Assembly (NCBI GenBank): GCA_020055645.1
Contig: CM034547.1
Coordinates: forward strand, 67,056,884-67,120,883
Direction of reading: 5' to 3'
Origin: Tomocerus qinae
Lineage: Eukaryota; Arthropoda; Collembola; Entomobryomorpha; Tomoceridae
Length of the DNA stretch: 64,000 nt
The notes beneath the pieces were generated by a model. That model did not search any database. It had not been told where the DNA came from and saw only the letters and a list, made by a program, of their open reading frames with translations. Made by a program: the position numbers and the translations under genes. Within the stretch, counting starts at the first letter, position 1; each line of letters opens with the position of its first letter. Below, in pieces: positions 1 through 64,000 of the stretch.

Positions 1-2130
1 TCCCGGAAAAACCTCTTTGATTGATATATACTACTGATATAAATCTATATCGATATAATCATTGTTAAAGGTATTGTAAATAGTTATTAATCAAGTGCTA
101 TGCCTTCTAAATTGAAAGTTTCTACTTCCTGTACTATTCTCAATCAATCTTTCTGCATCGATATCATAGCGCTAAAGATGTATATAAGTATAACTGTAAT
201 ACTCATCATGATAATATTCTGTACTAAGTATATAACTATTAAAGTATAGTTTGTTTCCCATCGTTATTCCTTAATAAATCAGTATTTGATGTCCTAAAAA
301 TCAAAAATTCGAATAAGGCTAATAATTTGGGCACAAATAATCAGTAATTAATTAAAAAATCTTTGTTTGTGAATTACGTTTGTGGAGAGGGTGAAAGCTA
401 TAATTTCGTCATCATTGTGATGTTGTGAAGGAGAAGGAATGTTATGAAAGTAAGCGGGTGCCGGTATTGGAATACAAAGGAAGAGTGGAGTGAGACAGTG
501 GAGGCTCGTTTCGTTGGTTGGTTAGTGGAGTTCGTTTTGTGGACTAATTGCAAGTTCTCTTGGCTCATAAATTCTCAGTCTGAGAATAATTAGATTAGTT
601 CTTTTCCTCAGAGCAAGACAAGGAAATGGTCTCTCTGTCTTGTCTCCTCGCGATCTTAATTCTTAAAAGAACAGCTACCTACAGTTGGGCCGACTGTTTC
701 CTTACAATTAAGTTGACTGGGTATTTCGATTGTTAGGAAGGTGCCTGCCTGCACGCAAATACATCTCCGAAAAGAATTCTTAGCGTCCTAAGTTATTTAC
801 CTATATAGGTCATTATTGGAAGGACCGTTTATAGTTCTTATACTTCATTCATTTCTGCTTATAAATGTTCGGAATGTACCTACCTGGGTGAATGTCGAAC
901 AACAGATAATGAAATAGTATCTTTGGCTGCTAACCCGAAAAACAAGCCGCAATTTCCAGAAGCAACTCCGCCGAAGACCTCACCAGACTGACAATGAATG
1001 GTTTTCGCAGGGAAATAAAATAATTATGGGGAGATAGTAATTCAACTACGGATATCGCAGTGTCCTCCGAAATGAACTCTCCAGCTATACCTACGACATT
1101 TTAGAAATCAAATTAAATACTGACGTTTCTGTCCTGGCTTGACTCTAACTTATTTATTTATCTCTCTCTTTTGTCTTATTGGCTACATAAATACAATTTC
1201 CCATGGACAAACCGACGTAATTGGCATTTGTATTGGCACTACCAACCGAAGTATAAATGCTTTTCCTAGTTTGACATTTTCAAAATAATAATTGATTCAA
1301 GACAGATAATTTTGAAGTAAGGCAGCTTTGTCACAATCGCTTATTCTGCTCTAAATTGAATTTTAGATCACCAGTTAACTATTGATTAGTATAGCTAACA
1401 CAAATTGCAATGCAGTGACAATCATCAAATATACAAGAATTCTTAGCTCAACAGACAAAACTAACTTTTGGTATATTAGCCATATTTATTGATAAACTAC
1501 AAACAAATATTTCCAAGACCAAACTACCCCAGGAATTTTGTTTCAATTTCTGTACTGGAAAATTGAATTTAAGATTGGCGTACAGAGAACCCCGAGGGGG
1601 GTCTCCGAGAGGTTCTAATTGAAAAAAATGTCGGAGCTCTATTGACCAACATTATAATTTATAATAAATAAAATGTCGTAGTGAAATTCTTGGCTCTGAA
1701 TTTTGTTTCCAATAATTGTATCCTAGTTTATATTCTTCCAATCTCGATTCTCATCTGAAAGTTATTCACTTAGATATGTTGGGACAAAGGGTAGAAAATA
1801 AAAGAACGTAGATCTAAAACTAAACTGGGTCGAGAAGGGTAATATGGAAAGGAGTGTAAAAGTTGGTTCAATTTGGACTGTAGTAATAAGAGAAATTCTA
1901 GCATTTAAATGTTATGAGGATAGTAAATATTGGTAGATATCTCAGGCATTCTGGTAGGATTACTTGGCGGAGAGGGCTGAGAAGAGTGAAGTAGGGATTT
2001 GATTCTAACGTACTTGCACATGGAGTTATTACTTAGATGTTATATAAATTGATGTGATATGATGGGAGTGGTAGGGGAGTCAGTGAGTCGGAATGAGAAG
2101 TGGAGTGAAGCTTTTATCCGGGATCTGTAA
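1..2130. other. Non-coding, AT-rich, no recognised feature
   Basis: No reading frame here resembles a known protein and I see no splice-framed coding exons, tandem arrays or paired inverted repeats. It may be intergenic or lie within a very long intron. The GAAAGT-type motif of the following 30 kb is scarce here (single loose matches near 445 and 1756). Confidence 0.6.
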
Positions 2131-5100
2131 GTGGAAGTCCCTATCTTCGTTAGCATTCAACACTTGAGCATGTTTGTAAAATGTCGGAAGGTTGGCCGCA
2201 CCTGGACCAGACAGCACCTGCCCAGCACATCATCCGAATCTCTTGTGACTTTCTTTTGAATATCTTTAAACCCACATCAAGTTTCCGAATTTGAAGTATT
2301 GATCCCATGTAATCCAACATCTTTATTTCGCTCACCTGTTCTAACCGGTTTTCCATGGCTATTTGTAAATACTCGGGCTGGGTGGAAGTAAGTAAGTAGG
2401 TGTGAGTGAGTGAGTCTATGGAGAGTGTGGCGTATGTATTTGTTTGTCCATCCATGAGAGTGTGAGTGAAAGTCTGTGTATAGGTATAGCTGAAGAGAAA
2501 AGTTATTTTGCTTACTGACACCCTGGGGATGTCCAATGACGTAAAAAGAGCAGATCAGAAGCCACAGGAACCAACTCCTCTCTTTTCCATATTACTAGCT
2601 ACTTACTTAGTTAGTTAGTTGTTAGTTATACGCGTCTGTTATGTGATGGGTGTTTGGGGACAGATACACATCTTCCTATTCATACAAACATCCACCTCTA
2701 TCTATAGAGATATAATTCCGGAGGAGCTCTGACGTGACTTCAAAAGTTAAAACTCACTTTCTCCCTCCCAATTTACTTTCTCTATAGAGAATATTTTATT
2801 CCAATAATATACTATATTTTCTCCAGACGAAGGATTACTTTCTCCAGATGGAGATTGGAGAAAAGTCAGTATGAAATATTAGCCAGTCAGAATTCTATTC
2901 AGCAAATAGATGAATTTCTTTCGGAGTAATTGCGCCAGGCTAGTTCCGAGAAGTCTTTACTCTCTGCTCCATAGGCAGACGCTTATGTGAAGATAAGAGC
3001 AGGCCAATCCGTCAATAGATAATTGAAATTCGGAAATATCCGCGCGATGCCCTTTGGGATGTTTTCGCAATATTAACTGCAAAATACTTTGATAACAAAT
3101 CCAATGCTTCCTTTCCCAACGTACAAAAACACCGAAAGCAAACTCCTACATTGAATTATTAAAATTTTTAACAGAATAAATTGCCTCCAGAGTTTTCTTC
3201 TCAGAAATCCATCTGTAGATGCCTACAAGTAACAGTTTGTTAAATAGCCAGGCTTATGCTCTAAATGCAAACTATACAAACTACCGAGTTTACTTTTTCA
3301 TTTCTACGAACTCCTTTTCTGTTTACCATCTCTTCCATTACTCCTCTGCTCTCTTCAAGTTTAATTTCAGCTTCTCTGGCTTTTCTTCCCAATTACCAAA
3401 TATCTCCCCTCTTATACACATGTACATCCTATAGAAGTAGCAGCATACCTAATTTGCTTTGTCTGACTTCCCAACGGCCTTAGGCCACATTCTAGACGAA
3501 ACTCTCAAGATAAAGTTCAATACCCACAACTTTTACATCCTCTAAACAAACACGAATCCTCTCTCGCTCTATATACACCGCATTATATCAACTCGGGAAT
3601 TAAATCAGATAATAGTCAAGTACCTCCCTACATAAAATCCTTTCAAATTTTCATTTCTTCTCTACATACTAATTTCTATCCCGAATTACTAACTTTGCAC
3701 AAATTATGAACTATCATCTGCTGCATATTTAAGTAGTGGCATTTTAAGTACCGCTTCAATCAAAAGAATCTGTCTTTAAAAACCAGAAAAACTTTGTTCG
3801 CCATTCTCACCATAGAATTACTATTTTATAGACTATAAAAACTAGCTTTTAAATCATTACTGATCTCTAGTTTGTTCTGCATCCACATATTCTACATCCT
3901 TCAAGAAAGGAAGAAAAATAATTATACCTCATTTTTAATACGCTTTTCTCTATTATTTAGGTCTCCATTACTGTTTCTAACTTGGTCCAATTCACATAAG
4001 GATTTCTTTATTTTGAAGACGAATTTAAAAGATGTACCCCACCCCAAAGCATACCTTAACAAACAATTTAGTGCATGAAAGTATACGCTGGGATGTGACG
4101 TCAAGAACAACCTATATATGTATAATATGTCTATCTACAATGCATGGGTTGTTCAGTAATTTTTATGTATACAAATATCTACAATCTATAAATACAAGTC
4201 AAATCCATTTAATTTAATTGCTTTATATTTTTGGTCTAATTAGCAGGCATAACCCGATCATTCTGTATTAGTGGTAGTTGTCAATCTACACATTAGGGAT
4301 ATCTGCATATGAAGTTGCAATAGAACTAAATATAACCTTGTTCTACTGTGCTCAGGAACTTTAAACAATTATTAAATGTTTAAAAGTGGAGTACAAGTGT
4401 TCTGTATTGCGATAGTTTACGAAAGTAAAAGCCAACAAGAAGATGTTGTTAGGGCAGGACTTATTGGTATGATACTTAAGGCCACATGCGACAACAAGAA
4501 ATATCTATGCCGTAAATCCTCTTTTGAATCCAAACTGTAAATTATGTATACTTGATGAAGAATTTAAAAAAATTGTACCTTACCTTAAAAATTAGCCAAA
4601 AAAGTGTCACAAAGTATGCAAAGCAAATATTGTTGCAATAATAACCTTTGGTAAGAAGAAAAATTCAAAAATCCAAAAATTGCACTTTTTTCAATTCTTT
4701 GACTTTCCCTATCTTATATCTGAATCCTTTCTTCCTTATGCATATTCAAAGGTGAAAAGTCTTAACCAAATTATAATGGTAAACAAACTATAAAGAAGGA
4801 TTTATCCCACTTAATTAGCTTAGCTGTCACTATAAAATGATAAATATGTCTGTCATAATAGTAGAATACAAAATGGTAATACTGTTAACATTTTATGTAC
4901 TTTTACGGTCAAGTATATACTAATTGCTTCTTTTAATAAGGCAGAAGTTTAGTAGATAATTTGAGGACTGTTGATTGAGTAGTCCTGAGTTTTAATTGGG
5001 TATTTACTGCATTTGAGTCTGAAGATCAGGGTGTAGTATTTAAGCCAGTCACTCGGAGACCTACTTACGATTAGAGCGTTGTTATTAGATTTTCTGTCGC

Positions 5101-6099
5101 TGTGAAGAAGAATGGCACTGCAAAGTATCCTGCTACAGCCAAAAACAGAGTACATGGAGCAGGAGAAACAAAGTGTAGTGCTAGGACTGCTTAACGATAA
5201 GTAGAAACTACAAATCCACTCTACGCTTTCTCCGCAACTCTCACGCTCTTTCCTTTTATTACACCTTGAGAAGACTTTTGCGACAACTGTCGCCTGACAC
5301 AAATTCTGTGCAATTAAGATCCGAGTCTGATGTAATGCAGAATACGCTGCCTACTGCTACACATTGGTAGCCGCACATATTGCATTATGCCTATATAACC
5401 CATTATGTAAATGCAACTTTCTCCGACAGCAATTAAAAATAACAGAGACTATTTTTACATGTTGCGTGGAGAAAATATTAAAGTGCAACAAATTCTTTTA
5501 AGTTTCTGGGATTTTAATAGAGATTATTGGGGAATGTATCTAGCGTTGCTTGTCTAGGGGATCGGAAAGTTGCTTGTTGCTTTTTGCAATGTGCTGCATT
5601 TCTTTAATTTTTCCCAGAGCAGCACAAATGGAAGAACAAGACAGTCGTAATTGTGAGTTTACTTTTTTTATGTTGAATTTTGTATTGCTGGGACGGAGGG
5701 AGTAAAAAGAAATTTTGCAAGACTACTGCAGTGCAGTGCAGTGAATGGCTTCATTAGGAAAAAAATCTTTAGACAAGAAAGACACTAATACCTACACGGA
5801 TACTTTCTCGACTTTCTCCATAGACATAGAAGCAGCATACTGTGATATTATATCTATAATAGTGAAAAACAAAGAGGGAAAGCTTAGTTATAGAGAAAGC
5901 AGCTTGGTGACCTGCTTTTCCGACTTTCTCTTTTTGCTAGATAGTTTCTGCAGAGTTGTGTATGTCTGAGTTGGCCAAGGAGAGGAGGAGGAGGTAGTAA
6001 AAGCTTGATAGGTCCTGTGGTTTCGTCTCTGCACTCACTACTGACACTCGGTCACACTTTTCTGTATCGGATGTAGATGCAATGCTGGGATTTTTGTGT

Positions 6100-6560
6100 C
6101 CAATAATAAGTATAAGGGGAAACTGAAGTGAAGTAAGAGAGACATTCTTTCCAGAAGACAATCTGATGGGATGTGATCGCCTGGATCGAGTGAAAAGTAG
6201 TGCAGGACTTGAGAGTGTGCATCTCGCAGCAATAGGTTAACACTAAAACTCTTAGGATCTCCAAAGACTCAGCTGTTTCCTCAGATTTGTTCCAAAAAGT
6301 CATGTCTCCCCTCCAACCAGTCAGACTCCAGACTTTCTGTTACATCACAACTGTTGTCTTTCCTTCCTCTTACTCACTTCTAATGTTTCTCAAATGAAAC
6401 ATGCCGAGCGGAAAATTGCCTCCACTCCAGACTTCCTCATACTCTATCCCCTATCCACATAACTACTACTACTACACCTTAAATCCGCATTTTTACTCAA
6501 TTCATTAACTATGCCAAAATATATACCGCATCCACTTTCTCCACTTTCTCCAACGCTCCT
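6100..6560. other. G-to-C skew island
   Basis: The left part (about 6100-6240) is G-rich on the plus strand and the right part (6300-6560) is C-rich, with two adjacent ACTTTCTC copies near 6534 and 6543. No coding potential. Confidence 0.5.
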
Positions 6561-8279
6561 GATTTCCATACCTTAATCTTAAAGGGTGTAATTTAAACTA
6601 ATTTCGTTTCAGCATTATCACTTTGAATTTGAACAATTGCATCATCGAAAGAGCTACTGATTAATTGCATTGCAATACCTGTCAAATATATATAATGAAT
6701 TTGCTTTTTAAAATTTGATTTGTTCCACTACATAGAAGACCTGGCGCAATTGCAGGTACTCAGTCGTCCGTCAGGTCAGTCAGGTGATCATCCGAGAGAT
6801 TTGGCTGCAGAGGATAAGTACGTACTATATGATCAGAACCGACTAAATTATTTGATGTAGGTATAATATTTTATGGTGAAGGTAGCATTAGATTATATTA
6901 TTAGACTGACAAAGCGTTAGTTTTATTCTGATACCATTTAGACCACACTTTCTTTTGAGCTTGGTCATCGTTAAGGGAGAATTAGGAGAAGGTAGTCTGA
7001 CCTTTCTACTTCACTTCCATATATTTATAGTTTTGTTTCGCTACTCGTGCTTCGTGTGCATCCTGTGCTCAAATGAGGTTTACGTGACTTTTGTCATTAA
7101 TGATGATCCGAAGTTTGTGGCCTATTATTGGAAATCCTGCTGGATTACTTTCAAAGCCCAAATCTATGCCGTTAATATAGGAAACTGACCTCCCTAATGC
7201 AGCTAAATAAATATTTCTACTATCTCTATACATTTAGCTCTAATTACACTCATTTTTCAACATTAATAATAAATCAATAAAAATTAGAAAAAAGCATGAA
7301 TCCTAGTATTTTTTATTTTCGTATATTTGCCAAAAACGATTTTCGCTTTTCTTTCTAGTTCCAGATTGTGGTAGGTAGTAAACATCAGGGCACATAAAAG
7401 TGGGGTGTATTCTTTAATTCCCGAGTGAATATTGATACCAAATAGCAGGAGAGCAACTTTCGAAGACAAAATGTTCTAAATTAATACGAAACACTAATCG
7501 GCTTAAGCTGAATGGTCCGGGTATTATTGTCTTGCCTATCGTTTAGATCAATTTCAAACAAATTAAGCCAGATCCTATTTCTAAACTAGGCCGTCGCAAG
7601 GCCCCTTTAAAGTTCATTATATCCTGCTCTTGATTTATTGTCCCAATGACAATTTCTTGAACAAAGCATACACGCCAGTCTTAACTCTGAATCAGTTCGG
7701 ATAAGTAGTGCGGTTAAAGTGTCATAAATACAAGTGACTAGATATATTTCTGTGCCCCAATTTGTATCTGCACGTGTAGGGATATAGAAAATCTCACAAA
7801 GCAGAATATATAAAAGTAAATAGCGTACCTAAATAGTTTGTTTGGTCATGACATAAATTGTGCATATTTAAGTGGTTATTTGATAGATGTTTTAATATGG
7901 TGTACCTACAAATAAGTAGGCATTTTATGTGTCGGCTTTGGTTGTATGTAGTTATAAGGACTGTTTACCTTTTAGTATAATAGACTTGGCTTTGCCAGTC
8001 ATCGCCCTTTCCACCGTCTTTCATTTAGTATTCCACTTGTAAATCCAAATTGCTCTGCCAATCACAAACACAACTGGATACCTAAGTACATAGACTATAT
8101 GTTATAAGCACTTAAAGATTTGTCTATGCACTACATGTAAAGTTTCTCATGTATATGGAAGAGATTGTTCGTGTAGCTCAAAATGAGCAAAGCCACACGA
8201 CATGACACGAGCTATTACACAATAGCTCCGTCGTTCGTAGCCTAAAGAAAGCCCTTAGCGCACCTTATATGGGTATACA

Positions 8280-8566
8280 TGTGTTTGTATAAGAAATGCA
8301 TACATGAAGTTAGGTTAGGAGGTAAGTTAGGAGTGGAATGGTAATAAGTTTATAGGGAATTGTGTGTGTGAGATTATTGCCAGACTTGACTTGGGTTCCT
8401 TTGGAAGTTGGAAAGCGTCATCTGCTTTTAAGTCTCCCTGTAGAATAGAATAGCTGACGATAATTCGTCAGCTCAGTCACATCAGTGAGCAACATAAATA
8501 AATCCATAACATTACATCACTTCCCATAACACACACATGCTCGGCACTTTCTACACACACATGCAT
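8280..8566. other. G-to-C skew island
   Basis: Positions 8280-8440 are GT-rich with very little C; 8480-8566 are CA-rich. The right side ends at the TA that flanks a Tc1/mariner-like insertion. Confidence 0.45.
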
Positions 8567-9120
8567 GTACAGGGATAGTACTAAGTTCCAATACACGTTT
8601 GTCGGCTAATAACTCAAAAACTAGATCAGGTAGAGAAATGGGAGTACTACCATTGGAAAGAGGCTGAACTAACTTAAAGATTGGTATATGACAAGTAATT
8701 ATTTAAAAGTAATTAATAGTCAAAAAATAATGATGAACTAAAATTTAATTTATACATGGGAAACTATAGGGAACAAATACTCGACATTAATTAACTTTTG
8801 TAAGTTGTAAAGAATGTTTCGTGTGTAAAAACTACTCGGAAGTGATTTGTCGTGTCAAGAATCAATTTTTGACCATAATATTATCCCCACATCACGCTAT
8901 TATTAAAAGTGTAGTTAAAAAGTTTATGGCCTAACTCTTGAGACATTTCTCCACTGTAAAATGGTGGTTTCGATTGGTCCAGTACACTTGATTCCTTCGA
9001 TTAAAAATTTCATTGAGATTATAAAATTGCACTCATCACTCCACACTTTTCAGCAAGAAGTGATAAGAAATCGTTACAGAATTCACTCGGTTGACTCGGT
9101 TGATTTGATGAAGTCTCATT

Positions 9121-9316
9121 CAGTGTTCCATTTTAGCCGGCTTAAAAGCTTTATGACCAGTCGGCTAGTCATATTAGCCAGCCAGCCGGCCGGCTAAAAC
9201 GGCCGGTCTCCGAACCCTATAGTTTGATTTTAGCTGGCTAACAAGCTTTTTGGCCAGCCGGCTACCCATTTTAGCCGGCCTGCTGGCTGGTTAAAATGGC
9301 CGGTCACTGAATACTG
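9121..9316. mobile_element. hAT-type MITE, 196 bp, GC-rich, nested
   Basis: The element starts CAGTGTTC and ends in the near-complement GAATACTG. It is flanked by exact 8-bp copies of GTCTCATT (9113-9120 and 9317-9324). Eight-base duplications and CAG-type ends are typical of hAT elements. The body is built from repeated ATTTTAGCCGGC-like words in both orientations, unlike the AT-rich surroundings. It lies inside the mariner-like element and therefore inserted later. Confidence 0.8.
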
Positions 9317-9339
9317 GTCTCATTTGTCTGGGATTATTT

Positions 9340-9661
9340 CCTGGACATTGGTAGGCCAGTAACAATGATACAGACTTTTCTTTAATGCTTTTTGGACATT
9401 AAGCCCACGTATTCCTAAATTTTTAGAAATGGCTCGACTGGACTGACTTGGCTTAGAGTACCGACTTTTCAATTCTTACTTTATTTTATTCTGTGAGGAC
9501 GACAATTGGGGGGGGGCAGCTCGCGTTCGGTCATCTACTGCATTTCGAGTTTCTTCAAACTTTTTAATTACACTTTTAATAATAGCGTGATGTGGGGATA
9601 ATATTATGGTCAAAAATTGATTCTTGACACGACAAATCACTTCCGAGTAGTTTTTACACAC
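9340..9661 (-). pseudogene. Tc1/mariner-type transposase fragment, frameshifted
   Basis: On the minus strand the first frame contains YSEVICRV, then IIKSVIKKFEETRNAVDDR, the pattern of the N-terminal helix-turn-helix of mariner/IS630 transposases. After a run of ten C residues (plus-strand G run near 9509) the frame shifts. A second frame continues with SSRAISKNLGIRG and VQKALKKSL, matching the second helix-turn-helix segment of this family, and stops soon after. There is no DDE catalytic domain, so the product cannot be an active transposase. The family call rests on motif recognition; the subfamily is not determined. Confidence 0.65.
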
Positions 9662-10369
9662 GAAACATTCTTTACAACTTACAAAAGTTAATTAATGTCG
9701 AGTATTTGTTCCCTATAGTTTCCCATGTATAAATTAAATTTTAGTTCATCATTATTTTTTGACTATTAATTACTTTTAAATAATTACTTGTCATATACCA
9801 ATCTTTAAGTTAGTTCAGCCTCTTTCCAATGGTAGTACTCCCATTTCTCTATCTGCTCTAGTTTTTGAGTTATTAGCCGACAAACGTGTATTGGAACTTA
9901 GTACTATCCCTGTACTTTCCCCAATGCTGAGAGTGTGTAGGCTGGGTAAACAGGAAAGAGAGTTATGTGTACTAACAATGCCAATACTATAGGTAAATAC
10001 AGCTCTTGGAATTTGCACAATTTAATTTCACCTTGAGTTTGACTTTCTCTCCTGCTCTGTGTATTTAGTGTGTGCGGATCCCTTTGTCAATTTCCATCCT
10101 TTACTATTTATTTCCCTCACTCTGTGGGAAATCCACCTTTGCCCTTGCTAAAATATCCTCCCGCGATAAATTATGGTGAAAACCCACGCCTTGGCACCGA
10201 CGAATTCCATAAATACAAGAAATAAATGGAAATAAAAAGAGAAAGTTGGGCTCGGCGGCAGAATTGCGTCAATTTCACGTTCGCCGTCCTAAATCAAAGA
10301 AATAATAATCCGTATCTCTGTGTTTCTGTTCTCCTAATATGTTTGAATGCATGACTTTGTTGGTTTTAT

Positions 10370-10760
10370 TTTATGAAGGGGAACGTGGTTTATGCACGAT
10401 TATGAAGGCAATTATGGAGAAGTGAGTACTTTCTACACTCGACTCGGCGGGAGAAAGGCACGTACTAAATTAAACAAATTAAATTAAGTGTGACAAGTGA
10501 GACCTGACTGACTACAACTAAAACGTTAAGTGTAATGTAATGCCATTCGAGAAAGGAGCAGGGAGAAAGTCACACGATTTTTCATGCCATCTGATCTGAT
10601 GTCAGCTGAGTGGAGGACTCAACTCTTCACATATATAATCGCATTACGTCCGCATTGTCTCTTCCTCAAGGCCTCGCTCCTACAATTATCCTATTTTATT
10701 TTATTCTGTTTTCTCCAGCTCTACATACTTTCACCGCAGACTCTCTTTCACTACCAACTC
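10370..10760. other. G-to-C skew island
   Basis: G-rich plus strand at 10370-10580 gives way to C-rich sequence at 10600-10760. GAGAAAGT occurs at 10563 and ACTTTCAC near 10728. No coding potential seen. Confidence 0.5.
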
Positions 10761-10893
10761 TTTTCAAATAAATTATCCTTGCCAACGGAAAGTCAAATCT
10801 CAACTTTTGTCACTGTGGGAGAAAGTTAAGGGGATCTCTAGTATAGCTATCTGATTAAGCTCCACACACGATATACTGCTAAAATTAGGATCC

Positions 10894-10926
10894 ACTTTCA
10901 CCATGTTTAAACAGCATGGTGAAAGT
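10894..10926. repeat. Perfect 12-bp hairpin made of the GTGAAAGT motif
   Basis: ACTTTCACCATG and CATGGTGAAAGT form a perfect inverted pair separated by a 9-base loop. Each arm carries one copy of the regional motif, so this is a motif palindrome rather than a random hairpin. Confidence 0.8.
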
Positions 10927-11259
10927 ATCACTATATTTTAATCCTTGTGCTTTACATCTCGCAAATTTTAGGCTCATGCTGCACCAAAGGGAGCGGTTAT
11001 ATAGAATTTCGTGTTTACAGAAAAAGAAAATAGCATGTGAAAAGAAAATTGCCATTCACATGGTGAAAGTGGTAGGGACTTGACACTGTATTGGTTTGAA
11101 ATGCATTTGTATAGCCCTTCAAATATAGGCTGATCCCAATTACAGCATTTTTTTCTGCTTTGTAGTATTCCTACAAGAAAACTTTTTCTGTGTACTAAAA
11201 GAACTTTCACGAGGATAACTCCGGTTATATTCGAGGGTTTCTCCTGCAGTTTGTTGTAG

Positions 11260-11720
11260 CTGTTGGTTGAAATAAAATGAAGCGAAGTAAATGGGATTGA
11301 GTCGTCTCATTGAATTTGTGTTGATGGAGAAGAGTCTGCATTGCATTAAATGTCTACATAAGATAAAGCGGAAATAGTGCGCGGGGTACATGGTGTGTAT
11401 TGTGTAGAGACAGAGAAGAGATCGTAGATGTGGATGTCATTTACACGAATGGATGCGCTCGAACAATTTCACTAATTGTGATAAAAGAGATGATTTAGTA
11501 GATGAATCAGATTCAGATGGTTGGATGGAAAGCCAAGCCAAAGGAGACACTTGTAAAGGAAAATACTCTCATTTGTTTCTTCTCATTAGACAAACTTTTC
11601 TGCTTTTGACTATTCCTTTTGTCTCAGCCTACTCTCCTTCGCCTTGCCAAAATCCCAAAATAAGTTACACCCGCTCCAGTACTTTTACTACTACACTCCG
11701 TCAGGAATGTGCTCTATAAA
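11260..11720. other. G-to-C skew island
   Basis: G-rich plus strand at 11260-11440 is followed by C-rich sequence at 11600-11720 (about 20 C against 6 G in 11641-11700). Confidence 0.5.
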
Positions 11721-12299
11721 GAACCCGGGAACATCTATTCTGTACACTTCTTTGGCTCCATTTACCTTTTCAACAATGACTGGGATCCCTAGTGTAGTAA
11801 ACAGCTGAACAATAACATTCCTCCATCATTCATGCCTCACCGACTTTGTTTGCCTCCCGATGACTTATTGCTAAATGTTTTCAACTTTCAAAAACAATAT
11901 CTCTACCCTGAGAAGATAAATTCTGTTTTTGTTTGTCCAGCTATGAAAATGACTGCAAGGCTGATACTGCATAATGCAAATTATTAATTTGCACTTGTAC
12001 ATATAGAAGAGTATAAATCACTACGAGGGAGGCTCAAATTAATTAATACAAACGTTAGAAATGGTCAGAACTGATTTATATCGGGAACAATTAACAATCG
12101 AATTACAAAATTACAATTGGCAAATTACAAAACAGCGAGCATTGCAATTAACACATTACGTATTAGCTTAAAATTCTTGAAAATTCCAAAATTTCGTACT
12201 AGATGCTTGTATAACAATTTTTAAACTGTACATTTTGCAAAATTTGTGCAATATCTTCGTGAGAATATAATAGAGTTGTGAAATATAGTAAAAAATGTA

Positions 12300-13300
12300 T
12301 TATTTTGAAAGAAGAGTGATGATATGTAGTAAGAGATGGAAGATGAGTGAAGTTGGGGATAGGATTGAGTGGCATATCACATGGCAGGGGATAATTTGCA
12401 TCCGCTCTCCGTCCATCTACATACATCCATTCTAAATCCAAAGGCTGGATGTAATTTCCATATTATCGAGAAAGGAGTTGGAAGGGAGTGACATTAAGGC
12501 AGATGATGCTGACATGTATGCACATAATTTCCCTTGCCCATCATGCGACAACATTCCTTAGGTCTATATGGGGACTGGCCCTCGTATAGTAAATAAAATA
12601 TGCACGCTCTTTGATCTGATATAGTGTAATAAACTGACTCAGGCCTGTCTCTCGTGTCACTTTTCCTTTGTTTTTCGTCAATTCCGTCAGTGCAATGCAA
12701 TCCTGCCTTCGTAGTAATACCCGCTCGATGCACACGGAGAAAGTAGAAAGTCAGTGCAATTTTTGTGTACACAAAAAAGGAGCTGATTGAGTATACAAAG
12801 ACAGAGAGATCTGCCTATGGACGACGAAGGAAGGAAGCACATAGATTATCTCGCATCACATCACTTCTACTTTGGCTTTGAAACACCAAAAACTTTTTGT
12901 TACCATAACGGAAAGTTAAACTGGGAATGGAGAAAGCGAGTTTCGACGTTTCTCTTTTTTTCCAACACTAAGCCTTTTAGCCTCGTTCATAGAAATGCGG
13001 AAGCCTAAGCGAAAGGCACCCACCCGACTCACCCGAGCCTCTCTCTCCAATTCCCATTCAGCAAGGCACACACAACCAAAGCCAAGATTCTTGAATTAGC
13101 ATAAGGAGCGTCCTTGCTCACGCTCACTCAAATCTGATCTGACTACATCTCCAACCAACACTGATTTTTACTAAAATCTGAATATTATGCTACACTTCCT
13201 TGCCAAATATCACACTCTCTACATATACTTAAAGGCTACTTCAAACCTTCTCTCCCATTTAACTCTAAATACACACATCTCCATTTCATATGCCAAAATC
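12300..13300. other. G-to-C skew island
   Basis: G-rich at 12300-12480, C-rich at 13010-13300 (about 27 C against 7 G in 13021-13080). The middle carries GAGAAAGT at 12737. Confidence 0.5.
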
Positions 13301-14599
13301 CTTAACATGAATGCACTTTGAAAATGTTTGATAAAGGTAGATAGTTTAATGCGATTATGCCATCAAAATGAAAAAAAAACATTACACTTTTGAATTGTTT
13401 TGCATTTTTACAAAAAAATCAATACAATTGCGTATGAAGAAGTCAAATCACACAGGATTTCGACATTAATAATGGATTTAGAATTTCATGAACATGAAGA
13501 GAATATAGCACGAGGATGTTTCATGTAGATAGCACTACATCTTCAGAATAAAATCGTAGCTTTTGGCTGGACTGCTAAATTGCGTAGCTTAACTTTGGCC
13601 CTGTAGCATGGAGCTATCTCTTTGCGTGTGTCATTCAACTATGTCACATATATAGTCCCTGTCGACATTCAGATCGATGAAAGTGTCATTTTTCACGAAA
13701 AGTGGCCAAACGCACAGATTTCATATTAGTAAAACCAGAAACCATCGAATAGTGGCTATGTGTATAAATATTCAGGTGACAGCTGCGTGCTCTAGTTGCT
13801 ACAATAATAATCTTAAGCTTTGAAATGAGAGTCAAACGACGAGAGATACATAAATAAAGGGAAGGGAGGACTACAATAATGGATGTTATCTAAAGTTCAA
13901 ACGTCCATTGCTCGTAAAAAGACAGGCGAAATGACAAACAAAATTGCAATTCCATGTATATACATTACAGTTAATATAGCTAATTTGATTTCAAGATATA
14001 ATGCATATGAGTAGTAGGGTACACAAGGTTTCCTACTACTTACTATAGTTATACTTACTATATACAGTGTGCACAATAAATCAGTTGACGTATACTTTCT
14101 ATATAGTTTTGTTCGGGCATAATTATTGATGTAAGAGGGGAGAAAGTGAGAAATAGTATTCATAATTGCGATATCAAATGCTTTGCTATGCTTTTCTATA
14201 ATTTATGTACATTTGTTTGTCAGTATATTGACAAGCATCACTATATTGCACACGACGCTACTGTTGTGTCCACATAAAGGGAGGATGTAAAAAAATAAGG
14301 AGTCTATTTGGTTCTTCCTTTGCTGGAGGCTTTTCCTTTCTCCGACTTAGCTTAAGCATTATGTAGCCCTAAAATACATATTTACCTTTATGAATATAGG
14401 ACTAAGGATATTATAGATGTAGGTAATAGTATTTGGCTATATAAAATGGGCTAGGATGTGGCCGTCCTATTTATACGTGCGTAGGTGTGAGTGAAAGCAC
14501 ATGCACTCGGTAGTGAAAATACGCGGTTATTGTTATCTTCTTTTAAAACAACTTTCGCTTTAGTCTATCTCGGTATTTTCTCTGTCTGGCTATATAAAG

Positions 14600-15540
14600 A
14601 TACCTCGGTATGTAAATTGTTATAGAGAATGTAGAAATAATGAAATAGGGGAAACTGTATGTACTAGAAAAAAAGCAGCAGAGAAGTGAGAAAAAGTAAA
14701 AGTATGATGTGTAAACACAATAGACCTTAATGCCATGCATTAGACAGAGAATCGGATTCAGTGAGCCATGTCCTACACCACACTGTCTCTTGAAAATATA
14801 TTCTGTAACAAGTAGGAGTAGAGAAAGGAGGTTTTCTCCTTCCTTGCCACACACACAGACTATTGTATGTAGGTGAGGGAGAGAAAGTCGTATGAAAAGA
14901 TATAAATTGTCGACTAAATCCAATCCACTCAACTGACTGCAGTGGAATAACTTTCTCTGCCTTCCAAATCGAAATCAATGCGATGCAACTTTCTCTTCTC
15001 TCACCTATGGGCAAAGTGAGTGTCTCTACTCAAAATGAAACGTATGGTTATTCTAAGTCAACAGAATGTTGACTGTCTCCTTTCCTTAAACGATCTTTCT
15101 CTATTTATATTGGTGCAGGACCAGTGCGAAGGACTAAGTGAGTACGTAAAGACTTGTCCGGAATGGAATAGCACACCAAACACTTCACTTTCACTCCACT
15201 TTCACTCTCGAGTGCAATACCCTCCCTATACAAATATCTACCTGCATTCCCTCCACTTCACCTTTCACGTGTCTCCTCTTATCTTATCTCCACACCAAAG
15301 CTCAACTTATTACTCTACCTCTTCCGCACTATCTCCACATCTAGTATTCTCCAAATCCACTTCCCAACTCTCTCTCGCTAACAATATCACCAGTTATCTC
15401 CGTATAACTATACCCCATTTCAAACAAATTTTAACATCTTTTCCCATACAAATTTTATATTATAACCTTTCCTACCTGTCATTTCCTATTTCTTATTCGC
15501 ACATTCTGCAAAATCCTTCTTCCACATCGCTAACTTTATG
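14600..15540. other. G-to-C skew island
   Basis: By count, 14641-14700 has 16 G and 4 C, while 15181-15240 has 3 G and 22 C. Motif orientation follows the skew: GAGAAAGT at 14881, then ACTTTCTC at 14950 and 14988 and several ACTTTCAC to the right. A 173-codon open frame at 15020-15541 exists because of the pyrimidine-rich composition and is not a convincing gene. Confidence 0.6.
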
Positions 15541-15673
15541 ATCCACTATGCACATCACTCTTTAAGACATAGATAACATTTATTTACATTGGTATAAATT
15601 ATACTTACGCATTCCGAATGAAAGAACTTTTTTCCAACATAATTCTACATTAAAGCAGACGTTATTCTTGCTA

Positions 15674-15739
15674 CTTCACTTTCACCATTTAAAAAATCCC
15701 TCTTTTTGCACTTACAACTATTTTAAGGTGAAAGTGAAG
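15674..15739. repeat. Perfect 13-bp inverted pair of the motif
   Basis: CTTCACTTTCACC at 15674-15686 is the exact complement of GGTGAAAGTGAAG at 15727-15739, with a 40-base spacer. It is another case in which the regional motif is arranged as an inverted pair. Confidence 0.8.
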
Positions 15740-16019
15740 TGAAAATTCAGTGAAGAGCCAAATAAATTTAAGTGTTTTTGTCACGGGAAAAGATTTTCTT
15801 GTTAACATTAGCACAAAAGAAGTGCAATTTGGGGAATATTGTCAATTTTACAAAGAATTGGGGGCCTAAACAGTTATTAAGCGTTTAGTAATTCGATATT
15901 GTAGTTATTAAATCCAAAGAGATATTTTGGATTACATTTTCCTATGCTCTTAAAGGATTATTTTATATTAAAGTAGTATATAAAAAAAGTATTTGGTGTG
16001 CCATATCTGTAAGGAAAGA

Positions 16020-16560
16020 TAAAATGTAAGGTACATTGGGTATAAGGATACAAAAGAGAAAAGTGGAATCAGGATAGAAAGAAGAAAAAGTCAAGTCGAT
16101 TTGAGTCGGGACTGACGAGCGAATTCTCCAATGGGCTACTTTTGTGCTGTGTAGTGTGGCGAGTGGACGAGTCTGGACAAGTAGAGAAATATGTAGCTAA
16201 ATATATAAAAGTGGAGTAGGTTGATATTATATTTATTACTGAATGTATTTCATTTCGTTCTCTTTATGCTCAGTGAGTGAGTCCGTCAGTTCAGGTCAGT
16301 TATATTTTTAGGCTTTATTCCCATCAGCTTAACAGGAGATACAACTCGGCCTGAATTTTTAGAGAGAGAAAGGGCAAGTGAATTTCTCCTTCAACTACCA
16401 CCACTAAATATATCTTACTAATAGATCTGTATTCTCTGCACTGACTATAAATCTATATTACAGTTCTTTCAGCTCTTCCCAGCACACTCTCTATTATGTC
16501 CACCACCACTTATTATTAGTACCATCTATATAGACATCTACACAGTGACCGCAATTTCGC
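16020..16560. other. G-to-C skew island
   Basis: G- and purine-rich plus strand at 16020-16220, C-rich at 16380-16560. Confidence 0.45.
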
Positions 16561-17216
16561 TCGACAGCGTATTTTGTCTTTATTCAGTTCAATACTAAAA
16601 TAAAGTATAATAAAACAGTGCAATTACGTTTATCCGTTTTTAAAATTTTACCCTTTCATTTTACTGAATTTTCACACAATCCTAAGCTTAGGTTTACATT
16701 AAAAATTCGGCAAAATTGGTCGACGTGGAAAATCTGACTCAAAAAATTGGATAAAAATTCGTTAAAATTTGTCAAAATAAGTGGTTAGAGAGACAATTGG
16801 AAATGCCAAATTTATTTTGAGATTGTTAGCACAAATAAAGTAAAAGTACGATGTCTACTGATTTCTGACCATACAGTATAAACGATGTAGTTGGGAGAAA
16901 GCAAAGATATAAGTACATAAGTGCCATACGTAGACATAGAGAAAGTTTATACTAGAGAGTATGTTGAGGAGAAAGTCTAGTTTTGAGTTCTATTCTATTT
17001 CCATTTGCTATCATTGTAGTGCAACCTTTCGTCATTCTTATATGCTTAGAATGAAATAACTTTTTGGCTCTTCTTCTTCATGTCTGTCATGTCAGGTCTG
17101 TTCCTTTCACTCTCTACTTCCCTTTCCTATATATAATATCATATACCATTTCAGCCCAGTGACTTTCTCCGAGTTCCTATTCGATTGCTTTGTTTTGAGC
17201 AAACTGGACACATGCT

Positions 17217-17300
17217 ACAGATAGATATAGATAGAAGGTTATCTATCTGTCTGTATATAATCTATTAAAAGAATATATATATATGTATATATAATCTATA
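17217..17300. repeat. Simple ATAG/TA repeat
   Basis: A GATA-like run (agatatagatagatag pattern with its complement atctatctgtctg) is followed by a TA-rich run and a second complement. A microsatellite with local self-complementarity and no gene. Confidence 0.6.
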
Positions 17301-17329
17301 AATGATTAGAGCAAAGCAGTGAAATATTA

Positions 17330-18440
17330 TGAGGATCATTTCTAAAAATTTGGCTTTTGTATTTTTATATTATCGAAAGTCTCTCAGCGGGATTAGCAGA
17401 GTAGGAAAGTCAATTGAATTGAAGTCTATGGGACTTGGTGTGCTGTGGGAATTTTTCTAGGGCGAGAACAAACAAACCTTCGGACAATTTTCTTAAGCTG
17501 TCTATAGGGAATTAGTATAGTAGGACGGGTATATATGTTAGTTATAAATACATGAGATAATTCTCCGAATAGAATACAAATAGTGGTAAAGAAACAATTT
17601 CTATGAATTTATTGTGTGGTGTAAAGTGTATCTGGAATTCGGAAACAACCTGTTTTTTTAGTTGGTGAAAGGAGAGGACAAGAGCAGACAGCGAACCTTC
17701 ACTGAATTGAACTCTCATTTTTCTTAGAGACACAGGCCACGTTGTGTATTGTAGCTATATACGGGGGAATGTCTAGAAAATATTTCTAGTGTATAATGGG
17801 AATTTATTTGGGAAAGACTTTCACTACTACCAGTCCACTGGACCAGTGGTGAGTAAACTAAGGAGAGAGAAAGTCTTCTTAATACTACATAGATATATAG
17901 AGCAATTCATCCTTCTTATAGGGTAGATATAGTGGAGAAAGTGGTAGCTAGCGAGATCAGACCGAGAAAGCCAGAGCAACGAGATGAAGGAGACCAGAGC
18001 AGTTGAGTAGAGTTCAACTTTCTTTCCCTTTGGACGAGAAATTCGAAGAAAGTAAATGGATTAGAGATTCGTTTGGTGAATACGGATATCCATCCGGAGA
18101 TTCCCAGAGCAAAGAACATCGCACACTCAAACTATATAAATAATACCCGAACTTTCCTCCACACACAAATATATTTCTCTATTGACATCCTTTCTTTCTC
18201 GACTCTACTGACTCACTCTCCCCTGAATCAGCAGTCATAATAAACGTACATATTGGATCCGACTCAACTTATATCTTTTACTTATGTGTACTTCTATTTA
18301 TGTTACAGCCCACTATCTTCTACTGCCCTACATCTGACTGTTACAGTTTCTATTCAAACTCCGTTTGTATTACATCCCATCGGTTCACATTACATCTCCA
18401 CCCTTTTCAAATGCTCATCTATAGCTACCCAGACGTGGTT
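17330..18440. other. G-to-C skew island (clearest example)
   Basis: 17401-17460 has 19 G and 5 C; 18181-18240 has 6 G and 20 C. GAGAAAGT at 17867 and 17935 lies on the left; ACTTTC forms lie on the right (near 18150 and 18195). No reading frame in it resembles a protein family. Confidence 0.6.
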
Positions 18441-19149
18441 CAATGCTACCAATAAATATCAGAATGAATTCAATTAAATTGTATAAAAATAATTGGACAA
18501 TTTGACTATGGATATTTTTCGTATATAAATCACAAAATTGATATTGTATAGATTTAAAGTAATGCTATTAAAATTCTAGATTACATATTAATTTCTATTT
18601 CAAACATTAAAATAAATTTGATAGCCTTCTATATGATTGAATACTTGTGGGTATGACTTTTGATACGTCCAGTTGTTTCAATATGAACTGATTTTGAAAA
18701 CCACTGTAACAGCATATAACATATAATAATAGTATGTACACAAGAGTATAGGCTATAGGAGTTTCGGATAGCTGAGAACACTTATTTATCTTAGGAATGC
18801 TACATTACTACCGATTTCCGATCCAGTATGATACATCTATACAAAGAAAATGAATTCAGTCGAGTTCTAGTTGATCTAAGGAAGTAAAGACAAAGTATTC
18901 TGAAGGGAGATCTTCTCAAATGAAGAGCAGCCAAACTAAACCATGCATCAATAAGTCAAATCTTTAATAACACAACTTCTCATGCTTTACTCTTCAACTT
19001 AATTCTATGGTTTATATACTCACGCATATATAGATCTTATACTTGTACCAAATGATTAATGTCTGCTCTACACATATAAATAAAATATAAACAGTGGTAT
19101 CGTCTGCAAAAGTGTATTTTCGCGATAGTGCAAAAAGAAAAGTAGTATT

Positions 19150-19600
19150 GAAAAACAGAGTAAACAGAAAAAGTGAGCAGGATGATGTTCAAGATTAAAG
19201 GGAGACATATGGTAGGCTACGAAATTCTAAAAGTGATGAGACAAGTGTGCAGAGTTGTCTCACCCAAAAAAGGAGACAGAGGAACCATTCATTTCAGAGT
19301 CCCTTCATCTGTTCACATCATCACATCACATCGTGTATCATTTCCTCTTTTTTTACTTTCTCTCAGTCACAAGAAAAAATTCTAGGAATCCATACCAGAT
19401 TACTTACAACACGTTGCGTAGTGCCCGTTCCTCCGCATGCCGTGCGTCAATGTAGTCTGACATGATTTCTCACAATATCACCCAGTCTCCCTTGTCATCT
19501 GTCATGTTATTGGCTTATGCGGTGTGAACTAATGCATCACGTTATTGATATCTTTCTCCCCTCCACCAAAATAACCTGTCACTATTTTATACCATTTTAA
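19150..19600. other. G-to-C skew island
   Basis: G-rich at 19150-19260, C-rich at 19290-19600, with ACTTTCTC at 19355 in the C-rich half. Confidence 0.45.
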
Positions 19601-22129
19601 TACTATTGTACTCTAATCTAAGGATGGGTTTCTACTAATAGTAGAGGACATTTAGGAAAACTTCGAATATTATTTCTTGCTCATAGCTTCGAATATTCAA
19701 AATTCATTGAAAAGATAAAAATTGAATTCCTGTAGGTTGTAATCGATGGAAAAAGGTGAATATTGATTTTCTTCAATGTTTTGAAAATAAATTAATTCAG
19801 CCTGTCAAGTATTTCCAAATATTTTCTAATTAATTGCTTTTTGTATAAAACATTTATAAATGTTTGCATTTTCAAAATTCCTAGCATTGAATGTTCTAGA
19901 CAGAAATAGAGCAAAAGTTTGTCATGTAGTAGCGAAAAATTTAAAGTGTTGTGCTCCAAACGGAAACCCGACCTTAACTCATACCATATACTATGCGGTG
20001 TATAGGTACCTATGAGATTAAATGTACGTACTATTCATATGTACTGTGATATTTGGTAGTACACAAAGCTAGTTCAGATAACATCTAGATCATTTCATTA
20101 GTATTAATATTTTGATGCACTGTGTGCAGTAGTGGCCAGAACTCAAGAAGGTAGACACTTGAGTAGTTCATGCACTTTTCCATTACAAGAAAGACAAATA
20201 GGACGGTGGATGTCGAAAAACGCATTCGCAACTGTATATTTGTACAGTACAAGCTGGGTAAACGTCCGAGTATCGATTAGAGTCAAATCGAACTTCTGCG
20301 TGTAAATATTTGGTGTAAAAATGCAAACATGTGTGTGTACTCTTCTGGTTGTCTACTTTTCATGCGATGCACCTGTATGCCCATCAATCTGATAAGTAAA
20401 GTGGCCTGTCTGACTGTAATAATACGGTATTCTTCATCGCACATAAATACCCCACTTATCTAACTAGTAAGTAGTTTACCTAACTCGCTATTGTGGTGAG
20501 TAGGTGCTTACTATGGTCCTACAGGTTGTATTGTATTGCATTTACTACTCTATAGGTAGATTAAACTAATAGTCAACTACCTATACCTTAATGGAAGCTT
20601 AAGGACTGTTTACACAGCTAAACCGACGTTGCTACAAATATATTCTCCTTCACCGTTATTTTATTCAATGCAAACGCTCATTCATTTTGTATCAGTGTGA
20701 TTCATTTTTGTTTTGAAGCTCGGTTTGTATTAAAACACCCCGGAATGTTCAGTTTTTCAGTTTTCGCATATAAAATAAAGTGCTCATTATGCATAAGGGT
20801 TTTAATAAGCTTCCGCACATAGAATTCCGTAATCGTTTCATCCGAAAACGTCTTGAGTTTCAATATTTTGCCGATGTGCTTTGATACAAACTGGTTTTCT
20901 ATACATTAATACCTACTACTATATGGGAGGGCGGGTTATAAGTAAAAAAAGGGTAAGAGAATGTAGAAAATGATACAAATACAGAAGCAAGAGTCACTTA
21001 ATAGTCCCTTAAACGTGAATTAAATTGCCATGAAATTAATGCTTGTCTTTATTTAGAATAAATTATGGTAACAGCTGACGCTTAATGGAGTCTGGTTATA
21101 GAAATATGGATTTATGAAGGTCATGCAATGGAGCTAAAGGGAACAGAACTTGCATGGTGACCAGTTTGTTTTACGGCCCTATTATTATCAGTAATAAAAT
21201 TCTTAACCTTGTCGGGGATTTTATGATTCTTTTAATACACAGGACATAAAAAATAATGCTTCGGTCTACTCCGACGTCTAGGTTTTAACATGTAAGGAAT
21301 TCCACGTGTTACAGTACAAGTCCTACATTTTTCATTACTTGACGTAATGCATCAAAATAACCGAGTTCCGTCCTGGAAGATCTGTATTTCTTTGATTTAT
21401 GCGTATAAGTGCACTTTGAAAGGATGCTGCATCGTGTAGCGTAATTTGTAGTACATCAGTAGTGTACCTGTGTTGCCTTTTATCTGAAAAATGCTATTCA
21501 TTATGTATAACTGCACCATTTATTCCCAGGGAGAAATATCAGTATGTCGTCACTTATCAATACGAGTTAGGAAGAAAAGTGGGGCAAACGAGCTGCCTAG
21601 TACAACATCAACAGAGAAAATATTATGAAAAAGATATAACGAACTTTCATTTTTAACCTGCTTTTTTATTTACTAGTATATACGCTACTTACTGCATCTT
21701 CACAAATTTTTATACCATTTTAGTAGGCCATGTAGTTATATTGGCATGAATTATTTGTACACACGTACAACATAATATGCAGTATAAGACGTGTAGTACT
21801 AGACGTTAAGAATATGATGCAACATTTATGGAACCCATAATGTTTTACATAAGATTCTATCTGCTCGGAAACTACTACAGGGTGTTCATATTCTTCTTGC
21901 CATCAAATCTACGTCGACTCCCAATTTCAAAATTGCAATTACAGCTTTTCAACATTTGCCAATTTAATGCCTAATCGTATAGGATATTTTAAGAATTCCT
22001 TGCCAATTGATTGGCAGAGAAATGAAAATCGTCAATGTAGAATAGCATGTTCTTTCAAATTATGACAAGACTTTTGCGTTGAATATCAAATATTTGCTGT
22101 AGGGGGGTGACAATACTTTATGGACACTG

Positions 22130-22830
22130 TGCATGAACGTCGTGAATTGATGTACGGAGTCTATATAGAAGGAGATGATTTAATTCTGAAATTGGAGAGG
22201 AGAGAGACAATGTGAACATTAAGGAGTACATGACATCATTAAATAAGTAGCTGAAATGTTGCAAGCTGCGTGGAATTTTTTCAAATTGATATCATTGGTA
22301 AATGTACATGAGCGGAATGGGAAAAATGAGACTGGGAACGTAACCCGATAGGTTCCAACTGGCAGAGCATAAGGGCTAGTAATGGACGATGTAGTTGGGA
22401 TATAGAGAGAGGATGCTACGGCGTGCCACTGAGTGTCATGCCCAGTGCTAATAACGTTAGTAAGTAAGTAGGCGACAGAGAAGAAGGGATAGAATCCCCA
22501 GTGAACTTTCATCCTAGTTTTTTCATTGACAGAGATGGATTGCATGGCAAAGTTCACACCAGGTGCGATGCAAGTGCAAATAATCCCTATCTTCACTGCA
22601 GACGAAGTGAGAGTGAAAGGAGCTCAACTAAAGACTTTGCAATACAAAAACGAAAAGAACTGAATACTCCGCCGTTTGGTTAGATACTCACTTCTCCCTG
22701 AAGATCCATACTCCTAAAGAATGTATTACTCTCTGTATTGTACTCTACATTGATATTTACAATACACCGTACACCTCACAATACCACCCACCCTTCTGTC
22801 AACACTACTACAGTATGTAACACATAAATC
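22130..22830. other. G-to-C skew island
   Basis: G-rich at 22130-22460 (about 17 G to 5 C in 22141-22200), C-rich at 22680-22830 (about 20 C to 3 G in 22741-22790). Confidence 0.5.
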
Positions 22831-23119
22831 TACAACATTTTGCTTTCGCCAACATTTTCCAAACAAATAATATCTATTCTGGGAAATGTATTAATTTTTC
22901 ATCTACTCTCTCTTTACTTTGTGGTAGCTGTATTATATATATTGGTAGTATTTTTGGGATTGCTAAATCCACTAACATTTGGTCATGATCTAATTTAAAC
23001 GGTGTTTAATTACTATACGAAATGCAAACATGTAACAAAATTCCTTAGAATGTAAATATGTATCATTAAATGTAAAATAAAACTTTTCAGAAGGAATATA
23101 ATTTGCGCCATTTTTAAGT

Positions 23120-23560
23120 AAGTACCTCTTTTGAAGAAAGGAGGCTGGTTATTGAGGTTACGTTGCATAGAAAATAAAAGTGGGATGGATGATGTGAGTC
23201 ATACTGTATGTTTGAAATCTGTCCATCAGTATGCATGTAGTAAGTTGATATTAAATACAGTACCTATTGATGGAGACTCTCTGAGTGGTAATATAATGTA
23301 TTATTTGGTGTTCCTATTTAGCAGACTCCTATATAGATCCAAATAGCGTAGTTGTGTTGAGTAAGGGAAGACATGAGAATGGATGTAAGGAATGTAGGGA
23401 CACGAGAGCCTATTTCCATTGTGTGTACATATTTATGAGATTGCTACACTACATTACACACTCCTGCCTTTCTCCATGTGTTCCCTCTGCACAGCATTTC
23501 CCACTCGCTCAACAGCTTTCTTTTCTATTTTCGTCCATCTAATAACCTACCTACGTATTT
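23120..23560. other. G-to-C skew island
   Basis: G-rich at 23130-23410 and C-rich at 23440-23560 (about 24 C to 5 G in 23461-23520). Confidence 0.5.
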
Positions 23561-24306
23561 ACTGCATACCAGCTATAGGGAATAGGGAACTATTTACTTC
23601 AAGTAACCCAACGTACGGTTAAGCTAAAGTTAAGCCAACAAGAGCACTGCACTGATAAGTATCTTCAAAAGGTGTAAAGTGAATTTTCCTGGGAAAATCT
23701 TCACAATGTCTTTATCAACACAAAATCCTCTACTCTCAGCTGAATTGAACTGTACAAATTATTCTCTCTCTATAATGCATCGCACACTTTCCCTGCAGAT
23801 TCAACCCATAATGTTACAGACGCGTATTTTCGCTTTCTACAATAATACCTACGACCAATATAGACATTATATCAGTACAAATAAAAACAACCTATAGAAA
23901 ACCTTTTGAGTGACGATGTAGTAAAATCGTACGATAAAATTGAAATTATAGATTGCTTATAAAATAAATAACAATTAATTCTTTCCATATTTTATACTGT
24001 GATTTTTCAATAGATTTTTCACTTTCACCGGTTAAAAAAATTAGCGCAAAACACTAAAAGAATCCGAAATTGAAAAGTTTTTATCAATTGACGTGGTGAA
24101 AGCCCGGGGAAATTCTGAAATGGAAGGGAAAAGGTGTACTAAACTGTCCTAAAAATTCATCATGTAGCGTTAAAAGATTGACCAACAAAATAAAAAATTC
24201 TTAAAAATGGGAGAACAATTCTCTGTGGTATTCTTGACATAATGTGCAATACTATATATTGTAACTACGACTATAACTAGTTATATATATAGTCAGAAAT
24301 ACATAT

Positions 24307-24363
24307 TATGTGGTTAAAGTCAGATCTACCTATGTGGTTATAGTCAGATCTACCTATGTGGTA
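24307..24363. repeat. Short tandem repeat, 24-bp unit
   Basis: Two full copies and a partial third of a unit that begins TATGTGGTTA and ends CAGATCTACC. The copies differ at one base. Confidence 0.8.
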
Positions 24364-24419
24364 AGTTAGTGCAGGGTGGTAATGTAATTTCAATAAAGAA
24401 ATGAGGATGCATGTCCTGT

Positions 24420-24740
24420 CAATTGAAGCGTTGCAGTATAAATATGTGCAAATTGAATGTACAAGGGAGAACGGCATGTAGACATGGGTCGTGCATATAT
24501 TTAGTGGAAAAAGGAGAGAAGGTGAAAGTGACAAAAGTGAAGAGTGCTTGAGCACAGAGAAAAGATCTCATGGAGCTCACGATGAGTTGAATCCATCCAT
24601 TCACGTCTATTGTGTTCTGCGTTGTCGTGTTTTCAATACTCAAGTCAACTGGGCTGAAGCCATAAGGAACGACGCTCTAACTAAACAACACGCTCCGTGT
24701 GACAACTCAACCGAGACTCTCTGAATATCATATCTGTAGG
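24420..24740. other. G-to-C skew island
   Basis: G-rich at 24420-24550 with GGTGAAAGTGAC, then C-richer sequence at 24600-24740. Confidence 0.4.
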
Positions 24741-27700
24741 TGAAAGTTCACATCCCATTTTGGCAGACGACCCAATAAACTCTTTAGTTCTATCAATACC
24801 ATTTATTACTCAAGAATTGTCATAAGTACAAACAACCTGTCAAACGGATGTAAAAATGGTAGCGGTTTTCTGGATTCAAATACCCCTCAGTATAGGTTAA
24901 TGTATCATAATGAATTCTTACTTTAGAACCGAGTTTAGGGTGGAACAGTTCCATTATGGAAACTTTCCCAATTCCCGTGGGTGAGATAATAAAAAAGAGT
25001 GGTAGGCAAAAAGTCGGAAGTTCATTCGGGATTAAGTGGGAAGGTTCAATGTTAGCAGCAACTTTCCCATTATTCCCAATTCGCATGGGAACTTTTTATA
25101 TTATCTCTGTAAACTTTCAATGCGGGAATTGGGAAGTATTGAAACCGTGTTTTGAAGAAGAGTGTCCACATGCAAATGGACAGACAGACAGACTAACATA
25201 CTATTCTTATGGAGTAGATTACCGCTACTTTAACGAATCATATTATGACCCAAGTGGACCATCTTCACATTTTTCTGATATTTTGTTTTTGTTTGAATGT
25301 GTTGAATTGTCAAGTATGGTTGAGAGAGGCTAATGTATATTAAAAAGAGACACTTTCATTAAATGGCTTACCTCAGGATGGAAATAATGGGAAGTTCTTG
25401 TGGTTTGACTTTTGCGGTTTTCTGGCTCTGCGCTTTTTTCATGAAGGTTCGGAACACTTAGAAGTAAATGGGAAGAGTGCGCAATCTTTAACGGTGATGC
25501 CATCATATCATGCTTTTTGAGTAATGTATAGCTTTTATGTTTTCTGCAGGTGATCAAGCAAGCACTTTGACTTCCACCCAATAATAATTAACTGTGTAAG
25601 TACCAGGAACTGCACAATTAATGTTTTACAAAGGTATAAGTGTTACAGTTTCGAATCTCTATAGTTTATAGTGCGTGAGTAGAAGTTTTATTAGTTTAGC
25701 ATAATATGCTATAATGCTGTAAATGGAGAAAGTAATTACAAATTATTTTATTTGAATTTTTTCACTTCATGGATTTGAGAGTTTGTTTTAGTAGTGGGTC
25801 GTTAAAATGTGTTTGGTGCTGAAGTTGTTGGGAGAGGATAAGTGCGGGTTAAAGTTCTAGTTGATGCTTAAAGTTTCTATTGGACTAGATTACTGGAAAA
25901 GTCGAAAGTGTGTGAAAGAAAGTTAATAATAAGTAGAAGAGTAGTAATTTTTTAGTGGTGGCACTTTGTAAGAAGAGGAAGGGAAGAGGAAATCCTATCG
26001 GCTTATCATCCAACACACTACAAGCACACAAGAGAAAGATAGAGCGACCACAGTAGATCAGTGGGGAAAGTGAGTGGGCCAAGTGAAGTCGACAGGAGAA
26101 AATAGTCGGCCTGCACTGATGCGACTTTTACTTCACTTTCACTAGATAAAATAATGAATTGTATTTTGAAAACCTGCAATGCTTTCACTGCAGTTCTAGT
26201 TTAACGGCTTCCTTGGGACGATTAGCAACTGTCTCTTTAACAGTGCCTGTAAATTGCTACTTTCTCCCTTTAATATCTGTTTTGGTTTTCACAACAATAG
26301 TTTATTATCCTTAGCCAATTCCTAATTCTGGAATATTTACAAAAGTTTTTAGAGTGTGTCCTGATATAAAGAGTTTGAAAATTTTCTCCAAGTTTTTTTA
26401 GTCTGTTTTTTGAAGTCCAACTTTGGAAGCAACGAACTTTTCTTTTACTCGTCCTAGAGCTACTTATAGTTACCACTAAAGGAGTAAATACTGCAGAAAG
26501 CAGAGAGAAAAATGAAGGATTTGGAGGGCGTTAGCCTTCGTTATTGTCTTCCACTTTCTTTCTAGTTCTACTCGGGGCTACGGTAGAGTGGCTTGGAAAA
26601 GATTCCAAATATAACCAAAAATTCAACTGGAGAAAGTACGTGGAATTAGGTGCAGTGAAGATGCAAATAGGTTTCTGTCCGGAGTTTTCTCTTATTATTT
26701 GTGCAGGGGTATGTGTTAGATATAGTCTTACAGGTTAGTGCAGTAAGAAGAAAATAGAAAGGAAAACAAAGTCCTTTACTTTCTCCGGAGTGAAAGTCCT
26801 AAAGTTTTTCTTTCACGATTTGAGTTTCTTTGAAGACTTTGTGCGTTGGCAGAGTTGATGCTTTGGTTTGGTTTAGTTTCGTTTAGCTTGGCTGGCTCAT
26901 TTCCTTCCTTCCTCAGACTTCGTTTACTTTCTCCTATATGTAGGTAAGTAAGTACAGTGAGTGTGAGTCTCAAGAAAGTTAAAAGACAACTTCTAAATTT
27001 AAGAAACTTAAACTAAATAGAAAGTAAATCGCCACAGTTCATTTTTCATCCTTTTCACTGTATAAACAGTTAAAATCTCGTTTCATTTAGTTAGTTGCTA
27101 AAGTGGGGAGAAAGATGTGGAGATACCCAAATGTGCTATATACTAAGTCATCAGTGTTCATTTGGATCTTTTGTCTTGTCAATTATTATTAGGCAAGACG
27201 AAGGACTACAAAACATATCCGTATGTCCAGAAACACTTTCTCTCCCTATCAATTTACTTTAACTCAGTTAATTTTACAGGACGGCTGAATTCTTTGAGGA
27301 AAATCAAATCAATCAGAAGATGTTTCTTGGTTGAGTGACGTCCCGTATTTTCTCTTTAGTAGTACTCTCACTTCAGCTTTCTTTACACGTGTCCGAAGCT
27401 TTTCGTAATAATAGTCAAGTCCATTCTGGTGTAGTAGTTAGTTGGAGTCCAGACACAGTCAAGTCTTTAAGAAAAATTAGAGTTTCTGTCAGACGAGCGA
27501 TATCGATAGCTTACTCGACAAGTCTACTTAATAACTTTCACTTTCACCAACTCTCGTTCTTTCTCCGCACTGGGAAATTCTCCTTTCCCGATAAATAGTT
27601 GCGGTGTACGGGAGATAACAACAAAACTTGTGTTAGTGTCTTCCTCTCAGGAATGTGCATAAGTAAAATATGTACAGCTTAGTAGAGCCACCGGCTTGTC

Positions 27701-27759
27701 CGTTCTACTTTCTCTTAGCTTTCTAATATTGTTCAGTAGCGGCTAAAATATTTATCAGT

Positions 27760-28920
27760 CTGGTTTGTCGCGGAGAAAGTGCAGGTTTGTATTGACAGTA
27801 AGAAGAGTGAATTTGTGGCAGGAGTAAAGTAACGAAGCACAAGAGAAATATTTCGGCTATCGAATGACTCCGATGCGGAAGGAGAAAGCTAGACTGAATC
27901 CCAGACACACATGGACATCCGTGAAAGTTCTCCACGAGAATATTATTGAACGAATGAACAAGCTAGAGAGAAAGTTCCCAGAGAAAGCAGGCTGATGAGC
28001 TTGAGCACTCGCTCCTTTAGCTTTCTCTTTCCGTCCGCACACTTTTCTCTCTTCCTTATAGGGACACCGATATTATTTGCATCCCTTGCCTTTCTCTATT
28101 GTGTTTATATCTGCTTTCTCCACAAATGCAATACATACATACGCTATAATATTATGTAATGCAATGCAAACGCTTTCTCTCTCTAATATTTTCTATTGAT
28201 AAAGATCTAGAGGAGTGTAAAGTGCTTTCGTTTGGAGTCTAGCAAAGTTCCGTGCATAGTGAGCTTTCTCCTGCCGGAGACTTGTCTATATAACTTCCAG
28301 TCCGTCCTCTCTTTCTCTCCCCCTAGTATCCACACTGTACTTATGTAGTGAAAGTGGTCGCACTGTTCCCGTTTCTCTTCCAACATCCAACGGGAGAAAG
28401 CAACCAACTCTCCCTCCATCCACAGCTAACCAAAGGATTTTTGCGCACAAACTTACCGCAGGAGCAGCAAGGAGCATCAACAGCAAAGTCAACTCACCCA
28501 AGCCAAGTCAACTCACACACATCCATATACACTTTCACTCACACAGACCACCACTACTCTCCTTTCTCCTACAGACAGACTCACCTACATACATACACAC
28601 ATATATTACATTATACCAAACACATCTCATCCCTTTACACTTTTACTACTCTTACACATCCTATACTGACTGCCTTTTGCTAAATCATGCGCAATTCACA
28701 TTTTCGCATGCTGGATTCTCCCTTTCACTCCGACTAAGTGTCTACTCTCTATCTATATCATCCCACACTCTCAAATCCCACACAATCATCCTGTCTTTTC
28801 TCCATTATATCTCAAATGAGTAAATTCTATATATGAACGCTAACTACTCATCTCTATTGTACCACTATGTACATCCCATACCATTCCCCTACTAACTACT
28901 GTATTACTCCATGTACAACT
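27760..28920. other. G-to-C skew island with motif strand switch
   Basis: GAAAG-type words occur on the plus strand at 27773, near 27880 and 27920, and at 27968. From about 28018 to 28725 nearly all are CTTTC instead, and the plus strand becomes strongly C-rich (28400-28920). The densest motif cluster in the window. Frames here (such as 28348-28683) are compositional, not coding. Confidence 0.55.
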
Positions 28921-29667
28921 AGAGAAAGCAAAGGCCAGAAAAAGCACAACTAAGTTACTGGAACTCATTTAACGTAATTTTCCATATAATATGTTACATG
29001 CATAATGTAATGTTTTATTCTAAAGCAATAGTTAAAATATTTCTTTAAATAATATTTTCCAAGCACACTACATAGTATTAATTAGCTGATATAATAATTA
29101 AGTATTTTAATATATGTAGTTAGTTAACCACGGCATTACATAAATTGATACTCTTTTGGCATACCTAGCCGATTTTTCGCAATATACCTATGTAGAATTA
29201 TGAATACAATATTTAGAGTAAATAAAAGAATGAAATCTTAAATTAAATCGCACCCATGTTTACATCGGTCTATCTAGCGTTTACTGTTTCGAAATCACTT
29301 TCACATGGGAAAACTGGTGAAAGAGTTCTGCAGCATGCGTCTAAAGTAATACTTCATATACCTATCTCAATGTAAATGAGATTTCTCTTTTTCAGTATAA
29401 ACTCTAAACTACATAACCACTTTAACTCAAGAATGATATTGCGAAGGTCATGTAGCTTTCACATGGGAAAGTATAACACCGAATTTAGGGTTACATAAGA
29501 ACGATTATTTTGTACATGCTCTGTAGATACTAAAATTAAAAGCCAATTCAGCTGGAGTTTTTACATACAAGATCTCGAGATTCTTGTTCCGGTCAAATAT
29601 TAGGGTTTTGGGATTTTAAAGCCAAAATAGAAAACATCAAAATCGAATTCTGTAGATCTAGTGTTAA

Positions 29668-30923
29668 CAGATTTTATTTACCACTTTTTAGGCTTTTTTA
29701 CCATCACAGTGGTAAAAATGCACTTAATGGTAAAAATGGTTTAGCGATTGATTAGACAGTTTAGAACAGGAACACTAGACTTTCTAAAATAAAAGTTTTA
29801 AAACTTTATTTTCTACTAGTGAACCCAGCTAAGGGGGTAGAATCTAGCACACAAGTAAATTTCTTTAGGCCACCCATCACAGTAACAAAAACAATTCCAA
29901 AAATCATCGGTACTTCACTACGGTTTTTATGTTAACCAGTACTACATATTTTTATTTAATTCTACAAAAAAGGTGAGCAAACTGGCACAAAGAAATCAAT
30001 GGGGCATTAAAAAGTAACAGCAACTCTACTAAAAAATGCTAAAAATATAAAACAATTTGTCGATTTAGCAGAACTAATTTGCATTAGAAGTTTTGAAATG
30101 CTAATTAATACACACATTACGATCATTACAAAATGTCCCAGTTCGCTAATCATTACCATTCAATCACCAATAATCAATTTTTAGGTGAATGTCTATTATT
30201 GTTTTGATGTCATAATAATTTATGAAACAATTCATTTCGGTGGTTTAGAGGAAGTGAGCATGCGCATTTTGGTTTAAAGGAACCTGCATATATTACGTGT
30301 GTAGTTGTTGGGGGAGGAGGAGGTGGAATCCAAAAGTGTGACATTCAGCACTTGCGTTACACATTGGGGAGGGGGTTTTGCGTTACGTAATGTATGCAAG
30401 TTTCCTAAGCTCTCCTACCAGACATACATACATAGATAGATTGGTAAATTTATTGTTTATCTCTTTTCTGTGTTTATAATATATAAAGAGATGAAATATT
30501 TTCAATTAGCCCCTTAATTAATTTAATCCAATTTATTTGATTGTTCAACGAAGGATATAAAAAATGCTAGTAAAACAAGACCAATGCATTCGGCGTTGCC
30601 TATTTACAATTGATATGAATGTGCCAATTTAATTGCAGTTAATTTCTCAATCGGCAAGTAAGGGCTGTTAGTGGTTGAATTCAACTCTGATTAATGAACA
30701 CTTATAAATTTGTGATAATAATCATCAGCTGCTAAGCTATTTCAAACTTTGGCACCGAATTTTATTCAAAATGTATACACGAAATTTAAATGAAACTATT
30801 TTTTTACCATTTTTACCATTTATACCACTTACCACTACTTTTTAGGTAGTGGTATTTAACTTTAAATACCATTAAAAACCACTTACCATGCATGGTAAGT
30901 GGTAAATGATATTTTGTACACTG
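29668..30923. mobile_element. hAT-type non-autonomous element, copy A (with insert)
   Basis: The right end reads inward CAGTGTACAAAATA then TTTACCACTTACC; the left end is a diverged version, CAG followed by TTTACCACTTTT. Exact 8-bp duplications AGTGTTAA flank it (29660-29667 and 30924-30931), the hAT hallmark. Two further copies at 44.2 and 47.35 kb share its subterminal TTACCACT runs and internal words such as TTAGCCCCTTAAT and CTCAATCGGCAA. This copy is about twice as long because of a 676-bp block absent from the others. No transposase frame is visible. Confidence 0.8.
29816..30491. other. 676-bp block unique to copy A of the hAT-type element
   Basis: Copies B and C read directly across the junction (TTTTCTA joined to TGAAATATTT), whereas copy A carries this block at that point. 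I see no clear target-site duplication at its edges and no coding frame. It contains a short G-rich patch (about 30308-30375). It may be a nested insertion, or ancestral sequence deleted from the shorter copies. Confidence 0.6.
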
Positions 30924-30931
30924 AGTGTTAA

Positions 30932-33900
30932 CCCAAGTAAGCTTATTTTAAGCTAGAGAAGATAAGCATTCTTGGCTTTGTAATTTCCTGTCTTCGATTC
31001 AACCGTTATAGTGCCGTACGGCTGACTTTATAAGAGAATTTTGCATAAGGGCGATGTGAGACAGATTATTGAATATTAAAAATGCAATGATTGATATGAA
31101 TATTTTAAACATTCAAGAAATTCATACTTGTCTCTGCTTGTGGTTGATAAGATGCATAAATTTTAGATGACTTATTGGTAGATAATATTCAATTACTGTT
31201 GTATTGTCGAATATAATATATTTTCTTCACCAGTTTCTATTCCCCTTGCCGTTGACTTATGTATATTTTTTTTAGACTGTTAAACATTTCCAAAGTACGT
31301 ATCACATTTAGGTACACAAAATTATCGGAATAAGTCAGAGTTTTTGGCGTAAAATTATCATCAGCGATCAACTTCCTAGAACAATGTTTCATCAGTTTGG
31401 ATGTTTCTGATGTTCGTTAATTCGCCTCTCAATTGCAATTCCAGTCATTTACAATCTTTCCACAAAATTAACAATTAGTTACGGTATAATTCCGAACAAC
31501 TGCAATTCGGAAAGAGTCTATAGCGGAATTATTTAGAATAATATATTCATTCATTGTAAGAAAGTTTAGGAGAATTGAATCCCCTTCAAGATTTTTGATT
31601 CACATTCATAAACATTTCAAAAAAGTTTAGTAGTTTACAACGTATCGTAAGCGAGACCTGGAGTGTGGCAACAAAATTTCTACTAATAAGCTGAAGCGCA
31701 ATGTCCCATTCCTGATCACTTTTTGCATAATCTTATAATGTGTTCTGGTTACAAGATCACGATATGAAATTATGCGTATGTTATTTTATGTTAGTAATGT
31801 TACTGAAACTATTTATTGCAATTAAACTTGTATTTGAAATCAGATTTTGAAACAAGTAAGGTGTAAACATTTTTTAAAGTTTACACATGTAGATAAAAAA
31901 ATATTGTATGACAAGTAGGGGAAAGTAAATGTTACTGTGCAAAAGCTGGACTTACATGTAGGTCGAGAAAAGGTTTGGTTAAGAAGTTGGTAAATAGTTG
32001 GGTTGGCCTGTTGTGTTTTTTCTCTGGCCTTAGGACATGATACACGGAGAAAGTATATTGTATTCCTTTCTGGTTTTCTCCACAATGAATGCTTAGTAGA
32101 GTTTTGACTACCCTACAATGTAATAATGTACTATATGGCTGCATATATGGGGCAGAGGGAGTACGAAGAAGGAGAAAGTATATTTAGAGAAATGTGTTGG
32201 GCCTGTATTAATATAGGAATTTGGATGGTGGCAGTTGGGGAGAGTAGGAAGAAAAGTCAAAGCGGAGATCGTCAGAGTCATTTCATCGCCACTTCCTTTC
32301 TCTCTTGGAGCTGCATGAAAGAGAAAGAAGGGAAGTTAACCCAAAGAGAAAGCAAGAGACAAGGCTAAGGAGCACTTGCTCCAAATTCTACTTCCTTAAT
32401 CCACAGAGGCTTTAGTTTACTCTTAAGATATTTCGCTGGATATACTCCAGGATGTTGAAGCGTGAAGTGAAAGTGAACTACGTGCATAAAATGTCGTTCC
32501 AGTAAGTAATACAGAGACTACTGCAGACCTAGATAACTTAGCTCTGATGGCTCCTCAGTCGAGTCGACTTCTACAATAACTAATACTAATTGAGGTAGCT
32601 TTCTCTTTCTATCTCCTAGCTCCAACACCATAAATACTCAAACATAATAATATACGCCTACGTTAAAATACATAATATGCACTTCTTTCTTACAGGGTCA
32701 CTGCTAATCTCACACCACATATCCCTATTGCCTAAAAATTATTATTAAATAGGAAGAGATCTTTTCTTGCAAATAACTCCATATATATCATTAAACAGAA
32801 AATTGAGTGCTAACCACTTAGAAAATGTCATTGTATTAATGACATTGGGAAATGATCTTGGAGCTTGATATGTTATGGTTTTTGGGAATATGCTTAAATA
32901 TAGAAGGAAAGGTATCGATCGATTGGTAACTGTTATTAAGTACTACATTATGCATTGCATGAATTACTTATAAATATAATAATTATTGCATCAACTATGT
33001 TTCTGTATGGAGATATGTACTAAATCTTTCAGATTCAGTAACCACTTTTATTCGTTTGCTTATCCAAAATCCTAATACAGCCTATTAGACGAAGTGGAAC
33101 TTCAGTGCTTATTTTATAATTTTAAATTATTCCGATTGATTTTCAGTCAGGATTAGAGTTAGCGATAGGTATTTTGTGTAATTCCATGTTGTTATAACTT
33201 TCATCGATCTTTCACTGGAATTATATTCAAGATAATATGTAATTTTGACCTAGTGTAGTTCAAGTTATAAAAGAAAAAAAATGCGGGGGAGAGGAGAGGT
33301 TCAAGTGGGCGAAAATCTCATAATTGAGAAATGGAGTACTGTTGAAGTACATATGCATTTTCAAGATTGCAACAGAATAAGTTTAGTTGGTTTACCAAAA
33401 ATACAAGTTGAACGATTATCAATTTCGACCCAACGAGATTGAAATTGTTCCGAAAATTGTTCCGAAATTTTTAAATCATCCGCACTTGTTTGAGGGAAGA
33501 AAAAACTATTAGAATCTTTTCAATTTTCCAAAAAACAATAGTTCTAATTTACAGTTTCATGTAACTACAAAAAGTTGGTGTACCGTGGCTGTTCATATAT
33601 TTATGGATTGCAAAATTTTTGATTGTTCCGTCAAGGATCTTCCTATTTATTTTCTTATTTTTTTCAGTATTTCGAAGACCTTTGTGCTATTATAGGATAT
33701 TTCGAAAATGTTTTGTATTATTATGGAATAGTTTTTTTAGTATTTTTAAGAAGTTTCTTATTGTAATTGTATTCACAAACGGGAAACCAAGGAGGGTATA
33801 CTAATGCACCGGTCAACTGTGGGGCACGGACACGGAGTACGAGTGAAAGTGAACGAACAAATGAAAGAGATATGCTAGAGAAAACAACTTTCCCTGAGAG

Positions 33901-34395
33901 TTTTAACTTCCCAAGCACCACCTGTTTGATGCAAGTGAAAGACAGTGGCAGAGGAATACACTTTGCCGCGGTGTTGAAATTCTAGCAAAGTAGATAAAAA
34001 ATTGGCAATGTGCCATTTCGCTGAGGTAGTTTCTCGATGAGTAAAGCAAAGCTTCTCATTTTAAGCACACCAAGCCAAGGAGTAACGAGGAACTCATTAG
34101 AATCACCTCAGATCAAGATAACCTCATCATCGGCTGCGTGACGGATCGAGCGCATCAATGTATTCCAGCGCACCAAAACCGTGAAGCTAGCGTACTAAAT
34201 CTCCAGCGCACCATTTAGGTGCGGAATTCATTTCGCGGGTTTAATAATAAATACAATATTGTAAATTTAAATGTGCGCTGCAAGCCTACCTATCTAAATG
34301 AATGATAAAAGTAAGATAAACATGGGGAATAATTTGCTTAAAAGAAAGTGACTGATTTTTTAGGAATAGGTACGTGGTACAGAACGCTTATAACT
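30932..34395. other. Non-coding; tail of the motif domain
   Basis: AT-rich sequence with no supported gene. A last G-to-C skew island lies at about 32120-32700, with GAGAAAGT at 32047 and 32172. The final motif copies are near 33840-33945. Beyond 34 kb the motif becomes rare. Confidence 0.5.
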
Positions 34396-34695
34396 CTTTT
34401 TTATCTCGCCTGAGTAAGGCAGCTTATGGAATCGCAGTCTGTTTACACGATAACATTTGACGATAAAGACAGAAGACATTAAAGAAGAATATGTTTTTCG
34501 ACTAAACTTAACAAAAACATTGCCTACGGACCTGTGACAAGTAGGGATCGTCACAACCCCATAGACGTTTTGCCAAGTTTGGTGAAATTCCATTAATTCT
34601 TTCGGGAGTTATCGTGGGTACGGACTTGGGGTATTGTCATCACGCGGACGGACAGACTGTGTGATTCTATATAGCTCATCAGGCGAGCTAAAAAG
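34396..34695. repeat. Small inverted-repeat element
   Basis: The left end (TTTTTATCTCGCCTGAG) and the complement of the right end (CCTTTTTAGCTCGCCTGA) match, followed on both sides by related sequence ending in an AGTCTGT word. The right half, running from a GTTATCGTG word through repeated CGGAC units to GGCGAGCTAAAAAGG, recurs at about 50890-50985. No target duplication was identified, so class is uncertain. Confidence 0.5.
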
Positions 34696-34880
34696 GGCTG
34701 TCAAGGGCCCCTAGTACTTTCTGCCGTCTTTGGAATAAACTGCTCCACACAATACGCTTATCCGAAACGCTTATTTCATCGCAGGGAGATTTCCCTACTC
34801 TAAATGCATTACAGGGAAAGATGAGGGTTCATTCATAAGTAACGTCTATCGGCTCTCAATTCTCACATAGCTACAAAACG

Positions 34881-34994
34881 TTCTGACTCTGATACCAAAA
34901 AGTTTGGAAAATTTAACTATTTTTTGGCGAATAGTTTGCAAACACCGATGCCAATATCGGAAGAGGCTAAACCTGATATCAAGTAATTACATAG
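34881..34994. repeat. 114-bp direct repeat, copy 1
   Basis: Matches positions 35231-35344 almost exactly over 114 bp (by eye about five differences). The shared block includes ACCGATGCCAATATCGG, itself partly palindromic. The sequence between the two copies is not duplicated. Confidence 0.8.
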
Positions 34995-35230
34995 TTTTTT
35001 AAAAATTATTTACAAGCCATCTAAAATAAAGGTGTTGAGTGTAATTTAATTTTAGGCGGTCCAAAAGTTGCAACAAATCTGGACTTATTTAGTCCAGCTT
35101 TTCCATATTTCAGGATTGAAAATGTAGCACCAATTTTAGAATGTTTCGTACAAAGAAAAGCAAGTATTCAAAATATTTCTAAATATTCAAAATTGCAAAA
35201 ATTATTTTTAAGATAATTGAAAATAATCAA

Positions 35231-35344
35231 TTCTGGCTCTGATACCAAAAAGTTTGGAAAATTCAACTATTTGTTGGCAAATAGTTTGCAAACACCGATG
35301 CCAATATCGGAAGAGGCTAAACCTAATATCAAGTTACTACATAG
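35231..35344. repeat. 114-bp direct repeat, copy 2
   Basis: Second copy of the block at 34881-34994, offset by exactly 350 bp. It is followed directly by the degenerate left edge of the 28-bp minisatellite. Confidence 0.8.
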
Positions 35345-35419
35345 TCTCATTTGGAATTGACAACATGGAGATATACTGCTGGTGGAAATGTCAACCTAAA
35401 GTTTTAGTGCTATTAGAAG

Positions 35420-35725
35420 CAGGGTTGGCATTTATTTCACATTTCAATGACTTTATCTTGAAAAGTGAAATAAATGAAATAAAATGAAATTAATTGAAAT
35501 AAAGAAATTAATTGAAATTAATGAAATAAAATGAAATAAATAGGGATACATGGCATTTGTCATTTATTTCACCTCAGACAGGTGAAATAAATGACTTTAT
35601 TTCACTTTGTTGTATTTATTTCATTAATTTCACTTTTCAACAAAAGCTAAAGTGAAATATTTCGCGAAATAAAGTCATTTATTTCTCTATTTATTTCAAC
35701 CGAAATATTTCACTTGCCAACCCTG
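35420..35725. mobile_element. hAT-type MITE, 306 bp, body of GAAATAAA-like words
   Basis: Ends are CAGGGTTGGCA and its complement TGCCAACCCTG. Exact 8-bp duplications ATTAGAAG flank it (35412-35419 and 35726-35733), so this is a clean hAT-type insertion. The interior is almost entirely GAAATAAATGAAATAAA-like words and their complements, so the element is a near-complete foldback of low-complexity sequence. The target is the degenerate edge of the minisatellite array, so it inserted into that array. Confidence 0.88.
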
Positions 35726-35733
35726 ATTAGAAG

Positions 35734-36660
35734 TGTCAACGTAGGGTTATAATTTGTGAAAGTGACAACATATGGTTTTACGGAATTGTGGCAGTGTTAA
35801 CATGGGGTTTTACTCCTTTGGTAAGTGTCAACATAGGGTTTCACTTCTTCTGGAAGTGTTGACATAGGGTTTCCCTCCTGGAAGTGTCGACATAGGGTTT
35901 CACTCCTGGAAGTGTCGACATAGGGTTTCACTCCTGGAAGTGTCGACATAGGGTTTCACTCCTGGAAGTGTCGACATAGGGTTTCACTCCTGGAAGTGTC
36001 GACATAGGGTTTCACTCCTGGAAGTGTCGACATAGGGTTTCACTCCTGGAAGTGTCGACATAGGGCTTCACTTCTGGAAGTGTCGACATAGGGTTTCACT
36101 CCTGGAAGTGTCGACATAGGGTTTCACTCCTGGAAGTGTCGACATAGGGTTTCACTCCTGGAAGTGTCGACATAGGGCTTCACTCCTGGAAGTGTCGACA
36201 TAGGGCTTCACTCCTGGAAGTGTCGACATAGGGCTTCACTCCTGGAAGTGTCGACATAGGGTTTCACTCCTGGAAGTGTCGACATAGGGCTTCACTCCTG
36301 GAAGTGTCGACATAGGGCTTCACTCCTGGAAGTGTCGACATAGGGCTTCACTCCTGGAAGTGTCGACATAGGGCTTCACTCCTGGAAGTGTCGACATAGG
36401 GTTTCACTCCTGGAAGTGTCGACATAGGGCTTCACTCCTGGAAGTGTCGACATAGGGCTTCACTCCTGGAAGTGTCGACATAGGGCTTCACTCCTGGAAG
36501 TGTCGACATAGGGTTTTACTGTTTTGGGAAGTGTCAACATAGTCTTTTACTACTTCCAGAAGTGACAACATTGGGTTTTAGTACTTCTGGAAGTGTCGAC
36601 ATAGGGTTTCACTGCTTCAAGCAGTGTCAACATAGGGTTTCACTGCTTCAAGCAGTGTCT
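35734..36660. repeat. 28-bp minisatellite array, 23 homogeneous units
   Basis: The unit runs GGAAGTGTCGACATAGGG, then T or C, then TTCACTCCT, 28 bp in all, and contains a GTCGAC site. I count 23 near-identical units from about 35886 to 36518, with degenerate units (GTCAACATAGGG type) on both sides. Two variants, GGGTTT and GGGCTT, are arranged T-rich on the left and C-rich on the right (order TTTTTTCTTTCCCTCCCCTC then CCT), as expected for local unequal exchange. The array ends about 1 kb upstream of the SMYD start codon. Units are contiguous with no spacers, so it is not a CRISPR array. Confidence 0.92.
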
Positions 36661-36903
36661 ACCAGGCACGTATACAGAACTGAGTTTCGGAGGGGGCTAA
36701 CATTTCCAATGAAAATTTTAATGATATATATTCGCGCGTTAATTTTTGGCGATTTTTTATGGAAATGAGTCAAAAATAACCAAAAATGGCAAATAATTGC
36801 GCGGAGCGCAAAATTTTTTGCTATTTTTAGAAAAAAATTCACTTTTCCTTGGATTTATTGGGGGGGCTTCAGCCCGTACAGCCCATCCCTCAATACGTCC
36901 TTG
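36661..36903. mobile_element. Small DNA-transposon-like element inserted in the array
   Basis: The left end reads CAGGCACGTATACAG and the right end, complemented, CAAGGACGTATTGAGG. A G-rich run near the left end and GGGGGGGCTTCAGCCCG near the right end resemble the ends of common arthropod MITEs. Array-type words (GTGTC on the left, GGTCAACATAGGG on the right) continue across the junctions, so it interrupted a minisatellite unit. The flanking 8 bp match only partly, so the superfamily is not certain. Confidence 0.5.
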
Positions 36904-37716
36904 GGTCAACATAGGGAAAATTGGGGTGGACACACGCACACAGAGACATACATACATACAAACTCCCAGTAATTCTAACATAGTATAGAATAAGCCACTG
37001 AATACCGTACTGATATTGAATTTCATAAGGTTCAAGTGCCCATAGGTTTAATTACAAAAGGTGATAACTCTCTAGAAGAAAATTTTTGCATTACGATTAT
37101 TGCTATTAGAATTTTAACACACTGACCAAAATGGTGTGTAATACTTCGTAACTTCACTAGCTTTGTTTAGTACAGGGCTTGGGCCCTGTTACCAGCTAGT
37201 ATCTTATAATAGTTCACAGCATTGTCCAAAGTGAAGTCAGAAGTTGGAAGTTGTGCAAAGTGCAAAGATTCATCTTACATGAGACCAACCAGAGTATTTG
37301 TCTGTGATTTGGCTGTATAACTTAGTAGGTATTTAAGCATTATTAAAAAAGTTAACTATAACCAGTTATTTATACATTATACTCATTAGACAAAGATCAC
37401 ATCTTTTAACGACCTGTTTTTGAAATTGCAGCAGTCAGTTCCCGTTGGTGAGCGTCAGAAGCTTATTAAAAAACTTACTTTCCGTTGTTCGTTTAATTGG
37501 TGGGGTCGTATATTTATATAGTGTATAGTTCATTTGAAGTGGATTACCAGATATATCATAACAATTATCTGTTCTATATTTCCATTCAACCAACAGCTGA
37601 TAACAACTCTATCGGCAATTTTATCTACATTCAGACATGCTATAAAGTTTTAGATTGGAATTCAAAAGTTAAGCTGTAAGTGAGCATAACAATTTTTGTA
37701 ATCGTGCTGGAATATA

Positions 37717-40700
37717 ATGAGCAAGGGCAATTGCTACAGTCTCTTTAACCAAACAAATAATTTTGTAAATCATCACGACTCCGTCATCAAGCCCGGTACT
37801 CTCATTTTATCCTGTAAACCTTTTGCGTACGCTTTGGGATACAAATTTTCAAACACCCGATGCGACACTTGCTTCAGTAGTTCGTAAGTTTTTAGTTTAA
37901 ATTGTCTAAAATCATTGACCAATAATTAAAACCCAGCTAGCTAATTAGCTTACTTATCGAAACACAGTTAATGTATAAATATTAATATTACAGCTAAGAT
38001 TATAAATTATTCAGGATTATAATTTTTTTATGCTTACTGTATCAGTTAGATATTTAAGAAGTCATATTTTATATTCATAAAAAACTTGTTTAAGGCAAAT
38101 GGTGCTAGTTATCTACCAGCAAATGCTTACGAGAGCAAAACTTGCCAATTTTTAATAAAATTTCGCTCAATTCCCCCAAAAAAATTTAAGCACATATTTT
38201 GTATTGGATATTTTAATATTTTGGGTTTTTTTCATAACTAGCGTGTAAAAAGTATTTTTTGAACACTAAATATTACACCTTCGTATACAACCATATTTTG
38301 TAACATAACATTGAATTGAAATGGAAAAAGCGTTTTTTATTAACTGCATTGTAATGTGCATTTTGTGTACCATGTACTATTCCCTTCTCACTAAGTTAAC
38401 CCAGGTTGGCGTTTTTATAGTCAATTTTTTCATTATAAATGAATGAAAATTGATATAAATCTGACAAGCCTGATTTCCGCGCAGTGATGGAGATGAAAGT
38501 GAAAAGAGTCAATTATTACGATGTGGGAATTGTCAATTGGTGAGATACTGTGACCGGGATTGCCAACGTATAGGGTGGCACGATGGACACAAGTGGGAAT
38601 GCAAAGGGTTTAAACACTACAAGAGAATTCCTGCCTCCTTTGCTCGACTTCTCCTACGGATCATTGCCAAACTAAGCGTAAGATTTTGATCTAGTTACAA
38701 AATAATTATTTACCTATGTGTCTTGTAACACTGCACTATTCTGTGTGTACACTAATAATAGTAGCTAAAGTGTATGACGATGGTAATTGTGGATGTTTTT
38801 AGTATTCCTTAAGTGCTGTATCTTGTCCTTGCCTAGTGCCATTCCAATTGATCTATCCCGTTGTTTTGCCTCTCATTGTCTCCTCAAGCCAGCCAATCCA
38901 TTTATAAGTGAATCTATAAATAACTTGGACCATATTTTCTAGGTCATGTTTATTCCGGCTATAGTCGTAACAACATTTTTGTCTCCTTTCCACACCCTAT
39001 AAACATGTCTGTAGACTGTACTTTCCAGCTGCATCGTAAAACTAAAGTTTGATGTTTGTAAAAGAATGTTTGTATGCAGTAGAATAATAATACCTATAAT
39101 ATAGCCAAAACATTGAGCATCAACAGATTATTATACACAAGTCATTCAACCAACTGTTCTATAATTAGAATTATAAACAGGCTCGTTAACTTATAGTACA
39201 TTTTTTGTTGTGTGAACAATTAGAGTGGAAAGGAGATCTACGACGATGTATCTCCGAAGATACGAAGACGGTTCAAAGATCTCGTTACCCGTAAATATAA
39301 AATCATTGACTCTTAATTAAATAACCTACTTTTAAATGTCTGCTATGCTACATAAAAATGCTTAACTGTAACGGTCTGTTCGTTTTGTTCTAGATTATAG
39401 TGATGTCAAGAGGGATACAGAGAGAATGGAACAAATCTTTACGATGGCTAAAGTTGCAGAGTCGATGTTTGCATTGCAACAGAATGGAATGAGTGTTAGT
39501 ATGCCAAACGAGTCGGAGATTATCAAAATTTGTGGCCGGGTAAAGTCTACCTTTCTCACAAGTAGTAAATTAAGTTAGTCTGTTCCATTGTCAGTTTTTT
39601 ATCAGTTACTTTTGTAACGTAATAGTTAAATTTAAACCCATTAACCATAACAGCAAAACTCAAGGAATTTACTTATGGATGTAAATGCTAGTCCTTTTCA
39701 AAGCTCATTTGCTTTATTGGGATTGGCATTGTGTCAAAGTACAGAATTCGCTTTAGTACATTTTCCTTCTTATTATATTTTATGAACATCTCAAGATCAG
39801 AATCTCTGTTCCTTAGCTGTTGGATGTCAGTCTGATGAAAGTTTTAAGCCTACGTTCGATGCTTCCCTCAATTCTAACTTGTCAAAATACAGTAATGAGC
39901 AAAATGACTTATGTATGCTGCTGTCAGTTAATATTGTCTCGCAGTTAAATTGAGACATGGAATGCCTAACTTAAAATCTAAATTTAAAACTGATAATTTA
40001 CAATCTAGTAACTCTGAACTATAAATACTTTGGTAATCGCTAATGTATGCTTTGAACCTGTACACAGATATTTGTGAACACATTCAATATCTTGGATGGG
40101 GAAGGTCACTCCTTGGGTACAGGATTGTATCTTGGAGCATCTATTTTCGATCATTCATGTGATCCGATGGCAGTCGCCAATTTTGAGTCGACTACTGTGT
40201 CTATTCGAAGCATTAAGGATATTCCGCCTGGTACTTCGGTTAGTTGAACCATAATATTGAATATGAAATATGAACTGAGTGTGGGATGTTGTCGTTTAGA
40301 GCATAAGTAAAACGACCCCAGTAGTGCAAATGCTGATGTTCCTCGGTGGTGGGATAAGTAATGATGTGTTAACATTTGTTTCCATTCCAATTCAATGTAG
40401 GTCTTAAAGATTACGATTTGCTACAAGGACACAATTCGACCATCTGCTCTACGAATAAAAGAATTGAGAAAATGTTATTACTTTGACTGCCAGTGTGTAA
40501 AATGCTCAAACAAAATTGATGACCTGCTCATGACGTCTGCTCGATGTCCTAATACCAAGGCAAATTGCTTAGCTGAGGTGAAGTTTTTGAATTACAAGTC
40601 TAAAATTGACACAATGGATGATGTATTTTTTATTATAATTATAATACATTTTTATAATACAATTACATTTTTACAATAACTAGGTAAACACTGATGTTCA

Positions 40701-41388
40701 GACTGAATGTTCAGACTGTCATGAAACACTTTGCGAAGAATTTGTTCAAGAAGTTAAAGAAATTCAAGAAACTGTTAAAGAAAAATGGATTGAAATGGCT
40801 GACATAGCTTGTAAAATAATAGAGAATCATAAAGATTTTGTTTTTATGAAGCGATGGAAAAAATAATATTTTAATTTATTTATATATATTTTGTATTTAG
40901 ACATTGATGTTTGCGAAGCCTGTCTTCGGATAATGGCGGGTAAGAATTTTACGGCATCAAATTGGCTAATGGTATCTATGGCCTCAGGTGCTTTTGATGC
41001 TAGCGTTGATCAAAAGAATTGGGACAAAGCTTATTACTACGGGAAAATTGCCATTACCGGATACAGGTATGTATATAAAGGTTCTATTTCATTTTAGTTT
41101 TTATTACGTTTTTATGTCTCAATGTCTCAGTTAATAATAAAAGGGAAATAATTTTGTTGTAGAAAATATTTATACGAGATCCATCCGTTGTTGGGAGTTG
41201 CTTTACTCAAAATGGCCAAGTTATCATGGTTTTTGGAAAAGGAAGACGAGGCAAAGAAATATATTACAGAAGCTAAGAGAATTTTGGACATTACTCATGG
41301 GACGAACCACCCATTTATTATTCAAAGTGTTATTCCTTTGGTTAAAGAAATTGCTATGTGTTCAAGACATCAAAATGGTTTCAAGTAG
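37717..41388 (+). CDS. SMYD family protein (MYND finger plus SET domain), nine exons
   Basis: Splicing 37717-37883, 38485-38677, 39224-39290, 39394-39539, 40068-40238, 40401-40577, 40684-40810, 40901-41066 and 41163-41388 gives one frame of 479 residues, close to SMYD3 (428). SMYD proteins are SET-domain lysine methyltransferases acting in nucleus or cytoplasm. The MYND zinc finger is complete: C49, C52, C69, C72, C78, C82, H91, C95. SET follows: VIKPGTLIL and LSCKPFAYA of the split N-terminal part, then FDHSCDP (about 218-224), ITICY (252-256) and a post-SET CxCxxC (C278, C280, C283). The C-terminal helical repeats end with the SMYD3-like ITHGTNHPFI. Two oddities: the N-terminal cofactor loop reads KGNCYS where SMYD3 has a GNG core, and the usual NHSC reads DHSC. 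Exon 7 would read into a stop; the only phase-compatible donor I find is the GTAAAA at 40811. The start is the first in-frame ATG; an upstream exon cannot be excluded. Confidence 0.88.
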
Positions 41389-42232
41389 AATTAACTATTT
41401 TGTAAATCAACATCGTCAACGCTAACTATTCCATCAACTGCCAAGTTTCATTTATCTATTGTGTTGTGTTATACATTTACATATCACACACAGTTACCAT
41501 CAACCTAATTACCATACAACAAAAAGGAAGCAATCTACAGAGTTGACGTTAGTGGCAGTTGACATTTTTGTGAAGGAAAAATCTTAATGAGTATCATAAA
41601 TAAGTGGTGATCAATCCTCTTGATCCTCCTGTTACAGAAAGCTCAGAAACTCAGCTCAATATGCTCTAAACTTATATATACAGGCCTTAAAGCTTACCAA
41701 AAAGACTTTCGCGTGGTTAAAATTACACACTTACCTCATCCCAACGATCCAACGCAACACTCCAAATACCACTCAATATAACTTATACTTAAACATTCAG
41801 TAAAAGCAGTAGTATCATCAATGATCCACTTGCATGGATCATCGTATTAAAAAATGTACCTAAATAACTGTATTGTAACAAAGCCCAATTAATGTAATGG
41901 TACCACTATTTAATCACAAGGATAATCTGTGTATGTTTATTGGAATTTTTGAATCATTAAATATTTGATAAGAAATGTAATATTTTTTCCAATTTAATTA
42001 TTTTATGGCTTTCCTCGATTTACGTACAGTATATTATGTACTTGTATGTTCTCATTCTTAGTCCTCTGGCTTAGCTGGGTTTTAATAGTAATATATATTT
42101 AAGTTGGAGGGATACACCCATTCATTGAGTTTGCCTAGGGAAATCATAATAATTTTTTGTTTGTTGTTTGCAATTGTAGATGCTGACTAAAATACTTGTC
42201 TTTGTATTTTAATATTTTTTTGGTCCATTCTA

Positions 42233-43635
42233 ATGACTTGGAGTATTGCTCGAATGGCTCGATACGTTTTACAGTCCAAGTACCTTCAGCAATTGAAGGA
42301 AAACGAACAAGTTTGTGGGCAAGCATTTGAAAAGGCTTCATATCTTCTTTTTTCAAAAGACAGACCATTACTTACAGCCTCGCCTACAATTCCAATCCAG
42401 TCAGCAATTGTGTGGACACCTTTTCAAGGTAGTTTTTCATTTCATTAGAAAGATTAATAATCATGGAAATTAAAACTTTACGCAACACTATACTATACGA
42501 TATAATACACATTATTAATTTTTTTTCGGAAGTGTATACCCAGTAAAGACAATTTTTTTCCAGATGCTTTGTCATATTGCCAGCAAGTAAAAGATTCTTC
42601 TGTTTTACTGACAATTGACGAGGCTACTGAAGACATTCCGTTGTTTGCATGTCGAATTGATGAACCTGAGCGAGCAGAAGAGATAGGTATTAAATCCAAT
42701 GGACGATTTTCTGATATGAGAATGGGTATAATGACTTTACCTCAACAACAAGCTCAGCTCTTATCCAGGGTAATGTGAATTGTACTAAAAATAAATTCAA
42801 TACACATGTGAGCCATTTTTGACAATATTTCTTGTATGATTTATGCAGGCTTATACTTTATTAAATTGGAATGACAGTATGAAGTTTTGTCCAACATGTG
42901 CGAGTCCCCTAAAGAGAAACTTGTCTGGAACTGTGAGAGAATGTACAAAACGCTGTGATCCTAAAAAATTTCATCACTATCCACCCATATTCCCTGTAGC
43001 TATTACCCGGGTCACGGATCATACAGGAGAAAAAGCTTTGTTGGTCAGGCAGCCTCAGCACCCTAAAGGAATGTACTCCTGTATTGCGGGTTTTATGGAA
43101 CCAGGTAAACAGATTGCCAGATATTCAATTATTGTCTAATAAGTTCGAAAGAAGACTGAAACTGTTTTAAAAAAGGGGAGACGTTGAATGATGCAGTAAG
43201 AAGGGAAATTGCTGAGGAAGCTGGGATTGTTGTGGAGAAAATTCAATATTTTCAATCACAAACTTGGCCTTTGCCTCAAAATTCGCTGATGATGGCTTGT
43301 ACTGCTGTAGCAATGCCTGGCTCTGAAAATGTAACAGCACAGTTTATAATTATATTTAATATCATGCTAATCAGTTTTGGTTTAGAAATAATTAAGAACA
43401 AGGTATTTTAATTTGATAACTTTCGGAATTGTAGTTGGACATAGACAGAGGAGAACTAGAGGGAGCAAAATGGTTTACAAAAGCAGAAGTAAAAACTGCT
43501 TTCGATCGAGTGAAAGCTGATCCGACTTTAATTATGAGAAATGTTAATGAAGATTTAATCATTCCCCCAAGTGGTGCTATTGCCCATCAATTGCTACAAA
43601 ACTGGGTGGCGGATTATACACCTTCGCAGTTGTGA
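42233..43635 (+). CDS. NUDT13: NUDT13-like NAD(P)H pyrophosphatase (Nudix hydrolase), five exons
   Basis: Exons 42233-42428, 42564-42769, 42849-43104, 43176-43330 and 43435-43635 join to 337 residues (human NUDT13 is about 350). The family hydrolyses NADH/NADPH to the nicotinamide and adenosine nucleotides; NUDT13 is mitochondrial. The Nudix box fits exactly: G215, E221, R229, E230, E233, E234, G236, within a segment reading [17 protein letters not shown]. It is split by an intron after P219. The NADH-pyrophosphatase signature downstream reads [10 protein letters not shown] (247-256). The N-terminus (YLQQLKENE then [10 protein letters not shown]) matches NUDT13 rather than NUDT12, and no ankyrin repeats or C-terminal peroxisomal signal are present. 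Four cysteines (C148, C151, C166, C170) form a likely zinc site like that of NudC/NUDT12. The Arg-containing start ([12 protein letters not shown]) could be a mitochondrial presequence. The gene begins about 840 bp after SMYD on the same strand. Confidence 0.88.
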
Positions 43636-44191
43636 AGTATCAAGAAGTATATTATTGTTATTAATGGGGAAATAGAGTTTTAAGTAGTTCAAACGTTCAA
43701 AGTCTAATGTAATATGACAGAATATTCAATAGAAACGTTTAGTATGGATCAAGTCTTCCTATCTATTTGTAAAGTAACTTTTATTATAAAAATCATAATA
43801 GTTTAAAATTATTAGTGGTTATTATTAGATTGTCGTTTATTGACGTTGTATTTGTATGATAACATTTACTTTCATTCTTCTAACGTTTTAACGTTATCTC
43901 ACTCATTCCTTTATAAAATTTCTCTATTAGATAAATGTTTCTTTAGTTTATCACAATCGCAATATTATGAGAATTCGAGCATATAAACTGTCTGCCAAAA
44001 CCAAAACTAAACGAATGGTGCGATAAACAATACTATACTTTCTAAACTAACTTATTGGTTGCTACTTGCTACAATTTATATGTGGCTCAGTGCGGGTTTG
44101 CCTTCATACAGATGCAACATGAAAAACCCAAAGATCCGGGTTTCCTCACCAAAAGCAAAAAACCTATGGGTTTTTCATGCCCTGTAGTTTA

Positions 44192-44751
44192 CAGTGTACA
44201 AAATACTATTTACCACTGGTAAGTGGTAAATAAGGGTAGTGTATGGTATTTAACGTTAAATACCACCTAAAAAGTAGTTGTAAGTGGTATAAACGGTAAA
44301 AAATAGTTTCATTTAAATTTCGTGCAGAATTTTGAAAAAAATTCGGTGCCAAAGCATGAGCAGCTGAAAAGCTGATGATTGTTGTCACAAATGGATTTGT
44401 GTTTACCAATCAGAGTAGGATTCAACCGATGGGGGCACTAATCGCCCTTATTCTCCGATTGAGAAATTAATTACAATTAAATTGGCACATTCATATCAAT
44501 ATTAAATTGGTGATATCAAATGCATTAATCTTGGTTGTAGTAACAGTGTTTTGATAACTTTGGTTGAAGAATCAAATAAATAAGATTAATTAAGGGGCTT
44601 GAAATATTTCATAGAAAATAAAGTTTAAAAACGTATATTTAGTACGTATTGTGTATCTATACTAATATTATGACTAATCAATCGCTAAAATTTACCATTT
44701 TTACCACTGTGATGATAAAACAGCCTTAAAAGTGGTAAATTTTGTATACTG
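44192..44751. mobile_element. hAT-type non-autonomous element, copy B (reverse orientation)
   Basis: Left end CAGTGTACAAAATACT, right end (complemented) CAGTATACAAAATTTACC. Internal words match copies A and C in reverse orientation (for example ATTCGGTGCCAAA and CTCCGATTGAGAAAT). The flanking octamers, GTAGTTTA and ATTGTTTG, agree at only five of eight positions, so this copy is probably older. Length 560 bp, close to the 571 bp of copy C. Confidence 0.75.
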
Positions 44752-45040
44752 ATTGTTTGACAAAATAGGATTTGTAACTAGATTCAAAAAATTATAAATC
44801 AGGTAATGTTTGAAAAGATGTCCAATTTTTCCCGAGACTCGCCCCAAACAATAGCTGTAGAGTTGCAAATCTGGGAGTTAGGTCACAGAGGTCAAGTATG
44901 TAGTATTTTTGGACTCCGGAGAATGAAACCTTTTGACTGGTATGTCGTCATAAGGAAATAACATGTTGACCTTTCACCCAACAGGATCAACATTTAGAGA
45001 ATCGAATATCACTTTTGACCACTATATATAAGTGAAGTGG

Positions 45041-45186
45041 TATTATCAATCCAACGAAAGTTTTCCTCTGCTGATAACGATAACAAAAGGGAGTTCGCGC
45101 TAGACTGAGCACGAACAAAGGAGACCACCTACAAAGCTAGTGTGTCCTCTTATCAGCAGAGGAAAACTTTCGTTGGATTGATAATA
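45041..45186. repeat. Perfect 37-bp inverted repeat (hairpin), 72-base spacer
   Basis: The arms 45041-45077 and 45150-45186 are exact complements over 37 bp (they contain CCAACGAAAGTTTTCC). The spacer has smaller self-complementary segments (GTTCG with CGAAC, GCT with AGC), so the transcript could fold further. A perfect stem this long implies recent origin or selection. It might be a small transposon with inverted ends or a structured RNA; I found no target duplication. Confidence 0.8.
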
Positions 45187-45394
45187 ACAACATAATAATA
45201 TTATGAACCAATTCCCTCGGAGCCCACCGGAGATGTTATTGGTGCCATATCCTTTATTAGATGGATAAAGTCTATTTTTGCCAAGTTCATTCTTTAATTT
45301 GTACTTGGTTGTATGACGAAATGAGACAGGAGTCAAGGTGGAGAGGAAATGGAAGGAGACATATATTTATTTTGGTATCTGCTGCTACTAAGAC

Positions 45395-45527
45395 CTTCCT
45401 TTTCACTTCCTCCTGAAAAGAAGACTATTCAGTTACTAATTTTGTCTAAAATTCAAAATCTCCTCATCTGGGGCAGTGCTCTTGTTTTATTTATGCATGA
45501 TCCTTTGCAGAGGAAGTGAAAAGGAAG
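45395..45527. repeat. Perfect 18-bp inverted repeat downstream of the SLC35G-like gene
   Basis: CTTCCTTTTCACTTCCTC at 45395-45412 is the exact complement of 45510-45527. The pair brackets a likely poly(A) signal of the minus-strand gene (45486-45491), so it would lie in or next to the 3' end of that transcript. Confidence 0.75.
45486..45491 (-). promoter_or_regulatory. Probable poly(A) signal of the SLC35G-like gene
   Basis: AATAAA on the minus strand, about 68 bases after the stop codon at 45559, a usual spacing for an animal 3' end. Confidence 0.5.
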
Positions 45528-45558
45528 TGACACTTTATCTGGGGTTAAGACTATAGAA

Positions 45559-47174
45559 TTATTTTAGTAGGAAGGCAAGTTTACGCCTGTAATAGTTATC
45601 TTCGGGTAGCGTGCTCATCCATTTCCTTAATATGGTGACTACGACACCTGTGACAATCATGGCACCTCCGATTACGCTTGAAAAATAAAACAAAGATTCG
45701 AAATCATTCCTTGCTCACTTACATACTTATTAGGGTCCACTTGCATAAGATAAATATTTAGTTTTGGAATTAAGTAAAATTTAGTAGAAAATAAAATAAA
45801 TCTATTTTACCTGAATCGTAAGAATAATACCTGGTAATTTTGAGTTCTTTTTGGAAAACCATCACTTGCCATCCAAATGCAAAAAATACGCCAATGGTAC
45901 GTAGTAAGGCAACCTGACCTGTGATAAAAGAAGATTTGCCAAGATATTATATAGTCTTGTTTCAATCTCAACTGCATATAAATGTGGTTTAGTACCCGCT
46001 TGTTCGAAGTGAAGAGATAGTACCAAAAGCGATTGAGCCGCAACCGTCATCACTGCAACACTGATGATAAGAAAATAGTCATTTTCACGGAAAAATGACG
46101 ATTTGTGTGGATGTGGAATATCTTGTTGTTTGAAACTAAATGCGAGGATGAGCGCCATTCCTGTACCGCAGATATAACTCAGAATATTCAGCACACCATG
46201 GAAGATATGTGTCATGAATCTTACAATCACCAATGAAATGGACAACGTCAAACATGCCACAAGACAAAAGACTATTCCAGTCTGGTAACAATAAATTTTG
46301 ATTAATTTTCTTATAACAAACAATGACTAAATGAACGATTTTATTTGAGTTACCGCTTTCTTTGTGTCAAACTGTGAAGCTCCCCCGTATAACCCTGGAG
46401 GCTCAGCGAGGACAACTACTCCGCCAATGGCTAACAATGTGGTACCTATGATAACGTATCCCACTGGTTCTTTAAGAAATATTCTGCAAAGAATATAAAC
46501 GAAAACAGGTGCAATGGAAATCAGTACAATGGCATCACCAACGTCTAAATATTGAAGACCGACAAAGAAAAGAATGAAGCTTCCAGAATCTGACAAAGAT
46601 CGTACCTGAATTGTTTACAGCATTATGAATTGTGATTCTTACTAATCATTGTTAACTATATCTTTGTCATTTTAGCAAAACGTACCCCTAACAATATGAT
46701 AGTCTTTCGGTTGGATTTGAAAGGGCGAATGGATTTTAAAAGCTCCTTCTTTTTGATTAGAGTGTAGTGGAGGAGTATAGGTACTGTAGCTACAAATTGG
46801 ACGGTAAATATCCAAGCTGCCATATTAAAAGGACCGAAACGTTTTAACAACAGTTTCTGCCCGACCTGATTTACAGAAAATAAGAACGTAGAAAGTAAAG
46901 CAAGGAAAATTCCTAGATATCTTCGGCACACACCCTCGGGCTTTTTGTCGTCGTTTGCTAGTATTCGCTCTTGGATTCCATTTACTGTTTCTGTTTCACA
47001 CAGAAGCAATCGATGCTGACTACGTGTACCCCTGCTATGGACAGTCGCATCAGAAAATGCCCCAGGAACCACCACCGTTTCTTCTTCCTCATTCACAATT
47101 TCATTTCCTTCCGTAGAGGGAATTTTGCTTTGTTTATTATTATCTATTGGCTCTGCATCTGCACTAGAACTCAT
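45559..47174 (-). CDS. SLC35G-type drug/metabolite (EamA) transporter, five exons
   Basis: Reading leftward, exons 47174-46686, 46605-46354, 46281-45996, 45918-45831 and 45676-45559 join in frame to 410 residues. SLC35G proteins are ten-helix membrane proteins of the drug/metabolite transporter superfamily with poorly defined substrates. An acidic, hydrophilic N-terminal tail (about 80 residues) is followed by helices starting YLGIFLALLSTFLF. Conserved stretches include YLDVGDAIVLISIAPVFV, then IFLKEP and LAIGGVVVLAEPPGLYGG in the first EamA repeat, and LHFEQAG followed by the last two helices (VIGGAMIVTGVVVTILRKW) in the second. A 77-bp intron (45919-45995) has no stop in one frame, so a naive frame reads through it and appears to diverge; splicing it restores the family pattern. 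A hAT element lies 176 bp upstream of the start codon. SLC35G1 versus a paralogue is not resolved. Confidence 0.85.
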
Positions 47175-47349
47175 TTTCTCTTATTTCAATTACAATTTAG
47201 ATTCAAACACTATACTACTGTAAAAGGAATTTGAATTAGAGCCCTGAGATTTCTTTGTTAGTTATTAAAAGTTATTTGGCGCGCGAATTTCATTGTTATT
47301 ATTTTTTGTTTGCGAAATAAACATGGAAATAAACAGTATTTACTGTTAC

Positions 47350-47920
47350 CAGTGTATAAAATTTACCACTTTAGCCTTTTTTACCATCACAGTGGTAAAA
47401 ATGCACTTAATGGTAAAAATGCATTTAATGGTAAAAATGGTAGATTTTGGCGATTGATTAGACAGCTGAGTACAAATACACTAGACTTCCTAAAATATAA
47501 GTTTTAAAACTTTATTTTCTATGAAATATTTCCAATTAGCCCCTTAATCATTCAAATTAATCATTATTTATTTGATTGTACACCAAAATTTATTAAAAAA
47601 ATGAAGAAAGTAAGATTGCATTTGGTATCCTTATTTAAAGTTGATGCTAATTTATTTTCAATTAATTTCTCAATCGGCAAAGGTTTTTAGCGCCCCCATT
47701 GGTTGAATCCTACTCTGATTGATGAACACTTATCAATTTGTGACAGCAAGGGTCATCTACTAAGCTATTTCATACTTTGGCACCGAATTTTATTCAAAAT
47801 TCAAACTATTTTTTACCATTTATACCACTTACCACTACTTTTTAGGTAGTGGTATTTAACGTTAAATACCATTAAAAACCACTTACCACTGGTAAGTGGT
47901 AAATGGTATTTTGTACACTG
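47350..47920. mobile_element. hAT-type non-autonomous element, copy C
   Basis: The cleanest copy of the family: left end CAGTGTATAAAATTTACC, right end (complemented) CAGTGTACAAAATACC, flanked by exact 8-bp duplications ACTGTTAC (47342-47349 and 47921-47928). Near the right end, palindromic words (TTAACGTTAA and ACCACTGGTAAGTGGT) could form hairpins. It lies 176 bp upstream of the SLC35G-like start codon, in the likely promoter or 5' leader region. Confidence 0.88.
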
Positions 47921-47980
47921 ACTGTTACCTCAAACTCATTTTACGTTGAAGACAATTCGTAGATAGTTTCCGATAATGTA

Positions 47981-48512
47981 AAACTCTTAGTTTGCATTAT
48001 CTTACCATAAGTGCACAGGCTATTCACCATTGAGAGCATTGTTACATGAAATATTACCCCTTGGGGTAGTAAGTAGAAGTCATATAGAATTTCGTCATCG
48101 ATATCTGCAATTTCATTGGCTAATCGAAAATAAATTCCACCAATCAGAATCGTTTTTGAGCGTGGTCTGTATTTGAAAAAGTATACGAAAGCTCTGAGGT
48201 AACAGTAACAGTGACATTACGCAATTAATTGCTTAGGATACTAGAGGTAGTAGACACTTGCCAATAAAATTTTGTGTTTTTCTGAAAACCTTTCAATATT
48301 CGCTTATGGAATGGAAATTCGGATTCTAATTCAAATTCCTGAGTAATACTGTTGCTTGTGCTGTTGCAATCACGACTAGGGGATATGGCCATCATAAAAA
48401 CCGCAGTCAAAGTCTCTTCTCATTGGTGGATTCAAATTGTTTTTAGCCAATAGAATTACAGCTTTCAATTACAAAATTTTATATGCTTTCCATAAATCAC
48501 CCCAAGGGGGAA
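47981..48512. repeat. Foldback-type repeat related to the one at 59 kb
   Basis: Positions 47981-48165 (beginning AAACTCTTAGTTTGCATTAT and containing ATTACCCCTTGGGGTAGTA) match both arms of the repeat at 59011-59779. A diverged inverted counterpart (CATTGGTGGATTC, TATATGCTTTCC, ACCCCAAGGGGGAATG) lies at about 48421-48512. Non-coding; element boundaries not determined. Confidence 0.6.
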
Positions 48513-48847
48513 TGTTTATTTTTTTACTACATTTTATTACATCAGACATAATACACTGAATACACACTAATATACCTAACTTTACGACGATACAAGCAAT
48601 TTGTATTGGCACAAATATTTAATAAATTTATAAATAAAAATGCTAGCACTAGTAATTACTAAACGGAACTTTGACTGCTCATTGTAGTCGATACAATTTA
48701 ACCATGCTTGGAAGCATAACACGATTTTTAATTACAAACTCCAGGACTGGTTAACCTATTCTCACAGGTGTAAGCAGTCAAGCAACCTTGGTTCTTACGG
48801 AGTTAGGACTAGATATTCATATTATTTTTAGATCCTTGTTTACTTTC

Positions 48848-49094
48848 CAAGGAACAAAAAAGGACATATTTTTTGCTTTTTTTGCAAAAAAGTAAGCGCA
48901 AAATTGTAAAAAAGGTTACCTTTTCTAAGTTTCTAAAAGTTCCAATAAAAATAAATAAAATGTCTTATTTTGTTATCCGATATGTCTAGATTAGTGTTCT
49001 ATTGATTTAAAACATTTCGCACTCTAATAGTGGAAAAGCAAAAAAGGTGACTTTTCACTTTTGTGTAAAAAAGGCATTGCTGTTTTGTTCCTTG
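48848..49094. mobile_element. hAT-type MITE, 247 bp
   Basis: Perfect 12-bp ends (CAAGGAACAAAA and TTTTGTTCCTTG) and exact 8-bp duplications TTACTTTC (48840-48847 and 49095-49102). The interior is T- and A-rich with no frame. A third hAT-type family in this window by its ends. Confidence 0.85.
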
Positions 49095-49472
49095 TTACTT
49101 TCTTAATTTAATGTTAATCCTTGGATATCAAATCTTTTTGTAAAATTCGAAAATTTTTTTTTGTTTTGACCAACATTTGCAGAAATATTTTAGTGTTATT
49201 ATAGCAAATATTTTTTCACCAAAAAGAAGCAGCTTCTGATAAAATGAAATAAGCAAATATTTTGCCAGTATTTTAAAGAAGCAAATTTTTCGCTTTATTA
49301 TACTTTCAAAGCATACGCAAATGTTTTGACCCGAATCCATCTTAACTTACATTTAAATATTATTATTTTAAATGATGCATATCCGAGGTATGAGTCATTC
49401 ATTCATTGAAGACATGTGGGTCTAATAAAAGCTTAGCGTGGGTTTATTTTATATTGTATTTTGTGTATGTAG

Positions 49473-51637
49473 GGGACTGGGGTAAATATCAGTTTCGTCA
49501 GCACATCTTCCACATCCTGTCTGCCTTCTTGGCTGGAGTCCACATGCTCTCACTCACCACCGTCGCTCCTACTCCTCCTCACAGGTCATTCATTATTTCT
49601 TTTATTACACACAAAATATTTGGCGGCGGGGGGGAAGTGGGAACAATAGCACCTAAAACCCACAACGCTGATTACTGACAACTCTAACTAACTGAAACTT
49701 AACTGAATTGACTAAATTCTTTTAAAAAAATCGATCATCTTCGATTTTGATTTTAAAAACCTACGGCAAGCCGTAACAGAAGCTCGCCTGAGTGAAGGCA
49801 ACCGTGTACACAGTTTTAGTAGAATAATAGAAACAGGTTTATTTTCATATTTATTGGTTAATATTGAGTATCAAAATCAAAATGTATCAATTTTGACCAT
49901 CAAAGTCAATAGAAAATCAAAGCAGATTAACGTTGACTATGATAATCAACAGAAAATAAAAATAGATTATTGTTGACTATGAAAATCAACAGAAACTTAA
50001 ACTAGATTAACATTGACAATGAAAATCAACAGAAACTCAAAATAGATTAAAGTTGACTATTAAAATCAACATAAAATCAAAATAGATTAATATTAACTAT
50101 TAACATCAACATAAAATCAAAATAGATTAATATTAACTATTAACATCAACATAAAATCAAAATAGATTAATATTGACTATTAAAATCAACAGCAAATCAA
50201 AATAGATTAATATTGACTATTAAAATTAACAGAAAATCAAAATAGATTATTGTTGACTATTAAATTTAACAGAAAATCAAAATAGATTATTATTGACTTT
50301 TAAAATTAACAGAAAATCAAAATAGATAATTGTTGACTATGAAAATCAACAGAAACTCAAACTAGATTAACATTGACAATGAAAATCAACAGAAACTCAA
50401 AATAGATTAATGTTGACTATTAAAATCAGCAGAAAATCAAAATAGATAATTGTTCACTATGAAAATCAACAGAAAATCAAAATTGATTAATGTTGACTAT
50501 GAAAATCAACAGAAAATCAATATTGATTAATGTTGGATATCATAATGAAAAGCAATTCGAAAAATATAAATTTAACTATTTATTTGCATATAAATGCGAA
50601 ATAGATTTATTTCCGTCCTATAGTAAGTATTCTCCGGTTTTAATTACTTTATTATAAAATCTTAAATTTGGTCGAAGCGGCATTTAATATTTTCTACTAT
50701 CCCGCTAACAATCCATAGGAAGCACATTTGAACTTTTAATGTTCATTTAATTCCACATTTTCATTTTGACTATCAAAATGAAGACAAAGTGAGCGCGCGG
50801 CATCTCGGCAACCTATGGACCAATGTGGCCCATTTTCAATAGGCTTTGTCCTATGGTCATATGCAATGTTTTTGACAAGTTTGATCAAAATCGGTCAATG
50901 CGTTCGAAAGTTATCGTGGTAACAGACGAACGGACGGACTGTGCGATTCTATAAGCTGCCTTATCAGGCGAGCTAAAAAGGTGGAAAAATTACTAATGCG
51001 ATTCTAAGAAAGCGTGTGAACATCCCATTTAAAAATATAGTTTTGTGGCCAGGAAAAATCTAGAAACTTTGAAAAGGGGCAGGTTTTTCCCCTTTTTAAT
51101 TTTGGCTAATTTTTGGAAACTAATGTAACTTTGGACGGTCTTTCGAATGGTATAAGACTTGAATATACTACTTCCGGCTAAATTGAGGTGCAGGGAGTGA
51201 TATTAGCCATGCACCACTATGTACTTCTAATTATTGTGTGCAAAACAATTCTTGTCAAGGGGGAAAACTTTGACTTATACTTAAATTTATTAAATTTGCA
51301 AAAATGTTAGTGTCGATGTAGGAAATGTTTGGGGTATAATTTTCATTAAAAACTTGTAGAAAATCTTCCGGTGGGTCAAAAAGCTAAAGTTTTAAAGACT
51401 TAAAGGCTTTGAGTTTAATGTCTACGATTTTATTTTATTTTCAGATGCTTCATCGATGAGATTGATGACAGAAATAATTCGTACGAAGTCAACGACTTAG
51501 TTTTAAAAAATTACATCCCATATAAAGATGGACATCACGACTCTTGTCATCAGTTCGATCTGGAGACAAACGAAACTGTTCAATGCAAAGAATTCCTCTA
51601 TGATGACACCTACTACAAACAGTCCAAAGTCATCGAT
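49473..51637 (+). CDS. SLC22 organic-ion transporter, two N-terminal exons only (partial)
   Basis: Exon 49473-49584 encodes GDWGKYQFRQHIF, then a first transmembrane helix ending in MLSLTTVAPTPPH. It splices (donor GTCATT; acceptor after TTTTCAG) to exon 51445-51637, encoding RCFIDEIDDRN, then DSCHQFDLE and VQCKEFLYDDTYYKQSKVID. This is the start and the cysteine-containing extracellular loop of SLC22 organic cation/anion transporters of the major facilitator superfamily. A consensus GTAAGT donor follows the second exon. The remaining ten helices are not found in the following 12 kb, and the first coding exon with the start codon is also not certain. Either introns are very long and the gene continues past the window, or this is a broken remnant. 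The joined exons are open, so decay is not proven. Confidence 0.7.
49850..50545. repeat. 40-bp tandem array in the SLC22 intron, about 17 copies
   Basis: The unit reads approximately GACTATGAAAATCAACAG followed by AAAATCAAAATAGATTAATGTT, with many point differences between copies. It lies wholly in the intron between the two SLC22 exons. Flanking words GAAGCTCGCCTGAG (about 49780) and CAGGCGAGCTAAAAAGG (ending about 50982) are complementary, so the array may sit inside an inverted-end element. Confidence 0.85.
50870..50985 (+). repeat. Dispersed repeat shared with 34.6 kb
   Basis: A segment running from a GTTATCGTG word through CGGACGGACTGTGCGATTC to GGCGAGCTAAAAAGG matches the right half of the repeat at 34396-34695. 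Such CGGACGGAC tracts are common in ends of arthropod transposons; the family is not identified. Confidence 0.55.
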
Positions 51638-53986
51638 GTAAGTCAACAGATCTCGGATAGCTTTTCATTTATTTCTCCATTTATTAATTAATTTTGGTTT
51701 ATCAATTTTTTAGTTTTTAAATTACAAGTCACAATTAAATTTTTTTTAAACTATCACCTGTTTTAAATTGAAATTGCCTTAATAATTCGATTACATCTAC
51801 CCCTCGGATTGTAATTCCCCTCTTAATGTAATACCCCTCCGTTGTACTACCCCTCGATACGACTCTTGTTTTTGATATCATGTTAGTTAGGGCTAATGTC
51901 AATTTAACACAAAATAAAATTTATTAAGAAAAATGGTAAGGACGAAATTAGTCAATACAATTTTTACTTCATAATAATATGTTATGCATATAGTCATTTT
52001 TGTTTAGTAATATTATTGTTTACTTCCAACCTCCACAACTTCCTCCAATCACTAAACTCCACAAGTAAGTCACGTTTAAAGCTATGTAACTCTGTGTGTA
52101 TTAATTTGATGAATTCGAGTCTAATGAATCAGTGAACAATATTTACTAATTTATTCGTCCGGCAAGTTATTTTGTTACCGAATTTCAATTTAAATAATAA
52201 TTGCATGTGTTAAATGTAGTCTAATTTAATATTCTTGTAGCTAATAGAAATTTATAATATTGTATCAATTTGTTTGTGCATGCGCATGACAATATTATTA
52301 TCTTAGTAGTTGAGAAAATCTCATTTCAAAATCAGTTCCGCTTGTTTGTGCCTAGAAATAAGGTGTAAAATTGTTTATCTGTCAATTTCAATATTTTAAT
52401 TTAAAATTAATATAGTTTTTGCAGTAGTTAATAAGTGCTTTTTGTTTGCAATTAATCTACTTGCATAATAATTACTGATCATAGTAGTTAACATCTTTTA
52501 GTGCACAAAATTAGCACCCTAGCAGGCAGGAACTCACATAAAATAATATAATTTTTGGACAATCCATATTATCATTATCATCCGTCAATCCTCGATAACA
52601 CATTCTTTTCAGCATGCGTGATGAAATCAAGTGTCATTCGTCAGATAAGTTAGTAATTGAATAAAATCAAGTGTCATAAGTCAAATAAGTTAGTTTATTG
52701 GAATGAAATCAAGCCCCCTCCATAAGAACTTCATAAAACTAGGCCTGGACAAGACACTCCGCCTCCACAAAAACTTTATAAACTTGGCCTGAAGACACTC
52801 CGCCTCCTCAACACCTCCCTAAGACCCTCCACGAGACACTCCTCCTCCCCCTCCACGACCTCCACCTCCCTCATTTTCTCTGTGGTTTACCTCAACCTAA
52901 AAAAATGTTATTACCAATATTAAGCTCTAAGCCATTGGCCATCAGCCATTATCAAATTCTTACCCCTGTTCCTAATCACTGTTTGCACGTCTGAGGTAAA
53001 ACTCCATACTCAAAAGGTTCTTCCCGAATCGATACATGTGATAAATGTGGCATGTGGTTACTGCCAACTGTGCGTGCCAACACGGCGATTTTTGGAGACC
53101 TCTGTACGCTTCTTTCTTGGTGCCCTCTTTATTTCTTCCATTTTGATTTTCCACGTATTCAATAATTTCCAATTTCTGATACCTCACACTTTACTTCCCG
53201 ATCCGAAAACCAAAGATATTTTCTTTTATTTGTTGATTCTTTCCACGGGTCACAGTCACGACTCACAACGACGACACGAGTCAGAGTCACAGGTGTCTGT
53301 CAGCCAAATCCCGCCTGGTCCTATGTGTATATTACATCCTGAGTACATGTGATAGACTGAGTGACATGCCAGACAGTGTTTCATTTTAGCTGCCTAAAAC
53401 TGATTTTGGCCACATGGCTAAAATGCCAAGCTGAAGATAGAGAATGAAAAAAATCCTGAAGAGATAGAGAATGTGAAAACCAATAGAGGTGGAATCGCAA
53501 ATTACTCGTGGTAATAATAAAAAATGCTTTATGCGATTTAGCCAATACTCTTTCTCCTAGATTAAAGAAGCAAAAGTAATTGCTAATATTTTTATTCACA
53601 TCAAACCAGGGCCGCAGCCAGAAAAAAATTTCGGGAGGGGCACCGAGAAAAAATCCCGTTTAGCGTTCCTTGCTCCCTCCCACCCGCTCCCACCAGAAAA
53701 CATTATCTTCTCCTAGTTCTCCTCTACCTTGGGTACACACGGTAAATCTTAAAATCTGAAATTGATCAAATCACTCGACTGTAACCAAATTAAATACAGT
53801 ATAAAAAAATTAAATCAAGAAACAAAAGGTTGTATTTGTATTTAGTATTTAAAAAAATATTTTTTTGAACTATGCTTTTTCTACTTTTAATACCAAATGA
53901 ATAAATTAAACTAAAAATTCCCTACAATCATTACGTGCATTGCTGGCATATAATTCGAGAAGTTTATTTGTTCTTTTTTACAGAAA
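51638..53986. other. Non-coding region after the SLC22 exons
   Basis: No further transporter exon is recognisable. A degenerate 16-17-bp tandem of TACCCCTC words lies at 51797-51865 (four copies). Around 52620-52730 is a pair of about 42-bp repeats (ATCAAGTGTCAT with AATAAGTTAGT), followed to 52875 by a C-rich run of ACACTCC(G/T)CCTCC words. Near 53610 a word GGGCCGCAGCCAG resembles a transposon end, without a partner. Confidence 0.5.
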
Positions 53987-54844
53987 ATGATAGGGGATGA
54001 TACTTGCAATGTTGAACAATTCAACACAGATGAATGGTGCTCTGTTTCAGCCAATTTGAAAGAGTTGCGAGACAAATTTCAGGCCATAGGAATCCCAGTA
54101 CAAATTGAACCTCAGAAGTTTACTACTACATTATTTGAGCCTAACGAAATAAGAAGTGGAATTCTGACAGATATCATGAAGATGATACACCCAGACGAGG
54201 CATTCTGGATATCAAAATCCGATGAAGATATTTCAGAGAAATGTCTCCAGGTTTCCAAATGGTTTGGTTTAACGACCGAAATCTCAATTGTGAATGGGTT
54301 TGGAGCTAATGAAGATCAGCTAAACTTTTGGGTTAATGTTGTCTCAACAGCTTATGAGCTAACAAGAGCTACTGCTGAAACGTTGGAGAGCAGTAAATTG
54401 GACTTAAATTTGTTTAAGGTCATTCAGGAATTAACTCTTTCTGATTCTATTTTAGAAAATACAATTGATACTAGTGCCAACAAGGCCGCAAGATACATGA
54501 AAACCAAATGCTTTGATATGAATCATGACAATTACGTAGTTGAAGAAATTTTGAAATTTGGTGAATTAGAAGTTAACGAAATGGAAAATGGACTTGAAGA
54601 TTTAAGAGTAGAAGCAACGTTTGGTAATTTCCCTACCAAAAGATTTACAAATACATCAAAACGGTGTCGGGATCGGATTGGGTCGATTTTGAAATTCTAC
54701 GGCAGGCCAAAGTTACCTACTTTATGGGATCCTGCTAAAGTAGAACTACAAAACATGTTTGCTTTACAGTCCTCCAAGAAACTACAAGATATTGAAAGAA
54801 AACTAGCCAAAATAAAGGATTCAGTTCATCGAGTAATAAACTGA
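53987..54844 (+). CDS. HAUS7-like (augmin subunit) candidate, single exon
   Basis: An uninterrupted frame of 285 residues with normal coding composition and a poly(A) signal 54 bases after the stop. The N-terminal half (LKELRDKFQAIGIP, then LFEPNEIRSGILTDIM, then an EDQLNFWVNVV segment) resembles the N-terminal half of augmin subunit HAUS7, including the spacing from the EPNE-type motif to the following hydrophobic helix. The C-terminal end (LQDIERKLAKIKDSV) is helical and could be coiled coil. Augmin recruits gamma-tubulin to existing spindle microtubules. HAUS7 is usually longer (about 370 residues), and the similarity is weak and judged by eye. A pyrimidine tract ending TTTTTTACAG just before the ATG could be a splice acceptor, so an upstream exon is possible. 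It could equally be an unrelated helical protein. Confidence 0.6.
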   Translation: MIGDDTCNVEQFNTDEWCSVSANLKELRDKFQAIGIPVQIEPQKFTTTLFEPNEIRSGILTDIMKMIHPDEAFWISKSDEDISEKCLQVSKWFGLTTEISIVNGFGANEDQLNFWVNVVSTAYELTRATAETLESSKLDLNLFKVIQELTLSDSILENTIDTSANKAARYMKTKCFDMNHDNYVVEEILKFGELEVNEMENGLEDLRVEATFGNFPTKRFTNTSKRCRDRIGSILKFYGRPKLPTLWDPAKVELQNMFALQSSKKLQDIERKLAKIKDSVHRVIN

Positions 54845-54897
54845 AGCTGCCTTGATATTATTTCCTAAGTCATTTTTGGGTTATTATGATGATTTTG

Positions 54898-54903
54898 AAT
54901 AAA
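54898..54903 (+). promoter_or_regulatory. Poly(A) signal of the HAUS7-like gene
   Basis: AATAAA 54 bases after the stop codon, in the expected orientation. It supports the gene as a transcribed unit ending here. Confidence 0.55.
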
Positions 54904-55647
54904 TAATTTGTAATTCAGTTGACAATTATTTATAATTTATTGAGATATTAAATACTTAATATTAATAATTTTAATATTTATTATTTATTGTTTTTAAAGC
55001 AAATTTTATATTCTATAGTACCATACTCAGTATACTGTATATATAGTGTCAAAAAGAAGTAGAGTGGAAATGAATGTAATTTGAGGTTTGTAGGAACGGT
55101 TGACTTGCAAAAATGCTTGATTATTAAGGTTAGTTACGCAAAAAGTTGGTAATTTATATACTCTACCAGAGAGAAGGAACTTGCCATAATATTTTTTAAA
55201 CACGTATGCATTCTTACTATATTTGCTGAGAGTCGGTCTTTAGAGGCTCATCTCTTCCCCAAAACGTTTAGGCAGTTTTCAAATTCCTTTGAGTGGGAGA
55301 TGCGCGTAAAATGGATAAATTAATCCATCTGTTTCAAATGATTCTGTGAACTCGACTCTATAGGTAATAGGTACATCCCCTAAACGGAAAGTCTCCGTAT
55401 TATAGAGCATCATATGTTCCTTCTTATAATGTAGTAATCTATATTTTCTATAGAATATTTTTTTACGAACTCCTTCCATTCCATACCGTATAATTAACCA
55501 CCCCCACCCCAGCACGCTCACGCCCAGGTGAACCTTAATTTCGAAAACTATATAACAGTTATCGAGAAAATAAAAACCAAGTAGATCAAGGCTTAACAAA
55601 AAGCTTGCCCGAGAAAAAAAATAATTCGGCTAACCACGACAATGTGT
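54904..55647. other. Non-coding, AT-rich
   Basis: No supported gene, tandem array or paired repeat. Ends at the 4-bp flank of the inverted-LTR element. Confidence 0.5.
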
Positions 55648-55651
55648 ATAT

Positions 55652-56102
55652 TGTTACGAATAGGGAAGTTTTTACCACTATTTCCTAATTATGTCCATTC
55701 CTTAGAGACACGTGAAACTATTCCAAATACTTTATTACTCAATATTATTTCTTAAAACACAATTGTAACTATGTACATATAACAATGTCACATTGATGTA
55801 ATCCACATACCTACACAAGACCTTTTTGCCTTCGCTTGACAAATCCCAAACATCTTCAAACACTCCAAGGCTCATCCTGTCCCACATATTTCCCGATCCT
55901 TTAAATACAGCAACCCACACCCCAATTCTTCAGTCGCCTTTTCGCTTCCTAACTTGTTTGAATAAAGCCCTGCTATAATCACAAAAGTAATACCAAGTCT
56001 CTCTCAAAACTGTCTTTAATTTATTAAAATCAACAGTCTTCATACTACAAAGTTGAGCTATAAAGAACTCAGGTCAACATTGAAACCCACCGTTACCCAA
56101 CA
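55652..56102 (+). repeat. Left LTR, 451 bp, plus orientation
   Basis: Begins TGTTACGAATAGGG and ends CGTTACCCAACA, the standard TG...CA termini. An AATAAA (near 55959) in the right half may be its poly(A) signal. A 61-codon antisense frame in both LTRs is coincidental. Confidence 0.9.
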
Positions 56103-56103
56103 T

Positions 56104-56121
56104 TGGTGCCGAAAGTTACCC
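56104..56121 (+). other. Primer-binding site
   Basis: TGGTGCCGAAAGTTACCC starts two bases after the LTR and begins TGG, the complement of a tRNA 3' CCA end. The priming tRNA species is not identified. Confidence 0.7.
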
Positions 56122-56885
56122 GGGAAATTAAAGCTCAAAATCCGGGCAACTTGTGAAACATTTCTCCAACTTTCAAAAATTCTGTTCCTTTGTTCTATCA
56201 AATTTGACGTCCACAAGCATCCAGATCATCAAAAGGTCATTCGTATTCTCTCTCTTTAATTAATTTTTAATCAAACTTTTTCAGTCTTTTTGATTAGAAA
56301 TTTTTCCTAATACTCTATCCATACCCATTCTCAAGAGACGTAATAATTAAAACCTAAAACCAGTAAATACAGACTATTTAAAGAGTCGACAAACAAAAAT
56401 AACAAACCAAAACAAGTTAGCGAACGAAATAGTGGCTCCGGCCGTTCTTTGATTTTATTGCCTAAGCACATTAGCGACATAACTCTTGGTCAGCAAGTTT
56501 TGAGTGGCTTAACGATCTCAAGTCGTTCACTCATCTCTTCCTACTAACACTTTGTATTCGTAAAGCTGTAAGTAAAATAGTGCATGAAAAGCAGCTAAGT
56601 AGAATTGTGCATGATCAGCAAAACTGCAGTTAGACAAAACAAAAAGAATAATAATAGTCCCAAGATTTAGCTTTTGCTACAGAAACTATTAAGTTAGTCA
56701 ATCAGGTTGAAACTATTAACTTAGTCAATCAACAATCTTAAGAAGGGACAGTAGAAAAGGGATCCATAGTCGGAAGAGAGTCATAATAAATAAGAGGTCT
56801 TAATTGATCCAAGGGCTTAAATGACCCATCACAAATAGAAGCAATAAAAGGAAAAATATTTAACTCAGCAAGAATAGAAAAATTA

Positions 56886-58334
56886 ATGTCAAGTAGAGAA
56901 TCTCGACGAGTTAGAGGAATACAACCCGAAAGAGTACAGACTCCTCCAGAATTATCAAATCACCCAAGGTTAAGAGCCAGAGCTATACAAACAGAAGAGA
57001 GTTTCCTTCAAAATTCTAATAATACAGTAAGTAGTACAAATTCAGAGACAGCTCCATTATCACCAACACAAGAATCTTTTCATTCCCTTGACAATAGTCA
57101 CAACACAACAGTATCCAACTTCCAATCACCACAGGCAGGTCCTAGTTATACGGATTATAGAGAACGAACACAAAAATCCAGCTCAGATAGTAGCTCAACT
57201 AGTTCGAATACTAGTTTACAAGAATTAGACAGTGAACACCAAAGTACACCTGTCAGAAACTCATTTAACAACTCTATTATAATTCCTACTACTCAACCAC
57301 CGAACCCTCCACCATTACCACCGGCTTTTGTATATTATCACTATAGAAAGAGAGTAGTTCCATATCATATACCACCACCCCCGCCGTTTCCGCAACCAAT
57401 AATTTATAAAGCCTATAATAAGAGAGTCATCCCTTTCCCAAGAAAAATGAGTATCGGTTTACATCATTTAATTACACCAACAGCTCTTCCACCTTTTGAC
57501 CCATCAAAACATGACATTGAAGTGTTTCTGGCCAACTATGACATCATCTGTACCTCCCAAAGATACAATGATGATCAAAAGTCAAGCCTATTGCCCTTGT
57601 TACTTTCCGAAGTACCACGGGCATGGTACGACCAATTCACAGCAGTGGCTGCAAACAAACAATGGAATGTACTGCGACCAGCTTTTTTAGGAGCTTTCGC
57701 AGGCGGAGCCCAGCCACAGCGCGCTGAGACTGAGCTCCGTAATAAAATACAAGGCCCCGATGAAACTGTTGCGAAGTATTATTATTCAGTTCTAACCCTT
57801 TGCAAGAAAATCGACCCAGGTATGACTGATGCAAAGAAATTAGAGCATCTAATGCGGGGATTAACCCCATACTATTTCGGAAAGACGATTACAGTAGAAA
57901 TAAACACTCCCGAAGAGCTACTCACTCATTTACAAAAGCTTGAAAATGCAAAATTTGTTTATGGTGAAAACTCTCCTTATTTTAAGGCTTTGCAGACCCA
58001 AAATAACGGCACAACCGAGGAAATTCAAAACCTTATGAGACAGTTAAAAATAGCAACCGCCGCACTCACCTCCCAAATGCAAAACGTGAATGCACTACAG
58101 GCGAAAAATGAAAAGCGTTGCTACACCTGTGGTGGCACTGGACATTTTTCGTCAAATTGCCCCAATGGCAATACATCCGGTAGTCCCCGGAGAAGTGACA
58201 TACGTTGTTACACATGTAATAAAGTAGGTCACTATTCCAAAGACTGTAGGAGTAAAAATAAGGCCCCCTCTGATAACAAAGATGATCTTTTTTGCACTTT
58301 TTGCAAGAAAAACAAACATACCTATAAGGAATGA
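56886..58334 (+). CDS. gag: Gag polyprotein of a Ty3/gypsy-class retrotransposon, 3'-truncated
   Basis: 482 residues. The first 190 are a Ser/Thr/Pro-rich, low-complexity region with proline runs. Next comes a retrotransposon capsid core (about 195-365) with LPPFDPSKHDIEVFLANYD, VPRAWYDQF and the ETVAKYYYSV/LMRGL pattern. Two complete CCHC zinc knuckles follow at 412-425 (CYTCGGTGHFSSNC) and 441-454 (CYTCNKVGHYSKDC). A third knuckle starts at C470 but is cut before its last cysteine. The stop codon lies two bases before the inverted right LTR, so the frame ends at the rearrangement junction. Gag packages element RNA into particles in the cytoplasm. No pol remains, so any mobility would depend on proteins supplied in trans. 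The frame is otherwise intact, agreeing with the near-identical LTRs in suggesting a recent origin. Confidence 0.9.
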   Translation: MSSRESRRVRGIQPERVQTPPELSNHPRLRARAIQTEESFLQNSNNTVSSTNSETAPLSPTQESFHSLDNSHNTTVSNFQSPQAGPSYTDYRERTQKSSSDSSSTSSNTSLQELDSEHQSTPVRNSFNNSIIIPTTQPPNPPPLPPAFVYYHYRKRVVPYHIPPPPPFPQPIIYKAYNKRVIPFPRKMSIGLHHLITPTALPPFDPSKHDIEVFLANYDIICTSQRYNDDQKSSLLPLLLSEVPRAWYDQFTAVAANKQWNVLRPAFLGAFAGGAQPQRAETELRNKIQGPDETVAKYYYSVLTLCKKIDPGMTDAKKLEHLMRGLTPYYFGKTITVEINTPEELLTHLQKLENAKFVYGENSPYFKALQTQNNGTTEEIQNLMRQLKIATAALTSQMQNVNALQAKNEKRCYTCGGTGHFSSNCPNGNTSGSPRRSDIRCYTCNKVGHYSKDCRSKNKAPSDNKDDLFCTFCKKNKHTYKE

Positions 58335-58336
58335 AA

Positions 58337-58787
58337 TGTTGGGTAACGGTGGGTTTCAATGTTGACCTGAGTTCTTTATAGCTCAACTTTGTAGTATGAA
58401 GACTGTTGATTTTAATAAATTAAAGACAGTTTTGAGAGAGACTTGGTATTACTTTTGTGATTATAGCAGGGCTTTATTCAAACAAGTTAGGAAGCGAAAA
58501 GGCGACTGAAGAATTGGGGTGAGGGTTGCTGTATTTAAAGGATCGGGAAATATGTGGGACAGGATGAGCCTTGGAGTGTTTGAAGATGTTTGGGATTTGT
58601 CAAGCGAAGGCAAAAAGGTCTTGTGTAGGTATGTGGATTACATCAATGTGACATTGTTATATGTACATAGTTACAATTGTGTTTTAAGAAATAATATTGA
58701 GTAATAAAGTATTTGGAATAGTTTCACGTGTCTCTAAGGAATGGACATAATTAGGAAATATTGGTAAAAACTTCCCTATTCGTAACA
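58337..58787 (-). repeat. Right LTR, 451 bp, minus orientation
   Basis: Exact-length reverse complement of the left LTR with about two mismatches. On the plus strand it starts TGTTGGGTAACGG and ends CGTAACA. Its U5 end faces the gag; there is no primer-binding site beside it. Confidence 0.9.
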
Positions 58788-59010
58788 ATATCATTTTTAG
58801 CAATTTGTACATAGTGTATTCATGACTTGATGCATTACTGTCAGAACCAGGGGGGCTATTCTCTATGGTTTGCTTAGGATTTTGCATTAAGTATCCGAAT
58901 ATAAGATTGACTTAGCAAAAAGTTAATCCATTTCTTATGCTAATTCAGTAAAAAAAATGCTAAGAGTCGGTTAGCAAAAATTGACTGCTACTGTGGACGG
59001 ATAGAATTCG

Positions 59011-59779
59011 TGGGGATTTTCAAATTCTGACCACACTCAAAAACGATTCTGATTGGTGGAAATTTTTTTCGAATAGCCAATGAAATTGCATAGATTCATA
59101 ATCAAATTCTATATGCTTACTAGTTACTACCCCAAGGGGTAATATTTCATTAAACAATGCACCTATGGTAAGATAATGCAAACTAAAGAGTTTTACTCTA
59201 GGCAAGTACTTCCTGACGTGAATGGTATAATAATAAATAACATTACATGCAATGCTATACAATACAATACTAGCTATTTATGCAGGTGTACTGTACTCGA
59301 ACTATGTACATAATATAATAGTTTACATTTTAGAAATATTAGAAAATTCCAAACTTCTATAAATATTGATACACGCAGAATAACAATATCACGGCACTAT
59401 GAAAATTCATATATAGACTACAGCATGATCAAATTAAGTTTTAACTTAAAATTAGAAGATATATATATGAAAGTATACAATTATAAATAGACTACACTAG
59501 GTTAATAGATTAGGCTTCACTTCACTCGGCTGACTATGCCTTTCAATGTGCATTGAGTTTCTGATAGAGTAAAACTCTTAGTTTGCATTATCTTACCATA
59601 GGTGCACACGCTATTCACTATTGAGAGCTTTGTTTCATGAAATATTACCTCTTGGGGTAGTAACTAGGGAGCATATAGAATTTGATTATGAATCTCTGCA
59701 ATTTCATTGGCTAATCGAAAAAAATTTCCACCAATCAGAATCGTTTTTGAGTGTGAATTTGAGAATTTGAAAATCCCCA
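59011..59779. repeat. Foldback repeat with about 200-bp inverted arms
   Basis: The left arm (59011-59200) begins GGGGATTTTCAAATTC and the right arm (59567-59779) ends in its complement. The arms share CACTCAAAAACGATTCTGAT, CCAATGAAATTGCA and ACCCCAAGGGGTAAT words, with modest divergence, and the spacer is about 366 bp. Weaker complementarity (ATGGTTTGCTTA near 58867, its partner near 59820) suggests the full element spans roughly 58.85-59.84 kb. Related single arms lie at 48 kb. Non-coding; probably a non-autonomous DNA transposon. Confidence 0.7.
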
Positions 59780-59840
59780 TGGATTCAATATTGGGACAGT
59801 AAGTAAAACTTACAATAAGCAACCATTTAAGGGCCCGGTT

Positions 59841-60957
59841 GCCGGTTCCTCTGACAATCATGAAAAATGTTTCGAATTTCGAAAAACAAAGTAGGTTCCT
59901 AATGTTAGCCGAAACCCACATCTTTAAACTAACGACACATTGAAGATTGAAGATGTACAGTTCAATCAAACTGGTTCAAACTACCCCTGGTTTATGAAAA
60001 TCATTGGGCATTTTACACGACACTCGATGATTTTCAAAAACCAAATGAAATGAGGGAATCTTTATATTTGCAGTTGAAAATGCAAATCTAATGAAATGGT
60101 ATTACAGTTCTTTTTTATTGAGAAATTTTTTAGGCTCCATTCATGTTAAGATTTCTGACAGGTTTTAAAATTTGTATTTTGATTTCCTGGATACCCAGAC
60201 TAGTTACAACATAGTGCCCTTTGACCTCCCATGGTCAACCCTTTCAGATAACCTTTTAAAAAACAATTTCATTCATAAAAAAATAAGTACAATAAGTTCA
60301 CAGTCGTAAGAAAAATAAATGAATGATATTTTGTCATTCTAATCAAGGAATCAAGGTTTCTACAGAAACTGTACCTCTGTGGTAGGAGGTAAGTCAGTGT
60401 GGGGGTTTGCAATTTATAAATTCACTTTTTCCCCTCTGGAGGACAAATCCTATAATTTGTCCTCCACTGCTTGGACAGGATAAAGGACTGGCCACGGTAC
60501 GTAAAATTTTAGATTGTCAAGGTGATATGGCATAAGAAACTCCCGCACTGACTAACCTCCTACCATATAGAGGAATCTTGTCAAGAAATGTCAAAAGCTT
60601 TATCCTTAGGGTTCAACTCAGGCCCTTTGCGCGAATACCCATAAGGGACAAATCGTACCAGTTGTCATTGCCAACAATCGGTTAATGGGCAAAAAACATC
60701 CCCTATAGATATTCACTCTGGTGTCTAGCTCAATTCATCAACCCTCCTGATAAAGTAGAAAAGAAGCCAAGGGATACCAAGCCCAACAAAGATTCTTGAT
60801 TCTATTGATCTTATCACTTCAATCTGTTGGGTGTTCTATGACCTATGCATCCGGTCAGTTATGTGTCATTTCCAACTTTCCATTTTTGCGTAAACTTGCT
60901 TTGCATTTCGATCAATATCTACCAAAGTTCTACTCCGATTTTATAATGCAGTACACT
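59841..60957. other. Non-coding, no recognised gene
   Basis: Nothing protein-like. An 11-bp perfect hairpin lies at 60438-60465 (GGAGGACAAAT with its complement, 6-base loop). Confidence 0.5.
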
Positions 60958-61158
60958 GTTGAAATTAGAAACGTATTCCCTTCAAGTTATATAAATAAAA
61001 TTGGCATTATACGAGCTAATTATGTATTTTGTTAATATTAAGTTGTGAAATCATGGCAAAATTCGACAAAAAAGTTTAACCATTTTTAACGGATAGTAAG
61101 CTAAGAATATTTGTTTCTTTTTTATATAACTTGAAGGGAATACGTTTCTGATTTTAAC
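60958..61158. repeat. Inverted repeat abutting the BEL/Pao LTR
   Basis: About 38 bp at 60958-60995 (containing ACGTATTCCCTTCAAGTTAT) is repeated inverted at 61121-61158 with about two or three differences. The right arm ends exactly where the putative LTR begins. It may be a small element into which the retrotransposon inserted, or part of a longer LTR. Confidence 0.65.
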
Positions 61159-61551
61159 TGTTGAGAGCACACCTATCTACCCGATGAGTGGATCAACAGT
61201 TCGAAAAGCGCCTACTACTGACTACCAACCGTAAAATGCAAAGTGTGCAATTAAATAAAAATAGTGCTAGTATCTGCAATTACAAATCTAGATTTATACA
61301 AGCACTCAAAATTCACACACAATACAATTAATTAAAACTTCAAAATTACAATGAATTGACAAAACTAGTACAATTCTAAAATCAAGCACGCAGCACGCGT
61401 GAGCTTCGCTTCTATCTTGAGCAACCGCTTAATGAATACTACTAAAATTACAAGAGCGAGCAGGAATAAGAAGCGGCCGTTAGCCAAGAATGCAACTGCC
61501 ACCAGGTGGCACAAAATACTCAATTACTATCCAACGAGCACGCTTTCTACA
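61159..61551 (-). repeat. Putative 3' LTR of the BEL/Pao element
   Basis: On the minus strand the sequence directly after the polypurine tract begins TGTAGAAAGCG, and a possible terminus CTCAACA occurs 393 bp later, giving TG...CA ends. A TATAAAT-like box lies in the middle. The inner boundary is firm because of the polypurine tract; the outer one is a guess, since the 5' LTR for comparison is outside the window. Confidence 0.6.
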
Positions 61552-61569
61552 TCCTCCCACCTTTCTTTT
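61552..61569 (-). other. Polypurine tract
   Basis: AAAAGAAAGGTGGGAGGA on the minus strand, directly before the TG of the LTR and about 85 bases after the pol stop codon. This is where plus-strand synthesis is primed in LTR elements. Confidence 0.75.
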
Positions 61570-61654
61570 GTTAGAACAAAAGAAACAAATAATCATAAAT
61601 AAAACAGACAATAATACAATCAAACAAAAAACAATAAATGAAATAATCAATGAT

Positions 61655-64000
61655 TCACATATTTAATCTATTCACTGATTTCACTTCTCGTCCAAAACGA
61701 GTAAACATCTTCGGCTCCACCTCTCTCCCAGAATCTCTCCCAACTCGCATCCGTGAGGCTTTCTTCTTCACATCCTCAGCGATGGGCAAAGGGTCCGTCG
61801 AAGACGATATCTCCATATGGTATAGACGCTGCACTGGCCGCAGCAACATTCCATTCTCCGTCTTAATTCTCGCTACCCGAACATTTCCATCTTTACCAGG
61901 TAGCAATTCCACTATTCGAGCCTTAGGCCATTCCCATCTTTTCTTGTTGTCGGCTCCAACAAACACAAGATCTCCAACTTTGAGTTCACGACAGGGTTTG
62001 GCTTTTCCTCTTTGAACCAACAATGACAGATATTCCTTTCTAAACCGAGACTTCAATTCTTCTCGTAATCCTCGTTGTTGTCCAAGCTTTCTTCGAAATA
62101 AGTCACTTTCATTATAATCTCCTTCAGGAAACTCGACATCATAGATTTCCTGGAGGAACATAGCAGGCGTCAGAGGGATCAAATCTTCTTGATCTTCAGT
62201 CACACAGGTTAGGGGTCGTCCATTAACGATGCTCTCCGCTTGACACAATGCAGTCTGCATCTTCATTAAAGTTAATCGGGCTCTCCCCAGCATCCTCTTC
62301 AAAAGATCCTTAACAGAACGAATCATCCGCTCAAAAAATCCGCCCCACCAAGCCGCGGACGGGGGATTAAATCTCCACTGGATGCGCTTCACTTGGGTCT
62401 CCCTTTCAATCTTACGCCAATCCAGGTGCTTAAATAGGTTGACAGCCCCAACAAAATTAGTTCCATTGTCACTATAGACAGTGACTGGGCGTCCTCTTCT
62501 CATAATAAATCTGTCTAAAGCATCCAAAAAATCTTCAGTGCTCAACGACGTCACCAGCTCCAGATGCACGCACCGATAGACCGCACAAGTAAACAGTACT
62601 ATCCAGACTTTACTTCCATCTTTCAGGTAAAGTGGGCCTGCGAGATCCACACCAATGACTTCGAACACCTTAGAATTCCTCACACGATTTTCTGGCAATG
62701 CAGCAGGAATAACTTCTATTTTCTTCGCAGTAAATCGAAGGCAGGTCACACATCCTTTTAATAATTTCTTGATTGTCCTCCTTCCTTGAAGTATCCAATA
62801 TTTCTCGCGAAGATGTCCCATAAGAAACTGAACTCCAGCATGTCCATTCATAATATGCTCCCAGCGAATCAACTGTTCAACTAGGGGATGACAACTGGGA
62901 AGTAAAACAGGAAATCGAAATCCAGGAGAGTCGTCACGATTGAGTAGCTTCGTCTTTACTAAAATCATTCCGCTTTCATCATGTTTCACATGAACTCCAA
63001 ACATGACCGGCTCCTTCCCGACAAAACATTCTTCCTGTACTAATTTCATGAGCGCTCTCTCAGCTGAGCACAACTCATCTACTGTCAATTTGCCTTGGAT
63101 CCTATTCTCCTTCTTCAAACGAGCATTTAGGACGAAACGCTTAATCCAAGCAAATATTCTCAAATTCGAAATAAATGATGATGTGGGTACAAACCAAGAA
63201 ACCTTCTGTTCTGTAGCCAGCATCGTTTTAGAAACAACTTTTCTTCTTTCTTGAACCACGTCCTCTTCATGCGCCTCAGACTCTTCGACAGGCCACTCCT
63301 CTTGAATGTTCTTCAGCCATTCTGGGCCCTCCCACCATCTCGACATAACTAGTTGAGATGGAGTACATCCACGGGAAGGAAGATCTGCGGGATTCACAAT
63401 TCCAGGAACATGTTTCCACTCTTCTGAACTAGTCAATTTAAGGATCTCCTTAACACGGTTGCCCACAAACGTTCCCCACAAATCATTGCGCTTGATCCAT
63501 GCCAATGCTGTGGTGGAATCACTCCAATAAAAACAGGGCACCTCCAAAGCATAAAGAGCCTTCTTCACAGAATAAGCTAGTCGAGATCCTATAGTGCATG
63601 CCAGTAGTTCCAACCGAGGGATAGTAGTCTTTTTCAAAGGGGCTACTCTAGTCTTCGATTGAAGGAGTTGAACGGAAACTCTACCGTCAACCACAGTCCT
63701 CAAGAACACTGCTGCTGCATAGGCCTCTTGGCTAGCATCACAAAACGTATAGATTTGCCAAAATCTACGATCACTCTGAAATCCTGTAGCATTTCTAGGC
63801 AATAAAATATCCTTTAAATGTGGTAACTCACTGTGCCACTTTAAAAATCTGTGCCCTCTCTCTTCATTTAATTCTTCATCCCATCCGCATTTATCGGCCC
63901 AAACATCTTGAAGAATTCTCTTAGGATATAGAAGAGCGGGACTGAGAAAACCCATCGGGTCAAAAATTCTGTGCACATAAGAAAGCACAGTTCTCTTAGT
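61655..64000 (-). CDS. pol: BEL/Pao retrotransposon Pol, C-terminal 780 residues (runs off window)
   Basis: An uninterrupted minus-strand frame still open at the window edge, so reverse transcriptase and protease lie beyond it. Residue numbers count from the leucine of LSYVHRIFDP as 2. The stretch from there to about 50 (IFDPMGFLSP) is the Pao-type region after reverse transcriptase. RNase H has FCDAS (D84), LELLA (E127), WSDST (D157) and a VPGIVNPADLPSRG segment. The integrase zinc finger is H378, H383, C413, C416; the catalytic triad is D448 (GVDLAGP), D507 (YSDNGTNF) and E553 (GGFFERMIRS). A C-terminal domain with KVGDLVFVGADNKKRWEWP and RPVQRLYHME (about 670-725) is typical of BEL/Pao elements. 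All visible catalytic residues are present and there is no frameshift or stop, so the copy looks young and possibly active. Confidence 0.95.
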   Translation of the reverse strand, partial: TKRTVLSYVHRIFDPMGFLSPALLYPKRILQDVWADKCGWDEELNEERGHRFLKWHSELPHLKDILLPRNATGFQSDRRFWQIYTFCDASQEAYAAAVFLRTVVDGRVSVQLLQSKTRVAPLKKTTIPRLELLACTIGSRLAYSVKKALYALEVPCFYWSDSTTALAWIKRNDLWGTFVGNRVKEILKLTSSEEWKHVPGIVNPADLPSRGCTPSQLVMSRWWEGPEWLKNIQEEWPVEESEAHEEDVVQERRKVVSKTMLATEQKVSWFVPTSSFISNLRIFAWIKRFVLNARLKKENRIQGKLTVDELCSAERALMKLVQEECFVGKEPVMFGVHVKHDESGMILVKTKLLNRDDSPGFRFPVLLPSCHPLVEQLIRWEHIMNGHAGVQFLMGHLREKYWILQGRRTIKKLLKGCVTCLRFTAKKIEVIPAALPENRVRNSKVFEVIGVDLAGPLYLKDGSKVWIVLFTCAVYRCVHLELVTSLSTEDFLDALDRFIMRRGRPVTVYSDNGTNFVGAVNLFKHLDWRKIERETQVKRIQWRFNPPSAAWWGGFFERMIRSVKDLLKRMLGRARLTLMKMQTALCQAESIVNGRPLTCVTEDQEDLIPLTPAMFLQEIYDVEFPEGDYNESDLFRRKLGQQRGLREELKSRFRKEYLSLLVQRGKAKPCRELKVGDLVFVGADNKKRWEWPKARIVELLPGKDGNVRVARIKTENGMLLRPVQRLYHMEISSSTDPLPIAEDVKKKASRMRVGRDSGREVEPKMFTRFGREVKSVNRLNM

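What the first reader, a model, noticed from the sequence alone, without database searches (positions are those of the whole stretch)
2700..33950. A 31-kb gene desert saturated with one short word, GWGAAAGT
GAGAAAGT or its complement occurs at least 35 times between 2756 and 32179, where base composition predicts about one. GTGAAAGT adds about twenty more. I saw no exact GAGAAAGT in the 30 kb that follow. The copies are dispersed, on both strands, with unrelated flanks, so they are not fragments of one transposon. Known systems with such dispersed word clusters include C. elegans homologue-pairing centres (ZIM/HIM-8 motifs), C. elegans type I piRNA loci (a CTGTTTCA core at each locus) and dosage-compensation recruitment sites. 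The GAAAGTG core also resembles PRDM1/Blimp-1 and IRF sites. Which of these applies, if any, is unknown. This is the strongest candidate in the window for an undescribed system.
Basis: partly seen in the sequence, partly recalled or inferred. Interest (0 to 1): 0.88.

Follow-up and report, generated by a model that had tools for sequence, protein, structure and literature searches.

The report
A 31-kb array of one motif
A gene-free stretch of an animal genome carries one short DNA word, RG(A/T)GAAAG(T/C), about 80-120 times where chance gives far fewer, most likely as binding sites for a single unidentified DNA-binding protein; clusters of this kind are known, but this one is unusually long and pure.

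Summary
GAGAAAGT occurs exactly 35 times, all within 2756-32179; GTGAAAGT 25 times, 23 of them within 2700-33950. Shuffles give 2-3 GAGAAAGT and 4-5 GWGAAAGT. The underlying word is RG[A>T>g]GAAAG[T>C]: RGDGAAAGY occurs 80 times in 1-34500 and once in the remaining 29.5 kb; GDGAAAG 122 times against 7. With repeats and genes masked by a hand-made list, density is 3.83 per kb in the desert and 0.38 beyond it. Flanks are no more alike than at random positions, the recognised inserts lack the word, both strands carry it, and one-mismatch copies are only modestly above background. No second word is comparably enriched and no partner lies at a fixed distance. Six-frame Pfam scans of 1-36701 found no domain. 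Best reading: a selected homotypic array of sites for one sequence-specific protein, probably a regulatory domain of a gene outside the desert. The protein is unknown: BLIMP1/PRDM1 fits in part; tandem IRF sites, nematode piRNA promoters and a repeat family do not fit. A chromosome-recognition (pairing-centre-like) array is not excluded. The genome could not be searched and the species is unknown, so whether this is one locus or many is open.

The parts
2466..33941 (.). The array: GDGAAAG sites on both strands, 121 between 2400 and 34000; consensus RG[A>T>g]GAAAG[T>C]
2466..2844 (.). Island 1: 4 sites
   Evidence: positions; the eight islands are grouped by eye and hold 113 of the 122 GDGAAAG sites of 1-34500
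5226..6550 (.). Island 2: 9 sites, includes two 9-base-spaced tandem pairs
   Evidence: spacings
9915..11210 (.). Island 3: 13 sites, GTG subtype frequent at 10.7-11.2 kb
14140..18200 (.). Island 4: 27 sites
23468..25068 (.). Island 5: 8 sites
25726..29471 (.). Island 6, the densest: 40 sites; 38 in 3.5 kb from 26001 and 18 in 1 kb from 27501
31919..32605 (.). Island 7: 8 sites
33209..33941 (.). Island 8: last 4 sites before the border
8567..9915 (.). Insert with 359-base inverted arms (99% complementary), free of the word except for one site overlapping its edge
29636..30959 (.). Dispersed repeat: two pieces (29636-29815, 30491-30959) 74-76% identical to pieces at 44.2-44.7 and 47.3-47.95 kb; the stretch is free of the word and fills part of one gap in the array
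34881..36662 (.). Duplication and 28-base minisatellite (about 30 copies) just beyond the right border of the array

Best explanation
The desert is a homotypic binding-site array for one sequence-specific DNA-binding protein that reads about 9 bp, RGWGAAAGY, in double-stranded DNA. Shown: strong enrichment, sharp core, both orientations, unrelated flanks, absence from the recognised inserts, islands of higher density, a border near 34 kb. Inferred: the sites arose mostly by point mutation (plus a few tandem duplications) and are kept by selection. The protein, plausibly a C2H2 zinc-finger protein with PRDM1/Blimp-1-like core preference, occupies many sites at once. Their sum makes the desert a regulatory domain (enhancer or silencer landscape) for a gene to the left of the window or in its right half.
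For: 35 GAGAAAGT and 59 GWGAAAGT in 1-34500 against block-shuffle means of 2.1-2.3 and 4.0-4.4. 7-mer GAGAAAG 68 observed, 8.4 expected; GTGAAAG 40 against 5.9. Of 6997 7-mers seen in the desert GAGAAAG is the most desert-biased, 68 against 2, and the next seven overlap it or are its variants. EM with a fixed prior, seeded with the word, gives a sharp matrix. One-mismatch 7-mers at positions 3-7 number 193 against 174 expected, excess 19 +/- 14, beside 108 intact GWGAAAG: few decayed copies, as expected under selection. Flank identity is at the random level. In unmasked DNA, 121 sites in 31.6 kb against 5 in 13.1 kb; 1 site in 2.9 kb of masked repeats inside the desert. Sites bunch: 38 gaps of at most 50 bp against 20.0 expected. 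Strands 57 and 65. The IRF-E/Blimp1 core is given as GAAAGT/C in PMC4497732 (passages seen), which matches GAAAG[T>C]. Homotypic clusters are common in regulatory DNA (PMC4621482, passages seen).
Against: No accessibility, binding, expression or comparative data exist here. The selection argument is not clean: one-mismatch 8-mers of GWGAAAGT (positions 1 and 3-7) number 99 against 71.9 expected, and at position 5 the 7-mer excess is 11.8 +/- 6.0, mainly GAGAGAG, so some decayed or weaker copies exist. Regulatory landscapes usually mix several motifs (general knowledge); here no second word approaches the first. The target gene is not in view. Homotypic clusters as I know them sit in single promoters or enhancers, far shorter than 31 kb (recalled). 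The full BLIMP1 consensus is rare. The comparison region is short (13.1 kb) and the mask was chosen by hand.
Confidence: 0.55

Rival explanations
1. Chromosome-level recognition array: a lineage-specific zinc-finger protein uses the array to mark this chromosome region (pairing, dosage compensation, heterochromatin or meiotic drive), as HIM-8/ZIM proteins do at C. elegans pairing centres.
For: One word dominates with no comparable partner word, no spacing rule was found, no Pfam domain. Pairing-centre proteins are C2H2 and read 12-base motifs enriched at one chromosome end (PMC7140621 and PMC9071541, passages seen).
Against: The array ends near 34 kb within this window and does not run on. Position on the chromosome and other loci are unknown. 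The pairing-centre review describes repetitive sequence; here the flanks are unrelated.
Confidence: 0.18
2. A general word of intergenic DNA in this genome: all or most gene-poor DNA carries it, and the right half lacks it because it is genes and transposons.
For: No genome-wide count was possible. The right half is rich in genes and repeats (16.4 kb of 29.5 kb masked).
Against: In the 13.1 kb of unmasked DNA to the right, density is 0.38 per kb against 3.83, and the right half is below its shuffled mean (GDGAAAG 7 against 12.6-13.2).
Confidence: 0.12
3. Mutational amplification: binding of a germline protein promotes short insertions that duplicate its own site, so the array grows without a function.
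For: Such insertions are reported for human germline sites and lead to motif clusters (PMC8559717, part of the abstract and passages seen). Neighbouring sites tend to share the middle-base subtype (p 0.007) and orientation (p 0.004; 0.029 after collapsing tandem neighbours).
Against: Collapsing same-strand neighbours within 20 bases removes only 9 of 122 sites, and flanks beyond the word are unrelated.
Confidence: 0.1
4. Clustered promoters of small RNA genes, as in C. elegans type I piRNA loci, each word driving one short transcript.
For: Dispersed, both strands, irregular spacing, unrelated flanks, gene-poor DNA.
Against: CTGTTTCA is absent from the desert (0, against 3 in 36.7-64 kb). No base or composition signal at fixed distance within 150 or 300 bp. 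No Rfam match.
Confidence: 0.04
5. Relics of one transposon or satellite family.
For: Repeated word in a non-coding stretch.
Against: Flank identity at the random level; the recognised repeats of the desert hold 1 of 122 sites; no tandem array with this unit among the 13 rows found.
Confidence: 0.01

Closest known systems
[quoted passage not shown] PMC4621482, passages seen)
   Same: Many sites for one factor, irregular spacing, both strands, islands of higher density
   Different: Known clusters lie in single promoters or enhancers (recalled); this one spans about 31 kb and shows no comparable second word
BLIMP1/PRDM1 sites, consensus AAGTGAAAGT (PMC7471511, one passage seen; core GAAAGT/C, PMC4497732, passages seen)
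   Same: G before the middle base and GAAAG[T/C] core; G (not C) at that place is the BLIMP1-favouring letter in PMC7471511. A motif predicted from the zinc fingers of a Drosophila Blimp-1, TGA[TG]ANGGA[GT]AA, also holds GGAGAA (PMC3445564, passages seen; a prediction only)
   Different: Middle base is A more often than T, the upstream AA is not kept, full consensus only twice in the window
C. elegans pairing centres read by HIM-8/ZIM proteins (PMC7140621, PMC9071541, passages seen)
   Same: Short word, many copies, one reader expected
   Different: Unrelated flanks here; chromosome position, reader and function unknown; the nematode 12-base words were not compared
C. elegans type I piRNA clusters (PMC6317315, PMC6436959, passages seen)
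   Same: Dispersed word on both strands of gene-poor DNA
   Different: Different word, no start-site signal found around it

Membership tests
Homotypic cluster of binding sites | One motif repeated well above background in one region | tested here: met
Homotypic cluster of binding sites | Sites not explained by a repeat family | tested here: met
Homotypic cluster of binding sites | Sites bound by a protein and acting on a gene | not testable with these tools
   no binding or expression data
BLIMP1/PRDM1 target | Full consensus AAGTGAAAGT | tested here: not met
   2 copies in the window, both in the desert, 0.43 expected, 5 of 100 shuffles reach 2
BLIMP1/PRDM1 target | G at the first place of the GTG triplet | tested here: met
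   G frequency 0.92-0.95 at that column (the seed contained it). Without a seed: GAGAAAG, GTGAAAG and GGGAAAG are enriched (68, 40, 14 against 8.4, 5.9, 4.8), CAGAAAG and CTGAAAG are not (4, 3 against 7.0, 5.9)
IRF target (ISRE-like) | Two GAAA half-sites two bases apart (recalled) | tested here: not met
   GAAAnnGAAA 10 in 34.5 kb of desert, 5 in 27.3 kb beyond. GAAASYGAAA 4 in the window, 3 of them in the desert, 1.07 expected and 0 of 100 shuffles reach 4: a slight excess, but 3 beside 122 GDGAAAG sites
C. elegans type I piRNA locus | CTGTTTCA upstream motif | tested here: not met
   0 in 1-34500
C. elegans type I piRNA locus | Start-site signal at fixed distance | tested here: not met
   largest z 3.3 among about 1200 tests within 150 bp; flat composition to 300 bp
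Pairing centre | Location at one chromosome end, bound by C2H2 protein | not testable with these tools
GAGA-type element | GAGAG repeats (recalled) | tested here: inconclusive
   GAGAG 98 against 35, GAGAGAG 14 against 6 in desert and 36.7-64 kb, but the AAA core is mostly kept

The most novel reading that the evidence does not exclude
The array is a dedicated nucleation platform, one of a small number in the genome, by which a lineage-specific zinc-finger protein marks a chromosome region for pairing, dosage control or silencing: an independent counterpart of nematode pairing centres in another animal group, made of dispersed single sites instead of repeats.
Probability: 0.15. Interest if true: 0.87.

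Novelty: new variant of a known kind. Interest (0 to 1): 0.55.

Why it matters
If the array is a regulatory domain, it is an unusually long and pure homotypic cluster and a natural test of how many sites one factor can integrate over tens of kilobases. If it is a chromosome-recognition array, it would be a new case of a system known well only in nematodes. Either way the word, its borders and its islands give direct targets for binding and deletion tests.

Tried and rejected
Unconstrained EM motif discovery drifted into a purine-rich background model (4344 expected 'sites') and was dropped; EM with a fixed site prior gave the matrix used. It was seeded with GAGAAAGT, so the core is not independent of the seed; the independent support is the word counts.

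Helical phasing of 75 same-strand spacings: none (p 0.09-0.91). Companion words near the sites: none beyond p about 10^-3.5 before correction, and that one (GAGAAA) overlaps the word. After masking, the best other words are weak: ATTGCAATT 9 counts at 6 places against 1.0 expected, GAGAGTGTG 7 against 0.4, AGTAAGTA 12 against 2.1. TGGGAA looked enriched against the right half (41 against 6) but less against the desert's own Markov expectation (29.8).

Coding explanation: 1-34500 has 33 stop-to-stop frames of at least 85 aa against a mean of 11.3 in 30 first-order Markov sequences, longest 186 against 108-166. However there is no Pfam domain, and no 351-base window has a strong period-3 signal (0 of 380 above 5). 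The period-3 test is weak, as only 2 of 300 windows pass in the gene-bearing half. Undetected exons without known domains cannot be excluded.

RNA-level function: strands are balanced (57 and 65), but orientation is weakly coherent along the sequence, so this was not fully excluded.

Literature: of the ten searches, the rows listed show no paper that describes such an array. I saw titles and abstract starts only, and often a part of the hits: the word itself (30 of 1375 listed, whole word GAGAAAG with 'motif', 0 papers), Blimp words (15 of 31, 5 of 5), homotypic clusters and deserts (10 of 10, 10 of 58), BLMP-1 (8 of 8), pairing centres (8 of 72), piRNA (8 of 21), sponge enhancers (3 of 3). 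The library holds open-licence papers only. Passages, no whole paper, were seen of PMC4497732, PMC7471511, PMC4773876, PMC3445564, PMC6854374 (no binding word found there), PMC6317315, PMC7140621, PMC9071541, PMC6436959, PMC4621482 and PMC8559717.

Full report
What was claimed and whether it holds. Exact counts agree: 35 GAGAAAGT, all between 2756 and 32179, and 25 GTGAAAGT, 23 of them within 2700-33950. No dinucleotide shuffle of the whole window came near (0 of 100; largest 9 for GAGAAAGT and 10 for GWGAAAGT). Nor did shuffles inside 100-, 200- or 500-base blocks that keep local strand bias (60 each, maximum 6 for GAGAAAGT in 1-34500). The right half is below its shuffled mean (GDGAAAG 7 against 12.6-13.2).

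The word. Counting all one-letter variants and fitting a matrix with a fixed prior and a seed gives R-G-[A>T>g]-G-A-A-A-G-[T>C], with weak A preference two to three bases after it. RGDGAAAGY is found 81 times in the window: 80 up to 33.9 kb and one at 43.5 kb, against 6.4 expected. GDGAAAG is found 129 times: 122 in 1-34500 and 7 beyond. Of 6997 7-mers seen in the desert, GAGAAAG is the most biased towards it relative to 36.7-64 kb (68 against 2), and the next seven overlap it or are its variants.

Not a repeat family. The 20 + 20 flanking bases of the sites are as alike as those of random positions: mean 10.87 against 10.80 of 40, maximum 22 against 21-25 in 20 random sets. A self-comparison found one insert with long inverted arms (8567-9915) and pieces of a dispersed repeat (29636-30959) inside the desert. 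Both lack the word except for one site overlapping the insert's edge. They fill parts of two gaps in the array (6544-9915 and 29465-31919); a third long gap, 19552-22613, holds only a short repeat piece.

A matched comparison. After masking repeats and recognised genes by a hand-made list, the remaining DNA carries 121 sites in 31.6 kb of 1-34500 and 5 in 13.1 kb beyond. A two-border model places the array at 2400-34000. The left border rests on about 2 kb and may not be real, since gaps of up to 3.4 kb occur inside the array.

Signs of selection. If sites were copied and left to decay, one-mismatch copies should be plentiful. At 7-mer positions 3-7 there are 193 such words against 174 expected, an excess of 19 +/- 14, beside 108 intact GWGAAAG of which about 14 are expected by chance. 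By my arithmetic that allows about 4% decay per base (10% at two standard deviations), while flanks are fully unrelated. Less favourable: position 5 alone has an excess of 11.8 +/- 6.0, and the 8-mer count, which includes position 1, gives 99 against 71.9 expected, so weaker or decayed copies do exist. The simplest reading is that sites arise singly and are kept. This is an inference from one sequence; there is no comparative evidence.

Layout. Sites bunch into islands (my grouping, holding 113 of 122), the densest with 38 in 3.5 kb from 26001. Strands are balanced, 57 and 65. There is no helical phase, no fixed-distance base within 150 bp beyond what about 1200 tests give and no marked composition shift within 300 bp. 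Neighbours share the middle-base subtype more than chance (p 0.007) and orientation slightly (p 0.004, or 0.029 after collapsing tandem neighbours). Few sites are tandem duplicates: 9 of 122 are removed by collapsing. After masking, no other word is comparably enriched.

Surroundings. The desert has no Pfam domain in six frames from 1 to 36701 and no Rfam match (for the window at gathering scores, for 1-36000 at E up to 0.5). The same kind of scan found a NUDIX and an EamA gene at 42-47 kb. A retrotransposon gag frame and a Pao-type retrotransposon lie at 56.8-58.3 and 61.7-64 kb, which points to an animal genome (recalled knowledge of Pao elements). Introns in the two genes look about 80 bases long (my reading) and GC is 35.5%. 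These fit a compact genome such as that of the sponge Amphimedon (64.2% AT according to a passage of PMC4773876) but also others; the species is not established.

Which protein? The core resembles BLIMP1/PRDM1 (AAGTGAAAGT; PMC7471511, passage seen; core GAAAGT/C, PMC4497732, passages seen), including the G that favours BLIMP1 over IRFs. However the middle base is mostly A, the upstream AA is missing, and the full consensus occurs twice. IRF tandem half-sites show a slight excess but are not the rule. I therefore file the word under no known factor.

What it most likely does. A protein that reads about 9 bp binds many sites over some 31 kb, and the domain acts as one regulatory unit on a gene not yet seen. 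Shown: the word, its right border within this window, its independence from repeats. Inferred: binding, selection, gene regulation. The main rival with larger consequences is a chromosome-recognition array; it predicts few such arrays, placed by chromosome and not by gene.

Verdict. Real, strong and unusual in length and purity; a new variant of a known kind (homotypic site clusters), with an open chance of something more novel.

Noticed in passing
8567-9915: 1.35-kb insert with 359-base inverted arms, 99% complementary, containing a 97-base repeat unit rich in GCCGGC; looks like a recent transposon insertion (target-site duplication not checked).
   Followed up: partly
55648-58791: Gag-like frame (retrotransposon gag plus zinc knuckles) flanked by 457-base inverted copies that are 99.6% identical; inverted flanks, not direct ones, are odd for a retrotransposon.
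   Followed up: no
61655-64000: Pao-type retrotransposon frame on the minus strand, running off the window.
   Followed up: partly
35789-36644 and 49873-50535: Two long minisatellites, 28-base unit (about 30 copies) and 40-base unit (about 17 copies).
   Followed up: no
29636-30959, 44192-44740, 47317-47952: Pieces of a dispersed repeat with three diverged copies in the window.
   Followed up: partly
1-34500: Minor enriched words: ATTGCAATT (9 counts at 6 places against 1.0 expected), GAGAGTGTG (7 against 0.4), AGTAAGTA (12 against 2.1).
   Followed up: partly
25037-25135: Local run of TGGGAA words, five copies within about 100 bases, several as AATTGGGAA or TAATGGGAA.
   Followed up: no
1-34500: More stop-to-stop frames of 85 aa or longer than first-order Markov sequences give (33 against 11.3), without Pfam domains or strong period-3 signal.
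   Followed up: partly
53954-54844: A 296-aa open frame without a Pfam match; a period-3 signal near 54.25 kb suggests that it codes.
   Followed up: no
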